From Amycolatopsis sp. DSM 110486 (GTDB taxonomy: Bacteria; Actinomycetota; Actinomycetes; Mycobacteriales; Pseudonocardiaceae): a stretch of DNA of 64,000 nt. Below are positions 1 to 64,000 of this stretch, in pieces (positions within the stretch are counted from its first letter, which is position 1; every line of letters begins with the position of its first letter). The notes beneath the pieces were generated by a model, which saw only the letters and a list, made by a program, of their open reading frames with translations, was not told the DNA's origin and ran no database searches. Where the stretch lies: NCBI RefSeq assembly GCF_019468465.1, contig NZ_CP080519.1, positions 1,813,001-1,877,000 on the forward strand, written 5' to 3'. The position numbers and the translations under genes are program-made.

Positions 1-320
1 TTGAGCACGTCGGCCTCGAACCGCTGACCACCCGTCGCCACGGTGGCCACGGCGCCGTTGCGGCCGCACGTGGTGGCGCCGAGGCCGAACACCGCGACGT
101 CGCCGGTGTCGCCGCCGCTGGTGCGCGCGGTGGTGGGACCGTCGGCGTCGCAGCGGGCGAGGTCGCCGGTGACCACGTGCTGGTTGTCGACCAGGACGTC
201 GACGCTGCCCGACGAGCCCCAGCCGGTGGAGGTGGGGCCGTCGGCGAGCGCCGGGGCCGGTAGCCCCGCGGCGGCCGCGCCCAGCAGTGCCGTCGCCGTG
301 ACCAAGACCCGTCCGCGCAT
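1..320 (-). CDS. Secreted protein of unknown function, 3' part missing
   Basis: Partial gene that reads off the left edge of the window; about 106 residues are visible. From the ATG at 320 the protein opens with a Sec signal peptide: MRGR, a hydrophobic Val/Leu/Ala stretch, then a PAPALA-DGP cleavage-like site near residue 26. The mature part is rich in Gly, Thr, Ser and Asp and has cysteines near residues 57 and 85, which could form a disulfide. I recognise no domain. It is transcribed away from bioY, with which it shares a 178-bp divergent intergenic region. Export is well supported; function is unknown. Confidence 0.7.
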   Translation of the reverse strand, partial: MRGRVLVTATALLGAAAAGLPAPALADGPTSTGWGSSGSVDVLVDNQHVVTGDLARCDADGPTTARTSGGDTGDVAVFGLGATTCGRNGAVATVATGGQRFEADVL

Positions 321-447
321 CACCCGTGCTCCCTTCGACCTGTGGTTGCATCCTCGGCAGCAGGGCACCCCCACGAAACGTCACAACCCCTACACCACCC
401 GGACGAGTGGTGTGGTGAGGAACGCAACTTGTCGGGGAAACCCGGGG

Positions 448-459
448 TAACGAGCGTTA
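448..459. promoter_or_regulatory. Short palindrome upstream of bioY
   Basis: TAACG-AG-CGTTA, a 5-bp inverted repeat 40 bp before the bioY start and inside the divergent intergenic region. Biotin transport genes are commonly repressed by BirA- or BioQ-type regulators, so an operator is possible. I cannot match it to a named consensus. Confidence 0.25.
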
Positions 460-498
460 ACCTCCTCGAACGTCCGTTTTCGATCGTGGGAGGTCTCC

Positions 499-1089
499 GT
501 GTCGTCGCTGTCCCTCACCGGCCGCCGCCAGGTGCTGGCCGACCTCGTGCCCGGCGCCCTGGTGCGCGACCTGACGCTGGTCGCCGGCGGCGCCCTGCTC
601 ACCGGCGTGGCCGCGCAGCTGGTCATCCCCGTCCCGGGCAGCCCGGTGCCGATGACCGGCCAGACGTTCGCCGCGCTGCTCGTGGGCGCCTCGCTCGGCA
701 TGCGCCGCGGCGCCGCCTCGATGCTGCTGTACCTGCTCGTCGGCGCGGCCGGCGTGCCGTGGTTCCAGGGCGCGACGTCGGGGCTGTCCGGCGCTTCGGC
801 CGGGTACGTCGTCGGGTTCGTTTTCGCCGGTGCGCTCGTGGGCGCGCTCGCCCGCCGCGGTGGTGACCGCACTCCGCTGCGCACGGTGGGGACCATGGTG
901 CTCGGCAACGTCGTGATCTACGCGTTCGGCGTGCCGTGGCTGATGGCCGCCGCCGGCTTCGACTTCTCGACGGCGTTCGCCAAGGGCGTGGTGCCGTTCC
1001 TGATCGGCGACGCGCTGAAGATCGTGGTCGCGGCGGGTGTCCTGCCGCTCGCGTGGGCCGCGGTGGCGCGCCTGCACAAGGAAGACTGA
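499..1089 (+). CDS. bioY: Biotin transporter substrate-binding S component BioY
   Basis: 196-residue integral membrane protein, the usual BioY length. BioY is the biotin-binding S component of an energy-coupling-factor transporter, or works alone as a low-capacity biotin carrier. The sequence shows the family signature GSPVPMTGQTFAALLVG (about residues 50-66), the GxxLGxxRGxxS segment after it, and about six hydrophobic helices. The GTG start at 499 has a GGGAGGT ribosome site 4 bases upstream. No bioM/bioN (ECF ATPase and T component) genes lie nearby, so it must work alone or share an ECF module encoded elsewhere. The assignment is secure. Confidence 0.93.
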   Translation: MSSLSLTGRRQVLADLVPGALVRDLTLVAGGALLTGVAAQLVIPVPGSPVPMTGQTFAALLVGASLGMRRGAASMLLYLLVGAAGVPWFQGATSGLSGASAGYVVGFVFAGALVGALARRGGDRTPLRTVGTMVLGNVVIYAFGVPWLMAAAGFDFSTAFAKGVVPFLIGDALKIVVAAGVLPLAWAAVARLHKED

Positions 1090-1169
1090 GTGCGCGGCGC
1101 TCCGGCACGAGCGGCCCGTTCGTGCCGGAGCGCCAAACCTGTCGGCCCCGGCGGCTATCGTGTATCGCT

Positions 1170-3221
1170 GTGCCCGCTCGAAGTGATTTCCCCGGCGTCC
1201 TCGAACTCCTCACCCATGCTGTGGAGTCCGTGGGCGGAGCCGAGCGGCCGGGCCAGGTGAAGATGGCCGACGCCGTCGGCCACGCCATCCGCACCGGTGA
1301 ACACCTCGCCGTGCAAGCGGGTACGGGAACCGGGAAGTCGCTGGCGTACCTGGTGCCCGCGATCCGCCACGCGGTGGAGAAGGAAGCCACCGTCGTGGTC
1401 TCCACGGCCACGATCGCGCTGCAGCGCCAGCTCGTGGACCGCGACCTGCCGCGCCTGGCGAAGGCGCTGAAGAAGCCGCTGGGCCGCGAACCGACCTTCG
1501 CGATCCTCAAGGGCCGCCGCAACTACCTGTGCCTGCACCGGCTCGACACGGGCGCGCCCGACGAGCCCGAAGACGCGCAGCTGTTCGACCCGTTCGCCGT
1601 TTCCCGGCTGGGCAAGGAGGTCACGCGGCTGCACGAGTGGTCTTCGGACACCGAGACCGGTGACCGCGACGAGCTCGTGCCGGGTGTCTCCGACCAGGCG
1701 TGGCGCCAGGTTTCCGTGACCGCCAGGGAATGTCTCGGCGCGGCACGCTGCCCGATCGGCACCGACTGCTTCGCCGAACGCGCGCGGGCCGAGGCCGGGC
1801 GCGCGGATGTGGTCGTGACCAACCACGCGCTGCTCGCCATCGACGCGTTGCAGGGCTACCAGGTGCTGCCCGACCACGACCTCGTGATCATCGACGAGGC
1901 CCACGACCTGGTCGACCGCGTCACGTCCGTCGCCACGGGCGAGCTGACCAGCGCCATGGTGTCCGCGGCCGCGCGCCGCTGCGGGCGGCTGATCGACGCC
2001 GACGTGGCCGACCGCCTGCTGGAAGCGAGCGACGGCCTCGCGCTGATCCTCGACGATCTCCCGGCCGGACGGCTGGATACGCTGCCGCAGGCGCTGAACG
2101 GCGCGATCCCCGCGGTGCGCGACGCGGCGAAGGCCTGCCTGACGGCGCTGGGTTCAGACCGCAAGGAAGACGTCGACGGGGCCACCGCGCGCAAGCTGGC
2201 GCGCTCGCTGCTCGAAGAGGTGCACGACACCGCGGCGCGCCTGCTCGACGCGTACGACGAGGATCTGGCGCACCAGCGTGACGTCGTGTGGCTCACGGGC
2301 GACCGCTACTCGGCGAACCCGAGGCCGCCGGCGTTGAAGGTGGCACCACTGGGCGTCGCGGGGCTGCTGCGCGAGCGCGTGTTCAACCTCAACACCACTG
2401 TGCTCACCTCGGCGACGCTGACCCTGGGCGGCGAGTTCGACACCATGGCGCGGCAGTGGGGCCTGCCGCCGGGCGGCGCGCGCGTCACGAAGGCGCCCGG
2501 TACGGCCACGGACAAGGAAGCGCCGGCCGACGAGGACAAGGGACCGAAGTGGACGGGCCTCGACGTCGGCTCGCCCTTCGACCACCGGCGCAACGGGATC
2601 CTCTACCTCGCCAAGCACCTGCCGCCGCCGGGCCGCGACGGGCTGGCGGAGTCCACAATGGACGAACTCGCCGGATTGGTCGAGGCCGCGGGCGGGCGCA
2701 CGCTGGGGTTGTTCTCCTCGATGCGCGCGGCCAAGCAGGCCGCCGAAGCGATGCGCGAGCGGCTCGACTACCCGATCCTGTGCCAGGGCGACGACTCGAT
2801 GCCCACGCTGGTGCGCCAGTTCACCGACGAGCCGCGTACGTGCTTGTTCGGCACGCTCACGCTGTGGCAGGGCGTCGACGTGCCGGGGCCGTCGCTGCAG
2901 CTCGTGGTGGTGGACCGGATCCCGTTCCCGCGCCCCGACGACCCGGTGCTGTCGGCACGCCAGCGAGCCGTGGAAGCTCGTGGTGGCAACGGGTTCCTCA
3001 CGGTCGCGGCCACGCACGCGGCGCTGCTGCTCGCGCAGGGCACGGGTCGGCTGCACCGCTCGATGACCGACCGCGGTGTGGTCGCGGTGCTGGACTCGCG
3101 CCTGGCAACCGCGCGGTACGGCGGTTTCGTGCGCGCGTCGCTGCCGCCCTTCTGGCCCACCACGGATCCCCAGGTCGCACGCGACGCGCTGAAGCGGCTC
3201 GACGCGGCGGCGCCCGCGTGA
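1170..3221 (+). CDS. DinG/XPD-like ATP-dependent DNA helicase
   Basis: 683-residue superfamily 2 helicase of the DinG/XPD iron-sulfur type. Walker A is AGTGTGKS (about residues 49-56). The DEAH box is VIIDEAHDLVDR. Between them are cysteines in NYLCLHRL, ARECLGAARCPIG and DCFAER that fit the 4Fe-4S cluster of this family. Late motifs include GTLTLWQGVDVPG and QGTGRLHRS (motif VI). Such enzymes unwind DNA 5'-3' and remove R-loops or other obstacles. The open frame extends to 936, but homology begins at the GTG at 1170, 8 bases after a TATCGT -10-like hexamer, which suggests a leaderless transcript. One GTCCAYWRTGGAC palindrome lies inside (2651-2663). Confidence 0.9.
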   Translation: MPARSDFPGVLELLTHAVESVGGAERPGQVKMADAVGHAIRTGEHLAVQAGTGTGKSLAYLVPAIRHAVEKEATVVVSTATIALQRQLVDRDLPRLAKALKKPLGREPTFAILKGRRNYLCLHRLDTGAPDEPEDAQLFDPFAVSRLGKEVTRLHEWSSDTETGDRDELVPGVSDQAWRQVSVTARECLGAARCPIGTDCFAERARAEAGRADVVVTNHALLAIDALQGYQVLPDHDLVIIDEAHDLVDRVTSVATGELTSAMVSAAARRCGRLIDADVADRLLEASDGLALILDDLPAGRLDTLPQALNGAIPAVRDAAKACLTALGSDRKEDVDGATARKLARSLLEEVHDTAARLLDAYDEDLAHQRDVVWLTGDRYSANPRPPALKVAPLGVAGLLRERVFNLNTTVLTSATLTLGGEFDTMARQWGLPPGGARVTKAPGTATDKEAPADEDKGPKWTGLDVGSPFDHRRNGILYLAKHLPPPGRDGLAESTMDELAGLVEAAGGRTLGLFSSMRAAKQAAEAMRERLDYPILCQGDDSMPTLVRQFTDEPRTCLFGTLTLWQGVDVPGPSLQLVVVDRIPFPRPDDPVLSARQRAVEARGGNGFLTVAATHAALLLAQGTGRLHRSMTDRGVVAVLDSRLATARYGGFVRASLPPFWPTTDPQVARDALKRLDAAAPA

Positions 3222-3279
3222 CGGCGCGCACAACCCGGGCGGGTACGGTGAAGAGAACGAACACGACAGGGAGCACCGG

Positions 3280-3612
3280 TTGACCCAGGATTCGTCCAGC
3301 GCACGATCCCGGACCGTCAGTGTCGACGACACCGGGGTGCGGCGCCGTCTCGCCGATGGCAGCGAAGAGGCCGTCCAGTGGGCGGAGCTCTCGTCCGTGA
3401 TGGTCAGAGTGATCCCGGACGGCCCGTGGAACGAGGACGTGTTCTTCATGCTCGTCGGCAACGACGGCAGGGGCACGGCCGTCCCCAGTGGAGACCCGGC
3501 GGCCGACGCCCTCATCGAGCGCCTCCAGTCGCTGCCCGGCTTCGACAACGAGAAGTTCATCGAGGCCATGACCACGGACGCCGACCAGGCGTACGTGGTC
3601 TGGCAGAGCTGA
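3280..3612 (+). CDS. Conserved hypothetical protein, 110 aa
   Basis: Small soluble acidic protein, no signal peptide and no membrane segment. It has alternating hydrophobic/charged stretches (TVSVDDTGVRRRLADGSEE, WAELSSVMVRVIPDGPW) that look like a beta-rich fold, and a Trp near the C-terminus. It starts at a TTG 5-6 bases after a GGGAG ribosome site, 58 bp downstream of the helicase gene and on the same strand, so the two may be co-transcribed. A perfect terminator hairpin follows 17 bp after the stop. I recognise no functional motif. Confidence 0.75.
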   Translation: MTQDSSSARSRTVSVDDTGVRRRLADGSEEAVQWAELSSVMVRVIPDGPWNEDVFFMLVGNDGRGTAVPSGDPAADALIERLQSLPGFDNEKFIEAMTTDADQAYVVWQS

Positions 3613-3629
3613 CTTTCCAGCACAGAGCA

Positions 3630-3660
3630 GAGCCGAGGCCCTCGCGTGGGGCCTCGGCTC
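3630..3660. terminator. Hairpin terminator between convergent genes
   Basis: Perfect 12-bp stem (3630-3641 with 3649-3660, GAGCCGAGGCCC and its complement) around a 7-base loop, directly between the ends of the plus-strand 110-aa gene and the minus-strand osmC-like gene. No long T-run on either side. Its position suggests it stops transcription from both directions. Confidence 0.85.
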
Positions 3661-3668
3661 TTGCTGCG

Positions 3669-4073
3669 TCAGGCGGTCGGGAAGGACTCCGTGACGGGGA
3701 TGGCTTTCTTCAGCGTCCGGCTCACGGTGCACAGGCGGTCGATCGCGCGGTCCACCGCGGTTGCGAGGGCTTCGCGCTGTTCCGCGTCGAGCGAAGACAC
3801 GTCGACGTCGAAAGTCACGTGCACGCCGTCGAGCTCCGAAGCACCTTCGCGGCGATCAGCCGTGACGCCGACGCGGAACTTCGAGTCCTCGCCGATGCGG
3901 CGCGTGATCAGGTTCTCCGCGGTCACGGCGGAGCAGCCCGCGGTCGCGATCTGCAGCAGTTCGGCCGGCGAGAACGAGCCTTCCGCGCCCTTGCGCCCGA
4001 TTCGCACCTCCGCGCCGCGCTCGTTGCGTCCCACGAACTGGTGCTCGCCTTCGCGCTGCACTTCCAGGGTCAT
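3669..4073 (-). CDS. OsmC/Ohr family peroxiredoxin-like protein
   Basis: 134-residue OsmC-family protein. The family reduces organic hydroperoxides with two conserved cysteines as dimers in the cytoplasm. Both cysteines are visible: one in IATAGCSAVTAENL (about residue 58) and one in RLCTVSRTLKK near the C-terminus, with the usual N-terminal beta region (MTLEVQREGEHQFVGR). The frame extends upstream to 4151, but homology and a GAGGAG ribosome site 7-8 bases upstream support the ATG at 4073. Whether the substrate is hydroperoxide or the protein is a divergent OsmC homologue cannot be told from sequence. Confidence 0.88.
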   Translation of the reverse strand: MTLEVQREGEHQFVGRNERGAEVRIGRKGAEGSFSPAELLQIATAGCSAVTAENLITRRIGEDSKFRVGVTADRREGASELDGVHVTFDVDVSSLDAEQREALATAVDRAIDRLCTVSRTLKKAIPVTESFPTA

Positions 4074-4151
4074 CGCCCGCTCCTCACGACGTCGTCTACT
4101 GATCAAAACCGCAAGCGGCACACCGGTGTTCCGCGTCGAGACGCACCGCAC

Positions 4152-6148
<1,997 letters not shown>

Positions 6149-6210
6149 CTATCCCTCGTTCGGCGCTGTGCGAGCACGCTCAGTCTGGCGCGGATGACCG
6201 AGCGCAAAAA

Positions 6211-6249
6211 GGGCGCGTGCCCGGCTTCACACAAGCCGGGCACGCGCCC
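6211..6249 (-). terminator. Intrinsic terminator of ctaD
   Basis: Perfect 17-bp GC-rich stem (6211-6227 with 6233-6249) and a 5-base loop, 18 bp beyond the ctaD stop. In the minus-strand direction it is followed at once by TTTTT (complement of 6206-6210). This is a textbook Rho-independent terminator that isolates ctaD from serB. Confidence 0.95.
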
Positions 6250-6267
6250 TGATGATCAAACGGGCTT

Positions 6268-8040
6268 TTACTGCTCGCCCGAGTTGTCCTTGCCGTGGTC
6301 GCCCGGCATGGTCGCGTCGACCAGCTTCTGCGACGGCGCGGCCTGGTGGCGCGGCTTGCCGAAGAAGCCGATCTCACCTTCGGCGTGCATGCGCTCCACC
6401 ATGTGCGGGTAGTGCAGCTCGAACGCCGGGCGCTCGGAGCGGATGCGCGGCAGCTCGGTGAAGTTGTGCCGCGGCGGCGGACACGACGTGGCCCATTCGA
6501 GGGAGTTGCCGTAGCCCCAGGGGTCGTCGACCGTGACGATCTCGCCGTAGCGGTAGCTCTTGAACACGTTCCAGATGAACGGCAGCGTGGACGCACCGAG
6601 GATGTACGCGCCGATCGTGGAGATCGTGTTCAGCGTGGTGAACCCGTCGCTGGCCAGATAGTCGGCGTAGCGGCGGGGCATGCCCTCGGCGCCGAGCCAG
6701 TGCTGGACCAGGAACGTGCCGTGGAAGCCGATGAACGTCGTCCAGAAGTGCCACTTGCCGAGCTTCTCGTCCATCATCCGGCCCGTGATCTTCGGGAACC
6801 AGAAGTAGATGCCGGCGAAGGTGGCGAACACGATCGTGCCGTAGAGGACGTAGTGGAAGTGCGCCACCACGAAGTAGCTGTCCGACACGTGGAAGTCGAT
6901 GGCCGGCGCGGCCAGCAGGATGCCGGTCAGGCCACCGAAGAGGAACGTGACGATGAAGCCCATCGAGAAGATCATCGGCGTCTCGAAGGACAGCTGGCCC
7001 TTCCACATCGTGCCGATCCAGTTGAAGAACTTCACCCCGGTCGGGACCGCGATCAGGAAGGTCATGAAGGAGAAGAACGGCAGCAGCACGGCGCCGGTGG
7101 CGTACATGTGGTGCGCCCACACCGCCACGGACAGGGCCGCGATCGCCAGCGTCGCGAAGACCAGGCCCTTGTAACCGAACACCGGCTTGCGGCTGAAGAC
7201 CGGGAAGATCTCCGACACGATCCCGAAGAACGGTAGGGCGACGATATACACCTCTGGGTGACCGAAGAACCAGAACAGGTGTTGCCAGAGGATCACCCCG
7301 CCGTTGGCCGGGTCGAAGACGTGCGCTCCTAGATGCCGGTCCGCCAGCAGGCCGAACAGGGCCGCGGTCAGGATCGGGAACGCGAGCAGGATCAGGATGC
7401 TGGTGACCAGGATGTTCCAGGTGAAGATGGGCATCCGGTACATCGTCATACCCGGGGCGCGCAGGCAGACCACGGTGGTGACCATGTTGACCGCACCGAG
7501 GATCGTGCCCAGACCGGAGACGATCAGGCCGGAGATCCAGAGGTCGGCGCCGACGCCCGGCGAGTGGATCGCGTCCGACAGCGGGGTGTAGGCGAACCAG
7601 CCGAAGTCGGCGGCGCCACCCGGCGTCAGGAATCCGGAAAGGACGATCAGCCCACCGAAGAGGTAGAGCCAGTACGAGAACGCGTTGAGCCGCGGGAACG
7701 CGACGTCGGGCGAACCGATCTGCAGCGGCAGCACGAAGTTGGCGAACCCGAAGAGGATCGGGGTCGCGTACAGCAGCAGCATCACTGTGCCGTGCATGGT
7801 GAAGAGCTGGTTGTACTGCTCCTGCGACAGGAACTGCTGGCCCGGGCGGGCCAGCTCCGTGCGGATCAGCATGGCCATCGCTCCGCCCGCCATGAAGAAG
7901 GCGAACGAGGTGACCAGGTACATGATGCCGATCTGCTTGTGGTCCGTCGTGCGGAACAACCGCAGCAGGTACGAACCCTTAACCGTCTCGCGCGCGGGGT
8001 ATGGGCGCGTTGCGATCGGCTTGGGGGCTACGGCCGTCAC
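6268..8040 (-). CDS. ctaD: Cytochrome c oxidase subunit I (aa3 type)
   Basis: 590-residue, twelve-helix membrane subunit of cytochrome aa3 oxidase, holding heme a, heme a3 and CuB; it reduces O2 to water and pumps protons. Visible motifs include [20 protein letters not shown] (CuB His plus the Tyr of the His-Tyr crosslink), [10 protein letters not shown] (CuB His-His) and [12 protein letters not shown] (heme ligands). Homology starts at [20 protein letters not shown]; the GTG at 8040 has GGAGGCAGGA just upstream, so the longer frame to 8157 is not used. The other oxidase subunits are not in the window. Confidence 0.97.
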
Positions 8041-8176
8041 TCCTGCCTCCAACACTGAAACCTTGTGGTGGTCATCGTCCGGGTCGCCGCGGGTCGGGAC
8101 AGGCCCGATCCGACGGCTAGAGGGATGGTAGCCCTCGCTACCCACCGTCGCTCGCACCGGCTGGTTAGATCACCGC

Positions 8177-9004
8177 ATGGCCGACCCGTACACGGCTTCC
8201 GCGCTCCACGCGGCCCTCTCGGCGGCCCGCCGCCTCGGCCTCGCGACGGGGTCGGCCGAGGTCCTCCACGAACGCTCGAACGTGCTGGTGAGACTGGGTT
8301 CCGTCGTCGCGAGGGTGCCCGGGACGACACGCTTGCTGCGGCCCGACGCGACGGCCTGGCTCGAGCGCGACGTCGCCGTTTCGCGGCACCTCACGCAGAG
8401 TGGTGTGCTCGTCGTCTCACCCACCACGGATCCCCCGGCCGGGCCCCATTTCGCCGACGGGCTGCCGGTGACGCTCTGGCACTGGACGCCGCACGATCCG
8501 GACCATCGGCACACGCCGGGAGAAGTCGCGAGTTCACTCGCGACCGTCCACGCGGCACTGCTTGCCTATCCGGGTGAACTTCCCGTGCGCGGGCCCGTCG
8601 ACGAGCTGCTGGGCGCGCTCGACCGGCACGGCGCCACGATGGACGGTGCCGCGGATTCCCTGCGCGCCGAGGCGTTGCGGCTCGCGGAAGCGCTGCCGGC
8701 GGACCGGATCCAGGCCCTGCACGGCGATGCGCACCCGGGCAACGTCATCGCGACCGCGGAAGGGCCGTGCTGGCTCGATTTCGAGGACACCTGGCGCGGA
8801 CCGCTTGCCTGGGACCTCGCGATCCTGGCGAAACAGGGCGGACCGTCGTTCCTGGCGGCTTATCCGGACGCGGTGGATTCGGCTTCCGTCGAGGCGTGTC
8901 TGCGGTTGCGCGAGCTGTTCGTGGTGGTGTGGCGGTATTTGCTCGCGCTGCGCTGGCCCGCGCGGCTCGGCGAAGCGCGGGCGGCGCTGGCGGACTACTT
9001 CTAG
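8177..9004 (+). CDS. Aminoglycoside phosphotransferase-like kinase (APH family)
   Basis: 275 residues with the APH/choline-kinase fold. The catalytic loop is ALHGDAHPGNVI (about residues 177-188) and the metal-binding segment is CWLDFEDTWRGPLAWDLA. The N-terminal lobe has the nucleotide-binding beta region. These enzymes phosphorylate small molecules (antibiotics, sugars, amino alcohols); the substrate cannot be predicted. TTAGAT at 8165-8170 ends 6 bases before the ATG, so the transcript is probably leaderless. The stop codon overlaps that of the convergent hydrolase gene in a shared CTAG (9001-9004). Confidence 0.85.
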   Translation: MADPYTASALHAALSAARRLGLATGSAEVLHERSNVLVRLGSVVARVPGTTRLLRPDATAWLERDVAVSRHLTQSGVLVVSPTTDPPAGPHFADGLPVTLWHWTPHDPDHRHTPGEVASSLATVHAALLAYPGELPVRGPVDELLGALDRHGATMDGAADSLRAEALRLAEALPADRIQALHGDAHPGNVIATAEGPCWLDFEDTWRGPLAWDLAILAKQGGPSFLAAYPDAVDSASVEACLRLRELFVVVWRYLLALRWPARLGEARAALADYF

Positions 9005-9729
9005 GCGAACCAGCCGAGGATCGCTTCGACGACGCCCGCCGGGTCTTCGAGCGGCGTGAGGTGCCCGGCGCCGGGCAGGACGACGAGCCTGGCCTCGTCG
9101 AGGGCGTCGATCATCTTGCCGGCTTCCTCGACGGGGGTGAGCTTGTCCTCCTCGCCGACGATGACGAGCGCGGGCACGTCGGACTTGCGCAGCACGTCCA
9201 GCGAATCGGGCCGGTTGCGCATCGCGCGTGCCGCCCACGCGACCCCGGCAGGCGGCTGCGCGTCGATGAGCTCGCGTACGCGTTCGGCGGGTTCCTGGTT
9301 GTGCAGGAGGTTCGGCAGGTTCGCGTCGGCGAGCCAACCCTGGACGCCCTCGGCCTCGGCGCGCTCGGCGACCTTGAGGCGGTTCTCGGCCGCTTCGGGC
9401 GAGTCGGGCGTGGCTTTGGTGTCGATGAGCACGAGCCCCGCGACGCGCTCGGGGGCTGCTTTCAGCGCCGCGAGGGCGAGATAACCGCCCATGGAACAGC
9501 CGCCGAGCACCACTTCGTCGAGTTCCAGCCGGTCGAGCAGCGCGAGGACGTCGCGCGCGGCGTCGTCGAGGCTCGGCTCGCGGTCGGTCTCCGGCAGCGG
9601 GCTGCGGCCCAGGCCGCGCTGGTCCGGCGTGATCAGCCGCAGGCGCTCGGCCAGGGGCGCGCGGACGGGGTCCCACATGCGGGCGTCGAGGGGGAAGGCG
9701 TGCAGCAGGAGGAGCGGCAGTTCGGTCAT
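9001..9729 (-). CDS. Alpha/beta hydrolase
   Basis: 242 residues, alpha/beta-hydrolase fold. The oxyanion segment is LLLLHAFPLDARMW near the N-terminus. The nucleophile elbow is LGGCSMGGYLAL (Ser about residue 83). The acid lies in VPALVIVGEEDKLTP and the base in LPGAGHLTPLE. The family includes esterases, haloperoxidases and pimeloyl-type hydrolases; no substrate can be assigned. ATG at 9729, with a CAGAAT hexamer (complement of 9737-9742) 7 bases upstream, which suggests a leaderless start. Divergent from the GNAT gene. Confidence 0.87.
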   Translation of the reverse strand: MTELPLLLLHAFPLDARMWDPVRAPLAERLRLITPDQRGLGRSPLPETDREPSLDDAARDVLALLDRLELDEVVLGGCSMGGYLALAALKAAPERVAGLVLIDTKATPDSPEAAENRLKVAERAEAEGVQGWLADANLPNLLHNQEPAERVRELIDAQPPAGVAWAARAMRNRPDSLDVLRKSDVPALVIVGEEDKLTPVEEAGKMIDALDEARLVVLPGAGHLTPLEDPAGVVEAILGWFA

Positions 9730-9769
9730 GACGGCGATTCTGTCGGACCCCGCCGCTAGCGTGCCGGGT

Positions 9770-10279
9770 GTGCTGAGGGAGATGCCCAGGAAGATCGAGA
9801 CCTCGCGGCTCGTGCTGCACCCGTTCACCGAGGAGGACCGCGCCGCCGTCGTCGCCATCCAGACGGACCCGGCGACGCACCGCTTCAACCCGGACCCACC
9901 GGACACCCCGACCGGCGACCTGCTGTTCGACTCGTGGCTCGCCCACTGGGCCGAGCACGGGTTCGGGTACTGCGCCGTGCGGGAGCAGGGCGGGGCCGAG
10001 GTGCTGGGCCTGACGGGGGTGCGGCTGCGGCTGTTCCGGGGCGAGCGGGTGCTGAACCTGGCGTACCGCTTCGCGCCGTCGGCGTGGGGCCGGGGGTACG
10101 CCGTGGAGGCGGCGAGCGCCGCCGTGGAGTGGGCTGAGCGGGAGCTGCCGGAGATTCCGGTGCTGATCAGCGTGAACTCGACCAACGCGCCATCGCTGCG
10201 GGTGGTGGAGCGGCTGGGGTTCACGCAGTTCGAGGAGGAGGTGTACGAGGGGGCGGTTTCGCGACATTTCCGCCGGTGA
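9770..10279 (+). CDS. GNAT family N-acetyltransferase (RimJ/RimL type)
   Basis: 169 residues. Matches the RimJ-like acetyltransferase pattern: IETSRLVLHPFTEEDRAAV at the N-terminus, LAYRFAPSAWGRGYAVEA carrying the acetyl-CoA pyrophosphate loop, and SVNSTNAPSLRVVERLGF at the end. The family acetylates protein N-termini or small amines; the substrate is unknown. I chose the GTG at 9770 because TAGCGT (9757-9762) ends 7 bases upstream, as in other leaderless genes here. The ATG at 9782 is possible, but its GAGGGAG abuts the start codon and is too close to be a normal ribosome site. Confidence 0.83.
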   Translation: MLREMPRKIETSRLVLHPFTEEDRAAVVAIQTDPATHRFNPDPPDTPTGDLLFDSWLAHWAEHGFGYCAVREQGGAEVLGLTGVRLRLFRGERVLNLAYRFAPSAWGRGYAVEAASAAVEWAERELPEIPVLISVNSTNAPSLRVVERLGFTQFEEEVYEGAVSRHFRR

Positions 10280-10351
10280 GCTTCGGTGTGCTTCGAGGTC
10301 TTAGAGGGTTCCGGCACCGGTTCCCCGGCCGTCACCCGTTGCGGTTTCGGG

Positions 10352-10657
10352 CTACCAGCGCCGGTTCGGGCGCCGCCGGGCACGGGCGTCCCAGCAGGTG
10401 CGGTGCCAGTGGCGGCGGTCGGCGACGGAACCGGTTTCGTCGGCGGGCCACACGACGACGTGGGGCGTGCCGGGCCGGATCTCGTGGTCGCAGCCGGGGC
10501 AGCGGTACGTCTTGGTCGCGTGCGAGCCGGGCACGGTGCGCACCAGCCACTCGCCGTCGGGGCCGGACTCGGCGTGTGCCCAGCCGCTGGCCGCGCCGAG
10601 GTCGGGCTGCTCGTCACGACCATGCCGGTCTCTGCCGGGGCGATTGTGTCGGGGCAC
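10352..10657 (-). CDS. Conserved actinobacterial zinc-binding-like protein
   Basis: 101 residues. Two conserved parts are visible: GWAHAESGPDGEWLVRTVPG and YRCPGCDHEIRPGTPHVV, then HWHRTCW. The CxxC plus His/Cys set suggests one structural zinc site. Proteins of this kind are widespread in actinomycetes and are often auto-annotated as ATP/GTP-binding, for which I see no motif. The C-terminus is very Arg-rich (RARRRPNRRW). The GTG at 10657 is chosen because related proteins begin with PRxxRP; ribosome-site support is weak. The role is unknown. Confidence 0.78.
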   Translation of the reverse strand: MPRHNRPGRDRHGRDEQPDLGAASGWAHAESGPDGEWLVRTVPGSHATKTYRCPGCDHEIRPGTPHVVVWPADETGSVADRRHWHRTCWDARARRRPNRRW

Positions 10658-10738
10658 GGGAAACACGTTAACCGGCGGGATCGGTGGGCTGCAGAGCGTG
10701 GTCCACCTTGCCGCTCCGGCCTGACCGCGGCCGGCTGA

Positions 10739-10881
10739 TGCGAGCCACACCGCTGGATCTGGTCCGGCCAGATCGGCTTCCGCTCCGACGACGCCGAAGT
10801 GGTCCTCGGCCCGGGCGGCTTGATCACCAAGCCTCGCGGCGAGATGCACACCATGTGGATCGCCCGACCAGGTCTGCTGCG
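10739..10881 (+). pseudogene. Remnant of a cupin-domain protein
   Basis: In the frame starting at 10739 the translation reads EPHRWIWSGQIGFRSDDAEV and then GGLITKPRGEMHTMW, a characteristic double-stranded beta-helix (cupin) segment with the EMHTMW strand. A TGA stands directly upstream (10736-10738), there is no start codon or N-terminal half, and after about residue 47 the sequence stops resembling the family. The rest of the gap (about 10882-11198) has low coding quality on both strands. I read this as a decayed cupin gene fragment. Confidence 0.6.
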
Positions 10882-11198
10882 TGCCAGACCCGGTCGATCT
10901 GGCCGGCCTGGCGTGGTGCCGGTCGAGCAGCCCTCGCCGAACGCAGCCACACCGACCGATACTGGTTCGCTCCGCGCGACAAGCGGTTGCCGGCTGGGTA
11001 TGCCAGGCCGGCAAGTGAAGCTGGAAACACGTTGCCGGGTTTCCCGATCGCGGCCTTCGGGGCTCGGATCAGGTTGGCCGGCCCGGCAGGCTCAGGTTTG
11101 CCGCGCCGGCGACAAACCCAGACCGAGTCGGCTCAGCCGTGCGCGGGCCGCGGGTACCAACTGATCGCCCTGCCCGAGTGCCAACGCCATGAACCGCG

Positions 11199-12326
11199 TC
11201 AGCCCTGCGCGAGGGCCAGCGGCACCAGTTGCTCAGCCTCCGTCAGCGAGCCGTGCTGGCCGATCAGGGACGTCTCGACCGCTTCGGCCAGGCCGCGGAC
11301 CATGCCGAACGTGCCCTGGGCCGCGGCGACGACGTCGCCGATGCGGGGGCGCACGCGGTCGCTCACGGTGCCGAACCAGCCTTGCGCGATGGCCTCGTCG
11401 CGGGGCAGGACCCAGGCGGACGGGCCGAGGACGGACTGCCAGGCCGCCAGGACATCGGCGGCCGCGCCCGATTCGGTGTAGACGTGGCGGGCGCGGACCT
11501 CGCCGCCGAAGGCGCGGACGCCGTCCAGCAGCTCCGGGGTGTCCTCGAGGTCGAGTTTGTCGTCCACGGTCACCATGCCGTGGTCGGCGACGACGGCCAG
11601 CAGCGCGCCCGCGGGGAGGCCGTCCACAATGGACTCGACAAGGCGGTCGACGTGCCGAAGCTGCATACGCCAGGCGGTGGAGCCGGGGCCGTAGAGGTGG
11701 CCGAGCAGGTCGAGTTCGCTGTGGTAGGCGTAGCAGAACGACCGTGCCGCGAGCACCTCCAGCGTCCGCGCGGCGAGGTCGCCCAGGGCGTGGACGCCGG
11801 CGTAGCGGGCGCCGCTCTGGGTGGCGCGGGTCAGGGCCGTGTCGGAGAACTGGGCGGAGGACACGACGACGGCGTCGAGGCCCGCCGCGGCAGCGCGTTC
11901 GAAAGTCGTCGGAAGCGGCTGGACCGAGCGAGGCGGGAGGGCGCCGCGCAAGTCGCTGCCGTCTTCGTGGGAGCGCCAGCGCAAGGCGTTGAGCACGCCC
12001 GTGCCCGGCACCTCGAACGTGTACCCGACCATCCCGTGCTCCCCCGACGCCAGGCCGGTGCCGATCGCGGCGACGCCGGCCGCCGTCGTCGACGGGAAGC
12101 CGACGCGCAACGGGCTCTTCGCGAGCTCCGTGAGCACCGGCGCGTCGGCCGCGTGCTCGGCCAGGAGCTGCCAGCCGAGGCCGTCGATGAGCAGCACGCA
12201 CGCACTGCGCGCCTCCGGCAACGCCAGCGAACCCGCCTCGCCCGGCACGCCGAGCGCGCCCAGCACCGCGGGGACGACCTGGCCGAGGTGCGGGAGGTCG
12301 GTGATCTGGGGAACGTCCACGAACAC
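11199..12326 (-). CDS. Alkaline-phosphatase superfamily phosphodiesterase/nucleotide pyrophosphatase
   Basis: 375 residues of the type I phosphodiesterase/nucleotide pyrophosphatase family. The metal-binding start is ACVLLIDGLGWQLL, the catalytic-nucleophile region is GFPSTTAAGVAAIGTG, and later metal ligands are in AYHSELDLLGHLYGPGS and LAVVADHGMVTVD. The family hydrolyses phosphodiester or pyrophosphate bonds. No signal peptide, so probably cytoplasmic. A GTG start at 12326 is taken; the GTG at 12320 is equally possible. A GTCCAYWRTGGAC palindrome is inside the gene (11622-11634). Confidence 0.85.
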   Translation of the reverse strand: MFVDVPQITDLPHLGQVVPAVLGALGVPGEAGSLALPEARSACVLLIDGLGWQLLAEHAADAPVLTELAKSPLRVGFPSTTAAGVAAIGTGLASGEHGMVGYTFEVPGTGVLNALRWRSHEDGSDLRGALPPRSVQPLPTTFERAAAAGLDAVVVSSAQFSDTALTRATQSGARYAGVHALGDLAARTLEVLAARSFCYAYHSELDLLGHLYGPGSTAWRMQLRHVDRLVESIVDGLPAGALLAVVADHGMVTVDDKLDLEDTPELLDGVRAFGGEVRARHVYTESGAAADVLAAWQSVLGPSAWVLPRDEAIAQGWFGTVSDRVRPRIGDVVAAAQGTFGMVRGLAEAVETSLIGQHGSLTEAEQLVPLALAQG

Positions 12327-12364
12327 AGCTTCCCACCCGCCTGCGCGGCAGCGATAATCGACGC

Positions 12365-12568
12365 ATGCCCACTTACGCCTACCGCTGCCGCGACTGCACC
12401 GACACGTTCGAGCTGCAACGGCCGATGAGCGAGTCCGGCGCGCCGGCGCCGTGTCCCGAGGGGCACACCGACACCGTGAAGCTGCTGACCACCGTCGCGC
12501 TCACCGGCTCCGCCGCGAGCCCCGCACCGTCGGGTGGCTGCTGCGGCGGCGGGTGCTGCGGCGGCTGA
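12365..12568 (+). CDS. FmdB-type zinc ribbon protein
   Basis: 67 residues. The N-terminus MPTYAYRCRDCTDTFELQRP is the FmdB/CxxC_CXXC_SSSS regulatory-protein signature; it has CxxC at residues 8-11 and a C-terminal C30-containing knuckle (APCPEGH). The tail is low-complexity Gly/Cys/Ser (SGGCCGGGCCGG), common in actinobacterial members. The family is tied by name to formamidase regulation but its role is generally unproven. GATAAT (12353-12358) ends 6 bases before the ATG: probable leaderless transcript. Convergent with the PLP-enzyme gene, 3 bp apart. Confidence 0.88.
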   Translation: MPTYAYRCRDCTDTFELQRPMSESGAPAPCPEGHTDTVKLLTTVALTGSAASPAPSGGCCGGGCCGG

Positions 12569-12571
12569 CGG

Positions 12572-13684
12572 TCAGCAGGCCTTCAGCGCCTGGTCGAGGT
12601 CGTGCCAGAGGTCCTCGACGTCCTCGAGCCCGGCCGAGAGCCGGATCAGCCCGTGGGTGATGCCCGCCTCCTCGCGGTCGCTCTCGGCGACGACCCGGTG
12701 CGTGAGCGACGCCGGGTGCTGGATGAGCGTGTCGACGCTGCCGAGACTCACCGCCGGCGTGACCAGCCGGACGGCGGCGATCAGCGCGTGCGGATCGCCC
12801 GCCACCTCGAACGCGACGAGCGGGCCACCGAGCGTCGGGTAGTGCACGGCGGTCACCGCTTCGTGCTGCGCAAGGCGTTCGGCGAGCACGGCGGCGGTCT
12901 CGCTTGCCGCCGTCACGCGCAGCGGGAGCGTGGAAAGCCCGCGCAGCAACAGGTACCCCGCCAGCGGGTGCAGCACGGCGCCCGTGGCGAAGCGGATTCC
13001 CCGCAGCCGCGCGGCTTCCTCCGCGTCACACGCAACGACGCCACCCATCACGTCGCCGTGGCCGCCGAGGAACTTCGTCGCGCTGTGCAGCACGAGGCGC
13101 GCGCCGTGGCGGCCGGGGCGTTGCAGGACGGGCGTGGCGAAGGTGTTGTCGACGAGCACGGGCACGTCGCCGCACGCGTCGACGAGGGCTTTGACGTCGA
13201 GCTCGGTCAGCGTCGGGTTGGCGGGCGTCTCGACGAAGACCAGGCCCGTGTCCGGCCTGAGCGCCGCGGCCACCTCGCCGGGCGCCGCCCACGTGACCTC
13301 GATGCCGAGCAACCCGGACGTCAGCAGGTGATCCGTCGACCCGTACAACGGCCGGACGCCCACGACGTGCCGCTTTCCTTGCGACGCGGCGGAAAGCAGG
13401 CACGCGGACACGGCCGCCATCCCGCTCGCGAACGCCACCGCGTGGTCGAACCCCTCCAGCTCGGCCAGCGCGCGCTCGAACCGCTCGACGGTCGGGTTGC
13501 TGACGCGGCCGTAGATGCCCGAGACCTCGCCGCCGGTCGAGAACTCGTCGATCCGCAGGGCCTCGGCCGCGCTGTCGCGGGACGGGTACGTCGTCGAGAA
13601 ATCGAGGGGTACGGCGTGCAGGCCCAGGTCGGTCAGGTCGTCGCGGCCGGCGTGGACGGCTCGGGTGCGCAGCGCGTTCGTCAT
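12572..13684 (-). CDS. Cys/Met metabolism PLP-dependent enzyme (cystathionine/methionine gamma-lyase type)
   Basis: 370 residues of the trans-sulfuration PLP family. The PLP-binding lysine is in LVLHSATKFLGGHGDVMGG. Also visible are SGIYGRVSNPTVERFERALAE, the phosphate-binding FASGMAAVSA and LVDNTFATPVLQRP. Members are cystathionine gamma-synthase, beta- or gamma-lyase, or methionine gamma-lyase; the sequence alone does not decide. It is divergent from an Lrp-type regulator with 59 bp between starts. That fits substrate-responsive control of an amino-acid-degrading lyase, which I favour over biosynthesis (inference). Confidence 0.88.
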   Translation of the reverse strand: MTNALRTRAVHAGRDDLTDLGLHAVPLDFSTTYPSRDSAAEALRIDEFSTGGEVSGIYGRVSNPTVERFERALAELEGFDHAVAFASGMAAVSACLLSAASQGKRHVVGVRPLYGSTDHLLTSGLLGIEVTWAAPGEVAAALRPDTGLVFVETPANPTLTELDVKALVDACGDVPVLVDNTFATPVLQRPGRHGARLVLHSATKFLGGHGDVMGGVVACDAEEAARLRGIRFATGAVLHPLAGYLLLRGLSTLPLRVTAASETAAVLAERLAQHEAVTAVHYPTLGGPLVAFEVAGDPHALIAAVRLVTPAVSLGSVDTLIQHPASLTHRVVAESDREEAGITHGLIRLSAGLEDVEDLWHDLDQALKAC

Positions 13685-13712
13685 GGCGTTGAGCGTCGGC
13701 CATCGTGCGATT

Positions 13713-13737
13713 TTGCCGCAACGGTTTCGGATATCAT
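13713..13737. promoter_or_regulatory. Divergent promoter/operator region of Lrp regulator and PLP enzyme
   Basis: The 59-bp gap between the divergent starts contains TTGC-C-GCAA (13713-13721), a small AT-enriched inverted repeat of the kind bound by Lrp/AsnC proteins, and TATCAT (13732-13737), a good -10 hexamer ending 6 bases before the lrp-like ATG. This implies a leaderless regulator transcript and an autoregulatory site. The operator role is inferred. Confidence 0.5.
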
Positions 13738-13743
13738 TCGCGG

Positions 13744-14229
13744 ATGAGCGATTCCGTCGAACTGAGCACGGTGGACCTTGAGATTCTGCGCGTGCTGCAG
13801 AACGATGCGCGGACGTCGAACAAGGACCTCGCGGCCGCCGTCGGCGTCGCGCCGTCCACCTGCCTCGACCGCGTGGCCCGCCTCCGCTCGACGGGCGTGA
13901 TCACGGGCCAGCACGCCTCCGTCGACGCCGCCAAACTCGGGCGGCCCCTGGAGGCGTTCCTGTTCGTACAGGTCCGGCCCCACCGGCGCGAGCTGGTGGA
14001 CCCGTTCGTGTCCGACCTGCTCGCCCTGCCCGAGGTGCGCGCCGTCTACCACCTCACGGGCCCGGACGACTTCCTCGCCCACGTGGCCACCAGCTCCGCC
14101 GCCGAACTCCAACGGCTCGTGCTGGACGAGCTGACGGCCCGCGACGAGGTCGCGCGCGTGCACACGAACCTGGTGTTCCAGCACTGGAGTGGCGGGCCGC
14201 TGTTGCCGCCTACTCCGTCCGCACCTTGA
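13744..14229 (+). CDS. Lrp/AsnC family transcriptional regulator
   Basis: 161 residues. N-terminal winged helix-turn-helix (LSTVDLEILRVLQNDARTSN, KDLAAAVGVAPSTCLDRVAR) and a C-terminal RAM/ACT ligand-binding domain (EAFLFVQVRPHRRELVD, VRAVYHLTGPDDFLAHVA). Lrp regulators sense amino acids and usually control themselves and a divergent gene; here that is the Cys/Met-type PLP enzyme. The upstream ATG at 13705 is out of line with the family, and the -10 box at 13732-13737 supports 13744. The last 20 bp overlap the 3' end of the convergent DUF1963 gene. Confidence 0.92.
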   Translation: MSDSVELSTVDLEILRVLQNDARTSNKDLAAAVGVAPSTCLDRVARLRSTGVITGQHASVDAAKLGRPLEAFLFVQVRPHRRELVDPFVSDLLALPEVRAVYHLTGPDDFLAHVATSSAAELQRLVLDELTARDEVARVHTNLVFQHWSGGPLLPPTPSAP

Positions 14230-15022
14230 CGGGGTGCCGCGGGTCGGTGGGGCACAGGAAGATGTTCAACGCGCCCTGCTCGCCGAACTCCCAGCCGGCT
14301 TCCTCGTCGTCCCTCCGCTCGCACCCGCAGGGCACCTCGTCCTCCTGCGTCGCCAGCGCGATCGCCTGACGCAGGCGCGCGCCGCACTCGCGGCAGCTCA
14401 GGTCTTCCGGATCCCCTGCATACCAAGCCGTCCAGCCGCCGACTTTCGAGAACTGGCCGAGCTCGTAGTCGACGTCATCGCCGCTCGCCGGCAACCCGAG
14501 CTCCACGCGGCGGTCCAGGGGGAACTCGTCAACGTAGGGGAATTCCTCGAGCCGGCACGGATTGAGGACGCGTGGCTGGGGCAGGAACATGTCGTCCGCT
14601 TCTTCGGGCGGCTCCGGCGCTTCGGCGACTTCGCCGCCCGTTTTCGAGTCCCGCCAGACCAGGCGCACGGCGGGGCCGTAGTGGCGCTTGCTCGTGTGAA
14701 ATGTCGGGCACAACAGCACCTGCGCGAGATCCGTGCCGTCGGGGAACGGCAGCTCCGGGAAGTCCCGGCGGTAGAACTGGGCGGCGCCGACCATCGCGGG
14801 CACCGGCTCGTCGTCCGGGTGCCCGCCGGTCCAACCATCGTCGGTCGCCTCGGCCTTCGGCGGCCAGGTGACGGGACACGTCGGCCACGGCTCACTCGCG
14901 GGCCACAGCAGGGGGCCGCCGAGATGGCTTTCGCCGACGGCGGGCTCGCCGTCCACGGGGTGGAGGCGCACCGCGGTGCGCGCGCGCTCGATCAGAGCGC
15001 TGAACTCGGTGGGGAGGTTCAC
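14210..15022 (-). CDS. DUF1963 (YwqG-like) protein
   Basis: 270 residues. Resembles YwqG/DUF1963 proteins: ESHLGGPLLWPASEPWPTC near the N-terminus, AAQFYRRDFPELPFPDGTD in the middle and KVGGWTAWYAGDPEDLSCRE, then GEQGALNIFLC. A CREC...PCGCERR set in the C-terminal third suggests a metal-binding insertion. The family has no firm biochemical function. It starts at a GTG preceded by a weak ribosome site. Its 3' end overlaps the lrp-like gene by 20 bp, tail to tail. Confidence 0.82.
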   Translation of the reverse strand: MNLPTEFSALIERARTAVRLHPVDGEPAVGESHLGGPLLWPASEPWPTCPVTWPPKAEATDDGWTGGHPDDEPVPAMVGAAQFYRRDFPELPFPDGTDLAQVLLCPTFHTSKRHYGPAVRLVWRDSKTGGEVAEAPEPPEEADDMFLPQPRVLNPCRLEEFPYVDEFPLDRRVELGLPASGDDVDYELGQFSKVGGWTAWYAGDPEDLSCRECGARLRQAIALATQEDEVPCGCERRDDEEAGWEFGEQGALNIFLCPTDPRHPVKVRTE

Positions 15023-15202
15023 CGCGCGAGGGTATCGCTCAGCACCGACAACTCCGGAGGACAGCGCGAATACCGACCGCGACGATTCCTTTCGATCGGG
15101 AATCGGTCAAAAACCCGGTCGTCGATTCCGGTAACGGACAACGCGGCCGGCCCGACGTCCGGACCACAAAGGATTTGCCGGTCGAGGGACGGAGGTAGCG
15201 CC

Positions 15203-15382
15203 ATGACGAGCACGACCGGACCGGCCGCACAGAATTCCCAGGACTACTGGGGACCGCCGACGCAACCGATGCGACTGCCGCGCCAACCGGGGCAGATCAG
15301 CACGGTGATGTTGCTGCTCGCGGCGCTGTGCGGGGCGGCCGTGATCGGGGCGATCTGGCTGGGGATCGCACTGGCGGCGTGA
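15203..15382 (+). CDS. Small single-span membrane protein, 59 aa
   Basis: 59 residues: a polar Pro/Gln-rich N-terminal half (residues 1-33, with DYWGPPTQPMRLPRQPGQ) and one strong hydrophobic helix (about 34-57, STVMLLLAALCGAAVIGAIW). A GGAGGT ribosome site stands 6 bases before the ATG, so translation is likely. The polar half should face the cytoplasm or outside with the helix as a C-terminal anchor. I know no function. A 23-bp inverted repeat follows 57 bp after the stop and may end the transcript. Confidence 0.72.
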   Translation: MTSTTGPAAQNSQDYWGPPTQPMRLPRQPGQISTVMLLLAALCGAAVIGAIWLGIALAA

Positions 15383-15438
15383 GGGGATTCCGGTTTGTGA
15401 ATTGCCGGAATGCACGAGTGGGCGGTGGCGGAGAACGC

Positions 15439-15496
15439 CCGGATCGCCTCAGTTGTCCACAGGCATGCCGAGTTGTGGACAACTGAGGCGATCCGG
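15439..15496. repeat. 23-bp perfect inverted repeat with two opposed DnaA-box sequences
   Basis: Arms 15439-15461 and 15474-15496 are perfectly complementary, with a 12-base loop that itself contains GCATGC. Each arm ends in TTGTCCACA (15453-15461 on plus, 15474-15482 on minus), the G+C-rich form of the DnaA box reported for Streptomyces. It lies in the 203-bp gap between the convergent small membrane gene and dhaM. It could act as a terminator hairpin, a DnaA binding/titration site, or both. No T-run follows. Confidence 0.8.
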
Positions 15497-15585
15497 CGCT
15501 CAGTCGCCGAATTTGTCGGAGTGGGCCGATAGAATGGACATGGGCACGCCCCCTTGGGAGGGCGGGGGTGTTTTCCCGGCCGCCG

Positions 15586-16260
15586 CTACTCCCCGAAGTT
15601 CGACTCCACCAGACCGGTCACCTTGGCGAGCGCGTCCGAAGCCTCGGGCCCCCGGGCGCGCACCACGATGTGGTCGCCCTGGCGGGCGCCGAGGGACATG
15701 AGGGCCAGGACGCTGTGGGCGTCGGCTTCCTGGTCGCCCAGGCGGATCGTCACCTCGGCTTCCAGGGAGGCCAGGCTGCGCACCAGGACGGCGGCGGGGC
15801 GGGCGTGGAGGCCGACCTCGTTCGTCAGCGTGAGTTCCTTCTCCTGGGCATCACCAGGAGAGTCCACTGCGGCGAGGTCTGGAGCCAGGCCGGCACCCGC
15901 AGCGGCAGAGGCCACCGCCTTGCGGTCCGCCCCACCCTGAGCAGCGACGGCGGCCGCGATGGCGCCCTCCACCAGTGGACCGTCGGCGACCACGGCGGCA
16001 AGGCCGCCGGAAAGCGACTCCACCGCGAGCTCCGCCGTCATCTGCGCGCTGCCCAGGTCGTAGAGCAGCACCACGCCGTCGCCGGAGTCGGCGCGTTGGG
16101 TGGCGGCCACGACTTCGTCGTAGTCGGTGCCGATGCCGCCGTCGTCAGGGAGGCCGCCGGCGGGGATGATGCGGACGTCGGGGGCCATTTGGGCGGCCAG
16201 GTCGGCCAGGCCTTCGGCCAGTTTGGCGCTGTGCGAGACGAGCACGATCCCCACGGTCAC
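15586..16260 (-). CDS. dhaM: DhaM: PTS-dependent dihydroxyacetone kinase phosphotransferase subunit with HPr domain
   Basis: 224 residues in two parts. Residues 1-130 are the EIIA-Man-like DhaM domain, with the phospho-accepting His in VGIVLVSHSAKLAEG and the GSAQMTAE segment. After an Ala-rich linker comes an HPr domain (about 140-224) with its active His in NEVGLHARPAAVLV. DhaM relays phosphate from the PTS to ADP bound on DhaL. E. coli DhaM has a further EI-like domain that is absent here, so this protein needs a separate Enzyme I. The GTG start at 16260 overlaps the dhaL stop as GTGA. Confidence 0.92.
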   Translation of the reverse strand: MTVGIVLVSHSAKLAEGLADLAAQMAPDVRIIPAGGLPDDGGIGTDYDEVVAATQRADSGDGVVLLYDLGSAQMTAELAVESLSGGLAAVVADGPLVEGAIAAAVAAQGGADRKAVASAAAGAGLAPDLAAVDSPGDAQEKELTLTNEVGLHARPAAVLVRSLASLEAEVTIRLGDQEADAHSVLALMSLGARQGDHIVVRARGPEASDALAKVTGLVESNFGE

Positions 16261-16883
16261 CGGGCGGCCTCCGCGAACGCGCGCAGCAGCAGCGCCGTGG
16301 AGCGGGCGCCGGGGTCCATGTGGCCGACGGCGCGTTCGCCCAGATACGAAGCCCGGCCCTTGCGAGGCACCAGGTCCACTGTGGACTCGGCGCCGCGGTC
16401 GGCCGCGTCGGCCGCCGCGGTCAGCACGTCCGCGATCGAAGCGTCCGCGGGGCAAGCGGCGGCCGCGGAGACGGCCGGGATGAGCGCGTCGACCATCGTC
16501 GCGTCACCGCCCACCGCTTTGCCGCGCGCCTGCACACCGTCCAAAGCGGCCTGCAGAGCGGCCACCAGCAGCGGCACGTCGATCGAAGCCGCGTCGCCCA
16601 GTTTCGTCGACGCGCGCAGGAAAGCCGTGCCGTACAACGGACCCGCCGCGCCGCCGACCTTCGAGATCAACGTGGTGGCCGCCAGTTTGGCGACGCCCGC
16701 CGGGGTGGCGGGCACCTCCGTCTCCAGGGCGGACACGATCGCGGTGAACCCGCGGCTCATGTTCTCGCCGTGGTCGCCGTCGCCGATGGCGCGGTCTAGC
16801 TCCACCAGTTCGGAGCGGTGCTCGGCCACGACTTCGGCCGCGGCTCGCAGCGCGGCCGCGACTCCTTCGGAAGAACAACCCAT
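16257..16883 (-). CDS. dhaL: DhaL: ADP-binding subunit of dihydroxyacetone kinase
   Basis: 208 residues. The Mg-ADP site motif is RAIGDGDHGENMSRGF (about residues 30-45), followed by SKVGGAAGPLYGTAFLRA and GDATMVDALIPA, all diagnostic of DhaL. ADP stays bound as a coenzyme that is rephosphorylated by DhaM and passes the phosphate to dihydroxyacetone on DhaK. The ATG at 16883 overlaps the dhaK stop (TGATG), so translation is coupled; the frame's longer start at 16928 lies inside dhaK. It contains one GTCCAYWRTGGAC palindrome (16374-16386). Confidence 0.94.
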   Translation of the reverse strand: MGCSSEGVAAALRAAAEVVAEHRSELVELDRAIGDGDHGENMSRGFTAIVSALETEVPATPAGVAKLAATTLISKVGGAAGPLYGTAFLRASTKLGDAASIDVPLLVAALQAALDGVQARGKAVGGDATMVDALIPAVSAAAACPADASIADVLTAAADAADRGAESTVDLVPRKGRASYLGERAVGHMDPGARSTALLLRAFAEAAR

Positions 16884-17884
16884 CAGATCCCCCACCGCAG
16901 CGCGGACGTCCACACGGGCGCGTCCCACAGCTCGGTCAGCTCGTCGTCCAGCTTCAGCAGCGTCAGGCTCATCCCCTGCATCTCGAGACTCGTGATGTAC
17001 GGGCCGACCAGCCTGCGCTCGACCACGATCCCACGCTCGGCCAGCAGCCGCTCGGCGATGCCGTGCGCGAGGTAGAGCTCCAGCAACGGCGTGGCACCCA
17101 TGGAGTTCGTGAACAGCAGCACCTTGTCGCCCGCCTCGTACGGCAGATCCGACGCCACGGCCTCGACCATCCGCGCCACCAGCGCGTCGGCGGGCTCGGC
17201 CGGGATGCGCTCGCGGCCCGGCTCGCCGTGGATGCCGATGCCGAACTCGATCTCGTCTGGTCCCAGGTCGAAGCTCGGCTCGCCGACGTGCGGCACGATC
17301 GGAGCGCTCAACGCCACCCCGATCGACCGCACCTGCCCGACGACCTTGCGCGCCAGCGCCTCCACGGCGTCGAGCGAGTCGCCCCGCTCCGCGGCGGCGC
17401 CCACGATCTTCTCCAGCAGCACGGTCCCGCCGACGCCACGGCGGCCGGCGGTGAACGTGGAGTCCTTCACCGCGACGTCGTCGTCGATCACGACGCTGCG
17501 CACGTCGAGGTCCTCAGCCGCGGCCAGCTCGGCGGCGGTCTCGAAGTTCAGCACGTCACCGGTGTAGTTCTTCACGATCAGCAACGCACCGGACGGCCCG
17601 GTCGTCGCGGCGACCGCGGCCTGCACCCCGTCCGGCGTCGGGGACGTGAACACCGCGCCGGGCACCGCCGCGTCGAGCATGCCCCGCCCGACGAACCCGC
17701 CGTGCAGCGGTTCGTGGCCGGAGCCGCCACCCGAGATGACGGCGACCTTGCTCGGCACCGGCGCGTCGGCCCGCACCACGACGGCCGGATCGTCCTGGAC
17801 ACGGAGGATGTCGGCGTGGGCCACGGCGAGGCCTCTCAAGGACTCCGCGACCACTGTCGCCGGATCGTTGATGATCTTCTTCAT
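16883..17884 (-). CDS. dhaK: DhaK: dihydroxyacetone-binding kinase subunit
   Basis: 333 residues. Binds dihydroxyacetone covalently through a histidine; the segment FGIGIHGEPGRERIP (about residue 218) holds it. VAVISGGGSGHEPLHGGFVG and LLIVKNYTGDVLNFE are family hallmarks. ATG at 17884 with GGAGGT 6-7 bases upstream. First gene of the operon dhaK-dhaL-dhaM, which feeds dihydroxyacetone into glycolysis as dihydroxyacetone phosphate using PTS phosphoenolpyruvate. No regulator gene (DhaR/DhaS) lies beside it. Confidence 0.95.
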   Translation of the reverse strand: MKKIINDPATVVAESLRGLAVAHADILRVQDDPAVVVRADAPVPSKVAVISGGGSGHEPLHGGFVGRGMLDAAVPGAVFTSPTPDGVQAAVAATTGPSGALLIVKNYTGDVLNFETAAELAAAEDLDVRSVVIDDDVAVKDSTFTAGRRGVGGTVLLEKIVGAAAERGDSLDAVEALARKVVGQVRSIGVALSAPIVPHVGEPSFDLGPDEIEFGIGIHGEPGRERIPAEPADALVARMVEAVASDLPYEAGDKVLLFTNSMGATPLLELYLAHGIAERLLAERGIVVERRLVGPYITSLEMQGMSLTLLKLDDELTELWDAPVWTSALRWGI

Positions 17885-17955
17885 GGCAGACCTCCGACAC
17901 ATCGGCGTGGTGGATGCCACCAACCTAGCCGCCGACACCGGCCCACCGCCAAGCT

Positions 17956-18936
17956 TCAGGCCCGCGGCAGGTTCCCCGCGACGCTTTTCGCCAGCGTGGT
18001 CGCCGTCGCACACGGGTCGCCGGTACCCGGCTTGAGGTCGTAGTCGGTGAACCCCACCTGGACGACTTCCACGTGGTCGCCCTGCCACGCCCGGTGCTGC
18101 CACTCGACCTTGCAGTCCGTCCCCGCCGTGCCCTTTTTCGCGTACGCCTGGTTCGCGCCGCCGACGTCGGCCTTCAGCCAGCCGTCGCCCTCCAGCGGTG
18201 GGAGGGCCGGGAAGAACATCACCGTGACGTTCGGGCTGTCGCCCCATTGGCAGCTGTGGAGCCCGGTCGCCCCGCCCTTCGTGCCCTTCAGCACTGCGTC
18301 CACGGCGGACTGGTCGAGCACCGCGCACGCGTCGGCTGTGAGCACGGATCCCTTGACGTCCGGGTATTTCAGCGGGGAGTTGTGCACCTTGTCCACGGCG
18401 GGAGCGAGCAAGGTTCGTCCCGCACGACACGGATCGCCACCCGGGTAATCGATCTCGAACGCGATGCCGAGGCTCGGATCGCGCGAGGTGAGCGCACTGA
18501 CCTCACACGAACCGCCGGTGGTGTCGGGCACCTCGACCTGCGGCAGGCCGCCGACCTGGCCCGTGGTCTTGTCGGAGGCGAACAGCACGATCGCGCCGAG
18601 CTGCACGTCGACCGAGAGCTCCTTGCCACCGGCGTCGCGCACTTTGGCGCTGCACTCGTCGAACCGGACGCTCGACGCCGTGGGCTCGCCCTCGGGAGTG
18701 CCCAGCGCGGAGAGCGACGCCTTGTCGAGGAACTGGCACGGCAGCACCTGGCGCAGGGAACCCGCCGCGACCGCGGCATCGGTGATCGGCCCGCTGCCAC
18801 CGTCCCCGCTCGCGGCGGGGACGGTGGTCCGGGGGAAGTTCTCCTTGCCCAGCTGCGGACCGCCACAGGCAGTCAGGACGAGGACACCGGCCACCACCAG
18901 GGGAAACAGCCGGCCGAGTTTGAGATCGCGCGCCAC
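17956..18936 (-). CDS. DUF3558-like lipoprotein
   Basis: About 326 residues. Lipoprotein signal peptide: LFPLVVAGVLVLTACGG, with the lipobox LTAC at about residue 22. The mature protein has two similar halves: a first with PCQFLDKASLSALG and RFDECSA, and a second with ACAVLDQSAVDAVL and LHSCQWG. This is the tandem DUF3558-like pattern common in Pseudonocardiaceae. Function unknown; presumably surface-anchored. GTG at 18936 taken; the GTG at 18945 is also possible, and neither has a clear ribosome site. Confidence 0.78.
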   Translation of the reverse strand: MARDLKLGRLFPLVVAGVLVLTACGGPQLGKENFPRTTVPAASGDGGSGPITDAAVAAGSLRQVLPCQFLDKASLSALGTPEGEPTASSVRFDECSAKVRDAGGKELSVDVQLGAIVLFASDKTTGQVGGLPQVEVPDTTGGSCEVSALTSRDPSLGIAFEIDYPGGDPCRAGRTLLAPAVDKVHNSPLKYPDVKGSVLTADACAVLDQSAVDAVLKGTKGGATGLHSCQWGDSPNVTVMFFPALPPLEGDGWLKADVGGANQAYAKKGTAGTDCKVEWQHRAWQGDHVEVVQVGFTDYDLKPGTGDPCATATTLAKSVAGNLPRA

Positions 18937-18983
18937 GCGGAGCACGGTAGCGGCAGCCGGCCCCGGCTGTCCGGACAACCCGC

Positions 18984-19280
18984 CTATCCGGCTGCCGGCG
19001 GTTCGGTGGTCTCGTCCTCGTCGGGCTGCTCGGTCTGGTCCAGCACGACGATCGGCCGCAGCCGCGCCCACAGGATGAACAACGCCGTGAAAATCAGCAG
19101 GGCGATGCCCGCCCACAGGTTGATGTTCACCCCGGACGACTTCACGCGGTCGGCCTCGGTCTCGAACGCCGCGCCCATCACCGTGAGGATGATGCCGTAC
19201 ACGCCGGTCAGCAGGGCGATGATCAGGCGGATGTCGAACGCGCCGGCCTTGCGCGCCCGCGGTGTGGATTCGGTTGCCAT
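18984..19280 (-). CDS. Two-helix membrane protein next to symporter
   Basis: 98 residues with two predicted membrane helices (FDIRLIIALLTGVYGIILTV at about 15-34 and LWAGIALLIFTALFILWARL at about 55-74) and an acidic Pro/Glu-rich C-terminal tail. It follows the sodium:solute symporter gene by 13 bp on the same strand, so they form an operon. Small partner proteins next to SSS symporters are common in actinobacteria, and a transporter accessory role is a reasonable inference. No motif proves it. Confidence 0.75.
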   Translation of the reverse strand: MATESTPRARKAGAFDIRLIIALLTGVYGIILTVMGAAFETEADRVKSSGVNINLWAGIALLIFTALFILWARLRPIVVLDQTEQPDEDETTEPPAAG

Positions 19281-19293
19281 GGCGGCCGTCCTC

Positions 19294-20994
19294 CTAGAAG
19301 ACGAAGTTCAGGACGAGGGTGAGGACTGCGGCGATACCGGCCAGCAGCACCGGCTTGCGGTACCAGCCCGCGTCTTCGCCGGTGGTCTCGTGCTTGAGCG
19401 AATCGCGCGGCGTGAGCGAGTAGACCAGGCCCACCAGCTCCGACTCCGGCTTGGGCGGCGTCAAGTACGTGACGCCCACGCTCACCACGATGTCGACGAC
19501 GAACGCCGCGATCGCGGCCACGAAGCTGGCGCCCTGCCCGGGCAGGGAAAAGACGTCGGTCTTGTCGAGCACGAACACCACGATCGCCGCCGCCGTACCG
19601 AACACCAGGCCCGACCAGCCGGCCGCCTTGCTCATCCGCTTCCAGAACATGCCGAGGATGAACGTGGCGAACAGCGGCGCGTTGAAGAACGAGAACAGCG
19701 TCTGCAGGTAGTCCATCAGGTTCGCGTACGTCGACGCGATGAACGCCGTGCCGATCGCCAGGACGGTCGCGACCATGGTCACCACGCGGCCGGTGTTCAG
19801 GTAGTACTTGTCCGGCCGGTTCTTCACCATGTAGGTCTGGAAGATGTCGTAGGTGAACACGGTGTTGAACGAGCTCAGGTTCGCCGCCATGCCGGCCATG
19901 AATGACGCGAGCAGCCCCGCGATCGCGACGCCGAGGATGCCGTTGGGCAGCACGTCACGCATCAGCAGCAGGAGCGCGTCGTTGAACGTCGCGCCGCTGG
20001 GGGCGGGTTTGCCGTCGAGCAGGGCCTGCTTGTTCGCGCCCTGCAGCTCGGTCACGGTCACCGCGGCAACCATGCCCGGGATGATCACGAGGAACGGGAT
20101 GAACATCTTCGGGAACGAGCCGATGATCGGCGTGCGCCGCGCGGCCGACATGCTCTTCGACGCCATCGCGCGCTGGACCTCGACGAAGTTCGTGGTCCAG
20201 TAACCGAACGAGAGCACGAACCCGAGGCCGAACACGAGACCCAGCACGGACAGGAAGTTGCTGCCGAAACCGGTCAGCTGGTTGCCAGGCCACGAGTGCG
20301 TCTGCGCGGCGCCGCCCGGGCTGTTGGTCACCTTCTCGATGAGGCCGTTCCAGCCGCCGACCTTGTACAGGGCGACGATCGTGAGCGGGATCAGCGCCGC
20401 GAGGATGACGAAGAACTGCAGCACCTCGTTGTAGATGGCCGCGGAGAGGCCACCGAGCGCGGTGTAGGTGAGCACGATGACGGCCGCGATGATGATCGAG
20501 ACCCAGATCGGCCAGCCCAGCAGCAGGTTGACGACACTGGCCAGCAGGTACAGGTTGGCGCCCGCGATGAGGATCTGCGCGAGCGCGAAGCTGCTGCCGT
20601 TGACCCAGTGGGCGGCGGGGCCGAAGCGCCGGAGCATGAACTCGGGAACGCTGCGCACCTTGGAGCCGTAGTAGAACGGCATCATCACGACGCCGAGGAA
20701 CAGCATCGCGGGGATCGCGCCGATCCAGAAGTAGTGCGCCGTCGGCAGGCCGTACTCGGCGCCGTTGGCGGACATACCCATGACCTCGATCGCGCCGAGG
20801 TTGGCCGAGATGAACGCCAGGCCGGTCACCCACGCCGGGAGCGAGCGCCCGGAGAGGAAGAAGTCGAGACTGCTCGACACCTGCTTGCGGGCGAGATAGC
20901 CGATGCCCAGCACCAGCACGAAATAGAACGCCAGCTCGATGTAGTCGATCGCACTCGCGTCGAGCCGCAGGTTCGCGTCGGCAAGGACCTCCAC
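19294..20994 (-). CDS. Sodium:solute symporter (SSS family, SGLT-like)
   Basis: 566 residues with about 13-14 hydrophobic helices. SSS family signs: FFLSGRSLPAWVTGLAFISA and GAIEVMGMSANGAEYGL in the first two helices, and YTALGGLSAAIYNEVLQFFV in helices 5-6, typical of SGLT-type sugar or polyol symporters. It imports a solute with Na+; the substrate is not evident. The start GTG at 20994 has GGAGGT 7 bases upstream and is preferred to the ATG at 21018. Upstream, 20995-21269 has no gene I can support and probably holds the promoter. Confidence 0.88.
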   Translation of the reverse strand: MEVLADANLRLDASAIDYIELAFYFVLVLGIGYLARKQVSSSLDFFLSGRSLPAWVTGLAFISANLGAIEVMGMSANGAEYGLPTAHYFWIGAIPAMLFLGVVMMPFYYGSKVRSVPEFMLRRFGPAAHWVNGSSFALAQILIAGANLYLLASVVNLLLGWPIWVSIIIAAVIVLTYTALGGLSAAIYNEVLQFFVILAALIPLTIVALYKVGGWNGLIEKVTNSPGGAAQTHSWPGNQLTGFGSNFLSVLGLVFGLGFVLSFGYWTTNFVEVQRAMASKSMSAARRTPIIGSFPKMFIPFLVIIPGMVAAVTVTELQGANKQALLDGKPAPSGATFNDALLLLMRDVLPNGILGVAIAGLLASFMAGMAANLSSFNTVFTYDIFQTYMVKNRPDKYYLNTGRVVTMVATVLAIGTAFIASTYANLMDYLQTLFSFFNAPLFATFILGMFWKRMSKAAGWSGLVFGTAAAIVVFVLDKTDVFSLPGQGASFVAAIAAFVVDIVVSVGVTYLTPPKPESELVGLVYSLTPRDSLKHETTGEDAGWYRKPVLLAGIAAVLTLVLNFVF

Positions 20995-21269
20995 GCGAGC
21001 CACCTCCGAATTCAACAATTTCCCACAGGAAACACCAGCGTCCTGTTAGATCCGGACAGTACTGCATGGATTCCGGAGCGGCACCCCGACACGGGCGATC
21101 TTGGAAAACGCCTTCTCGCCACGGCGATGAGCTGGGGAAACGCGGGCGTTCGCGGAGTGTGATCTTGACGGCTCGGGCACCGGTGACCGGAACCTCACGA
21201 ACGCGCAGATGCGCTCACAAGGCACCACATCGTCCACTCAGGACGGTCGTCGGGGGTTGCGCCGGCGGC

Positions 21270-21929
21270 TCAGAACAGGCGGAACTCGTCCGATTCGATG
21301 CCGCGCAGGGCGTCGTAGTCCAGGGTCAGGCAGCGGATGCCGCGGTCTTCCGCGAGGGTGCGGGCCTGGGGCTTGATGATCTGCGCGGCGAAGACGCCCT
21401 GCACGGGGGCCAGGAGCGGGTCGCGGTTGAGGAGTTCGAGGTAGCGCGTGAGCTGCTCGACGCCGTCGATCTCGCCACGGCGCTTGATCTCCACGGCGAC
21501 GGACTTGCCATCCGCGTCGCGGGCCATGATGTCGACCGGGCCGATCGCGGTGGGGAACTCGCGGCGCACGAGGGTGTAGCCGTCGCCGAGGGTCTTGATG
21601 TGCTCGGCGAGCAGTTCCTGCAGGTGCGCTTCCACGCCGTCCTTCTGCAGGCCCGGTTCGGCGCCCAGCTCTTGCTCGTGGTCGTGGTAGATCTCGTCGA
21701 GCGAGATCACGAGCTTCTCGCCCTGCTTGTTCTCGACGATCCACAGGTTGCCGTCCTCGATGAGCCAGCAGGGCGGGCTCATCCAGTTCAGGGGCTTGTA
21801 CGCGCGGTCGTCCGAGTGCACGGACACCGAACCGTCCGACTTGACGAGGAGCAGGCGCGTGGCCATCGGCAGGTGGGCGGTGAGGCGGCCGGCGTAGTCG
21901 ACCTGGCAGCGAGCGATCACGAGACGCAC
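21270..21929 (-). CDS. nucS: Endonuclease NucS (EndoMS mismatch endonuclease)
   Basis: 219 residues. Near-diagnostic N-terminus [20 protein letters not shown] and [20 protein letters not shown], and a C-terminal RecB-like nuclease core with [20 protein letters not shown] (the D...ExK pattern) and QLTRYLELL. NucS replaces MutS/MutL mismatch repair in actinobacteria by cutting both strands at mismatches and works with the beta clamp. The family C-terminus, ending RLF here, carries the clamp-binding peptide. GTG at 21929 with TACCCT 6 bases upstream implies a leaderless transcript. The M. tuberculosis homologue, Rv1321, lies in a comparable region. Confidence 0.95.
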
Positions 21930-21935
21930 CCGCCG

Positions 21936-21960
21936 AGGGTAGGACAGGCTCGGCGATACT
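21936..21960. promoter_or_regulatory. Back-to-back leaderless promoters of nucS and Nudix gene
   Basis: Only 37 bp separate the divergent starts. On the minus strand TACCCT (complement of 21936-21941) ends 6 bases before the nucS GTG. On the plus strand GATACT (21955-21960) ends 6 bases before the Nudix GTG at 21967. Each gene's -35 region must lie within or across the other promoter, so the two should interfere with or co-regulate one another. Confidence 0.55.
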
Positions 21961-21966
21961 GGGCGA

Positions 21967-22506
21967 GTGGACCCCATTCAGCGTGTCGCGACCCACGAGG
22001 TGTATCGGAACAACTGGATGACGGTGCGGGAGGACGCCATTCGCCGCACCGACGGCAGCGAAGGCATCTACGGCGTGGTCGACAAACCGACCTACGCCCT
22101 GATCATCCCGATGGACGGCGACCGCGTGCTCCTGGTCGACCAGTTCCGTTATCCCGTCGGCGAGCGCCGCTGGGAGTTCTGCCAGGGCACGGCCCCCGAC
22201 CTCGCCGAAACGCCGCCCGCCGAGCTCGCGCGCCGCGAGCTGCGCGAGGAAACGGGCCTGCGCGCCGAAACCGTCACGGAGATCGGGATGCTGGAAGTCG
22301 CGCCCGGCATGTCGAGCCAGCGCGGCCACGTCTACCTCGCCACGGACCTGACCGAGGGCGAGCCGGAACGCGAGCTCGAGGAACAGGACATGACCACGGC
22401 GTGGTTCACCCGCTCTGAGGTCGAGAAGATGATCTCGACGGGCGGCATCACCGACGCGCAGTCGATCGCCGCGTACGCGCTCCTGCTGCTGCACGAGCGT
22501 CGTTGA
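21967..22506 (+). CDS. Nudix hydrolase, ADP-ribose pyrophosphatase-like
   Basis: 179 residues. The Nudix helix ends [11 protein letters not shown] (about residues 89-99), with the catalytic Glu pair, in the context [19 protein letters not shown] typical of the ADP-ribose/NADH pyrophosphatase subgroup. The first Glu of the Nudix box is one residue out of register with the textbook spacing, so substrate prediction is tentative. The [13 protein letters not shown] segment is shared with ADPRase-type members. It probably hydrolyses a nucleotide sugar or ADP-ribose in the cytoplasm. Confidence 0.85.
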
Positions 22507-22522
22507 ACGCGGCTGGGACTTC

Positions 22523-23296
22523 TCAGTCCGGCCACTCGGCCTTGCGCTTCTCCAGGAACGCCGCCATGCCTTCCCGCGCGCCCGGCAGCTGCGACGCCGA
22601 GGCCATGACCTCCAACGCGATGGCGTAGGCGTCGGCTTCCGGGCGGTCGAGCTGCGCGTACAGCGTCTGCTTGCCCATGGCCTTGCTCGCGCGGCTGCCG
22701 CGCGTGGCCCGCGCGAGCAGGGCGGCGACGGCGTCGTCCAGCTCCTCGTCCGGGACGACGGAGTTGACCAGACCCCAGTCGAGCGCGGTGGCGGCGTCGA
22801 CGACGTCGCCGGTCAGAGCCAGCTCCATCAAGCGTTTGCGGCCGATCGAGCGCGCCACCGGGACGGCCGGGGTGTGGCAGAACCAGCCGCCTTTGCCGCC
22901 GGGCAGGGCGAAACCCGCGGAAGACGCGGCGACGGCGAGGTCGCACGAGGCCACGAGCTGGCAGCCCGCCGCGGTCGCCAGGCCGTGCACGCGTGCGACC
23001 ACGATCTGCGGCAGCGATTGCATGGTGCGCATCAGCTCGGTGCACAACGTCAGCAGCTCGCGCACGCCCATGAGGTCGCGCGCGGCGACGTCGCCGAAGT
23101 CGTGGCCCGCGGAGAAGACCGGGCCGGCGCCGGCGAGGACGATGCCCGTCGCGTCGGTGGTGCCGGCTTCGCGGAACGCCGCGAGCAGCTCGGTCAGGTG
23201 GTCGGCGGACAGCGAGTTGCGCCGCGCGGCGCGGTTCATCGTGATGGTGATCGTGTCTCCGTCGCGCTTCACGAGGATGTGCTCGTACTCGGCCAT
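22523..23296 (-). CDS. Enoyl-CoA hydratase/isomerase family protein
   Basis: 257 residues, crotonase fold. The oxyanion-hole segments are GPVFSAGHDFGDVA (about residue 64) and ARVHGLATAAGCQLVASCDL (about 105-124). The catalytic positions differ from classical hydratases: GHD in place of GAD, and Ala/Gln near the usual glutamates. The actual reaction (hydratase, isomerase, hydrolase) is therefore open; proteins with this GHDF motif are often listed as enoyl-CoA hydratase. ATG at 23296, with TACGGT 6 bases upstream. The first 28 bp overlap the 3' end of the GlxA-like gene. Confidence 0.88.
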   Translation of the reverse strand: MAEYEHILVKRDGDTITITMNRAARRNSLSADHLTELLAAFREAGTTDATGIVLAGAGPVFSAGHDFGDVAARDLMGVRELLTLCTELMRTMQSLPQIVVARVHGLATAAGCQLVASCDLAVAASSAGFALPGGKGGWFCHTPAVPVARSIGRKRLMELALTGDVVDAATALDWGLVNSVVPDEELDDAVAALLARATRGSRASKAMGKQTLYAQLDRPEADAYAIALEVMASASQLPGAREGMAAFLEKRKAEWPD

Positions 23297-24267
23297 ACCC
23301 CGACCGTAACGCCGCCGGGCGCGGAACGGAACGTGCGCCGGTACGAATCGGGCCCGACGCCGACCTCCGCGCGCAGCCGACGGCGCAGGTTCGCGGCCGT
23401 GCCCAGCCCCGACCGCTGTGCGACGCGCTCCACCGGCAGCTCGGTGGTCTCCAGCAGGCGTTGCGCCAGCCGCACCCGTTGCACGCGCAGCCACCGCCCC
23501 GGCGTGACGCCCGTGGCCGCGGCGAACTCGCGGTGGAACGTCCGCTCGCTCATCCCGGCCTGGCCGCACAGGTCCGCCACACCGATCTCCTCGGCCAGCC
23601 GCGCCAGCGCCCAGTCCATAGTGGACGACAGACCCGGCCGGGCAGGCGCCGCGGGCAACGGGTTTTCGACGTACTGGCGCTGGCCGCCCTCGCGCGCGGG
23701 CGGCATCACGAGGCGCCGCGCGAGTTTCGCCGCGACGTCCGCGCCGTGGTCGCGACGCACGAGGTGCAGGCAGAGGTCGAGACCGCCGACCACGCCCGCC
23801 GAGGTGAGCACGCCGTCGGACTCGGTGTAGAGGACGTCGCGCTGCGGTTCGGCCCGCGGCGCCGCGACGGCGAGTGCGTCGAGGTCCCACCAGTGCGTGG
23901 TCGCGGGGCGGCCGTCGAGCAGGCCCGCGGCCGCGAGGGTGAACGCGCCGGAGCACAGACCCGCCACGGTCGCGCCGGAACGGTGGGCCCGGCGCAACGC
24001 GGCCGACGCGGCGGGCGGCACCGGGGCGTGCGGATCGTCGCGGCCGGGCGCGAGGACGAGGTCGCAGCCGTCGAGTCCGGTCAATCCGTGCGTCGACGTG
24101 ACTTCTCCGAACGGGGACAACGGGGTGCGCCGCCGGCCCGCCCCGCACAGCCGCACCGTGAACGGGCCGATGCCGCTCTCGCTGCGGTCCTGTGCCCAGA
24201 CCTCGGCGATCACCCCGAGGTCGAACGCGCGCGTACCCGGCAGGAGCAGCACCCCGATCGTCCGCAT
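23269..24267 (-). CDS. GlxA-like AraC family transcriptional regulator with DJ-1/PfpI domain
   Basis: 332 residues: an N-terminal DJ-1/PfpI-like ligand domain (IGVLLLPGTRAFDLGVIAEV; GATVAGLCSGAFTLAAAGLL with the Cys at the nucleophile position) and a C-terminal AraC double helix-turn-helix (LCGQAGMSERTFHREFAAAT, VERVAQRSGLGTAANLRRRL). Regulators of this GlxA/CdhR type often control a neighbouring amidohydrolase. Here the divergent gene 72 bp away is an isochorismatase-type hydrolase, its likely target. ATG at 24267; TACTTT (complement of 24274-24279) 6 bases upstream. A GTCCAYWRTGGAC palindrome lies at 23614-23626. Confidence 0.88.
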   Translation of the reverse strand: MRTIGVLLLPGTRAFDLGVIAEVWAQDRSESGIGPFTVRLCGAGRRRTPLSPFGEVTSTHGLTGLDGCDLVLAPGRDDPHAPVPPAASAALRRAHRSGATVAGLCSGAFTLAAAGLLDGRPATTHWWDLDALAVAAPRAEPQRDVLYTESDGVLTSAGVVGGLDLCLHLVRRDHGADVAAKLARRLVMPPAREGGQRQYVENPLPAAPARPGLSSTMDWALARLAEEIGVADLCGQAGMSERTFHREFAAATGVTPGRWLRVQRVRLAQRLLETTELPVERVAQRSGLGTAANLRRRLRAEVGVGPDSYRRTFRSAPGGVTVGVWPSTSTSS

Positions 24268-24339
24268 GGCAGAAAAGTACCGGATCGCGCGCCTTCTGCC
24301 ACTCCCCTCGGCGCCCGCGGCCCGGCGAGACTCACCGGT

Positions 24340-24882
24340 ATGACCGCACTCATCCTCATCGACGTCCAGCGCGGGTTCTCCGACGAGCAGTTCTGGGGCC
24401 CGCGCAACAACCCCGGCGCGGAGGCCAACATCAAGGCCCTGCTCGACGCGTGGCAGCAGCGCCGCCTGCCCGTGGTGCTCGTGCACCACGACTCCGTGCA
24501 CGCCGATTCGCCACTGCGGCCCGGCCAGTCGGGCAACGACTTCATGCCCGAGCTCGACGGCGCCCGCCCCGACCTGGTCTTCGGCAAGAAGGTGAACTCG
24601 GCCTTCCTCGGCGACGTAGACCTCGACGCGTGGCTCAAGACCCACGGCATCACGAGCTTCGTCCTCGCCGGGATCCAGACCAACTTCTGCTGCGAGACCA
24701 CGGCCCGCACGGGCGGCAACCTCGGCTACGACGTGACCTTCGCGCTCGACGCGACCTTCACGTTCGACCTGCCCGCCCTCGACGGCACGACCGTGACGGC
24801 CGACGAGCTTTCCCACGTCACCGCGGCGAACCTGCACAACCAGTTCGCCACCGTCCGCAGCACCCAGGAAATCCTCGGCTAG
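24340..24882 (+). CDS. Isochorismatase-like cysteine hydrolase
   Basis: 180 residues. The catalytic triad of the family is visible: Asp in TALILIDVQRGF (residue 8), Lys in DLVFGKKVNSAF, and Cys in GIQTNFCCETTARTG (about residue 127, after the cis-peptide region). Members hydrolyse isochorismate, nicotinamide, N-carbamoyl compounds or other amides; the substrate is unknown. The ATG at 24340 is supported by homology. Divergent from the GlxA-like regulator; its stop shares CTAG with the convergent ehuA. Confidence 0.88.
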   Translation: MTALILIDVQRGFSDEQFWGPRNNPGAEANIKALLDAWQQRRLPVVLVHHDSVHADSPLRPGQSGNDFMPELDGARPDLVFGKKVNSAFLGDVDLDAWLKTHGITSFVLAGIQTNFCCETTARTGGNLGYDVTFALDATFTFDLPALDGTTVTADELSHVTAANLHNQFATVRSTQEILG

Positions 24883-25667
24883 CGCCGGTCGATCACCGCC
24901 CGCAGGAACTCCTTCGTCCGCTCGTGCGAAGGAGCGGTGAACAGCTTCTCCGGCGGCGCCTCCTCCAGCACCCGGCCGTGGTCGAACATCATCACCCGGT
25001 CCGAAACGTCCCGCGCGAACTGCATCTCGTGCGTCACGCACAGGATGGTGATGTCCGTGGTGGTCGCGATGTCGCGCAGCACTCGCAGGACGTCGGCGAC
25101 GAGCTCCGGGTCCAGCGCCGAGGTGACCTCGTCGAGCAGCAGCACGTCGGGCCGCATCGCCAGGGCCCGGGCGATCGCGACCCGCTGCTGCTGCCCACCG
25201 GAGAGCCGCGTCGGATGCGCGTCGGCCTTGTCCTCGAGCCCGACCAGGCCGAGCAGCTCACGCGCCCGCTGCTCGGCCTCGGCCGCCGGCACCCCGAGCG
25301 AACGCACCGGCGCCTCGGTGATGTTGCGCAGCACGTTCATGTTGGGGAACAGGTTGAACTGCTGGAACACCATGCCGATGTGCCGCCGCATCAGCCGCAG
25401 GTGCTTCTCGTCCGCGGGCACCAGCCGGTCGCCGCGGCGAGTGTGGCTCAGGCACTCGCCGCCGACGTCGATCGTGCCGCCGTCCACCTTCTCCAACGTC
25501 ATCAGCAGCCGCAGGATCGTCGTCTTGCCCGATCCGCTGGGACCGATCAGCGAGACGAACTCCCCCGGCGCCACGGTGAAGCCGAGGTCGTCGAGCACGA
25601 CGTGGTCGCCGAACTTCTTGACCACACCGGAAAACCGGATCATCGCGGTGTCAGGCTCGTTCGGCAC
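24879..25667 (-). CDS. ehuA: Ectoine/hydroxyectoine ABC transporter ATP-binding protein EhuA
   Basis: 262 residues. Walker A SLIGPSGSGKTTILRLLM, signature LSGGQQQRVAIARALAM, Walker B DVLLLDEVTSALDPE and H-loop VTHEMQFARD are all intact. The extended insert LSHTRRGDRLVPADEKHLRL before the Q-loop (MVFQQFNLFPN) is characteristic of EhuA within the polar-amino-acid ATPases. It powers import of compatible solutes. Last gene of ehuBCDA. The GTG at 25667 overlaps ehuD; the ATG at 25643 (MIRF) is an alternative start. Its stop overlaps that of the isochorismatase-like gene in CTAG. Confidence 0.9.
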   Translation of the reverse strand: MPNEPDTAMIRFSGVVKKFGDHVVLDDLGFTVAPGEFVSLIGPSGSGKTTILRLLMTLEKVDGGTIDVGGECLSHTRRGDRLVPADEKHLRLMRRHIGMVFQQFNLFPNMNVLRNITEAPVRSLGVPAAEAEQRARELLGLVGLEDKADAHPTRLSGGQQQRVAIARALAMRPDVLLLDEVTSALDPELVADVLRVLRDIATTTDITILCVTHEMQFARDVSDRVMMFDHGRVLEEAPPEKLFTAPSHERTKEFLRAVIDRR

Positions 25668-26307
25668 GGCGTTCCAATCGTCGGGCCAGCAGTGACGAGG
25701 GCAGGCTCACCAGCAGGAACAGCACCCCGGCCAGGGTGTAGGGCTCGACGACGCGGAAGGTCTCCGCACCGACCTCCTTGGCGCGGTTGAGCACGTCCAG
25801 CACGCCGATCGCCAGCAGCAGCGGCGTTTCCTTGAACATCGAGATCGTGTAGTTGCCCAGCGCCGGCACCACCCGCGGGATCGCCTGGGGCAGCACGACC
25901 GCCGTCCACACCCGCTGCCGTGGCAGGTTCAGCGCCACCGCCGCCTCCCACTGTCCTTTCGGGACGGCTTCGATCCCGGCCCGGTAGACCTCGGCGGTGT
26001 AGGTCGCGTAGTGCACGCCGAGCGCCACGACGCCGGTGACGAACGCCGACATCGTGATCCCCGTCAACGGCGGAACGAGCCAATACAGTACGAAGACTTG
26101 GATCAGCAGCGGCGTGCTGCGAATGAACTCGATGAAGAACAACACCAAGCGCGAAAGCACCGGGATCCCGGCCCGGCGCAGCAAGGCCAGCACCAAGCCG
26201 AGCGCGTACGCGACGGCCGAACCGAGCAGCGTGAGCTCGACCGTGACCAGCAATCCCTTCAGCAGCAACGGGATCGCGTCGGCGGCGGCCTGCCAGTCCC
26301 AGTTCAT
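25651..26307 (-). CDS. ehuD: Ectoine/hydroxyectoine ABC transporter permease EhuD
   Basis: 218 residues, about five membrane helices, polar-amino-acid HisM type. The cytoplasmic EAA loop that docks on EhuA is visible as EAAVALNLPRQRVWTAVVLP. Starts MNWDWQAAADAIPLLLKGLL at the ATG at 26307, which overlaps the ehuC stop as ATGA and has GGAGGT upstream. It forms the membrane channel with EhuC. Confidence 0.9.
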   Translation of the reverse strand: MNWDWQAAADAIPLLLKGLLVTVELTLLGSAVAYALGLVLALLRRAGIPVLSRLVLFFIEFIRSTPLLIQVFVLYWLVPPLTGITMSAFVTGVVALGVHYATYTAEVYRAGIEAVPKGQWEAAVALNLPRQRVWTAVVLPQAIPRVVPALGNYTISMFKETPLLLAIGVLDVLNRAKEVGAETFRVVEPYTLAGVLFLLVSLPSSLLARRLERRAERA

Positions 26308-27014
26308 CCGGTACCTCCGCCCCCGACCGAGAGCACCGGGGCCGTGCTCGCCACCGGTGCGCGGCCGAGCCGGCGTGCCGCCCACCGCTCCAGCGCGCGC
26401 ATCCCGGTCGTGATCAGGATGGCGAGCAGGAGGTAGAGCACCAGCTCGGTGCCGTAGATCCAGCCGATGTCCGCGCCGAACACCGGCCGCAACAGCTCAC
26501 CGCGTTCGGTGATCTCGCCCGCGGAGATGAAGGACAGCAGCGCGGTGCTCTTCAGCAGCTGGATGAACAGGTTGTTGAAGGGCGGCAGCATCTCGGCGAA
26601 CGCCTGCGGCAGGAGCACTCGCACCATCCGCTGCGCCGGCGAGAAGTTGAGCGCGACAGCCCCTTCGTACTGCTCCTTCGGCACCGACCGCACGGCGCCG
26701 CGCACGACCTCGGCCCCGTATGCCCCGTGGTTCAGGCCAAGGACCAGGATGCCGGCGAACAACGGCACCAGCTGGAGCCCGACGAGCACCGGAAGCACGA
26801 AATACAGCCAGAACAGCTGGACGACCTCGGACGTTCCGCGGAAAACCTCGACGTACACCCGCGCGACCGCGCGGACGGGCCACCTCGGTGAGAGCAGGGC
26901 GAGTCCGGCGATCAGCGCGACGACAATGGTGACGACGATCCCGCCGACCGCGGCCTCGATTGTGGTGCCCAGCCCGGCGAGGATGGACGAGATGATGTGC
27001 GGCACGTTCGACAC
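26304..27014 (-). CDS. ehuC: Ectoine/hydroxyectoine ABC transporter permease EhuC
   Basis: 236 residues, HisM/GlnP-type permease with about five helices. The EAA loop is EGAVALNFSPAQRMVRVLLP. The conserved QLFWLYFVLPVLVG and STALLSFISAGEITERGELL segments match EhuC. GTG start at 27014, 13 bp after the ehuB stop, so it lies in the same operon. It pairs with EhuD in the membrane. Confidence 0.9.
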   Translation of the reverse strand: MSNVPHIISSILAGLGTTIEAAVGGIVVTIVVALIAGLALLSPRWPVRAVARVYVEVFRGTSEVVQLFWLYFVLPVLVGLQLVPLFAGILVLGLNHGAYGAEVVRGAVRSVPKEQYEGAVALNFSPAQRMVRVLLPQAFAEMLPPFNNLFIQLLKSTALLSFISAGEITERGELLRPVFGADIGWIYGTELVLYLLLAILITTGMRALERWAARRLGRAPVASTAPVLSVGGGGTG

Positions 27015-27027
27015 GGCGCGCCGCCCG

Positions 27028-27921
27028 TCACGCGGCGCAGAGCTTCTCGGTCGTCACGTCCGGCTTCGGCAGGTTCGCCTGCGTGAAGCCGAAGGGCGCG
27101 ACGATCCTCGTCCACTCCCCACTGTCGTGCAGCTTCTTCAGCTCGGTGTTGAACGCGTCGACCAGCGGCTTGTCGGCCGTGCGGAAGACGAACCCGCCCG
27201 CCGAGATCACCGGCACGCCGTTTTCGACCGGGTCGAACCCGGGCGTCACCTCGGCGGCGGCGCCGGGGTTCTTCTTCAGCACGTCCTTCAGCGAGATGTC
27301 GGTGAGCGCCGCGGCGTAGACGCGGCCGTCGGTGACCGCGCGCAGCATGTTGTCCTGGGAGTCCAGCGTCTGGATCTGGTCCTCGGACACACCGGCGCTG
27401 GTCGCGTAACCCTTCTCGACCGCCGCGGACAGCACCGCGACCTTGACCTTCTTCGCCGCGATGTCCTGGAACGTCAGCACCTGCTGCGGGTTGCCCTTCG
27501 GCACGAGCAGAGCGGTCAGCGCCGAGTAGTCCGGGATGGAGAACGCGGCCTGCCCGCAGCGTGCCGCGGTGATGTTCATGCCCGCCGCCACCACGTCGTA
27601 CTGCTTCGCGTTGAGCGCCGGGATCAGCTGATCGAACGAAACAGCGCTCGCTTCGACGTTGTCGATCCCCAAGTTCCGGAATACGACTCGCGCTACTTCA
27701 GGGGCCTCGCCCGTGACTTTTCCGCTTTGATCGGTGAATCCGTAGGGGGATTCGTTCGCGATTCCGATTTTGATCTTCTTGGCGGACTGAGCCGCCTGCA
27801 ACGCGTCACCGGACGACGTCGACGTACATGCGGAAAGAAGCACCGGACCACCCAGTACGGCTGCTCCCACCAGTGCGGATCTCCGGAACAACTGCCGTCG
27901 CGACCATTCGTCGTGCTTCAT
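27028..27921 (-). CDS. ehuB: Ectoine/hydroxyectoine-binding lipoprotein EhuB
   Basis: 297 residues. Signal region has a twin-arginine SRRQLFRRS followed by a hydrophobic stretch and lipobox LLSAC (Cys about residue 32), so it is probably an exported lipoprotein. The mature part is a class III solute-binding protein: IKIGIANESPYGFTDQSGKV, VSFDQLIPALNAKQYDVVAA and GMNITAARCGQAAFSIPDYS are typical of EhuB, the high-affinity ectoine/5-hydroxyectoine receptor. ATG at 27921 with GAGGTG 6 bases upstream. First gene of ehuBCDA; the uptake would serve osmoprotection or nutrition. Confidence 0.9.
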   Translation of the reverse strand: MKHDEWSRRQLFRRSALVGAAVLGGPVLLSACTSTSSGDALQAAQSAKKIKIGIANESPYGFTDQSGKVTGEAPEVARVVFRNLGIDNVEASAVSFDQLIPALNAKQYDVVAAGMNITAARCGQAAFSIPDYSALTALLVPKGNPQQVLTFQDIAAKKVKVAVLSAAVEKGYATSAGVSEDQIQTLDSQDNMLRAVTDGRVYAAALTDISLKDVLKKNPGAAAEVTPGFDPVENGVPVISAGGFVFRTADKPLVDAFNTELKKLHDSGEWTRIVAPFGFTQANLPKPDVTTEKLCAA

Positions 27922-28058
27922 CACAGCACCTCGTTTCGATCACATTTCCGTGCGTCGAACGTAGGTGTCGACCGGGTACGAGGCACGCCGAGCACAGCCG
28001 ATAAGCGCCAGCCGTTACCGTAAATTGACCGGCCGGAACAATGCGTGTTCGAGAGCTT

Positions 28059-28361
28059 TCAGTCCGTGGCCCGTTTGTCCTGGTTCGCGGGACGCACGAT
28101 CGCCACGCCGCGGTCCAGGTCGATCATCCCCAGCGGCGGCGCGCCCTGAGCGTCCTGGTCGAGGGTCATCTCCACCGAGTCGCGGTGCTCGAGCTCGTTG
28201 CGCTTGGTGCCGTAGAGGAACGAGGTGACCTCGTCGAGGTACGTGGAGGACAGCCGCCGCTTCAGCCGCGACGGCTTGCGGCCCGGCCGCACTTCCCACG
28301 CGCCCACGATCACGAGCAGCAGCGTCGCGGCGGGCAAGGCGATCGACATGATGACCTGCAC
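28059..28361 (-). CDS. DUF6191 membrane-anchored protein
   Basis: 100 residues. One N-terminal membrane helix (MSIALPAATLLLVIVGAWEV), then the conserved actinobacterial block SSTYLDEVTSFLYGTKRNEL and EHRDSVEMTLDQDAQGAPP, ending in a DLDRG strand; this matches what is called DUF6191. Function unknown. It starts 3 bp after the stop of the upstream membrane-protein gene, so the two are co-transcribed. The ATG five codons in (MSIALP) is an alternative start. Confidence 0.75.
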   Translation of the reverse strand: MQVIMSIALPAATLLLVIVGAWEVRPGRKPSRLKRRLSSTYLDEVTSFLYGTKRNELEHRDSVEMTLDQDAQGAPPLGMIDLDRGVAIVRPANQDKRATD

Positions 28362-28364
28362 GTC

Positions 28365-28898
28365 TCACCCAACGTGCGACGGGCGGGCCGCGTTCCGCGC
28401 GATCAGGTCGGCGAGCTGGGCGGCATCGCGGACGGCGACCAGTTCCGGCAGCATCGGGTGCCACGCGGGCCGGGGCCGGTACTCCTGGTCCTTGACCCAC
28501 TCCCACCAGGTCGGGCGGAAGTCGATCGTCCCGAGGCCGTCGCCGAGGTCGTGCACGCGGGGCGCCCGGAGAGCCGCGAGCGGCACCCAGCGGAACTCCG
28601 AGCCCGACCCGCCGTGGGCGACGAACACGAGCCGGCGGTCGGTGACGAAGTAGGTCGTGATGGCGAGCAACGCGCGGCGTTCCTTCGGGCGCTCGACCGC
28701 GAACCCGGCCACGAGCGCGAGCACGATGATCCACGCGTAGAAGGCCGCGTTCAGCACGTCGAACCAAGCGATCACGAAGCTGCCGCCGAACGCGAGGACG
28801 GCGAGCACCACCCACCAGTAGTAGTCGCGGAACCGCCGGTGGTAGCGCTGCGGCCGGCCGGACCACAACACCGTCTCGCCCTCTTCGATCGGAAACAT
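28365..28898 (-). CDS. PH-like membrane protein, tandem family copy A
   Basis: 177 residues. Layout: a short N-terminal segment with ETVLWSGRPQRYHRRFRDYY, two hydrophobic helices (about 29-48 and 53-72), then a soluble domain resembling the bacterial PH-like domain, with TTYFVTDRRLVFVAHGG and PRVHDLGDGLGTIDFRP. The tail RDAAQLADLIARNAA looks helical. ATG at 28898 with GGAGGG 6 bases upstream. It is a paralogue of the next gene upstream (copy B), with the same order of motifs throughout. Function unknown; membrane-associated sensing or scaffolding is only a guess. Confidence 0.8.
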   Translation of the reverse strand: MFPIEEGETVLWSGRPQRYHRRFRDYYWWVVLAVLAFGGSFVIAWFDVLNAAFYAWIIVLALVAGFAVERPKERRALLAITTYFVTDRRLVFVAHGGSGSEFRWVPLAALRAPRVHDLGDGLGTIDFRPTWWEWVKDQEYRPRPAWHPMLPELVAVRDAAQLADLIARNAARPSHVG

Positions 28899-28963
28899 CG
28901 CGCCCTCCCAGTCCTGAAATGAGCACGCTGCCCGGTTCGCCGAGGTTGCCCCGCGCGGCGAAC

Positions 28964-29497
28964 TCACCCGACGACCGAGGAGTGTCCCGAGTTGCGCGAG
29001 ATGAGCTCGGCGACCTCCTGCGCGTCGCGGATCCCCATCAGCTCGGGCAGCTCCGGGTACCACACGGGCCGCGGCCGGTACTCCTGGTCCTTGAGCCACT
29101 CCGACACGGTCGGCCGGAAGTCGACGATGCCGAGCTCGCCCCCGATGTCGCGGACCCGCGGCCGACGCAGGTACGCCAAGGGAATCCAGCGGAACTCCGC
29201 GCCCTGTGGCCAGTACACGACGAACACCAAGCGCCGATCAGTCACGACGTACGTGGTCGCCCCCACCCGGCTCGCCCGCTCCCGGTGCCGCGCGATCGCG
29301 GAGCCGACGATGCCCGACACCGCCACGGCCATGACCGGGATGCCGTACTCCGGTGCGTCGAAGATGCCCGTCAGGACGACGCCGACCACGATGATCACCA
29401 CGACCACCACGAACCAGTGGTAGTCGCGGTAACGCCAGTAGTACCGCTGCGGCCGTCCCGTCCACAACACCGTCTCGTCCGGCTCGATCGGATGCAT
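28964..29497 (-). CDS. PH-like membrane protein, tandem family copy B
   Basis: 177 residues, exactly the length of copy A and collinear with it: DETVLWTGRPQRYYWRYRDY, two helices, ATTYVVTDRRLVFVVYWP, PRVRDIGGELGIVDFRP, KDQEYRPRPVWYPELPELMG, and the tail RDAQEVAELISRNSG. The first helix is unusually Val-rich. ATG at 29497 with a purine-rich GGGGGAAG ribosome site. The gene and its upstream 36-bp leader repeat form a unit of about 600 bp that was duplicated. Confidence 0.8.
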   Translation of the reverse strand: MHPIEPDETVLWTGRPQRYYWRYRDYHWFVVVVVIIVVGVVLTGIFDAPEYGIPVMAVAVSGIVGSAIARHRERASRVGATTYVVTDRRLVFVVYWPQGAEFRWIPLAYLRRPRVRDIGGELGIVDFRPTVSEWLKDQEYRPRPVWYPELPELMGIRDAQEVAELISRNSGHSSVVG

Positions 29498-29573
29498 CGC
29501 GCTTCCCCCGCTCCCCGGAATGAGTACGTCGTCCGGTTCGCCGGGGTTGCCCCACGCAGCGAACTTCCGGGAT

Positions 29574-29795
29574 TCACCCGACGACCGAGGCGTGCCCCGC
29601 GTTGCGCTCGATGAGCTCGGCGACCTGCCGCGCGTCGCGGATGGCCACCAGTTCCGGATGGATCGGGGCCAGACCGGGGGGCCGCCACAGGTCCCGCCGG
29701 CGCATCCAGTGCGTTACCGACCGGTCGAAGTCGACGGTGCCGACCCCGTCGCCCAGCTCGTGCACCCGCGGCAACCCGAGCAGGCCGATGGGGCG
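29574..29795 (-). pseudogene. Truncated third copy of the PH-like membrane protein family
   Basis: Only the C-terminal 70 or so residues remain: LPRVHELGDGVGTVDFDRS, WRPPGLAPIHPELVAI and RDARQVAELIERNAGHASVV, aligning with the ends of copies A and B. Upstream, the shared leader and its GGAGGG ribosome site are intact (29793-29841), but they join directly to codons for about residue 108. The N-terminal region, both helices and the ATG are missing, which points to an internal deletion at about 29792. A TTG at 29774 could start a 66-residue peptide, but I consider the gene broken. Confidence 0.75.
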
Positions 29796-29805
29796 CCCTC
29801 CCTCT

Positions 29806-29841
29806 CCCGGAATGAGTACGTCGTCCGGTTCGCCGGGGTTG
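29806..29841 (-). repeat. 36-bp leader direct repeat (copy C)
   Basis: This 36-bp segment is identical to 29514-29549 (copy B) and matches 28913-28948 (copy A) at about 29 of 36 bases by eye. Each lies immediately upstream of the ribosome site of a PH-like family gene, so it probably contains the promoter or 5' leader and was duplicated with the gene. Confidence 0.85.
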
Positions 29842-29912
29842 TCCCCCGCGGCGAAGTGCTGTGACCGAAATCCGCGAGACTCCGCCGTGAGCGGCGATTA
29901 CCGTGGAACAAC

Positions 29913-30539
29913 GTGACTTGGAGTGGGTACGGCAGTTATCTCGTCATCGTTGTCCTCATCGTCCTGGCGCCGGGACCGGACACGATGGTGATGCTGAAGA
30001 ACGCGCTGTCCGGCGGCGCCCGCGGCGGGCTGCTCGCGACGGCCGGCATCTTCGCCGGCAACGCGTTGCAGGGCACCGCCGCGGCGCTCGGGCTCGGCGT
30101 GGTCATCGCCCGGTCCCAGCCGGTGTTCATCACGCTCAAGTGGCTCGGCGCGGCGTACCTCGTGTTCCTCGGGTTCCAGGCCCTGCGCGGCGCGTGGCGC
30201 GGCAACTACGCGCAAGTCGAGGAGACCCAGCGCAAGCGCACGAGCGGCTTCCGCCGCTGGCGCGAAGGGTTCCTGTCCAACGTGACGAACCCGAAGGTCC
30301 TCGTGCTGTACCTGTCGGTGCTGCCGCAGTTCCTCGACCCCGTGCGCACCACCACGTGGGACGCGCTCGTGCTTGCCTACACCGTTGCGGTGCTGGGCAC
30401 GGTGTGGCTGCTGGTGCTGCTGTTCTTCGTGCACCGCGTGCGCGCGTGGCTCAAGCAGCGCAAGGTGCGCCGCGCGCTCGACGGTGTGACCGGCACCGCG
30501 CTCGTCGGCTTCGGGGCGGCCCTGGCCCTGGAGTCCTGA
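29913..30539 (+). CDS. LysE/RhtB family exporter, first of two
   Basis: 208 residues, about six helices. LysE-family signs: GPDTMVMLKNALSGGARGGL in helix 1 and the following loop, and LSNVTNPKVLVLYLSVLPQF in the central region. LysE/RhtB proteins export amino acids or related small molecules by proton antiport. GTG start at 29913, 20 bp before the end of the same-frame homology to its neighbour; no clear ribosome site. It forms a tandem with the next gene and was evidently duplicated. Confidence 0.9.
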   Translation: MTWSGYGSYLVIVVLIVLAPGPDTMVMLKNALSGGARGGLLATAGIFAGNALQGTAAALGLGVVIARSQPVFITLKWLGAAYLVFLGFQALRGAWRGNYAQVEETQRKRTSGFRRWREGFLSNVTNPKVLVLYLSVLPQFLDPVRTTTWDALVLAYTVAVLGTVWLLVLLFFVHRVRAWLKQRKVRRALDGVTGTALVGFGAALALES

Positions 30540-30559
30540 CCCGGGTTAACGTTCGCCGC

Positions 30560-31186
30560 ATGACGTGGGGTGTGTACGGCGGGTTCCTCGCCATGATGGT
30601 GGTGCTCGCCGTGGCGCCCGGGCCCGACAGCATGGTGGTCCTCAAGAACGCGCTGTCGGGCGGTGCCCGCGGTGGCGCGTGGGCGTGTGCCGGGATCGCC
30701 GTGGCCAACTTCCTGCAGGGCACCCTCGCCGCGCTCGGCCTCGGGGCCGTGATCACGAACTCGCGCCCGATCTTCGAAACCGTGAAGTGGCTCGGTGTCG
30801 CCTACCTCTGCTACCTCGGTTTCCAGGCGCTGCGCGGCGCGTGGCGTGGTGACTACCAGTCGCTCGCCGAGGCGAAACGCGCCCGCCAGAGCGCGTTCCG
30901 CCGCTGGCGCGAGGGGTTCCTCTCCAACGTGACCAACCCGAAGGTGCTGGTCCTCTACCTCTCGGTGCTGCCGCAGTTCCTCACGCCCGGAGTCACCACC
31001 ACCGGCGACGCCCTGCTGCTCGCCTACACCGTCGCCGCCGTGGGTGCGGTCTGGCAGGTCCTGCTGCTCCTGCTCGTGCACCGCGTCCGCGGCTGGCTCG
31101 AGCGCCGCCGTGTGCGCCGCACTCTCGACGGCGTGACCGGCACGGTCCTCATCGGCTTCGGCGTGGGGCTGGCGCTGGAGGCCTAG
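30560..31186 (+). CDS. LysE/RhtB family exporter, second of two
   Basis: 208 residues, same length as and collinear with the preceding gene. Shared segments include the GPDSMVVLKNALSGGARGG block and FRRWREGFLSNVTNPKVLVL; the two differ mainly in the helices. ATG at 30560, 20 bp after the first gene's stop. Two-copy LysE arrays could act as a heteromer or export different solutes. The stop shares a CTAG with the convergent hydrolase gene (31183-31186). Confidence 0.9.
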   Translation: MTWGVYGGFLAMMVVLAVAPGPDSMVVLKNALSGGARGGAWACAGIAVANFLQGTLAALGLGAVITNSRPIFETVKWLGVAYLCYLGFQALRGAWRGDYQSLAEAKRARQSAFRRWREGFLSNVTNPKVLVLYLSVLPQFLTPGVTTTGDALLLAYTVAAVGAVWQVLLLLLVHRVRGWLERRRVRRTLDGVTGTVLIGFGVGLALEA

Positions 31187-32400
31187 AGCGTCTCGTCGAG
31201 CCAGTCGAAGACGCGGGCCGTCGCGAGCCGCTGCGCGCCGACGTGGCAGTGGGCGTCCGCGCCCTCCTCGGCGGTGAACGAGAGCAGCGTCTTCGGGCCG
31301 GTGAGCCGCTCGTAGAGCCGGCGGGGTTCGGGCTGCGTTTCGCCGTCGCCGTTGAAGAACAGGTCGTCGGCGGCCTCGCAGACAAGTGCCGGGCACTTGA
31401 TGCGCTCGGCCACGCCGCCGTCGAGCGTGTAGGCCAGGTACTTCGCGAGGAACTCGCGGTCGGTCGCCGCGCCCGTCACGTACCGGCCGTGGTCGGTGGC
31501 CCAGCGCAGCGTGGGGCTCGCGGCGCGGCCGGCGGCCAGCAGATTGTCGAGCTCTTCGTCGTGCGGTGCGTTGGCGCGGCGTTCGATCTCCGCGCGGTCC
31601 CACGGCAGGAAAGCCGTGACCGCCGAGCCGGCGTCGAACACCCCGTCCACGGCGACGACCGCCTTGATGCGCTCGTCGAAAGCCGCGGCGCGGGGCGCGA
31701 GCATGCCGCCGAGGCTGAGGCCCAGCAGCGCGACCTTGTCCGGGTCGACGCCCGGGTCGGCGAGCACGAAGTCGAGCACCGGGCCCACCACGTGCTCCCA
31801 GTCGGGCCGGAAGACGAGCCCGTCGCGGTGGATCGCGCGCGGCTGGCCGGGGCCGTCGAACGCCAGCACGTGGTAGCCCCGCTCCTGTCCCCCGGCCGCG
31901 CCGAAGAAGTGCACCTCCTCCGCGCTGCCGTCGAAACCGTTGTGCGCCACCAGAATCGGGCAACGGCCAGTGCCGGGCGCGCGGTAGAAGTAGCCGCGCA
32001 GCACGTGTCCTTCATACGGAATCTCGACACGCTCGACGCCCGCGAAACCCTCGATCGCGCGGTGGAAGCACTCGACGCTGCGGTCGTAGGCGTAGGCGAT
32101 GCGCGGGTCGGCGGGATTGCCGTGCAGGAAGAACTCCGCCGAGCGGTAGTAGGTGGACGCGCGCAGGTACGCGTCACGGGCGCTGATCGGGTGCGCAGCG
32201 GCCACCCCGTCGGCCTCGGCCGCCAGGCGCTCCGCCGCGGCGAGCCACTCGTCGTGCCAGCTGTCGTAGTCGCCGGGCTTGATGCGCGAGGCGGTGGCGA
32301 CGACCTCGCCGAAGTCCGAACCGCCGTAGCTCGCGTGGCCGAACACGCGGAGCGTCTCGAACCAGAACTGGGGGTCGTCCTCGAACAGCAGCTGCTTCAT
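31183..32400 (-). CDS. Alpha/beta hydrolase of the FrsA/DUF1100-like class with helical N-domain
   Basis: 405 residues. A helical N-terminal region of about 130 residues (DDPQFWFETLRVFGHASYGG, ARDAYLRASTYYRSAEFFLH) precedes an alpha/beta-hydrolase core: oxyanion LVAHNGFDGSAEE, nucleophile LLGLSLGGMLAPRAA (Ser about 233), acid in CEAADDLFFNGDGE and His in EEGADAHCHVGAQRL. This layout matches the 2,6-dihydroxypseudooxynicotine hydrolase-like C-C hydrolase group. The substrate is unknown. It is divergent from a TetR regulator that probably represses it. Confidence 0.85.
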   Translation of the reverse strand: MKQLLFEDDPQFWFETLRVFGHASYGGSDFGEVVATASRIKPGDYDSWHDEWLAAAERLAAEADGVAAAHPISARDAYLRASTYYRSAEFFLHGNPADPRIAYAYDRSVECFHRAIEGFAGVERVEIPYEGHVLRGYFYRAPGTGRCPILVAHNGFDGSAEEVHFFGAAGGQERGYHVLAFDGPGQPRAIHRDGLVFRPDWEHVVGPVLDFVLADPGVDPDKVALLGLSLGGMLAPRAAAFDERIKAVVAVDGVFDAGSAVTAFLPWDRAEIERRANAPHDEELDNLLAAGRAASPTLRWATDHGRYVTGAATDREFLAKYLAYTLDGGVAERIKCPALVCEAADDLFFNGDGETQPEPRRLYERLTGPKTLLSFTAEEGADAHCHVGAQRLATARVFDWLDETL

Positions 32401-32418
32401 CGAGCCCTCCTCATGACC

Positions 32419-32471
32419 GGACGATACGGTACCGTCCCGACGTCAAGCTACATGGAACGATACCGTCTCGT
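32419..32471. promoter_or_regulatory. Putative TetR operators between hydrolase and tetR genes
   Basis: The 91-bp divergent gap holds two related sites: a perfect palindrome ACGGTACCGT (32426-32435) inside ACGATACGGTACCGTCC, and ACGATACCGTCTCGT (32457-32471). Both contain CGATAC and CCGTC. The -10-like TAGGAT (32480-32485) of the regulator ends 6 bases before its ATG. Binding at these sites would block both promoters. Confidence 0.5.
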
Positions 32472-32491
32472 CCACCCGCTAGGATGCGATC

Positions 32492-33094
32492 ATGACAACT
32501 CGCCGCACGCCCACCGGGGCGGCTGTGCTGCAGCCCGACGTCACGCAGGCGATCACGGAAGCGGTGCTCGACGAGCTCGCGGAAGTGGGTTACGGCCGGC
32601 TGTCGATGGAGGCCGTGGCCAAGCGCGCGGGCGTCGGCAAGAGCGCGCTGTACCGCCGGTGGCGCTCGAAGCACGAGATGATCTCGGCGGTGGTTTCGGA
32701 GTTCAGCGTGAGCCGCGCGCCGGAACCCGACACGGGCACACTGCGCGGTGACCTGCGCGAATCGGTGCAGGCGGTGTACGACTGGCTCGCGCACCCGCGG
32801 TTCGCCCGGATCCTGCCGGACCTCATCGCTCAGGGCGTCCGCGACCCGGAGCCGGCCGACGACCTGCGCACTCGCATCGGCGGCCCTCGCCGCGACGCCG
32901 CGCGGCCGCTGTTCGAACGCGCCGTCGAGCGCGGCGAGCTTCCGGCCGGTGTGGACGTGGAGCTGGGGCTCGACCTGCTCGCGGCGCCGATCTACTGGCG
33001 TCTGGTGGTACGCCGGGAGCCCCCGGGCCCCGAATTTCTGGACCGGGTCGTCGAGCACGTGCTCCGCGCACTCGACGCCCGCCCCGTGGACTGA
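32492..33094 (+). CDS. TetR/AcrR family transcriptional regulator
   Basis: 200 residues. N-terminal helix-turn-helix: AITEAVLDELAEVGYGRLSM then EAVAKRAGVGKSALYRRWRS. The C-terminal domain resembles the TetR_C_11/16 type, with GDLRESVQAVYDWLAHPRFA and ELGLDLLAAPIYWRLVVRRE. ATG at 32492 with an apparent leaderless promoter. Its stop codon abuts that of the convergent murA with no gap. Likely local repressor of the divergent hydrolase (inference from arrangement and operators). Confidence 0.9.
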   Translation: MTTRRTPTGAAVLQPDVTQAITEAVLDELAEVGYGRLSMEAVAKRAGVGKSALYRRWRSKHEMISAVVSEFSVSRAPEPDTGTLRGDLRESVQAVYDWLAHPRFARILPDLIAQGVRDPEPADDLRTRIGGPRRDAARPLFERAVERGELPAGVDVELGLDLLAAPIYWRLVVRREPPGPEFLDRVVEHVLRALDARPVD

Positions 33095-34369
33095 CTACGC
33101 GCGCTCGGGCTCCCCCGCCACGCGCTCGATGCGCGCGCCGAGGCGGTTGAGGTTCTCGACGAAGTGCGGGTAACCGCGGTCGATGTGGAAGACATCCCAG
33201 ACCTCGGTGACGCCCTCGGCGCACAGGCCGGCGAGCACGAGGCCGGCGCCGGCGCGGATGTCGGAGGCCCAGACCGGCGCGCTGGAGAGCTGCTCGACCC
33301 CGCGGACCACGGCGTGGTGGCCGTCGGTGCGGGCGTCGCCGGAGAGCCGCATCATCTCTTCGATGAAGCGGAACCGGGCCTCGTAGACGTTCTCCGTGAT
33401 CATCGACGTGCCCTCGGACACGGCCGACAGCGCGACCGCGAACGGCTGCAGGTCCGTGGCGAAGCCGGGGTAGGGCAGCGTCACCCAGTCGACCGCCTTC
33501 GGGCGCTCGGGCTGCACGACGCGGAAGCCCTTCTCGTCGAACGTGGTCACGTCGGCGCCCGCGAGCCGCAGCTTGTCCAGCACCAGGTCGAGGTGGTGCG
33601 GGTTGACGCCGCGCACGGTCAGGTCACCTCGGGTCATCGCCGCGGCGAAGGCCCAGGTGGCGCCGACGATCCGGTCGCCGATCACGCGGTGCTCGGTCGG
33701 GCGCAGCTGCTCCACGCCGTGCACGGTCAGCGTCGACGTGCCGGCGCCCTCGATCTTCGCGCCCATCTCGATGAGCATCGTGCAGATGTCGACGATCTCG
33801 GGCTCACGCGCCGCGTTGTCGATCACGGTCGTGCCCTCGGCCAGCACCGCGGCCATCAGGATGTTCTCGGTGGCGCCGACGCTCGGGAAGTCGAGCCAGA
33901 CCTGGGCGCCGACGAGGGACTCGGCGTTGGCGACCACGCAACCGTGCTCGATCGTGCTCGTGGCGCCGAGCTTGCGCAGGCCGTTCTGGTGCATGTCCAG
34001 CGGCCGCGAGCCGATCGCGTCACCGCCGGGCAGCGCGACCACGGCCTTCTTGAGCCGTCCGACCAGCGGCCCGAGCACGCAGACGGACGCACGCAGCTTG
34101 CCCATCGCCGCCGAGTCCGCGCGGTGCGACAGCTCGGCGGGCGTGGTGATGCGCGCCGTGTCGCCGTTGATCTCGACCTCGCAGCCGACGCTGCGCAGAA
34201 CGTCGCCCATCAGGGGCACGTCGAGGATCTGCGGGCAGTTCGTGATGGTGGTGGTGCCCTCGGCCAGCAGGGCCGCGGCCATCAGCTTCAGCACGCTGTT
34301 CTTGGCTCCGACCACGTCGACCTCGCCGACCAGCCGTGCCCCGCCGTGCACGTCGAAGTGCTCGCTCAT
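33095..34369 (-). CDS. murA: UDP-N-acetylglucosamine 1-carboxyvinyltransferase MurA (Cys-to-Asp type)
   Basis: 424 residues. First committed step of peptidoglycan synthesis: transfers enolpyruvate from PEP to UDP-GlcNAc. Family segments: [48 protein letters not shown] and [16 protein letters not shown]. The catalytic-loop motif is [13 protein letters not shown], with Asp117 where most MurA have the Cys that fosfomycin alkylates; M. tuberculosis has the same Asp117. I chose the ATG at 34369; a TTG at 34378 has a better spaced GAGAGG and would add three residues. Confidence 0.96.
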
Positions 34370-34430
34370 GGCCGCCAATCATGCCCTCTCGCCCAGTTTC
34401 GGCACACGCGGGGCCGGTAGAGTCGAAGGC

Positions 34431-34997
34431 ATGGTCGTTCGCATCAACCGCGTCTACACGAAGGTCGGCGACAGCGGCACCACAGCGCTCGGCGACGGCT
34501 CGCGGATCCCCAAAACCTCGCCCCGCCTGGGCGCCTACGCCGACACCGACGAGGCCAACTCCGTCATCGGGCTGGCCGTCGCGATGGGTTCCCTGAGCGA
34601 CGAGATCGCCGGCGTGCTGAAGCGTGTACAGAACGACCTGTTCGACGTCGGCGCCGACCTGTGCCTGCCGATCCAGGAAAATCCCTCGTACGAGCCCCTG
34701 CGCATCACCGAGGCCTACCTCGAGCGCGTGGAGGGCTGGTGCGACGAGTTCAACGAGCGGCTGCCGAAACTCACGTCGTTCATCCTGCCGGGCGGCACGC
34801 CGGGCGCGGCTTACCTGCACCAGGCGCGCACGGTCACACGGCGTGCGGAGCGTTCGGCGTGGGTGCTCGTGGAGGCGGAGCCGGACACGACGAACCCGAT
34901 CGCCGTGAAATACCTCAACCGGCTGTCCGACCTGCTGTTCATCCTCGGCCGGCTCGCCAACCCGGACGGCGACGTGCTGTGGAAGCCGGGCGGCTAG
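34431..34997 (+). CDS. PduO-type ATP:cob(I)alamin adenosyltransferase
   Basis: 188 residues. N-terminal INRVYTKVGDSGTTALGDGS is the ATP-binding signature of PduO-type enzymes. The conserved helix carries RAERSAWVLVEAEP, followed by IAVKYLNRLSDLLFILGR. It converts cob(I)alamin and ATP to adenosylcobalamin. TAGAGT (34418-34423) ends 7 bases before the ATG: probable leaderless start. It is divergent from murA, as in M. tuberculosis (Rv1314c/Rv1315). Confidence 0.93.
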   Translation: MVVRINRVYTKVGDSGTTALGDGSRIPKTSPRLGAYADTDEANSVIGLAVAMGSLSDEIAGVLKRVQNDLFDVGADLCLPIQENPSYEPLRITEAYLERVEGWCDEFNERLPKLTSFILPGGTPGAAYLHQARTVTRRAERSAWVLVEAEPDTTNPIAVKYLNRLSDLLFILGRLANPDGDVLWKPGG

Positions 34998-35007
34998 GGA
35001 GAGCGCG

Positions 35008-35169
35008 TCAGAGCCGCTCCTGGGCGGCCCAGTACCGCTCGTAGTCGACGTCCCACGTCGAATCGCGGCCTGGGTCCACGTCCTGGGTGGTGCTCATGTC
35101 CGCGAGCCGCACGGGCTCGGGCAGCTCGGCCCACCGGCGCTTGCGCTCGGCCTGCTCCCGGGCGTCCAT
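35008..35169 (-). CDS. Small acidic/basic protein, 53 aa
   Basis: 53 codons from the ATG at 35169 to a TGA at 35008. The product starts MDAREQAERKRRWAELPEPV, has the middle segment STTQDVDPGRDSTWDVDYER, and ends YWAAQERL. Codon third positions are strongly G/C, as in the neighbours, which supports coding. It is all soluble, charged and Trp/Tyr-containing, and lies 20 bp downstream of the DUF2550 gene on the same strand, so it is probably the last gene of the ATP-synthase transcript. No known function. Confidence 0.65.
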   Translation of the reverse strand: MDAREQAERKRRWAELPEPVRLADMSTTQDVDPGRDSTWDVDYERYWAAQERL

Positions 35170-35189
35170 GGTCCCAGGATAACCGCAGT

Positions 35190-35624
35190 TCAGGACGCGT
35201 GCGGCAGCATTCGTCCCGGCGGAGCCGACTCCAGCCAGGACAGGAACCCGGTGAGCGCACCGGGCCCCATCGCGATCTCGATCGCTTCCTGCGTGGGCGA
35301 CTCACACCGCAGGACAGTGGAACCTTCAGGCACCGCGTACGCCTCTGTGCCGGACGGGTCCCGCCGGTCGGCGATCTGCATGCTCTCGCGCTGGAACACG
35401 CGGTCCGGGCCGGACCGGAGGCTCCAGACGCGATACCAGACGAACTCGTCGCCCTCGTAGCGCCCGAGACCGAGGTGCCAGCTGGCGCGCGGGTTGTCCG
35501 GACGCCACCGCAGCGCGACGCTCACGCCACCGCCGCGGCGCATCCGGATCCACCGCTGGCCGTACCAGGCCGCCAGCACGGCGAGCACGATCAGGAGCCC
35601 CAGCACCACGATGGCGATCTTCAC
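35190..35624 (-). CDS. DUF2550 membrane-anchored protein
   Basis: 144 residues. N-terminal helix (AIVVLGLLIVLAVLAAWYGQ), then a soluble beta-rich domain with VALRWRPDNPRASWHLGLGR, YEGDEFVWYRVWSLRSGPDR and LRCESPTQEAIEIAM. Matches DUF2550 proteins encoded just after atpC in mycobacteria (Rv1312) and other actinobacteria. Function unknown; the constant position suggests a link to the ATP synthase or envelope. ATG at 35624, 25 bp after atpC. Confidence 0.88.
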   Translation of the reverse strand: MKIAIVVLGLLIVLAVLAAWYGQRWIRMRRGGGVSVALRWRPDNPRASWHLGLGRYEGDEFVWYRVWSLRSGPDRVFQRESMQIADRRDPSGTEAYAVPEGSTVLRCESPTQEAIEIAMGPGALTGFLSWLESAPPGRMLPHAS

Positions 35625-35649
35625 GGCCCGGCTCCTGCTCGTCGCTCGA

Positions 35650-36015
35650 TCAGACTGTCTGACCGGCCGCGCGGAGCTGGGCCGTTGCCCTCGTGCGCTC
35701 CGCCTCGTCGTCCGCGGTCAGGGCCGCCTTGGCCGCGTCGATGTCGATCTCGTCGGAGAGCTCGGCGCTCTCGGCGAGCACGCTCACCCCGGTGGCGGTC
35801 ACCGACAGGAACCCACCGTGCACGGCGGCCGTGAGGATCTCGCCGCCAGTCGTGTTCACCTTCACCACGCCACCCTCGACGAGCTGGCCCAGCACCGGCT
35901 CGTGGCCGGGCATGATGCCGATCTCGCCCTCGGTGGTCTGCGCCACCACGAAGGTGGCGGTACCCGACCAGAGCCGGCGCTCCACGGCCACCAGCTCCAC
36001 GGACATCTCAGCCAC
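35650..36015 (-). CDS. atpC: ATP synthase epsilon subunit
   Basis: 121 residues. [20 protein letters not shown] and [20 protein letters not shown] are the N-terminal beta-sandwich signature, with a short C-terminal helix pair ([20 protein letters not shown]). Part of the F1 central stalk; it couples rotation and may inhibit ATP hydrolysis. GTG at 36015 (VAEMSVEL) has GGAG upstream. Last canonical gene of the atp operon. Confidence 0.95.
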
Positions 36016-36092
36016 GTAGCACTCCTTCGCTCGGGGTGTCACCACCGAGTGTAATAGGTCCGGCTTCGGTTACGAGAACGGCGGGGGCGGGT

Positions 36093-36105
36093 GTCCACAG
36101 TGGAC
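36093..36105. repeat. Intergenic copy of the palindrome GTCCAYWRTGGAC
   Basis: GTCCACAGTGGAC, a perfect palindrome around the central A, in the 114-bp gap between atpD and atpC. It is the only one of seven window copies that is not inside a gene. It is too short to act as a terminator alone. Confidence 0.7.
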
Positions 36106-36129
36106 CCAGCCCCCGCCGCGCTCAGAGAA

Positions 36130-38492
<2,363 letters not shown>

Positions 38493-38503
38493 GAGCTATC
38501 AGC

Positions 38504-40141
38504 TCACTTCTTCGGGGCGGGCTTGTTGACCTTGACGGTCTCCTGCCCGACCTTGTCGGCGTCCATCGCGTCGGCGTTCGACTCCAGGGGCTTGCCCTCG
38601 GAGGTGGTGAACTCCTTCTTGAACTCGTTCACCGCGTTCACGAGCGCGTCGCGCGTGGCGTCCTCGAACTTGCCGCTGTCGCGGATCGCGCCGAGGACCT
38701 CGGTGTGCTTGCGGCGGGCCGAGTCGAGGAACTCGTGGTTGAAGCGGCGCACGTCCTCGGTCGGGACCGAGTCGTAGTGGCCGTTGGTGCCCAGCCACAC
38801 CGTGCAGACCTGCTCCTCGACCGGGATCGGCGAGTACTGCGGCTGCTTGAGCACCTCGTACAGGCGCGCGCCACGCTCGAGCTGCGCCTTCGACGCGTCG
38901 TCGAGGTCCGAGGCGAAGGCGGCGAACGACTCCAGCTCGCGGTACTGCGACAGGTCGATGCGGAGCGAGCCGGAGACCGACTTCATCGCCTTGACCTGCG
39001 CGGCACCACCCACGCGGGACACCGAGATGCCCACGTCGATGGCCGGGCGCTGGCCGGCGTTGAACAGGTCCGACTGGAAGAAGCACTGACCGTCGGTGAT
39101 CGAGATGACGTTCGTCGGGATGTAGGCCGACACGTCGTTGGCCTTCGTCTCGATGATCGGCAGGCCGGTCAGCGAGCCGGCACCCAGCTCGTCCGACAGC
39201 TTGGCGCACCGCTCGAGGAGACGGGAGTGCAAGTAGAAGACGTCGCCGGGGAACGCCTCGCGGCCCGGCGGGCGGCGCAGCAGCAGCGAGATCGCGCGGT
39301 AGGCGTCGGCCTGCTTGGTCAGGTCGTCGAACACGATCAGGACGTGCTTACCCTCGTACATCCAGTGCTGGCCGATGGCCGAGCCGGTGTAGGGGGCGAT
39401 CCACTTGAAGCCGGCCGAGTCGGAAGCCGGGGCGGCGACGATGGTCGTGTACTCCATCGCGCCCGCGTCCTCGAGCGACTTCTTGACCGACGCGATCGTG
39501 GAGCCCTTCTGGCCGATCGCGACGTAGATGCAGCGGACCTGCTTCTTCGGGTCGCCGGTCTCCCAGTTGGCCTTCTGGTTGATGATCGTGTCCACGGCGA
39601 CGGCGGTCTTGCCCGTCTTGCGGTCACCGATGATCAGCTGGCGCTGGCCACGGCCGATCGGCGTCATCGCGTCGATGGCGGTGATGCCGGTCTGCAGCGG
39701 CTCGGACACCGGCTGGCGCTCGACCACCGAGGCGGCCTTGAGCTCCAGCGGACGCCGGGTCGTGGTCTCGATCTCGCCGAGCCCGTCGATGGCCGCGCCC
39801 AGCGGGTCGACGACCCGGCCGAGGTAGCCGTCGCCGACCGGCACGGACAGGACCTGGCCGGTCCGCTTGACCTGCTGGCCCTCTTCGATCGTCTCGAAGT
39901 CGCCGAGGATGGCCGCACCGATCGAACGGGCGTCCAGGTTCAGCGCCACACCGAGGACGCCGCCCGGGAACTCGAGCAGCTCGTTGGCCATGGCCGAGGG
40001 GAGGCCCTCGACGTGGGCGATACCGTCACCGGCGTCGGCGACCACGCCGACCTCTTCCCGGTTCACATCCGGGGCGTAACTCGAGACGTAGTTCTCGATC
40101 GCACTGCGGATCTCGTCCGAGGAGATCGTCAGCTCCGCCAT
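38504..40141 (-). CDS. atpA: ATP synthase alpha subunit
   Basis: 545 residues. Walker [19 protein letters not shown], the [20 protein letters not shown] block, and ALPHA signature [20 protein letters not shown]. The C-terminus is about 35 residues longer than in E. coli and ends lysine-rich ([10 protein letters not shown]), as in mycobacteria, where this alpha extension helps block ATP hydrolysis. The ATG at 40141 starts [17 protein letters not shown]; the frame upstream to 40180 is not conserved. Confidence 0.98.
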
Positions 40142-40203
40142 TTCGTTCCCGCTCTCGCTTCTGTTCTGTCCAGTGTGCAAAGTCTGTGGTGCGGGCGCAC
40201 CCG

Positions 40204-41028
40204 TCAGGCGCGGCTCAGCCTGCGGCGCACCGCCGCCAGCTGGCCGGCCGTGCTGCCGTCGATGACCTCGTCGCCGACGCGGACGACGAGCCCGCCGCCC
40301 AGCCGGGGGTCCACCTCGACGTGCAGCGCGAGGGTCCGCCCGTAGATGCCGTTGAGCTTCGACCCGAGCTGGGCCTGCTGCTCGTCGGTGAGAGCGTTGG
40401 CGCTGGTCACGTACGCGACCGAACGCTCACGCCGTTCCGCGGCCAGCGCGACCAGCTTGTCGAGCCCGTTGCCGACCCCGCGCCCCTTGGCGCGGCGCAC
40501 GACCTGCTCGACGAGGGTCTCGGTGACCACGTCGACCTTGTCCGCGAACAGCCCGCGGACCAGGGTCCGCTTGGCGTCGGCGGGAGCGGCCAGGTCGGAC
40601 AGCGCGGCCTCGAGCTCCGAGGAGCCCGAGACGATCCGTGCAACCTGGAACAGCTGGGACTCGACGGTCTCGACGTTCCCGGTCTTCTCGGCGGAGGTGA
40701 GCAGCGCCGAGCGGCCGAGGGACTCGATCCCGTCCACCAGCTCGCGAGGGCTTGACCAGCGGCTGCCCGCCACGGCGTCGAGCACCTTCAGGGCCGGTTC
40801 GCTCAGCTTTCCGTCGAACAGCCGGCGGACGAGGCCCTGGCGGCTCTCCGGGCTGGCCGAAGCGTCGCTGACCGCCCGGCGCAGGCCGATTTCGCGGTCA
40901 AGGAGGTCGACGACCGAGAGCAGCTCGTCCCCGGCCGTCGCGGGGTCGGTACCCGCGTCGGCCAGAACCTCGCCGAGACGGGTCTCGGCGAGGTCGAGCG
41001 CTTCACGGCTCGCAGCATGCAGCGTCAT
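40204..41028 (-). CDS. atpH: ATP synthase delta subunit
   Basis: 274 residues, about 95 longer than E. coli delta. N-terminal part [20 protein letters not shown]; the C-terminal OSCP domain includes [20 protein letters not shown] and [20 protein letters not shown]. In mycobacteria delta is fused to a second b subunit and is much longer; here it is not fused and has no membrane helix. It connects the peripheral stalk to F1. Confidence 0.96.
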
Positions 41029-41034
41029 CTCTGG

Positions 41035-41592
41035 TTACTTCCCCGCTCCATTGGTGGCCGACGCGGTCTCGAGCTCCGTCAGGAACCGGTCGACGGTGCC
41101 GCGGCGGCGCGCCTCGTCTTCGAGCGACTCGCCGACGATGCGGCTCGCCAGCTCCACCGCGTTGCGGCCCATGTCGGCCCGCAGCTCGGCGATGATCTGC
41201 GCCCTCTGGGCCTGCAGCTGGGCCTGCCCCTGCGCGACGATCCGCTGGGACTCGGACTCGGCCTCGGCCCGCAGCTCCGCCTTGATCTGCTCGGCTTCGA
41301 GCCGGGCGTCGTCGCGGATCTTCGCGGCCTCGGACCGGGCCTCGGCCAGCTGGGCCTTGTACTCGGCCAGCGCGTTTTCGGCCTCGGCCTGGGCCTTCTC
41401 GGCCTTCTCGATGCCGCCTTCGATCTTCTGCGCCCGTTCCTCGTACGCAGTCTCGAAACGCGGGACGACGTACTTCTTCAGGATGAACAGCAGGATCAGG
41501 AAGGCGACGATGCCGAGGATCAGCTCCGGGATGTCCGGAATGATCGGGTTGGTGTGCTCTTCGGCCGCCAACACCAAGTCACTCTTCAGCAC
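41035..41592 (-). CDS. atpF: ATP synthase b subunit
   Basis: 185 residues. One N-terminal helix (IPELILGIVAFLILLFILKK) and a long charged Ala/Glu-rich coiled coil (KAEKAQAEAENALAEYKAQL onward), forming the peripheral stalk. ATG at 41592. The atpH start follows 6 bp after this stop. Confidence 0.97.
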   Translation of the reverse strand: MLKSDLVLAAEEHTNPIIPDIPELILGIVAFLILLFILKKYVVPRFETAYEERAQKIEGGIEKAEKAQAEAENALAEYKAQLAEARSEAAKIRDDARLEAEQIKAELRAEAESESQRIVAQGQAQLQAQRAQIIAELRADMGRNAVELASRIVGESLEDEARRRGTVDRFLTELETASATNGAGK

Positions 41593-41627
41593 GACGTCTC
41601 CTTAGTGATGAGAGATGAGCGGTTCGC

Positions 41628-41882
41628 TCAGGAGGCGATGAAGAAGATGACGATACCGATCAGCGCGAGGACCTCAGTGAGCACGAAGGTCGAGAAGCCG
41701 ATGCCCTGCAGCTTGCCCTGGGCCTCCGGCTGACGCGCGGTGCCGTTGATGACCGCGGCGAAGATCAGGCCGATGCCGATACCCGGGCCGATCGCGCCCA
41801 GGCCGTAGCCGATGGCGGCGAGGCCGGGGTTGATGTTGGTCGCGGCGTCGGCGGCCTGGGCGAGAACGATGTTGGCGCTCAC
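41628..41882 (-). CDS. atpE: ATP synthase c subunit
   Basis: 84 residues, two-helix hairpin. Helix 1 has the glycine-rich [20 protein letters not shown], the loop is [12 protein letters not shown], and helix 2 has the proton-carrying Glu in [16 protein letters not shown] (about residue 70). The c-ring translocates protons and is the bedaquiline target in mycobacteria. The GTG start at 41882 has a purine-rich upstream. Confidence 0.98.
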
Positions 41883-41940
41883 TTGCGTTTCCCTTCACTT
41901 CGGTCCGCGCACTCGCGCGGATCGGGGGCTTGTGTGTTTC

Positions 41941-42738
41941 TCAGTGCTCCGACGCCAGCGCGGCGCCGATGTACCCGGCTGACAGCAGGGCGAAGATGTA
42001 GGCCTGCAGGACCTGGATGAAGGCCTCGAGGAAAGTCATCAGGATCGCCAGGACCCAGCCGAGGATCGACACCGGCTTGAGGGCCCAGCCCGTGGTCTCC
42101 GTGAGCAGGAAGGTGCCGCCCAGGGTGAACACGATGATGATCAGGTGGCCGGCGAACATCGCGGCGAAAACACGGATGGCCAGCGTGATCGGGGTGATGA
42201 AGAACTTCTGCATGAACTCGATCAGGCTGTACAGCGGAAGCACGAACTTCGGGATCCCCGCCGGCGTCAGCTGGTTCTTCAGGTACCCGCCCAGCCCGTA
42301 CTTCTTGATGCCCACGTAGTGGTACACCGGGTAGACCACCAGAAGCGACATGGCCAGCGGGAAGCCGATCCGCGCCATGGTCGGGAACTGGAAGAAGGGA
42401 ATGATCCCGAAGAGGTTGTTCACCAAGATAAAGGTGAACAACGCGAGAACCAGCGGGATGAACGGCTTGAACTCTTTCGAGCCGATCTGCTGCCGCGTGA
42501 TGTTGTTGCGGCTGAAGTCATAGACGGACTCTGCGATGAACTGTCCCTTGGTGGGCACGATCTTCAGCTTGCGCGAAGCCACCAAGAAGTAGCCGGCGAC
42601 GATGATCAAAGCGATGATCACCAGCAGCTTCGGCTTGTTCAAGCCCCAGTCGCCAGACCCCAAAAACGGCGGCAGCTCGAAGGCATCAGTACCAGGGGGC
42701 GTGAAAACAGCACCCTCGGTCAGTACCAGCGCGATCAC
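41941..42738 (-). CDS. atpB: ATP synthase a subunit
   Basis: 265 residues, about six helices. The essential Arg is in ITLAIRVFAAMFAGHLIIIV, and the proton channel end is FLEAFIQVLQAYIFALLSAG. Also visible is the VNNLFGIIPFFQFPTMAR segment. It forms the proton half-channels against the c-ring. GTG start at 42738 with GGAGGAG upstream. Confidence 0.97.
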   Translation of the reverse strand: MIALVLTEGAVFTPPGTDAFELPPFLGSGDWGLNKPKLLVIIALIIVAGYFLVASRKLKIVPTKGQFIAESVYDFSRNNITRQQIGSKEFKPFIPLVLALFTFILVNNLFGIIPFFQFPTMARIGFPLAMSLLVVYPVYHYVGIKKYGLGGYLKNQLTPAGIPKFVLPLYSLIEFMQKFFITPITLAIRVFAAMFAGHLIIIVFTLGGTFLLTETTGWALKPVSILGWVLAILMTFLEAFIQVLQAYIFALLSAGYIGAALASEH

Positions 42739-43259
42739 TGCGCTCCTCCCGGTTCTCCCGGCCGGCGTTCACTCCGCCGGGGGAATCGTCACGATCTGGA
42801 CTTAACGTACCCGATACGCACGAGCACGCCGGAGGCGGCCAGCCCCACCGCGCAGTGAATGATTCTCATGCCCTGCACAGAGGTTGGCTCGCAAGAGCAC
42901 TGCCCTGCAATCCACTTCGGACCAGCGGCTGAGGGGCGGAACCATCGGGTCGCCACACTGCTGGTCGCGGTTCGTTTGAGGGAGTGCGCGGGCGAGGCCG
43001 CCACCCTTGAAGCGGACCCTACCAGCAGGTCAATCGGTGCCGTACACGCGTACTTCATACCAACCGATCAGCTCAGGACTTAGGTCCCGAGTCCATCCAG
43101 GACCCAAGTCCGGGACGCGCGCGACCGGTTTCGCAACACCACAGGTGAGCGCCTCGGCGAGGTGCGCCACCCACCCGAAAGTCGGCTGGTGTGTTTCAGG
43201 TCACACGCGGATGCCGCAGCGCGCTCTCACTGTTGGTAGCCGAGGGTGCCGGGTTCGCG
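42739..43259. other. 521-bp gap between atpI and atpB, no supported gene
   Basis: Two short opposed frames occur here (42859-43083 plus, 42789-43058 minus). Neither has homology I recognise, a ribosome site or a GC-third-position bias. The region is slightly less GC-rich than its neighbours and should hold a promoter for atpBEFHAGDC. TAGGGT on the minus strand (complement of 43016-43021) is a possible -10, but I cannot identify a convincing -35. Confidence 0.5.
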
Positions 43260-43709
43260 TCAGGACGGGATGATCGTCGGGATCTTCGTCTTGCGGAAGG
43301 CCACGAACTCGGCCGCGGCGGACACCATGATCGCCACGATCATCGTGATGCCGAGCGACAACGGGTGCAGCTCGGTCACGCCCTTGAGCAACTTGAGCGC
43401 GATGAACAGCACCACGACCTTGATTACGTACCCACCGAGCGCGATCACCATGACGAACATGGGGTCCTGGCCCGCGCTGAAGCGCATGAGCCCGAGTGTC
43501 GACAGGGCCGCCAGGATCGCGAGCACCGCGCCGACCAGCGAGCCGAGGAAACCGTGCAGCCCGTAGATGATGCTGAACACCGCGATGCACACGATCACCG
43601 CCGGCAGCGTGACCAGCAGCGAAGCCTTCGTCATCGCGCGAGCAGCCTGCAGCACCACCTTGGCGTGCGGGTTCTCCGTCGCGTCGGTCGAGGTTTCGGT
43701 TTCGCTCAC
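43260..43709 (-). CDS. atpI: ATP synthase accessory membrane protein AtpI-like
   Basis: 149 residues, four hydrophobic helices: LLVTLPAVIVCIAVFSIIYG, LGSLVGAVLAILAALSTLGL, FVMVIALGGYVIKVVVLFIA, GITMIVAIMVSAAAEFVAF. Position before atpB and four-helix layout match the AtpI/Rv1303 proteins thought to help c-ring assembly or Mg uptake. GTG at 43709 with GGGAG 7 bases upstream. A TACACT hexamer (complement of 43739-43744) lies 29 bp upstream and may be its -10. Confidence 0.85.
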   Translation of the reverse strand: MSETETSTDATENPHAKVVLQAARAMTKASLLVTLPAVIVCIAVFSIIYGLHGFLGSLVGAVLAILAALSTLGLMRFSAGQDPMFVMVIALGGYVIKVVVLFIALKLLKGVTELHPLSLGITMIVAIMVSAAAEFVAFRKTKIPTIIPS

Positions 43710-43993
43710 AGCTGGGCTCCCTACTCGGTTCGGCATCGAGTGTAGAGAACCTGGTGACCTGGTCTCCTGACCCCCGGCCTGCGGCCAGCAGCACAAGCGG
43801 CTGCCCCGGGTCCACGCCGGCGCGAACCCGGGGCAGCCGAATTCATTTTCGCGACAGAATGATCGGTCGCGGAATTGAACAAGAATGACCCGCGAGACAA
43901 CTGCCGCGGCGAATTCATCGGAAACGGTTCACGCGGCCCGGGGACGGCAGGGATTGGTGCACGCCAGCGCGATCCCGCCGAGACTGGTCGCGG

Positions 43994-44290
43994 TCACGAT
44001 GCCGACCGAAACCGTCCGATGGGGACTGACGTGGCCGAACGCGTTGCGGGCTGGGAAAAGCGGACCGAGAACCCGCACCGAGCGGCCGTCGTTCGGGCCG
44101 TGCCGGCGGCACCGAGTCCGACCACTTCAGCGCGAGCGACTCGCGTGCCCGATCGAGGACGCCTGGTCCACAGCACCGTTTTTCGTGATTCGGCCGGACT
44201 CGCCCCCGTCGGCTCGGCAGCGACGCCAGCCCCGGGAAAGGTCGCCATCATCGAACCCGCAGCCGACAGGACCACCGCGATTTGGCGCAT
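43994..44290 (-). CDS. Possible small secreted protein, possibly frameshifted
   Basis: From the ATG at 44290, preceded by GAGGTG 5 bases upstream, the first 33 residues form a good Sec signal peptide (MRQIAVVLSAAGSMMATFPG then AGVAAEP). The remaining 65 residues are Arg/Thr-rich and their third-position GC is clearly lower than in neighbours. A different frame nearby (about 43910-44010) has high GC3 and reads TVSVGIVTATSLGGIALACT. So either this is a short true gene or a decayed/frameshifted one. The rest of the 666-bp gap (43710-44375) shows nothing else I can support. Confidence 0.4.
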   Translation of the reverse strand: MRQIAVVLSAAGSMMATFPGAGVAAEPTGASPAESRKTVLWTRRPRSGTRVARAEVVGLGAAGTARTTAARCGFSVRFSQPATRSATSVPIGRFRSAS

Positions 44291-44375
44291 TTTCACCTCG
44301 ATTCCTCGCCCCACCGGACATTCACAAGGAGGCGCCGGAGACGTCGAGAGGAGGTGAACCGGAATTCGCGAACAC

Positions 44376-45533
44376 TCAGCCCGCGGAACGGCGCCGCGCC
44401 CTCAACCGCGGCACCAAGGACACCAGCACGGCCACCACCAGACCCGCCCCGATGACCCAGAACACGGCCGTGTCGTCGAAGAGCGTCACGGACACCGCGC
44501 CGAAGGCCAGGATGCCGGCCCACAAGTAGATGAGCAGGACGGCGCGGCGCTGGGAGTGGCCGATCTCGAGCAGGCGGTGGTGGAGGTGCATCTTGTCGGC
44601 CGCGAAGGGGCTTTCGCCGCGGCGGGTGCGGCGGATGACGGCCATCACGAGGTCCAGGACGGGCACGAAGAGCACCGCCACGACCACGACCAAGGGCGAC
44701 AGCAGGGCGAGCGCGTCGGAGGCCGAGAAGCGCGTGTAGCTGACGCGGCCGCTCGCGGAGGTGGTCGCGCCGGCGAGCACGAGGCCGATCATCATGGAGC
44801 CGGAGTCGCCCATGAATATCTTGGCGGGTTGGAAGTTGTAGGGCAGGAAGCCCAGACACGCGCCCGCCAGCGTCGCCGCAATGAGGGCCGGCGGGTAGGT
44901 GCCGAAGTCGCCGCCGGTGCTGTCGAGCAGGCCCAGCGAGAACGCGCACGTGGCCGTCGCGGCGATGAAGCCGAGGCCGCCCGCGAGGCCGTCGAGGCCG
45001 TCGACGAAGTTCATCGCGTTGACCATCACCACGACCATCACCACGGTCAGCAGCGCGCCCTGGTTCTTGTCCAGCACGAGCACCGAACCGAACGAGTCGC
45101 CGGTGCCGCCCCACGGCACCCAGAACGACACCCACTGCACGCCGAAGAGCACGAGGATCCCCGCACACATGACCTGGCCGGCCAGCTTCGTCCACGCGTC
45201 GAGCTCGAACCGGTCGTCCAGCGCGCCGATGAGCGAGATGACGCCGGCCGCCAGGAGCACGCCCACGGAGTCCAGCGAAGCGTCGAAGCCGTGGCTCAGC
45301 GCGGGCAACTGGTGCGCCAGGCCCATCGCCGCGGCCACGCCCAGGTAGATGCCGACGCCGCCCATGCGAGGGATCGGCGTCACGTGGACGTCGCGGGCGC
45401 GCGGGTTGGCGATCGCGCCGATGCGGATCGCGACGCGGCGGACCACGCCGGTGAGCAGGTAGGTCACCGCCGTCGCGGTCAGCGCGACGAGGAGGTACTC
45501 CCGGATGGGGAGAAGTCCTTGCACAGGGGGCAT
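44376..45533 (-). CDS. WecA/MraY-family polyprenyl-phosphate GlcNAc-1-phosphate transferase
   Basis: 385 residues, about 10-11 helices. PNPT family motifs: [18 protein letters not shown], the DD region [53 protein letters not shown] and the His motif [13 protein letters not shown]. It transfers GlcNAc-1-phosphate (or a similar sugar phosphate) to decaprenyl phosphate, starting arabinogalactan or teichoic-type envelope glycans. It corresponds to M. tuberculosis Rv1302 (rfe/wecA) by position and motifs. Confidence 0.93.
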
Positions 45534-45627
45534 GACCGCGTCACGCCTGCCGGGGGGTCCGAGTCACCGCGTCACGCTACCGCGACCGGATGTGACGCGG
45601 TTTGGCGGAGCCTCCCCTGTGGACCGC

Positions 45628-46278
45628 TCAGGCGAGCGACTCGGCGGGCACGCCCATGACCTCGGCGATCGCCGCGCGCGTGACCGCGCCTTCGCGCAGC
45701 ACCACCGGATTCTCGCCCGTGAGGTCCACGATCGACGACGCCACGGCCTCGCCGCTCGAACCGCCGTCGAGGTACACCGACACCGAGTCGCCCAGCTGAT
45801 CCTGCGCCTCGGCCGCGGTGGACGCGGGCGGGCGGCCGGAGACGTTGGCGCTCGACACGGCCATCGGGCCGACGTCGCGCAGCAGCTCCAGCGCCACGGG
45901 GTGCAGCGGCATCCGCAGCATCACGGTGCCGCGCGACTGCCCGAGGTCCCACTGCAGGCTCGGCGCGTGCGGGAGCACGATCGACAGGTCGCCCGGCCAG
46001 AACGCCTCCACGAGCGCCCGCGCCTGCGGCGGCAGGCCGAGCACAAGACCGTCCACTGTGGACCACGAACCGACGAGCACACCCACGGGCATGTCCGGGC
46101 CGCGGTTCTTCGCGCGCAGCAACGCCTGCACGGCGCCCGCGTCGAAGGCGTCGGCACCGATGCCGTAGACGGTGTCGGTCGGCAGGACCACCAACCTGCT
46201 CGACCTCACCGCTGACGCCGCGGTGGCCAGCCCTTCGGCCCGGGACTCGCGCTTGCTGCAGTCGTACACCGCACTCAT
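45628..46278 (-). CDS. L-threonylcarbamoyladenylate synthase (Sua5/YrdC family)
   Basis: 216 residues. YrdC domain signs: VVLPTDTVYGIGADAFDAGA, LLRAKNRGPDMPVGVLVGSW, FWPGDLSIVLPHAP and GPMAVSSANVSGRPP. It makes threonylcarbamoyl-AMP for the t6A37 modification of ANN-decoding tRNAs. TAGGCT (complement of 46286-46291) ends 7 bases before the ATG: probable leaderless start. The gene sits in the conserved prmC-sua5-wecA order, but here it is separated from prmC by two inserted genes. A GTCCAYWRTGGAC palindrome lies at 46051-46063. Confidence 0.94.
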   Translation of the reverse strand: MSAVYDCSKRESRAEGLATAASAVRSSRLVVLPTDTVYGIGADAFDAGAVQALLRAKNRGPDMPVGVLVGSWSTVDGLVLGLPPQARALVEAFWPGDLSIVLPHAPSLQWDLGQSRGTVMLRMPLHPVALELLRDVGPMAVSSANVSGRPPASTAAEAQDQLGDSVSVYLDGGSSGEAVASSIVDLTGENPVVLREGAVTRAAIAEVMGVPAESLA

Positions 46279-46342
46279 GCCGCGAAGCCTAGCCCTCGTC
46301 CCCGGCACCTGAATGCGGTGGTCAGGTGCCGGGGACGCCGGG

Positions 46343-48349
46343 TCAGAACCCGATGGCCGTGCAGGTGGTGGTGCTCGTCTTCGCCGGATCGCTCACCGAC
46401 GTGGCGGTGAGCTTGACCCGCGCCGTGTACGGCGCGCCCGGTGCCCGTTTCGCGTAGGCGGCGATCTGGGCGGTCTGCCCGAACTTCGCCGTCGCCAGCT
46501 CGTTGGGCAACCGGACTTCCCAGCCCTTCGCGTCGGTGCTCGCGCTCAGCCGGTAGGTGTCGCTGTCGTACGGCGCCTTCGCCCCGCGCGGGGAACCGGT
46601 GTTGAGCAGCCGGAAGTCGCACGTGGCGAGCCCGCCCTTGGTGAACGCGGGCAGCGCCGGCCACAGGTGCGCACCGCGCGCCTGCGGGCCCGCACCGTCG
46701 AGCGAAGCGACGGTGACCGTGTACGACAAGACACCGCTGCGGTCACGCGCGAGGTCGGTGACCAGGAAGTGCAGCCGGTTGGCCTCGTCGGTGTACTCGT
46801 ACGCGCCCGAGGAGCCCGTGCCGGCCTTGAACGCCGCGTCGTTGAGCTGCCGGTAGTCGCCGACGGTGATCTTCACCGGCGTGCCGTCCGGCTTCACGTA
46901 GTCGGTGAGGCCGATGTCCTGCGGGTTCGCGTCGACGATCCACTCGAACGGCGCCGCGTCCTTGTTCTTGGTCTTGGCCAGCAGCACGCCGGAGTCGGGC
47001 GCGAAGGAGTCCGAACCCATCCGGTCGACGACCTCGAGCGTGTAGTTGTCGTAACCGCCGCCGTCGCACAGCGGGTCGGTGTTGCGGTCGCACTTCGGGG
47101 ATTTGTCGCCGCCCGGCAGCGCGATGTTCAGCCCCGTGTACGCGCCCGGTTCCGGTGCCGCCTCCCGCGCGGTGATCCGCGCCGTTACGGGACCGGTTTT
47201 CGCGAGCTGGTCGCGGTCGAGCTGCAGCACGTCGGCGGGGTCGACGATGCCGAGCTTGAGCTTGTTGCGCAGCATGTGGTGCGCGCCCATCGAGCCGCCT
47301 TCGGTGGCCGGGATCTGCCAGCGCGTGTGCGGGCCGCCGGGACCGTTGAAGCTGCCGCGCGAAAGCATCTCCCACGGGCCGGTGTACGCGCGCTGCGGCG
47401 GGACGCCGAACGGGTTGTTGTAGTTGTCGCCGATGCCCAGGATGTGGCTGAACTCGTGGGCGTAGGTGCCCTGGCCGGACGATTCGGCCTGCGTCGACGA
47501 GCCGTTCTGCGCGTTGGGCCAGATGCTCGACGCCGAGGCCCACGACGTCCACGGGACGTAGCGGGTGTCGGCCCAGTTGGGCAGGCTCTCGTCGCCGGGC
47601 GGGCCGAACTCGTCCGGCACGGCGTCCTGGCTGCCGAACTTCATCTCGCCGAACTCCTGCCACGTCGAGCTCTCGTCCTGGCCCGCGGAGAGGAAGAAGA
47701 CGAAGTCGAACTGGTCGGCCAGGGCGCCGACGTCGGCCTTCCACGCGGCGCGCGCGTCGGTGCGCAGGTCGCGGTCGCACGTCGAGCCCTGTGGGCACGC
47801 GTTGTCCTGGAACTCCATGCCGTACTCGAAGGACTTGCCCGGCATGCGGTAGGGCCCGAACGCGGTGAGGTCCACGCCGAAGCGGCCGCCGGAGTCCTCC
47901 ATCCAGTACTCGTTGATGGTGTGGCCGTGGTTGAGGGTTTCCGGCTTGTTGAGGAAGTCCTGGTAGTACTGCGCCACGTTCTCGCGCGCGAGGTTGCTGG
48001 CGGACGGACCGGGGTTGCCGAAGACGGTCGAGTGCGGCGCCTTCGTGACCACGAAGTCCTCGTCCGGGTAGTCCGCGAGCACCACGGCGCCCTTGAACGT
48101 GCGCTCGGTGGGCTCGAGCGACGGGTCGGCCCAGTTTGTGCCGGGGACCTTGCGGTAGTCGTTCCACGTCATGGCCGCTTGGTCGGCCCAGTGCGCGGAG
48201 TTCAGCGGCGCGGGCCAGCCGCGGGTGAACGTGTCGGCGTTCGCCGTGCCGGCGGTCAGCCCGGGCAGCAAGGCGACGGCCGCGACGACGGCGGCCACCT
48301 TCGAGACGCGCCTCGTCGTGCGCCGGACAGGGATCCAGGAGGGTCTCAT
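46343..48349 (-). CDS. Secreted M6-family (immune inhibitor A-like) metalloprotease
   Basis: 668 residues. Sec signal peptide: RRTTRRVSKVAAVVAAVALL then LTAGTANADTF (cleavage near residue 38). The zinc site is GTYAHEFSHILGIGDNY (HExxH plus a downstream D), typical of M6 proteases. GPWEMLSRGSFNGPGGPHTR follows, with the Met-turn-like EMLS. After the catalytic domain come beta-rich domains of about 250 residues that may bind substrate. M6 members degrade host or competitor proteins; this one is likely an extracellular nutrient protease. ATG at 48349 with GGGGAG 6 bases upstream. Confidence 0.9.
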   Translation of the reverse strand: MRPSWIPVRRTTRRVSKVAAVVAAVALLPGLTAGTANADTFTRGWPAPLNSAHWADQAAMTWNDYRKVPGTNWADPSLEPTERTFKGAVVLADYPDEDFVVTKAPHSTVFGNPGPSASNLARENVAQYYQDFLNKPETLNHGHTINEYWMEDSGGRFGVDLTAFGPYRMPGKSFEYGMEFQDNACPQGSTCDRDLRTDARAAWKADVGALADQFDFVFFLSAGQDESSTWQEFGEMKFGSQDAVPDEFGPPGDESLPNWADTRYVPWTSWASASSIWPNAQNGSSTQAESSGQGTYAHEFSHILGIGDNYNNPFGVPPQRAYTGPWEMLSRGSFNGPGGPHTRWQIPATEGGSMGAHHMLRNKLKLGIVDPADVLQLDRDQLAKTGPVTARITAREAAPEPGAYTGLNIALPGGDKSPKCDRNTDPLCDGGGYDNYTLEVVDRMGSDSFAPDSGVLLAKTKNKDAAPFEWIVDANPQDIGLTDYVKPDGTPVKITVGDYRQLNDAAFKAGTGSSGAYEYTDEANRLHFLVTDLARDRSGVLSYTVTVASLDGAGPQARGAHLWPALPAFTKGGLATCDFRLLNTGSPRGAKAPYDSDTYRLSASTDAKGWEVRLPNELATAKFGQTAQIAAYAKRAPGAPYTARVKLTATSVSDPAKTSTTTCTAIGF

Positions 48350-48562
48350 CCACACTCCCCTTCACGATCGGGCCGCCCGGGGCGGGCGGGCCCGAAGATC
48401 GACGGTATTCAGTCGACCGCGGATCGTTAGGGTTGCGAACGAAATCCGCCCCATTGCCTCACGACGAAAGTCGGACAGAGGTGGCGTACCGGCCGAACCT
48501 GTCGTTCGAACGGCAGACGGGACGAGCCGGGCGCGGGTTCGAGATGGCCGCTCCAGCTCGGT

Positions 48563-48961
48563 TCAGCCGGCGGTGCTCGGGCTGCCCACCGCGTCGACCC
48601 GGCGGCGGAGCAAGCAGAACTCGTTGCCCTCCGGGTCGGCCAGCACGTGCCAGGACTCCTCGCCCGTCTGCCCGACGTCGGCCGGGCGCGCGCCCGCGGC
48701 GAGGAGGCGCTCGAGCTCCGCGTCCTGGTCGCGATCAGTCGGGTTGACGTCGAGGTGCAGCGGCAGTTTCCCGCGCTTGGGCTCGTCGCTGCGGCTGAGC
48801 ACGAGGGTCGGCAGCGGCCCGCCGAAGCCGCCGGGCGGGCCGATCTCCAGGTCGGCGCCCTCCCAGCCGAGCTCGACGTAGCCGAGGACCTCGCACCAGA
48901 AGTTCCCCAGACGCTGGGGGTCGGCGCAGTCGATGACGAGTTCGGTGATCCGGCAGGCCAT
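48563..48961 (-). CDS. VOC/glyoxalase-fold protein
   Basis: 132 residues. CRITELVIDCADPQRLGNFW is the typical start of the glyoxalase-like domain; the C-terminal half ends WHVLADPEGNEFCLLRR. LPLHLDVNPTDRDQDAELE gives the second beta-alpha-beta unit. The family includes glyoxalases, dioxygenases and antibiotic-binding proteins; function here is unknown. TAGTCT (complement of 48969-48974) ends 7 bases before the ATG: probable leaderless start. Confidence 0.88.
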   Translation of the reverse strand: MACRITELVIDCADPQRLGNFWCEVLGYVELGWEGADLEIGPPGGFGGPLPTLVLSRSDEPKRGKLPLHLDVNPTDRDQDAELERLLAAGARPADVGQTGEESWHVLADPEGNEFCLLRRRVDAVGSPSTAG

Positions 48962-49002
48962 GCGCGAGAGACTACGGCGAACCGCGCGGTTTCGGCCCGG
49001 CT

Positions 49003-49869
49003 TCAGCCGAGGCGGCGGGCCGTGACGTAGCGGGCCCGGCCCGTGAAGTCGGGGTGGTCCTCGACCGCGGTGAGCACGCGGCGCGCCCGCACGAGCGCCG
49101 GCACGGCCGACCCGTGGGTGTCGTCGTGCTCGATCGCCAGGCCACCGCCGGGACGCAGCAGGCGGGCGCCGGCCGCGATGGCGTGGCGGATCACCGCCAG
49201 GCCGCTCTCCTCGGCGAACACCGCGCGCGCCGGGTCGTGCTCGGCGACCTCCGGGGGCACGGGCGTGCCTTCGGGGACGTACGGCGGGTTGCAGAGCACC
49301 AGGTCGACGAGGCCGTCGAGCTCGGCGAACATCGTCGGGTCGGCGATGTCGCCCGAGTAGAGGCGCACGGGGGTGTCCCCGGCGTCGGAGTGCACGTCGG
49401 CGTTGTGTCGGGCCCACGCGAGCGCCTGGGGGTCGACGTCCACGGCGTACACGACGGCGTCCGGCCGCTCGTGCGCCAGCGCCAGGGCCAGCGCGGCGGA
49501 CCCCGTGCACAGGTCGACGACCACGGGGAACTCGCGTCCGTGGAGGAACTTCAGGCCCCAGTCCAGCAGCAGCTCGGTCTCCGGGCGCGGCACGAACACG
49601 CCGGGGCCCACGTTCACCGTGATGTTGCCCAGCGCGGCCCACCCGGTGAGGTACTGCAGCGGGATCCGCTTCGCGCGCTGCGCCACGAGCTGCCCGATCG
49701 CCTCGATCACGGGTGGGTCGACCAGCGGCACCATCGGCAACCGCCCGCGATCGACCCCGAGCACGTGCGCGGCGATCAGGTCCGCGTCCGTCCGCGGCGA
49801 CTCCACGCCCGCCTCGGTGAGGATGCGGGTGGCCTCCATGATGGCCAGGCGCAGCGGCTGCCGATTCAC
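49003..49869 (-). CDS. prmC: Release-factor glutamine methyltransferase PrmC
   Basis: 288 residues. N-terminal helical release-factor-binding domain (LAIMEATRILTEAGVESPRT, RIPLQYLTGWAALGNITVNV) and a SAM methyltransferase domain with VVDLCTGSAALALALAHERP and the catalytic LVLCNPPYVPEGTPVP. It methylates the GGQ glutamine of RF1/RF2. It would normally follow prfA directly, but here a plus-strand glycan cassette lies between them. The GTG at 49869 begins NRQPLRLAI. Confidence 0.95.
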   Translation of the reverse strand: MNRQPLRLAIMEATRILTEAGVESPRTDADLIAAHVLGVDRGRLPMVPLVDPPVIEAIGQLVAQRAKRIPLQYLTGWAALGNITVNVGPGVFVPRPETELLLDWGLKFLHGREFPVVVDLCTGSAALALALAHERPDAVVYAVDVDPQALAWARHNADVHSDAGDTPVRLYSGDIADPTMFAELDGLVDLVLCNPPYVPEGTPVPPEVAEHDPARAVFAEESGLAVIRHAIAAGARLLRPGGGLAIEHDDTHGSAVPALVRARRVLTAVEDHPDFTGRARYVTARRLG

Positions 49870-50064
49870 AAGTTTTCCCTCACGTCGAAAATCCTCCGCC
49901 CAGCGTATCGACCTCCGGCGCGCTTCCGGAGCCGCCTGGCCGCAGGCGGGCCCGGATGCGGGCCCGAAGAAGCACCGTGAGCGTGATCTCTTAAGATCCT
50001 CAGGTCCTCCGGGCCGCGGATCAGCGCGTTCGCCCGATCCATTGAGTCAAACGGGAGTCCCGTC

Positions 50065-51132
50065 ATGATTGGCGTGTCTTCGGAGCCCTCGAGCGACAGA
50101 CGCCGGATCGCGTTCGTCTTCCCCATCTTCAACGAGGAAGGCAACATCGACCTGCTCCACCGGACCGTGGACGAGGTCACCAGGCCGCTGGCCGACCGGT
50201 ACGAACTCAGCTTCCTCTACGTCGACGACGGCAGCCGCGACAGCTCGCTCGTTCTGCTCACCGAGCTGTCCCGCCGCGACGAGCGGGTGACCGTGATCGA
50301 GCTCGCGCGCAACTTCGGCCACCAGATGGCCGTGACTGCGGGCCTCGACCTGGTCGACGCCGACGCGACGATCATCATGGACAGCGACCTGCAGGACCCG
50401 CCGCGCGTCGCGCTCGAGCTGATCGAGCGGTGGGAAGAAGGCTACGACGTCGTCTACGCGCAGCGCCGCTCGCGGCAGGACAGCGCGTTCAAGAGGTTCA
50501 CCGCCGGCGCGTTCTACTGGTTCCTGCGCAAGATGGCGGCCGTCGACATCCCCAAGAACACCGGCGATTTCCGGCTGATCGACCGCAAGGTCGTGGACGA
50601 GCTGCGCAAGTACCGCGAGCGCGACCGCTTCCTGCGCGGCCTGGTCTCCTACATCGGGTTCCGCCAGACCGCGGTGCTGTTCGACCGCGACAAGCGCCAC
50701 GCGGGCGTCACCGGCTACCCGCTGCGCAAGATGCTGCGCTTCGCCGCCGACGGCATCCTCGGCTTCTCCGTCACGCCGCTGCGCATGATCAGCCGTCTCG
50801 GCTACCTGATCTCCGCGCTCAGCTTCGTCGGCGTGCTCTACGTGATCGGCGTGAAGCTGTTCGCGCCGGCGACCGCGGTGCCCGGCTGGGCGTTCATCAC
50901 GATCGCGATGTTCTTCCTCGGCGGCATCCAGATCATCATGCTCGGCGTGCTCGGCAGCTACATCGGCCGCACGTACTCGCAGGTGCAGAACCGGCCGCTG
51001 TACGGCGTCGCCTCGGTGCGGACGGGTCTCGCCTCCGACGCTCGCGTCACCTCGAACCCGACCGGGCGCGCTGTGGACCCCATGGACACAGTCGACACCG
51101 TCGATGCGGTCCAGGCGGAGAGCCGGGCCTGA
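50065..51132 (+). CDS. GtrB/DPM-like polyprenyl-phosphate glycosyltransferase (GT2)
   Basis: 355 residues. GT-A domain: IAFVFPIFNEEGNIDLLHRT, FLYVDDGSRDSS, and the DxD-type motif TIIMDSDLQDPP (Asp106, Asp108). Two C-terminal membrane helices (about 235-290) anchor it. Proteins of this build (GtrB, ArnC, DPMS) transfer a sugar from a nucleotide sugar to polyprenyl phosphate on the cytoplasmic face. ATG at 50065; the stop overlaps the gtrA-like start (TGATG). First gene of a plus-strand cassette. Confidence 0.92.
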   Translation: MIGVSSEPSSDRRRIAFVFPIFNEEGNIDLLHRTVDEVTRPLADRYELSFLYVDDGSRDSSLVLLTELSRRDERVTVIELARNFGHQMAVTAGLDLVDADATIIMDSDLQDPPRVALELIERWEEGYDVVYAQRRSRQDSAFKRFTAGAFYWFLRKMAAVDIPKNTGDFRLIDRKVVDELRKYRERDRFLRGLVSYIGFRQTAVLFDRDKRHAGVTGYPLRKMLRFAADGILGFSVTPLRMISRLGYLISALSFVGVLYVIGVKLFAPATAVPGWAFITIAMFFLGGIQIIMLGVLGSYIGRTYSQVQNRPLYGVASVRTGLASDARVTSNPTGRAVDPMDTVDTVDAVQAESRA

Positions 51133-51569
51133 TGAAGCTCCTGACTCCGCAGCAGATCCGCTTCGGTGTGGTCGGCGTCGCCAACACGCTCGTCGACGCG
51201 GTGGGCTTCGCGCTGCTGTACTCCAGCGTCGGGCTGCCGCTGTTCGTCGCGAACCTGTGCTCGACGACCGCGGGCATGCTGCTGAGCTTCGTGCTCAACC
51301 GCAACTTCACCTTCCGCGCCAAGGAAGGCGACGTCCGCAAGCAGGTGCTGCTGTTCTTCGCCATCACCGCGTTCGGGCTGTGGGTGGTGCAGGCGGCGGT
51401 GATCTTCGCGGTCGGGTCGCTGCTGCCCCACGTCACGGTGCTCGTGCCGAAGTTCGCCGGCATCGCCGTGGGTCTGGTGTGGAACTACGTGCTCTACCAA
51501 AAGGTCGTCTTCCGGCAGCGGACCCCGGTCCCGGTTGCCGCCACCGAACAGCCGGGAGGCACGGTATGA
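51132..51569 (+). CDS. GtrA-like putative flippase
   Basis: 145 residues, four helices. GtrA family signature: QQIRFGVVGVANTLVDAVGF and LSFVLNRNFTFRAKEGD, ending with GLVWNYVLYQKVVFRQRTP. GtrA proteins are thought to flip polyprenyl-phosphate-linked sugars to the outer face. ATG at 51132 overlaps the stop of the GtrB-like gene, and its own stop overlaps the next ATG as ATGA; the three genes are translationally coupled. Confidence 0.92.
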   Translation: MKLLTPQQIRFGVVGVANTLVDAVGFALLYSSVGLPLFVANLCSTTAGMLLSFVLNRNFTFRAKEGDVRKQVLLFFAITAFGLWVVQAAVIFAVGSLLPHVTVLVPKFAGIAVGLVWNYVLYQKVVFRQRTPVPVAATEQPGGTV

Positions 51570-52828
51570 CCGCCACGGCGACCGCCGAGGAGCTCACCTC
51601 CGAGGACGAACCGAAGCAGCCCGTCGCGGTTTCGCGCGTGCCGCGCTGGCTCACGGGCGACTTCGCCCGCGTGCTCGCCGTGGTGCTCGCGTGGAACGTC
51701 GTGCTGATCGCGGTGGCGTGGCTGTTCGGCCCGTCGTCCCCGGTGAGCGAGGGCGTGCCGAAGACGGGCATCGGCTCGACCTGGAGCCTGCTCGCGCACA
51801 CCTACCGCTGGGACGCCGGCAACTACGGCGACATCGCGCAGCACGCCTACACCAGCAGCTACGTGCCCCTGCGCGCGTTCTACCCGGTGTTCCCGATCTG
51901 CGTGTGGCTCGTGCAGACGATCAGCTTCCACCTGATCGGGATCCTCGTCGCGGGCTTCCTGGTGAACGTGGTCGCGACATGGCTCGCCACCACGGCTCTG
52001 CTCAAGATCGCCCGCTTCTACTTCACCGGCGCCCGCGCCCAGTGGCTCGTGGTCGCCGCGTTCCTCACCGCGCCCACGGCGTTCTTCCTGCACTCGTTCT
52101 ACAGCGAAGCGGTCTTCTGCGCGCTGGGCTTCTGGGCCTACCTGTTCGCTCTGCGGCGCCAGTGGCTGTGGATGGGCCTGTGCCTGATCCCGCTCACGGC
52201 CTCGCGGATCACCGCGGCGGTGTTCGTGGGCCTGTGCTTCCTGGAGTTCTGGCGCTCGAAGGACTGGAAGGTGCGCGGCCTGCTGAACTGGCGGCTGCTG
52301 TGGTTCCCCGCCGCGTTCCTCGGCCTCGGCGCGCACATGCTGTACATGAAGATCCAGACCGGCAGCGCCATGGCGAGCTTCAACGCGCTCAAGGGCGTGG
52401 CGACCTGGTCATACCACAAGTTCAACCCGAACATCTTCGCCACCGGCTGGACCGAGGCGAAGCTGACGGCTCACGCGCTGCTCGGCGACATCCCGATGGA
52501 CGGGTGGACGCTGATGAGCCACGTGCTGCCCACCATCGGACTGGTGCTGCTGCTCGTGTCCTCTGTGTACATCTTCATCGCCTTGCGCGCCAAGGGAATC
52601 CCGCTCGCGCTGTTCGGCATCGCGTCGATCGTGATGCTGACGATCAACAACAACGTGGTGTCGGTGCACCGCTACCTGTTGCCGTGCCTGGTGATGTACG
52701 TGGCGCTGGTGCTGTTCGCCGAGCGCAGGCCGAAGCTGCGCGGCGTGGTCTACGGCGTGCTGTACGCGAACACGACGATCGGCGCGCTGATCTTCCTGCG
52801 CTTCGTGTCGGGGTACTGGGCCGGCTGA
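51566..52828 (+). CDS. PIG-V-like GT-C membrane glycosyltransferase
   Basis: 420 residues, about 9-10 helices. The luminal-loop motif RWDAGNYGDIAQHAYTSS then PLRAFYPVFPICVW matches the PIG-V (GPI mannosyltransferase 2-like) pattern WDxxxY...FFPxxP. FYSEAVFCALGFWAYLFALR follows, with the acidic loop residues. GT-C enzymes use polyprenyl-phosphate sugars on the outer face, which fits the output of the upstream GtrB/GtrA pair. The acceptor is unknown. The ATG at 51566 overlaps the gtrA-like stop. Confidence 0.85.
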   Translation: MTATATAEELTSEDEPKQPVAVSRVPRWLTGDFARVLAVVLAWNVVLIAVAWLFGPSSPVSEGVPKTGIGSTWSLLAHTYRWDAGNYGDIAQHAYTSSYVPLRAFYPVFPICVWLVQTISFHLIGILVAGFLVNVVATWLATTALLKIARFYFTGARAQWLVVAAFLTAPTAFFLHSFYSEAVFCALGFWAYLFALRRQWLWMGLCLIPLTASRITAAVFVGLCFLEFWRSKDWKVRGLLNWRLLWFPAAFLGLGAHMLYMKIQTGSAMASFNALKGVATWSYHKFNPNIFATGWTEAKLTAHALLGDIPMDGWTLMSHVLPTIGLVLLLVSSVYIFIALRAKGIPLALFGIASIVMLTINNNVVSVHRYLLPCLVMYVALVLFAERRPKLRGVVYGVLYANTTIGALIFLRFVSGYWAG

Positions 52829-52920
52829 GCACGACGGGCGCCCCGGCACCGGCCTGGTGGCGGTGACCGGGTTGCCCGCACACACTGCGGCCCGGCACTC
52901 CCCTGCCTACACTCGGCCGG

Positions 52921-54363
52921 GTGCGAACCAAAGACCTCCGCTTCGGTCTCGCCATCTTCGGCGCTTCCCTCGCCCTGCTCCTGGTCCGCTTCCTCGTCCC
53001 CAGACCCATCGGCATGGCCGACAACGGCGACGGCTGGCGGCTGCTGTGCAAGCTCGGCGGCAAGCAGCTCGACCGCCCGGCGGAGGGCTTCGTCCGCTTC
53101 AACTACGGCGCCGGGGTCCCCTGCACGAGCGACTACGTCTCGAGCCAGAACTGGCTCGACTGGCTGGCGAGCAAAGCCGGCCACCTCTTCGGCTCGAACG
53201 CCATCCTGAACCTGATGGTCCTCGGCATCGGCACCTGCGTGCTCGTCGCGGTCGCCATCACCGCCGCCGTGGCCGGGCTCGACCTGAAGCGCCGCGGCCA
53301 GGTCATCGCGGCGGTCCTGCTGCTGCTCGTCATGGGCGACTCCGCGTTCTTCGGCTACTTCGCCTCCACGCTCAGCGAGGGCGCGGCCTTCCTCGGCATG
53401 CTGCTGATCTGCGGCGGCCTCCTGCTGATGCACCGCGACCGAGGCCGGCGTTACGCCGGCGCCGTCATCACCGTCCTCGGTGGACTGATCGGTATCAACG
53501 CGAAATCGCAGACCCTGTTGCTCATCCCCCTTTTCGTGCTCGCCGTTCTGCTGGTGAAACCCAACGGCGCGCACGGCAAGGCCCGCTGGTCGCTGCTGCT
53601 CGCGGTGCTCGTGTTCGTGGGCGCCGGGACGCTCGCGGTGCAGTCGCACGGCGACCCGGCCAACGCGGAGTACCGCGAGGCCAACGTGTACAACGCGATC
53701 TTCGACTCCATTGTGGACGGCAAGCACGACACGAACGCCGACCTGGCGGCACTCGGACTTCCACAATCGTTCGCGAAGTACGTCGGCACCGGCTGGTGGA
53801 CTCCGGGCGCGGCCAAGACCGACCCGCTCTACCCGCGGTACCGCGACAAGATCAGCCGCCGCAACGTGGTGCGGTACTACTCGACGCACCCCGAGCGCGT
53901 CGCGCAGATCCTGCAGCAGGGCGGCGTGAACACGCTCACCGCACGGCCGGACAACCTCGGCAGCTTCGGTGAACTCTCCGGCCAGCCGCGGCTGTCGAAG
54001 GAGTACCGCGTGCCGGTGTTCTCGGGACTCGCCACGCTGGCCGCGCCCGCGGGGCTGTTCGTGCTGGTTCCCCTGTGGCTGCTGATGATCTGGGCCGCCG
54101 CGCGCGCGTTCCGGAGGGGGCGGCGCGAGTACGGCCTCGTGGTGCTGATGCTGACGTTGTTCGCCGTCGGGCAGCTCGGGCTGTCCGCGCTGGGCGAAGG
54201 CGTGGAAGGCGTGAAGCACCAGCTGCTCACGTTGTTCCCGACCGTGCTGGCGCTCGCGTTCGCGATCCTCAGCCTGCTGCCGCGCGCCGAAGAGGCGCCG
54301 ACGCCGCAGGGGGAACGCGAGGACGACGAGCCGCTGACCGAGGAGATCGCGGCCGTCGTCTGA
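52921..54363 (+). CDS. WsfD-like membrane glycan hexosyltransferase
   Basis: 480 residues, about 9-10 helices. The first outer loop has GMADNGDGWRLLCKLGG, the DNGD motif of the WsfD-type glycan hexose transferase family, and later GFVRFNYGAGVPCTSDYVSS. The large outer loop contains NAEYREANVYNAIFDSIVDG and VRYYSTHPERVAQILQQGG. GTG start at 52921, 92 bp after the GT-C gene, so it may have its own promoter or be co-transcribed. Function by family resemblance only; it probably acts on the same glycan. Confidence 0.75.
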   Translation: MRTKDLRFGLAIFGASLALLLVRFLVPRPIGMADNGDGWRLLCKLGGKQLDRPAEGFVRFNYGAGVPCTSDYVSSQNWLDWLASKAGHLFGSNAILNLMVLGIGTCVLVAVAITAAVAGLDLKRRGQVIAAVLLLLVMGDSAFFGYFASTLSEGAAFLGMLLICGGLLLMHRDRGRRYAGAVITVLGGLIGINAKSQTLLLIPLFVLAVLLVKPNGAHGKARWSLLLAVLVFVGAGTLAVQSHGDPANAEYREANVYNAIFDSIVDGKHDTNADLAALGLPQSFAKYVGTGWWTPGAAKTDPLYPRYRDKISRRNVVRYYSTHPERVAQILQQGGVNTLTARPDNLGSFGELSGQPRLSKEYRVPVFSGLATLAAPAGLFVLVPLWLLMIWAAARAFRRGRREYGLVVLMLTLFAVGQLGLSALGEGVEGVKHQLLTLFPTVLALAFAILSLLPRAEEAPTPQGEREDDEPLTEEIAAVV

Positions 54364-54388
54364 GCCGGCGTCGCTCAGCCGGACTGGC

Positions 54389-55459
54389 TCAACCCGACTG
54401 GGCCGCGAGCCGCTCTTCACGGTCGGCCGTCGCCAGGGCGTCCAGGACGCCGTCGAGGTCGCCGTCGAGGACCTGGTCGAGGTTGTAGGCCTTGTAGTTC
54501 ACCCGGTGGTCCGAGATGCGGTTCTCCGGGAAGTTGTACGTGCGCACGCGCTCGGAGCGGTCGACGGTGCGGACCTGCGAACGGCGGGCGTCCGAGGCCT
54601 TCGCGGCGGCCTCTTCCTCGGCGATGGCCTGCAGGCGCGCCTGCAGCACCTGCAGCGCGCGGGCGCGGTTCTGGATCTGGGACTTCTCGTTCTGGCACGA
54701 GACGACGATGCCGGTCGGCAGGTGCGTGATGCGCACGGCCGAGTCGGTGGTGTTCACGCTCTGGCCGCCGGGGCCGGACGAGCGGAAGACGTCGATACGC
54801 AGGTCGTTCGGGTCGATCTCGACCTCGACCTCTTCGGGCTCGGGGTAGATCAGCACACCGGCGGCAGACGTGTGGATGCGGCCCTGCGACTCGGTCGCCG
54901 GCACGCGCTGCACGCGGTGCACGCCGCCCTCGAACTTCAGGCGCGACCAGACGCCGTCGACGTCGGCGGTCTTGCTCTTGATCGACAGCGTGACGTCCTT
55001 GAAGCCGCCGAGGTCGGACTCGGTCGAGTCGAGGACCTCGGCCTTCCAACCGTGGCGCTCGGCGTAGCGCAGGTACATGCGCACCAGGTCGCCCGCGAAC
55101 AGGGCGGACTCCTCGCCGCCTTCGCCGGACTTGACCTCCATGACCACGTCGGAGCCGTCGTACGGGTCGCGCGGCAGCAGCAGCTCCGTGAGGCGGGACT
55201 CGAGGTCGGGGATCTTCGCGGCCAGCTCGTCGGCCTCTTCCGCGAACGTCGAGTCCTCGGCCGCCAGCTCCCTCGCCGCGGAGAGGTCGTCGCGCGTCTG
55301 GTCGAGCTCACGCACGGCGCGCACGACGGGGCTCAGCTCCGCGTAGCGGCGGCCCAGCTTGCGGGCCTTGGCCTGGTCGGCGTGCACGGCCGGGTCCGCC
55401 AGCTGCTCTTCCAGCTGGGCGTGCTCGGCGAGCAGCCCCTTGAGCGAAGTCGAATCCAC
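54389..55459 (-). CDS. prfA: Peptide chain release factor 1
   Basis: 356 residues. Recognises UAA/UAG stops. The GGQ peptidyl-hydrolysis motif is in [19 protein letters not shown] (about residues 230-245), the methylation site for PrmC. The stop-recognition region lies in the domain with [20 protein letters not shown] and [23 protein letters not shown] at 55459 ([10 protein letters not shown]) chosen; the frame upstream to 55519 is not conserved. It lies downstream of rpmE, behind a strong palindromic terminator. Confidence 0.96.
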
Positions 55460-55520
55460 TTCCGCGCCTTCTTCCGGGCCTAGTACCACCAACGACAGAA
55501 TTTCACCGACGGACAGCAAA

Positions 55521-55552
55521 CGGCGCCCACTCGCACGTGCGAGTGGGCGCCG
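55521..55552. terminator. 32-bp perfect palindrome between rpmE and prfA
   Basis: 16 bp (55521-55536) directly followed by its exact complement (55537-55552), with no spacer, 9 bp beyond the rpmE stop. On the minus strand it is followed by TTTGCT. It probably acts as a terminator or a partial one after rpmE. Confidence 0.85.
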
Positions 55553-55561
55553 TGGGCGAAG

Positions 55562-55786
55562 CTACTTGGCGTCGTTCTTCTGCCGCTTGCCGTAGCGCTT
55601 CTCGAAGCGCGCAACCCGGCCACCGGTGTCCATGATCTTCTGCTTGCCGGTGTAGAACGGGTGGCAGTTCGAGCAGATCTCGACGTGGATCGCGCCCGAG
55701 TCCTTGGTGCTGCGGGTGGTGAAGCTGTTCCCGCAGTTACAGGTGACCTGAGTCGTCACGTACTCAGGGTGAATGCCGCTCTTCAT
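55562..55786 (-). CDS. rpmE: 50S ribosomal protein L31 (zinc-binding type)
   Basis: 74 residues. Starts [20 protein letters not shown]. The zinc ligands Cys16, Cys18, Cys37 and Cys40 (CNC...CSNC) are intact, so this is the C+ form that zinc-starved cells can replace with a C- paralogue. The C-terminus is basic ([11 protein letters not shown]). Located between rho and prfA, as in other actinobacteria. Confidence 0.97.
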
Positions 55787-55936
55787 GGTGTCCTCTCTTG
55801 TTGGCCCCGGGTCCCCAGGATCGGGGTGAACCGGTGCCGGACTTCAGCGGGTCATTGTGCCAGACGGGCTGACGGTGAGTTCAACCAACCCGCCTGGCCT
55901 GGTATTCCTCGCCCCAGGAGCTGTCAGCCCCAGAAG

Positions 55937-55987
55937 CCGTGAAGGGCACCGTGGGGGAATCGGATTCCCTCACAGTGCCCTTCACGG
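55937..55987. repeat. 25-bp near-perfect inverted repeat downstream of rho
   Basis: Arms 55937-55961 and 55963-55987 match at 23 of 25 positions with a one-base centre. Each arm starts CCGTGAAGGGCAC and ends GGGAATC at the centre. It begins 18 bp after the rho stop. No T-run follows on the minus strand. It could be the rho terminator or a dispersed hairpin element; see findings. Confidence 0.85.
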
Positions 55988-56005
55988 ACGGTGAAACGGT
56001 GGAGC

Positions 56006-58084
56006 TCAGTCCTCGTCGTTCGCGCCGAGGGCCGTCTTCGAGACCTGCATGAGGAACTCGATGTTGGTCTTCGTCTTGCGCAGGCGCGAGATCAGCAGGT
56101 CGATGGCCTGCTGCGAGTCCAGCGCGTGGAGCACGCGGTGCAGCTTGTGCGTGACGGCGAGCTCGTCCGGCGAGAGCAGCAGCTCTTCCTTGCGGGTGCC
56201 GGACGGGTTGACGTCGACCGCCGGGAACACGCGGCGCTCGGAGATCTTGCGGTCGAGCTTGAGCTCGGCGTTGCCGGTGCCCTTGAACTCTTCGAAGATC
56301 ACCGTGTCCATCGTGGAGCCCGTCTCCACCATCGCCGTGGCGAAGATGGTGAGCGAGCCGCCGTTCTCGATGTTGCGCGCGGCACCCAGGAAACGCTTCG
56401 GCGGGTACAGCGCCGTCGAGTCGACACCACCGGACAGGATCCGGCCCGACGCGGGCGCGGCCAGGTTGTAGGCGCGGCCGAGGCGGGTGATCGAGTCGAG
56501 CAGCACCACCACGTCGTGGCCCATCTCGACCAGGCGCTTGGCGCGCTCGATCGAGAGCTCCGCGACCGAGGTGTGGTCGGCCGGCGGGCGGTCGAAGGTC
56601 GAGGCGATGACCTCGCCCTTCACGGACCGCTGCATGTCCGTGACCTCTTCCGGCCGCTCGTCGACCAGCACGACCATGAGGTGGCACTCAGGGTTGTTCG
56701 TGGTGATCGCGTTGGCGATGTCCTGCATGATCGTGGTCTTACCGGCCTTCGGCGGCGACACGATCAGGGCGCGCTGCCCCTTGCCGACCGGCATGATCAG
56801 GTCGATCACGCGGGTGGTGAGCTTGTGCGACTCGGTCTCGAGACGCAGGCGCTCGTTGGGGTAGAGCGGGGTCAGCTTGGTGAAGTCGGGGCGGCGCTTG
56901 GCCTCGTCCGGCTCCAGGCCGTTGATCGAGTCGACGCGCACCAGCGGGTTGAACTTCTGCCGCTGCTGCTCGCCGTCACGCGGCTGGCGGACGACACCGG
57001 TGATGGCGTCACCGCGGCGCAGGCCGTACTTGCGGACCAGCGAGAGCGACACGTACACGTCGTTCGGCCCGGCGAGGTAGCCGGACGTGCGCACGAACGC
57101 GTAGTTGTCGAGCACGTCCAGGATGCCGGCGACCGGCAGCAGGACGTCGTCCTCGCGGATCTCGGTGTCCGGCGAACCGCCTTCGACGCGACCGCCCCCG
57201 CTGCCCCGGCGACGGCGGTCGCGGAAGCGCCGGCCGCGACGGCCGCCCTCTTCGTCGTCCTCCGGGCCCTGCGAACGGTTGTCCTGCTGGCCGCGGTTGC
57301 CGCTGTCCTGCTGGTTGTTGCGCTGGCGGTTGTCGCGGCTGTCCCGGTTGTCCGAGCCGCCGCGGTTGTTGTCGCGGCCGCCCTGACGCTCGGCGCGGTC
57401 ACCACGGTCGCCACGCTGCTCACGGTCACCACGCTGCTCACGGTCGCCACGCTGGCCACCGTCACGCTGCTGGCCACCGTCACGCTGCTGGCCACCGTCA
57501 CGCTGCTGGCCACCGTCACGCTGCTCACGCTGCTCGCGCTGGCCGTCGGGCGCGCCCGCGGCACGGTTCGAGCCGCGGCGACGACGGCTGCGGCCGCCTT
57601 CCTCCTGCTGCCCGTCGGAGTTCTGCTGGCCGCCGTCGCGGTCCTGGCGCTCCTGCTGCGCGGGCTTCTCGGCCGGCGCCTCGGCTGCCGGAGCCGAACC
57701 GTTGGTCTCGGCCTTGGGAGCCGACGCCTCGGCGCTCGGGGTCTCCTCGCGCTTCTTCTCGGCCCGGGCCGGCTCTTCGGTCTTCGCGGCCTTCGAGGCC
57801 TTGGGAGCCGGAGTGTCGCCGACGCCGTCGAGCGGGAGAGTCTCCGCCGTGGCGGTGCGCTTCTTGGTCTTGCCCTGCCGCTCGCGGATCGCGGCGATCA
57901 GGTCACCCTTGCGCATCCCCGTGGTCTCGCCCACACCCAGTTCGCCCGCCAGCTGGCGGAGCTCGGCGATGACCATCCCCGACAGGCCCCCGGTGCGGCG
58001 CTTCGGAGCGGCCGCGGCCCCATTCGTCTCAGCGGCCGCGGCGGGGGTCTCCACGTCGCCGCTCAACAGATCGGTGTTGCTCAC
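56006..58084 (-). CDS. rho: Transcription termination factor Rho with long N-terminal insertion
   Basis: 692 residues, against about 420 in E. coli. N-terminal SAP-like helices (LSGMVIAELRQLAGELGVGE) are followed by about 210 residues of low-complexity Gln/Arg/Gly/Asp-rich sequence (residues 85-300) with RDGGQQ repeats. After that comes the RNA-binding domain (ILDVLDNYAFVRTSGYLAGP, YVSLSLVRKYGLRRGDAITG) and the ATPase, Walker A VSPPKAGKTTIMQDIAN, then VLVDERPEEVTDMQRSVKGE and SGGVDSTALYPPKRFLGAAR. GTG at 58084 with AGGAAGGA upstream. Transcribed from a promoter 340 bp upstream. Confidence 0.96.
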   Translation of the reverse strand: MSNTDLLSGDVETPAAAAETNGAAAAPKRRTGGLSGMVIAELRQLAGELGVGETTGMRKGDLIAAIRERQGKTKKRTATAETLPLDGVGDTPAPKASKAAKTEEPARAEKKREETPSAEASAPKAETNGSAPAAEAPAEKPAQQERQDRDGGQQNSDGQQEEGGRSRRRRGSNRAAGAPDGQREQREQRDGGQQRDGGQQRDGGQQRDGGQRGDREQRGDREQRGDRGDRAERQGGRDNNRGGSDNRDSRDNRQRNNQQDSGNRGQQDNRSQGPEDDEEGGRRGRRFRDRRRRGSGGGRVEGGSPDTEIREDDVLLPVAGILDVLDNYAFVRTSGYLAGPNDVYVSLSLVRKYGLRRGDAITGVVRQPRDGEQQRQKFNPLVRVDSINGLEPDEAKRRPDFTKLTPLYPNERLRLETESHKLTTRVIDLIMPVGKGQRALIVSPPKAGKTTIMQDIANAITTNNPECHLMVVLVDERPEEVTDMQRSVKGEVIASTFDRPPADHTSVAELSIERAKRLVEMGHDVVVLLDSITRLGRAYNLAAPASGRILSGGVDSTALYPPKRFLGAARNIENGGSLTIFATAMVETGSTMDTVIFEEFKGTGNAELKLDRKISERRVFPAVDVNPSGTRKEELLLSPDELAVTHKLHRVLHALDSQQAIDLLISRLRKTKTNIEFLMQVSKTALGANDED
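57454..57525. repeat. Four perfect 18-bp tandem repeats in rho
   Basis: Units at 57454-57471, 57472-57489, 57490-57507 and 57508-57525 are identical (GGCCACCGTCACGCTGCT on plus) and encode RDGGQQ-type hexapeptides on the minus strand. Flanking RGDREQ units are a second, looser repeat. Copy number could vary between strains by slippage. Confidence 0.9.
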
Positions 58085-58501
58085 ACATGTCCTTCCTGAC
58101 CGATCCACGCCTCCAGGTGGATCAGCGGACTGCCGCCGATCGCGTCTGATCGCGAAACGGCATTTGCTTCCGATGCGGGCGAGTCGCGCCTAGCCGTGCG
58201 GAACACAGCGAGAGCGTCGCCAGCACAGGGATGTTTGCCTCCCCCAAACGGAGGAAACGGAATTCGGCACCGCCGAAACCGGAAACCCGCCTGCGTCCCT
58301 CCGCGTCCCGCTTGCCAGGCGGCGCAGAGCTGGCGGATCGACGAAGGATGCGGACCGGAGGCTCGCGAGGAGCGAACAGGACCGGCATCGGGTGCGGAAA
58401 CGCACGGTGATCGAACGCCCCCGAGGGTAGACCGCCCTGTGGGCGGGTGCAACAACCACCCCCCGCGTGGCGCACGTTCCGCCCGCCACGTGACCGGGGC
58501 T
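58085..58501 (-). other. rho upstream leader region
   Basis: 417 bp between thrB and rho with no gene. It holds the rho promoter (58424-58452) and a leader of about 330 nt. Within the leader is CCTCC...GGAGG (about 58242-58258), able to form a small hairpin. Long leaders upstream of rho are known to allow autogenous Rho-dependent control, which would fit. Short frames in it have no support as genes. Confidence 0.6.
58424..58452 (-). promoter_or_regulatory. Sigma-70-type promoter of rho
   Basis: On the minus strand TTGCAC (complement of 58447-58452) is separated by exactly 17 bases from TACCCT (complement of 58424-58429). The spacer contains CCGCCC-ACA-GGGCGG (58432-58446), a perfect 6-bp inverted repeat that is well placed for a repressor. 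Predicted transcript start is near 58417. Confidence 0.65.
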
Positions 58502-59410
58502 TTACTGAGCCGCAACCTGAACACCCGTCAGGTCCACGCCCAGCTCGGCGACGTCGAACCCTTCAACGTCGCATTCCGGCGGCAATATTCCCGTCGTGGT
58601 GAGGGCGAGCACAGTGGGACCGGCGCCGGAGATCGTCGCCGCCACGCCGTGAGCACGGAGTGTGCGTACCAATTCGGAGCTCGCGGGGTACGCGCTGGCC
58701 CGGTACTCCTGGTGCAGCCGGTCTTCCGTGGCCGCCAGCAGCAGCTCGGGTCTGGTCGTCATGGCGAGCACCGAAAGCGCTGTGCGGCCCGCGCTGTGCG
58801 CCGCGTCGGCGTGCGGAACGTGCTGCGGCAGCAGGCCGCGCGTGGCGTCCGTGGACGACTTCAGCGCCGGGATCGCCACCACAGGACGGATCTTGGTGCT
58901 GGGCTCCACTCGTTCGGCGTGGAAGCGCCCGTTGTCGCACCACGCCACCACGAGCCCGCCGAGCAGGCTGGCGGCCGCGTTGTCCGCGTGGCCCTCGAAC
59001 TCGGCCGCGAGCTGCAAAGCCTCGTCGTCGAGCGCGACGCCCGCCAGCGCGTAACCCAGCGCCACGCCGGACACCACGGCGGCGGCCGAGGAACCGAGCC
59101 CGCGTGCGTGCGGGATCTTGTTGAAGCAGCGCAGGTGCAGGCCCGGCGGGCGCACGTCGAAGTGCGCGCACGCGCGGCGGATCGCCCGCACCACGAGGTG
59201 CGTCTCGTCGGTGGGGACGTCGGCGACCCCGCCTGCGCCGGCGTCGACCACCTCGACCTTGAGGCCGTCTTCGATCACCTGCAGCTCGACGACATCGCGG
59301 CGCGCCAGGGCCAGGCCCAGCGCGTCGAACCCCGGGCCGAGGTTGGCCGTCGAACCCGGCACCACGGCCCGGAACGACGCGCCCGCCGACCGGCCCGAGG
59401 AGCTCGTCAC
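58502..59410 (-). CDS. thrB: Homoserine kinase
   Basis: 302 residues, GHMP kinase. [20 protein letters not shown] is the N-terminal signature, and [20 protein letters not shown] is the ATP-binding glycine/serine loop (about 95-114). [18 protein letters not shown] is the C-terminal motif. It phosphorylates homoserine for threonine synthesis. The GTG at 59410 overlaps the thrC stop as GTGA. Last gene of the amino-acid block; the rho promoter follows. Confidence 0.96.
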
Positions 59411-60477
59411 CGCAGGTCCAGGGCCGCTGCGACCGCCGTGGGATCGACGGCGAGGGGCTCGACCTCGACGTTGCCCTCGAGCGCGGTCGCGGGGTCCTTG
59501 AGGCCGTGGCCGGTGACCGTGCACACGACCGTGCTGCCCTTCGGCAGCCGGCCGTCCGCGGCGGTGGCGAGCAGGCCGGCGACGCTGGTGGCCGACGCGG
59601 GCTCCACGAACACGCCCTCGCGTCCGGCCAGCAGGCGGTAGGCCTCGAGGATCTTCGCGTCGGTGATCGCCTCGAACAGGCCGTCGGACTCTTCCTTCGC
59701 CTTCACCGCGCTCGTCCACGAAGCCGGGCTGCCGATGCGGATCGCCGTCGCGATGGTGTCGGGGTCCGCGACCGGTTCACCCAGCACGAGCGGCGCGGCG
59801 CCGGCCGCCTGGAAGCCGAACATCCGCGGGGTGTTCTTCACCACACCGTCTTCGGCGTACTCCGAATACCCGGCCCAGTAGGCGGTGATGTTGCCCGCGT
59901 TGCCCACCGGCAGGCAGTGGATGTCGGGCGCCTGGCCGAGCGCGTCACAGACCTCGAACGCCGCGGTCTTCTGGCCCGCGATGCGCACCGGGTTCACGGA
60001 GTTCACCAGCGTCACGGGGTAGTCGGCCGAGGTCTTGCGCGCGAGCTCGAGGCAGTCGTCGAAGTTGCCGTCGACCTGCAGGATGCGCGCGCCGTGCAGC
60101 ACGGCCTGGGCGAGCTTGCCCATCGCGATCTTGCCCTGCGGCACGAGCACCGCGCAGGTGAGCCCGGCGCGCGCCGCGTAGGCGGCCGCCGAGGCCGACG
60201 TGTTGCCCGTCGACGCGCAGATCACGGCCTTGAGCCCGCTCGCCAGCGCGTGGGTGATGGCCACGGTCATGCCGCGGTCCTTGAACGAGCCGGTGGGGTT
60301 CGCGCCCTCCACCTTGAGGTACACCGTGCAGCCCGTGAGCTCCGACAGGTGCGCGGCGGGCAGCAGCGGGGTGTTGCCCTCGCCGAGCGTCACCACCTGC
60401 GCGCCGTCCGGCACGGGGACGCGATCGCGGTACGCCTCGATGATTCCCGGCCAGGCAGTCAATCCGGCTGCATTCAC
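59407..60477 (-). CDS. thrC: Threonine synthase
   Basis: 356 residues. PLP lysine in [19 protein letters not shown] (about residue 61), phosphate loop [18 protein letters not shown]. It converts O-phosphohomoserine to threonine. It has the short, class-specific form seen in actinobacteria. The GTG start at 60477 overlaps the hom stop as GTGA, so hom, thrC and thrB are translationally coupled. Confidence 0.96.
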
Positions 60478-61793
60478 TGGTCTTCACCCTCCACCCGCAT
60501 CACGCTGACGACTTGGTGCACCACATCGAGTTTCGCGATCTCGTCCACAGTGGACTGCAGCGCCGCGTCGGGCGCCAGGTGGGTGACCACCACGAGGCTC
60601 GCCGTGTCGTTGGCGTCGCGCTGGCGCACGGCCGCGATGCTCACGCCGTGGCCCGCGAACGCCTGCGCCACCTGCGCGAGCACGCCCGCGCGGTCGGCGA
60701 CGTCGAGGCTCACGTGGTAGCGCGTGGGCGTCTGGCCCATCGGCCGCATGGGCAGGGCGGCGTGCGCCGACTCGCGCGGGCCGCGGCCGCCGATCACGCG
60801 GTTGCGGGCCACGGCGACGAGGTCGCCCAGCACCGCGCTCGCCGTGGGGGCCCCGCCGGCGCCCTGGCCGTAGAACATCAGCTCGCCCGCCGCGTCGGCT
60901 TCCACGTAGACGGCGTTGAACGCGCCGCTGACCCCCGCGAGCTGGTGGCTGCGCGGGATCATCACCGGGTGCACGCGCGCCGACACGGACTCGGCGCCGT
61001 CGTCGGCCGTCACGCGCTCGCAGATCGCCAGCAGCTTCACCGTGCGGCCCAGCACGCGCGCGGCGACCAGGTCGGCCGCGGTGACGTCGGCGATGCCCTC
61101 GCGGTGCACGTCCTTCGCCGTCACGCGCGTGTGGAACGCGAGCGAGGCGAGGATCGCGGCCTTGGACGCGGCGTCGTAACCGTCGACGTCGGCCGTCGGG
61201 TCGGCCTCGGCGTACCCGAGGCGGCCGGCCTCGTCGAGGGTCTCGGCGTAGCCCGCGCCCGTGGTGTCCATGGCGGAGAGGATGTAGTTGGTGGTGCCGT
61301 TGACGATGCCCATCACGCGCGTGATGCGGTCGCCGGCCAGCGATTCGCGCAGCGGGCGCAGCAGCGGGATGGCGCCGGCCACGGCGGCCTCGAAGTACAG
61401 ATCGACACCCGCGGCGTCGGAGGCCTCGAACAGGTCCGCCGAGTGCTCGGCGAGCAGCGCCTTGTTGGCCGTGACCACGGCCTTGCCGGCGCCCAGCGCC
61501 GCGAGCAGCCAGCCGCGGACCGGCTCGATGCCGCCGACCAGCTCCACGACCACGTCGACGTCTTCGCGGACGACGAGCGCGGCCGCGTCGTCGGTCACCA
61601 GCTCCTGCGGCAGCTCGGGGTGCTTGTCGGGGCGGCGCACGGCGATACCCGCCAGCTCCACCGCGGCCCCGGCGCGCGCCGCCAGTTCGTCCGCCTGCTC
61701 GGTGAGCAGCCGGACGACCTCGCTGCCGACGGTGCCGCAGCCGAGGAGGGCGACCCTGATCGCTCGTCCGTCCGATGGAGACACTGTGGACAC
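60474..61793 (-). CDS. hom: Homoserine dehydrogenase
   Basis: 439 residues. N-terminal NAD(P)-binding [18 protein letters not shown], then catalytic domain signature [20 protein letters not shown] and the lysine region [20 protein letters not shown]. The C-terminal 75 residues are an ACT domain ([20 protein letters not shown]), the site of threonine feedback inhibition. GTG at 61793, 3 bp after lysA. Contains a GTCCAYWRTGGAC palindrome near its 3' end (60543-60555). Confidence 0.96.
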
Positions 61794-61796
61794 TTC

Positions 61797-63227
61797 TCAA
61801 ACCTCCAGGCGCAGCATGTCGTCCGTCGTCTCCCGCCGCAGCAGCACGCGGGCGCTGCCGTTGCGCACGGCCACCACCGCCGGGCGCGGCTGCCGGTTGT
61901 ACCCACTCGCCATCGAGTAGCAGTAGGCACCGGTCGCCGCGACGGCCAGCAGGTCGCCGGGAGCAAGAGTGTCGGGTAGCCAGCAGTCTCGGACGACGAT
62001 GTCGCCGGATTCACAGTGTTTTCCCACGACTCGGGACAGAGTGGCGAGCACGGGCTCGTCACCTTCGCTCGCGGAGCGGGAAACCACCCGGCAGTCGTAC
62101 ACGGCATCGTAGAGCGCCGTGCGGATGTTGTCGCTCATGCCGCCGTCGACGCTCACGTAGCGGCGGGTGCTGTTGTCACCCAGCGCGACGTCCTTGATGG
62201 TGCCGACCTCGTACAGCGTGATGGTGCCCGGGCCGGCGATCGCGCGGCCCGGCTCCCCCGCGATGCGCGGCACGGGCAGGTCGGCGTACGCGCACTCCTT
62301 GCGCACGATCTCGCGGATCTGCGTGATCATCTGCGCGGGCGGCGGCGGGTTGTCCTTCTCGGTGTAGGCGATGCCGAAGCCACCGCCGAGGTCCACGAGG
62401 TCGAGCTGGTCGAGCAGCTCACGGCCGTGCTCCTTGGCCAGGTCGCCCAGCAGCCCGACGACGCGGCGTGCGGCGACCTCGAAGCCGTCGGCGTCGAAGA
62501 TCTGCGAGCCGATGTGGCTGTGCAGGCCCACGAGCTTGAGCGACGGCGCGTTGAGCACCCGGCGCACGGCCTCGGCCGCGTCGCCGGAAGCCAGCGAGAA
62601 GCCGAACTTCTGGTCCTCGTGGGCGGTGGCGATGAACTCGTGCGTGTGGGCCTCGACGCCGACCGTCACGCGCACGAGCACCGCCTGCACGACCTCGCGG
62701 CGCGCGGCGATCTCGGCGAGGCGGGCGATCTCGTAGTACGAGTCGACCACCACGGTGCCGACGCCGGCCTCGACCGCCGCGTCGAGCTCCGCGATCGACT
62801 TGTTGTTGCCGTGGAAAGTGATCCGCTCGGCCGGGAAGTTCGCGCGCTGCGCCACGGCGAGCTCGCCGCCGCTGCACACGTCGAGGCTCAGGCCCTGCTC
62901 GGCCACCCAGCGGGCGATCTCGATGGACAGGAACGCCTTCGACGCGTAGTGCACCAGCGCCGGGTCGTCGAACGCCTCGGCGTAGTCGGCGCATCGGGAC
63001 TTGAAGTCGGCCTCGTCGACCACGAACAGCGGCGTGCCGTAGGTCTCGGCGAGGTCGCGCACGTCCATGCCGGCGATGCGCACGATGCCGTCGCCGGCGC
63101 GATAAGTGTTGCGCGGCCACACTTTCGCGGGCAGCTTGTCGAGTTCCTCTGCGCTCGCGGGCGGGAACCCGGAGGCGTCGGCATGGGGGTAGACGTCGGC
63201 GTGGCGGGGGCCCGCGGGGTGCGCCAT
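61797..63227 (-). CDS. lysA: Diaminopimelate decarboxylase
   Basis: 476 residues. Alanine-racemase-like PLP barrel: the PLP lysine is in [18 protein letters not shown] (about residue 94), the Gly-rich phosphate site in [19 protein letters not shown], and the partner-subunit Cys in [16 protein letters not shown]. It decarboxylates meso-DAP to lysine. The N-terminal 60 residues ([20 protein letters not shown]) match the actinobacterial form. ATG at 63227, 3 bp after the argS stop. Confidence 0.96.
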
Positions 63228-63230
63228 TTC

Positions 63231-64000
63231 TTACATCCGTTCCGGAGCTGAGACACCGAGCAAAAACAGGCCGTTCGCCAGCACCTGGCGGGCGGCCTCG
63301 CACAGGGCGAGCCGGGCGAACGTGAGAGGGGTGGCCTCTTCGTCGCCCTGCGGCAGCACCCGGCCCACCGTGTAGAACTTGTGGTACGCGCCGGCCAGCT
63401 CCTCGAGGTAGCGGGCGATGCGGTGCGGTTCCCGCATCTCGGCGGCGCGGCGGACGGTGGCGGGGAACTCGCCGATGGTGCGGATCAGGTCACCCTCGGC
63501 GGGCAGGGTCAGGAGTCCGAAATCGACGTCCGCCGCGTCCTTTTCGGACCGCAGGCCGAGATCGGCGGCGTTGCGCTGCAAGGAAGACAGCCGGGCGTGC
63601 GCGTACTGCACGTAGTAGACCGGATTGTCGTTGCTGTGCTTGCGCAGCAGGTCGAGGTCGACGTCCAAAGTGGAGTCGACGGAGTAGCGGATGAGCTCGT
63701 AGCGCGCCGGGTCGACGCCCACGGCCTCCACGAGGTCCTCCATCGTGATCACGGTGCCCGCGCGCTTGGACATGCGCACCGGCTTACCGTCGCTCACGAG
63801 GTTCACCATCTGGCCGATGAGGACCTCGACGGTGTCCGGGTCGTCGCCGAACGCGGCCGCGGCGGCCTTCAGGCGCGCGATGTAGCCGTGGTGGTCGGCG
63901 CCGAGCATGTAGATGCACAGGTCGAAGCCGCGGTTGCGCTTGTCCTTGAAGTAGGCGAGGTCGCCGGCGATGTAGGCCGGGTTGCCGTCCTTCTTGATGA
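63231..64000 (-). CDS. argS: Arginyl-tRNA synthetase, C-terminal part
   Basis: Partial: the last 256 codons, running off the right edge. The class I catalytic-domain end is visible with [19 protein letters not shown], the KMSKS-like [18 protein letters not shown], and [20 protein letters not shown], followed by the anticodon-binding helical domain and the conserved tail ending GVSAPERM. It charges tRNA-Arg. Adjacent to lysA, as in corynebacteria and mycobacteria, where argS-lysA is an operon. Confidence 0.96.

Follow-up and report, generated by a model that had tools for sequence, protein, structure and literature searches.

A 13-bp palindrome iterated through an Amycolatopsis chromosome is a predicted binding site of a PadR-family protein

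Why does one 13-bp palindrome recur in unrelated genes of an Amycolatopsis chromosome? We analyzed a window of 64,000 nucleotides from Amycolatopsis sp. DSM 110486, in which an earlier note had described seven perfect copies of GTCCANNNTGGAC, six of them in genes and one intergenic. To our knowledge, there is little explanation so far for the role of palindromes that are highly iterated in genomes.

All seven copies are present, and Pfam matches confirmed five of the genes that hold them. GTCCACAATGGAC is in a helicase gene (site 2651..2663; gene 936-3221, plus strand) and in a type I phosphodiesterase gene (11622..11634; 11199-12326, minus strand), GTCCACTGTGGAC is in a DAK2-domain gene (16374..16386; 16257-16928, minus strand) and in sua5 (46051..46063; 45628-46308, minus strand), where it encodes Ser-Thr-Val-Asp, and GTCCACAGTGGAC is in a homoserine dehydrogenase gene (60543..60555; 60474-61793, minus strand). 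These five are in codon phase 2. The gene around the sixth copy, GTCCATAGTGGAC at 23614..23626, is uncertain. The intergenic copy, also GTCCACAGTGGAC (36093..36105), is just downstream of an ATP synthase alpha/beta gene (36130-37560, minus strand) and forms the tip of a larger hairpin. In the relative G009, the copies at 2651, 11622, 16374 and 23614 are identical, the intergenic copy has a changed centre between intact arms, and the copy at 60543 differs at one arm base.

The palindrome is strongly enriched in the window and in the whole chromosome. A third-order Markov model predicts 0.075 perfect copies in the window, and 15 places match the pattern with at most one mismatch, compared to 2.24 expected from dinucleotide shuffles. 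The 11-Mb host chromosome has 343 copies of GTCCANNNTGGAC and two of a reversed control pattern. Comparison with a third-order Markov model, set beforehand as the check that could refute the observation, gave 36 copies versus 1.05 expected in 864 kb.

The motif is looser than first described, and its conserved part is GTCC-N5-GGAC with an A/T centre. This form was found 190 times in the 864 kb (25.8 expected under the Markov model) and 2,223 times in the whole chromosome, from which we estimate approximately 1,900 excess sites by combining the sampled enrichment with the genome-wide count. The excess was at spacer 5 only; the same half-sites at other spacers were near expectation. A/T is preferred at the centre, which is nonetheless degenerate, and the fifth base is graded (A, then G, then T). 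A Y-W-R centre, as proposed earlier, fits the seven window copies and fails in general, as the 36 perfect sites have 19 different centres. The window contains 15 GTCC-N5-GGAC sites. Two of the four one-mismatch relatives previously picked out by eye are among them with both arms intact, GTCCACGGCGGAC at 18298..18310 and GTCCACTCAGGAC at 21232..21244; the arms of the other two (53706 and 63663) are not intact.

The sites are distributed across the sampled parts of the chromosome and are mostly in genes. Regular spacing, one of the checks named in the earlier note, was not found: the variation in gaps matched random placement in our sequence and in G009, and tended to clustering in G067. No regional exclusion was obvious in 20 spread 20-kb samples, which cover part of the chromosome. 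Called genes hold 122 of the 190 sites, and we reject a purely intergenic regulatory role on that count. Because the GC-based gene caller reaches only 73% of the sequence, intergenic sites are overcounted. GTCCAC resembles the actinobacterial DnaA box; we rejected a DnaA-box reading because the flanks of the 36 perfect sites are not conserved beyond the 13 bp. An RNA hairpin is disfavoured because coding-strand centres are A about as often as T (39/41 in our sequence, 19/21 in G009 and 31/39 in G067), with the exception of the perfect subset in G067 (10 A versus 21 T).

The sites are selected as DNA, also inside genes. The arms were intact in G009 at 36 of 67 sites, compared to 27 of 147 shifted-spacer or reversed controls (p=3e-7) and 34,728 of 111,502 random positions (31%; p=2e-4). 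Third-codon positions within sites were identical in 127 of 139 cases, in contrast to 47,390 of 62,106 for G/C third positions, and A/T centres remained A/T in 17 of 20 cases (2,251 of 5,418 for comparison). In sua5, both arms were intact in 23 of 25 aligned loci from the genus, and the remaining two differed at the first base only. Where sites are in phase 2, the centre falls on a third-codon position and was A/T in 55 of 90 cases, compared to 9% in called genes. Coding need does not explain the copies, as the earlier note had argued, given the spacer specificity, the A/T-rich third-position centres and the conserved wobble bases. Against this, of the eight looser window sites only one of the five that aligned in G009 was kept: GTCCTCGGTGGAC (53473..53485) is identical there, GTCCACGGCGGAC, GTCCATCCAGGAC (43091..43103), GTCCTTTTCGGAC (63537..63549) and GTCCGGGCCGGAC (35403..35415; a G/C centre, perhaps there by chance) are not kept, and GTCCACTCAGGAC, GTCCTTTCGGGAC (25953..25965) and GTCCGATGGGGAC (44014..44026) were unaligned.

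The likely binder of the palindrome is a PadR-family protein, PadR-B. The gene is outside the window (G000:C1:5,078,647-5,079,183), upstream of prfB, ftsE, ftsX and smpB. The protein matches PF03551 with 34.8 bits, above the curated cut-off of 27 (L124 and L137 score 42.2 and 37.1 bits), and, unlike the two type A proteins, has no match to Vir_act_alpha_C. A shared segment is TRSQ(V/I)YREL. The PadR-B promoter carries the motif, and the core is present with no more than one mismatch in 10 of 16 usable PadR-B promoters, five of these from the same genus; the best match in the other six has two to three. An equally good match occurred in 2-4.5% of random windows from the same loci (G000, G009, G067 and G030). 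Elsewhere, there were 18 perfect cores in 13 other genomes. Five of these, in four genomes (G575, G533, G426 and G487), precede a subfamily PadR gene, or its aligned start, by no more than approximately 80 bp, and the same four genomes provided the only PadR matches among 16 stretches around core sites.

The predicted structure of a PadR-B homologue resembles those of PadR proteins. The AlphaFold model of P0004, a PadR-B homologue with 92% identity (mean pLDDT 75, pTM 0.62), matches PadR structures, with the best E-value for Bacillus subtilis PadR (5x11), which was solved with operator DNA. The TM score to 5x11 is only approximately 0.41 because of a different domain arrangement in the model. 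Bacillus subtilis PadR differs in being a local regulator that responds to phenolic acids. The model also fits the crystal structure 8jxk of NapM (Rv0047c) over most of its length (TM 0.56-0.71), with 20-22% identity in the structural alignment and weak profile matches (30.1 and 22 bits). NapM is a PadR-family nucleoid-associated protein of Mycobacterium that bridges DNA in vitro and has broad effects on the transcriptome, and the available excerpts of PMC13340245 name no motif for it, in contrast to the motif defined here. Gbn (SCO1839) of Streptomyces, a GATC-binding nucleoid protein with more than 2,800 regions (GATCWT; PMC9239103, in excerpt), is similar in its sequence specificity and thousands of sites, which here are predicted ones. 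It differs in belonging to a new small-protein family and in its unrelated short motif; GTCC-N5-GGAC is strongly enriched here. Among the titles and abstract openings of the open-access PMC matches listed, we recognised none that describes such a motif or a PadR gene next to prfB; those listed with the letters of the motif concern, by title, animals, plants, parasites, viruses and human disease.

Motif abundance and PadR-B are co-distributed; the presence of PadR-B does not guarantee expansion of the motif. In a survey of 200 genomes of the order, 130 lacked PadR-B and had 0-21 copies; 70 had the gene and 4-605 copies. None of the 15 genomes of genus g64 had PadR-B, and each had 1-11 copies, no excess; the single g64 genome that we read has prfB-ftsE-ftsX-smpB without PadR-B. 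That g64 lacks both the gene and the motif excess may reflect one event. PadR-B was also absent from family f8, presumably Mycobacteriaceae, with at most 15 copies. In the survey, all genomes of f15 (28/28) and f13 (5/5) had PadR-B with only 8-51 copies, and copies were also few in G058 (4) and in G160, G177 and G286 (4-9), all with the gene. The spacer-5 excess was not clear in G047 (11 versus 7.0) and was weak in G049 (16 versus 7.8). A switched site, TTCCANNNTGGAA, suggested for f13 by the G047 promoter, was unsupported (0 copies in 200 kb). By density of the loose pattern, f12 (63-64 per Mb) falls within the range of genomes that lack PadR-B (22-82 per Mb). PadR-B was not found in G192, G242 and G279, which have 12-38 copies and whose assemblies are 87-90% complete.

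We consider it probable that the palindrome is a binding site of PadR-B and that PadR-B is a chromosome-wide protein of nucleoid type. Support comes from the enrichment, the spacer specificity, the selection on DNA, the core in front of subfamily PadR genes and the joint absence in g64; that PadR-B would be a sequence-specific nucleoid-type protein is suggested by its approximately two thousand selected, mostly genic sites. In the mechanism that we infer, PadR-B is a winged-helix protein, probably dimeric on DNA, each subunit of which would recognise one half-site (GTCC/GGAC), with a flexible A/T-rich centre between the two. PadR-B would control its own promoter, probably its ancestral role; its site would have spread in the family to approximately two thousand places, mostly genic, with purifying selection retaining the intragenic ones. 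More tentatively, and with somewhat less than even confidence, we propose that a local PadR autoregulator became a chromosome organiser in Pseudonocardiaceae and three more families of the order, its operator multiplied to approximately two thousand intracodon sites, and that the unit is missing from one genus. The earlier suggestion of an iterated palindrome that acts as a binding site is supported by strong enrichment, selection within codons and a co-distributed DNA-binding protein, without kinship to HIP1 or regular order.

If this is correct, PadR proteins are not confined to local regulation and can also bind a defined motif chromosome-wide, and a nucleoid system has been written into a genome by selection. 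The iterated palindrome is paired here with a specific candidate protein and a natural absence (g64), and there are relatives with the same core only at the PadR promoter. This makes the function and spread of such motifs accessible to direct tests in Amycolatopsis, an antibiotic-producing genus that can be cultured.

The alternative with the most weight, which we nevertheless regard as less likely, is that PadR-B binds and most intragenic sites are a huge regulatory or decoy set with no chromosomal role. NapM is scarce and was argued by its authors to be a regulator and not a structural protein (PMC13340245, in excerpt); the measurable selection on intragenic sites and an excess larger than an ordinary regulon argue against this for PadR-B. 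It is improbable that another protein, a nucleoid-occlusion factor or terminus organiser of the Noc, SlmA or MatP type, binds the palindrome and PadR-B is merely its regulatory target. Co-distribution alone is compatible with a third partner, and matS is likewise a 13-bp palindrome, but the rare core adjoins PadR genes in four genomes otherwise nearly devoid of it, and the samples from part of the chromosome gave no obvious regional exclusion.

We give still less weight to a methylation or restriction-modification site whose frequency is upheld by a methyltransferase or repair bias, a kind of explanation that has been discussed for the HIPs of cyanobacteria. HIP1, which is tied to orphan methyltransferases (PMC4390886, in excerpt), is also palindromic, intragenic and highly iterated through a genome; however, HIP1 is GCGATCGC, which excludes the proposed kinship with GTCC-N5-GGAC, and the associated gene here encodes a PadR protein. 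The degenerate A/T centre, the graded fifth base, the sites upstream of PadR genes and the joint absence with PadR-B better fit a binding protein. An artefact of composition or codon usage, for which the favoured codon phase (90 of 122 sites in phase 2) might speak, has practically no chance of being correct, as identical half-sites at other spacers are near expectation, third-codon positions and A/T centres are conserved, and centres on third-codon positions have A/T at six times the usual frequency.

The palindrome was strongly over-represented in the host genome. All seven perfect copies of the 13-bp palindrome GTCCANNNTGGAC that the earlier note had placed in the window were confirmed at their positions. 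The genome (11 Mb in two contigs), whose closest named relatives among those found belong to Amycolatopsis, contains 343 copies, and only two of the pattern read backwards. We sampled 864 kb of it (the window, 400 kb around the window, and 400 kb in 20 spread stretches) and found 36 copies versus 1.05 under a third-order Markov model, the background against which the note had proposed to judge its claim. The enrichment stood, but the palindrome as noted was too narrow: allowing all centres gives the looser motif GTCC-N5-GGAC, found 190 times with 25.8 expected, and the same half-sites at spacers 0-4 and 6-11 occurred 10-32 times. Two relatives behaved similarly, with 143 copies versus 16.8 expected in G067, the most copy-rich genome of our family survey, and 95 versus 15.9 in G009. 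The centre base was A or T in 137 of the 190 sites (expectation about a fifth), and there was no visible conservation of the flanks beyond the 13 bp among sites of the host genome. Genome-wide, the loose motif occurs 2,223 times and its reversed pattern 107 times. Because the reversed pattern understates the background, we scaled up the Markov value instead, and estimate an excess of roughly 1,900 sites. Regular spacing, which the note had counted as support for a role, was not found in this genome, where the mean interval is 4-5 kb.

Judged from sequence comparison, the sites are selected at the DNA level. We aligned 257 kb of the host genome with G009 (84.5% identity). All eight arm bases were kept in G009 at 36 of 67 sites. 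Among controls with the half-sites at other spacers or in reverse order, 27 of 147 kept them, and random 13-mers were unchanged at these positions in 34,728 of 111,502 cases (31%); sites were picked for matching in the host genome, a bias common to the spacer controls and absent from the random positions. For the window, the arms were kept in six of the seven perfect sites and in one of the five aligned among its eight looser sites. Most in-gene sites of the host genome (90/122, phase 2) read xxG TCC NNN NNG GAC, which puts the centre at the third position of a codon. This centre was A or T in 55/90 phase-2 sites of the host genome, 56/97 in G067 and 34/53 in G009; the A/T share of third positions in called genes is 8-10%. 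Across 35 aligned phase-2 sites, arm third positions were identical in 127 of 139 cases, the overall figure for G/C third positions being 47,390 of 62,106. An A/T centre remained A/T in 17 of 20, versus 2,251 of 5,418. The first quarter of called genes was poorer in sites in the host genome (17/122) and G009 (5/64; chi-square over quarters, p~0.016 each), not in G067, all counts resting on crudely called start codons.

The site in sua5, within the window, was aligned in 25 of the 29 genus loci fetched from a search of 40 genomes. Its arms were intact in 23, the other two deviating at the first base only. Identity at its four arm wobble positions was 92-100%, other third positions averaging 70%; in all 25 loci the centre was A or T. 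The intergenic site forms the tip of a strong hairpin (36060-36135, minus strand; -44.1 kcal/mol, z -4.8 versus shuffles) just past the 3' end of an ATP synthase alpha/beta gene; the hairpin could serve as a terminator or as a processing element, with the motif inside it.

Copy numbers varied widely within the host's family, Pseudonocardiaceae, and beyond it. In a phylum-wide draw, the perfect core GTCCACWGTGGAC was present in 14 of 296 genomes, with 138 copies in the host genome and at most two in each of the others. All 249 family genomes contained GTCCANNNTGGAC, from 1-11 copies in each of the 15 genomes of genus g64, through tens in several other genera, to 1,018 in the richest. Outside the family, GTCCANNNTGGAC was raised in families f5 (103-529), f9 (30 and 205) and f12 (67 and 100). 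The loose pattern reached 128 per Mb or more in f1 examples outside g64 and genus g27, and 37-58 per Mb in g64; f12, at 63-64 per Mb, was inseparable from genomes without PadR-B, the candidate binder described below (22-82 per Mb).

Some of the rare core sites adjoin PadR-family genes. We fetched 16 stretches holding all 18 GTCCACWGTGGAC sites of the 13 other genomes. Five sites, in four genomes, lie directly upstream of one PadR subfamily, and 13 lie elsewhere. G575 has two sites 33 bp apart, both upstream of the PadR gene. In G533 and G426 a subfamily member is preceded, at a distance of 70-77 bp, by one perfect site; tblastn over all 16 stretches added a fourth case, G487, and gave no PadR hit in the remaining 12. 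These PadR genes, which we call type A, have paired sites in three promoters (L124, L137, L130): both perfect in G575, perfect plus partial about 34 bp apart in G533, and perfect plus one-mismatch 41 bp apart in G426. This arrangement suggests binding by two dimers. The lone G526 site, with no PadR gene near it by tblastn of the stretch, forms the centre of an inverted repeat whose perfect arms measure at least 16 bp (L139:10021-10053). The two sites of G521 (L125:8815 and L125:11157), 2.3 kb apart, are probably one repeated segment because their 10-bp flanks are identical.

A related gene, PadR-B, lies outside the window in the host genome, followed by prfB, an ABC ATPase gene (taken as ftsE), ftsX and smpB. 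The order, read by eye, is the same in G067 and G142, and PadR-B adjoins prfB in G047, G049, G160 and G286. Among 16 usable upstream regions (G058, incomplete, was left out), the best match to GTCCACWGTGGAC had at most one mismatch in ten, five of them from the host's genus. Eight of the 16 regions, representing several families, had their best match 124-128 bp ahead of a conserved TGG codon; the G047 match is decayed, yet at that position. Inside the gene, GTCCGTTCTGGAC occurs at nucleotide 43 after the MTGG codon, identically in three families (L188, L195 and L194, from G047, G054 and G058), and G039 (L187) has GTCCATTCTGGAC at apparently the same place; this could possibly be a second operator. 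The segment TRSQ(V/I)YREL, kept in 12 aligned PadR-B proteins and shared by type A with R or Q at the second place, lies at the beginning of the third helix in a predicted model. The model, of a 92% identical homologue (P0004; mean pLDDT 75), had its best E-value with B. subtilis PadR bound to operator DNA (TM about 0.41) and gave fuller matches to Rv0047c and Rv1176c of M. tuberculosis (TM 0.56-0.71).

PadR-B and the motif excess were absent together in g64. With the G575 protein as query, 233 of 249 family genomes matched at 1e-15; the 16 unmatched were 13 of the 15 g64 genomes and the drafts G192, G242 and G279. The prfB-linked form, searched by profile (alignment A1), was missing from all 15 g64 genomes, among them the two with weak G575 matches (best 55 bits versus at least 187 in 12 carriers of the same search). 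The g64 genome G100 retains prfB, ftsE, ftsX and smpB, with DUF3500 and ABM genes in front. This joint absence may be a single evolutionary event. In a survey of 200 genomes from the host's taxonomic order (threshold 180 bits or more), the 130 without PadR-B had 0-21 copies of GTCCANNNTGGAC and the 70 carriers 4-605. Presence of the gene is not sufficient for the motif: all 28 f15 and all five f13 genomes are carriers and have 8-51 copies, and G058, another carrier, has four. Three g27 carriers (G160, G177, G286) had 4-9 copies; over 200 kb, the spacer-5 excess was weak in G049 (16 versus 7.8) and not clear in G047.

We favour a model in which PadR-B would originally have regulated its own gene and acted locally, as type A appears still to do, and would have turned into a chromosome-wide binder in some lineages, its sites in and between genes being upheld by selection. 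By analogy, such a system resembles a sequence-specific nucleoid protein, like Gbn in number of sites and NapM in protein family.

A 253-kb stretch of the host genome (G000:C1:55,550-308,937) is free of GTCCANNNTGGAC, with about eight copies expected at the genome mean. Other spacer-5 words were also over-represented: TCGA-N5-TCGA and GATC-N5-GATC in the samples of the host genome, G009 and G067, AGCT-N5-AGCT in the first two, and GTTG-N5-CAAC in G067, perhaps an effect of three-codon periodicity.
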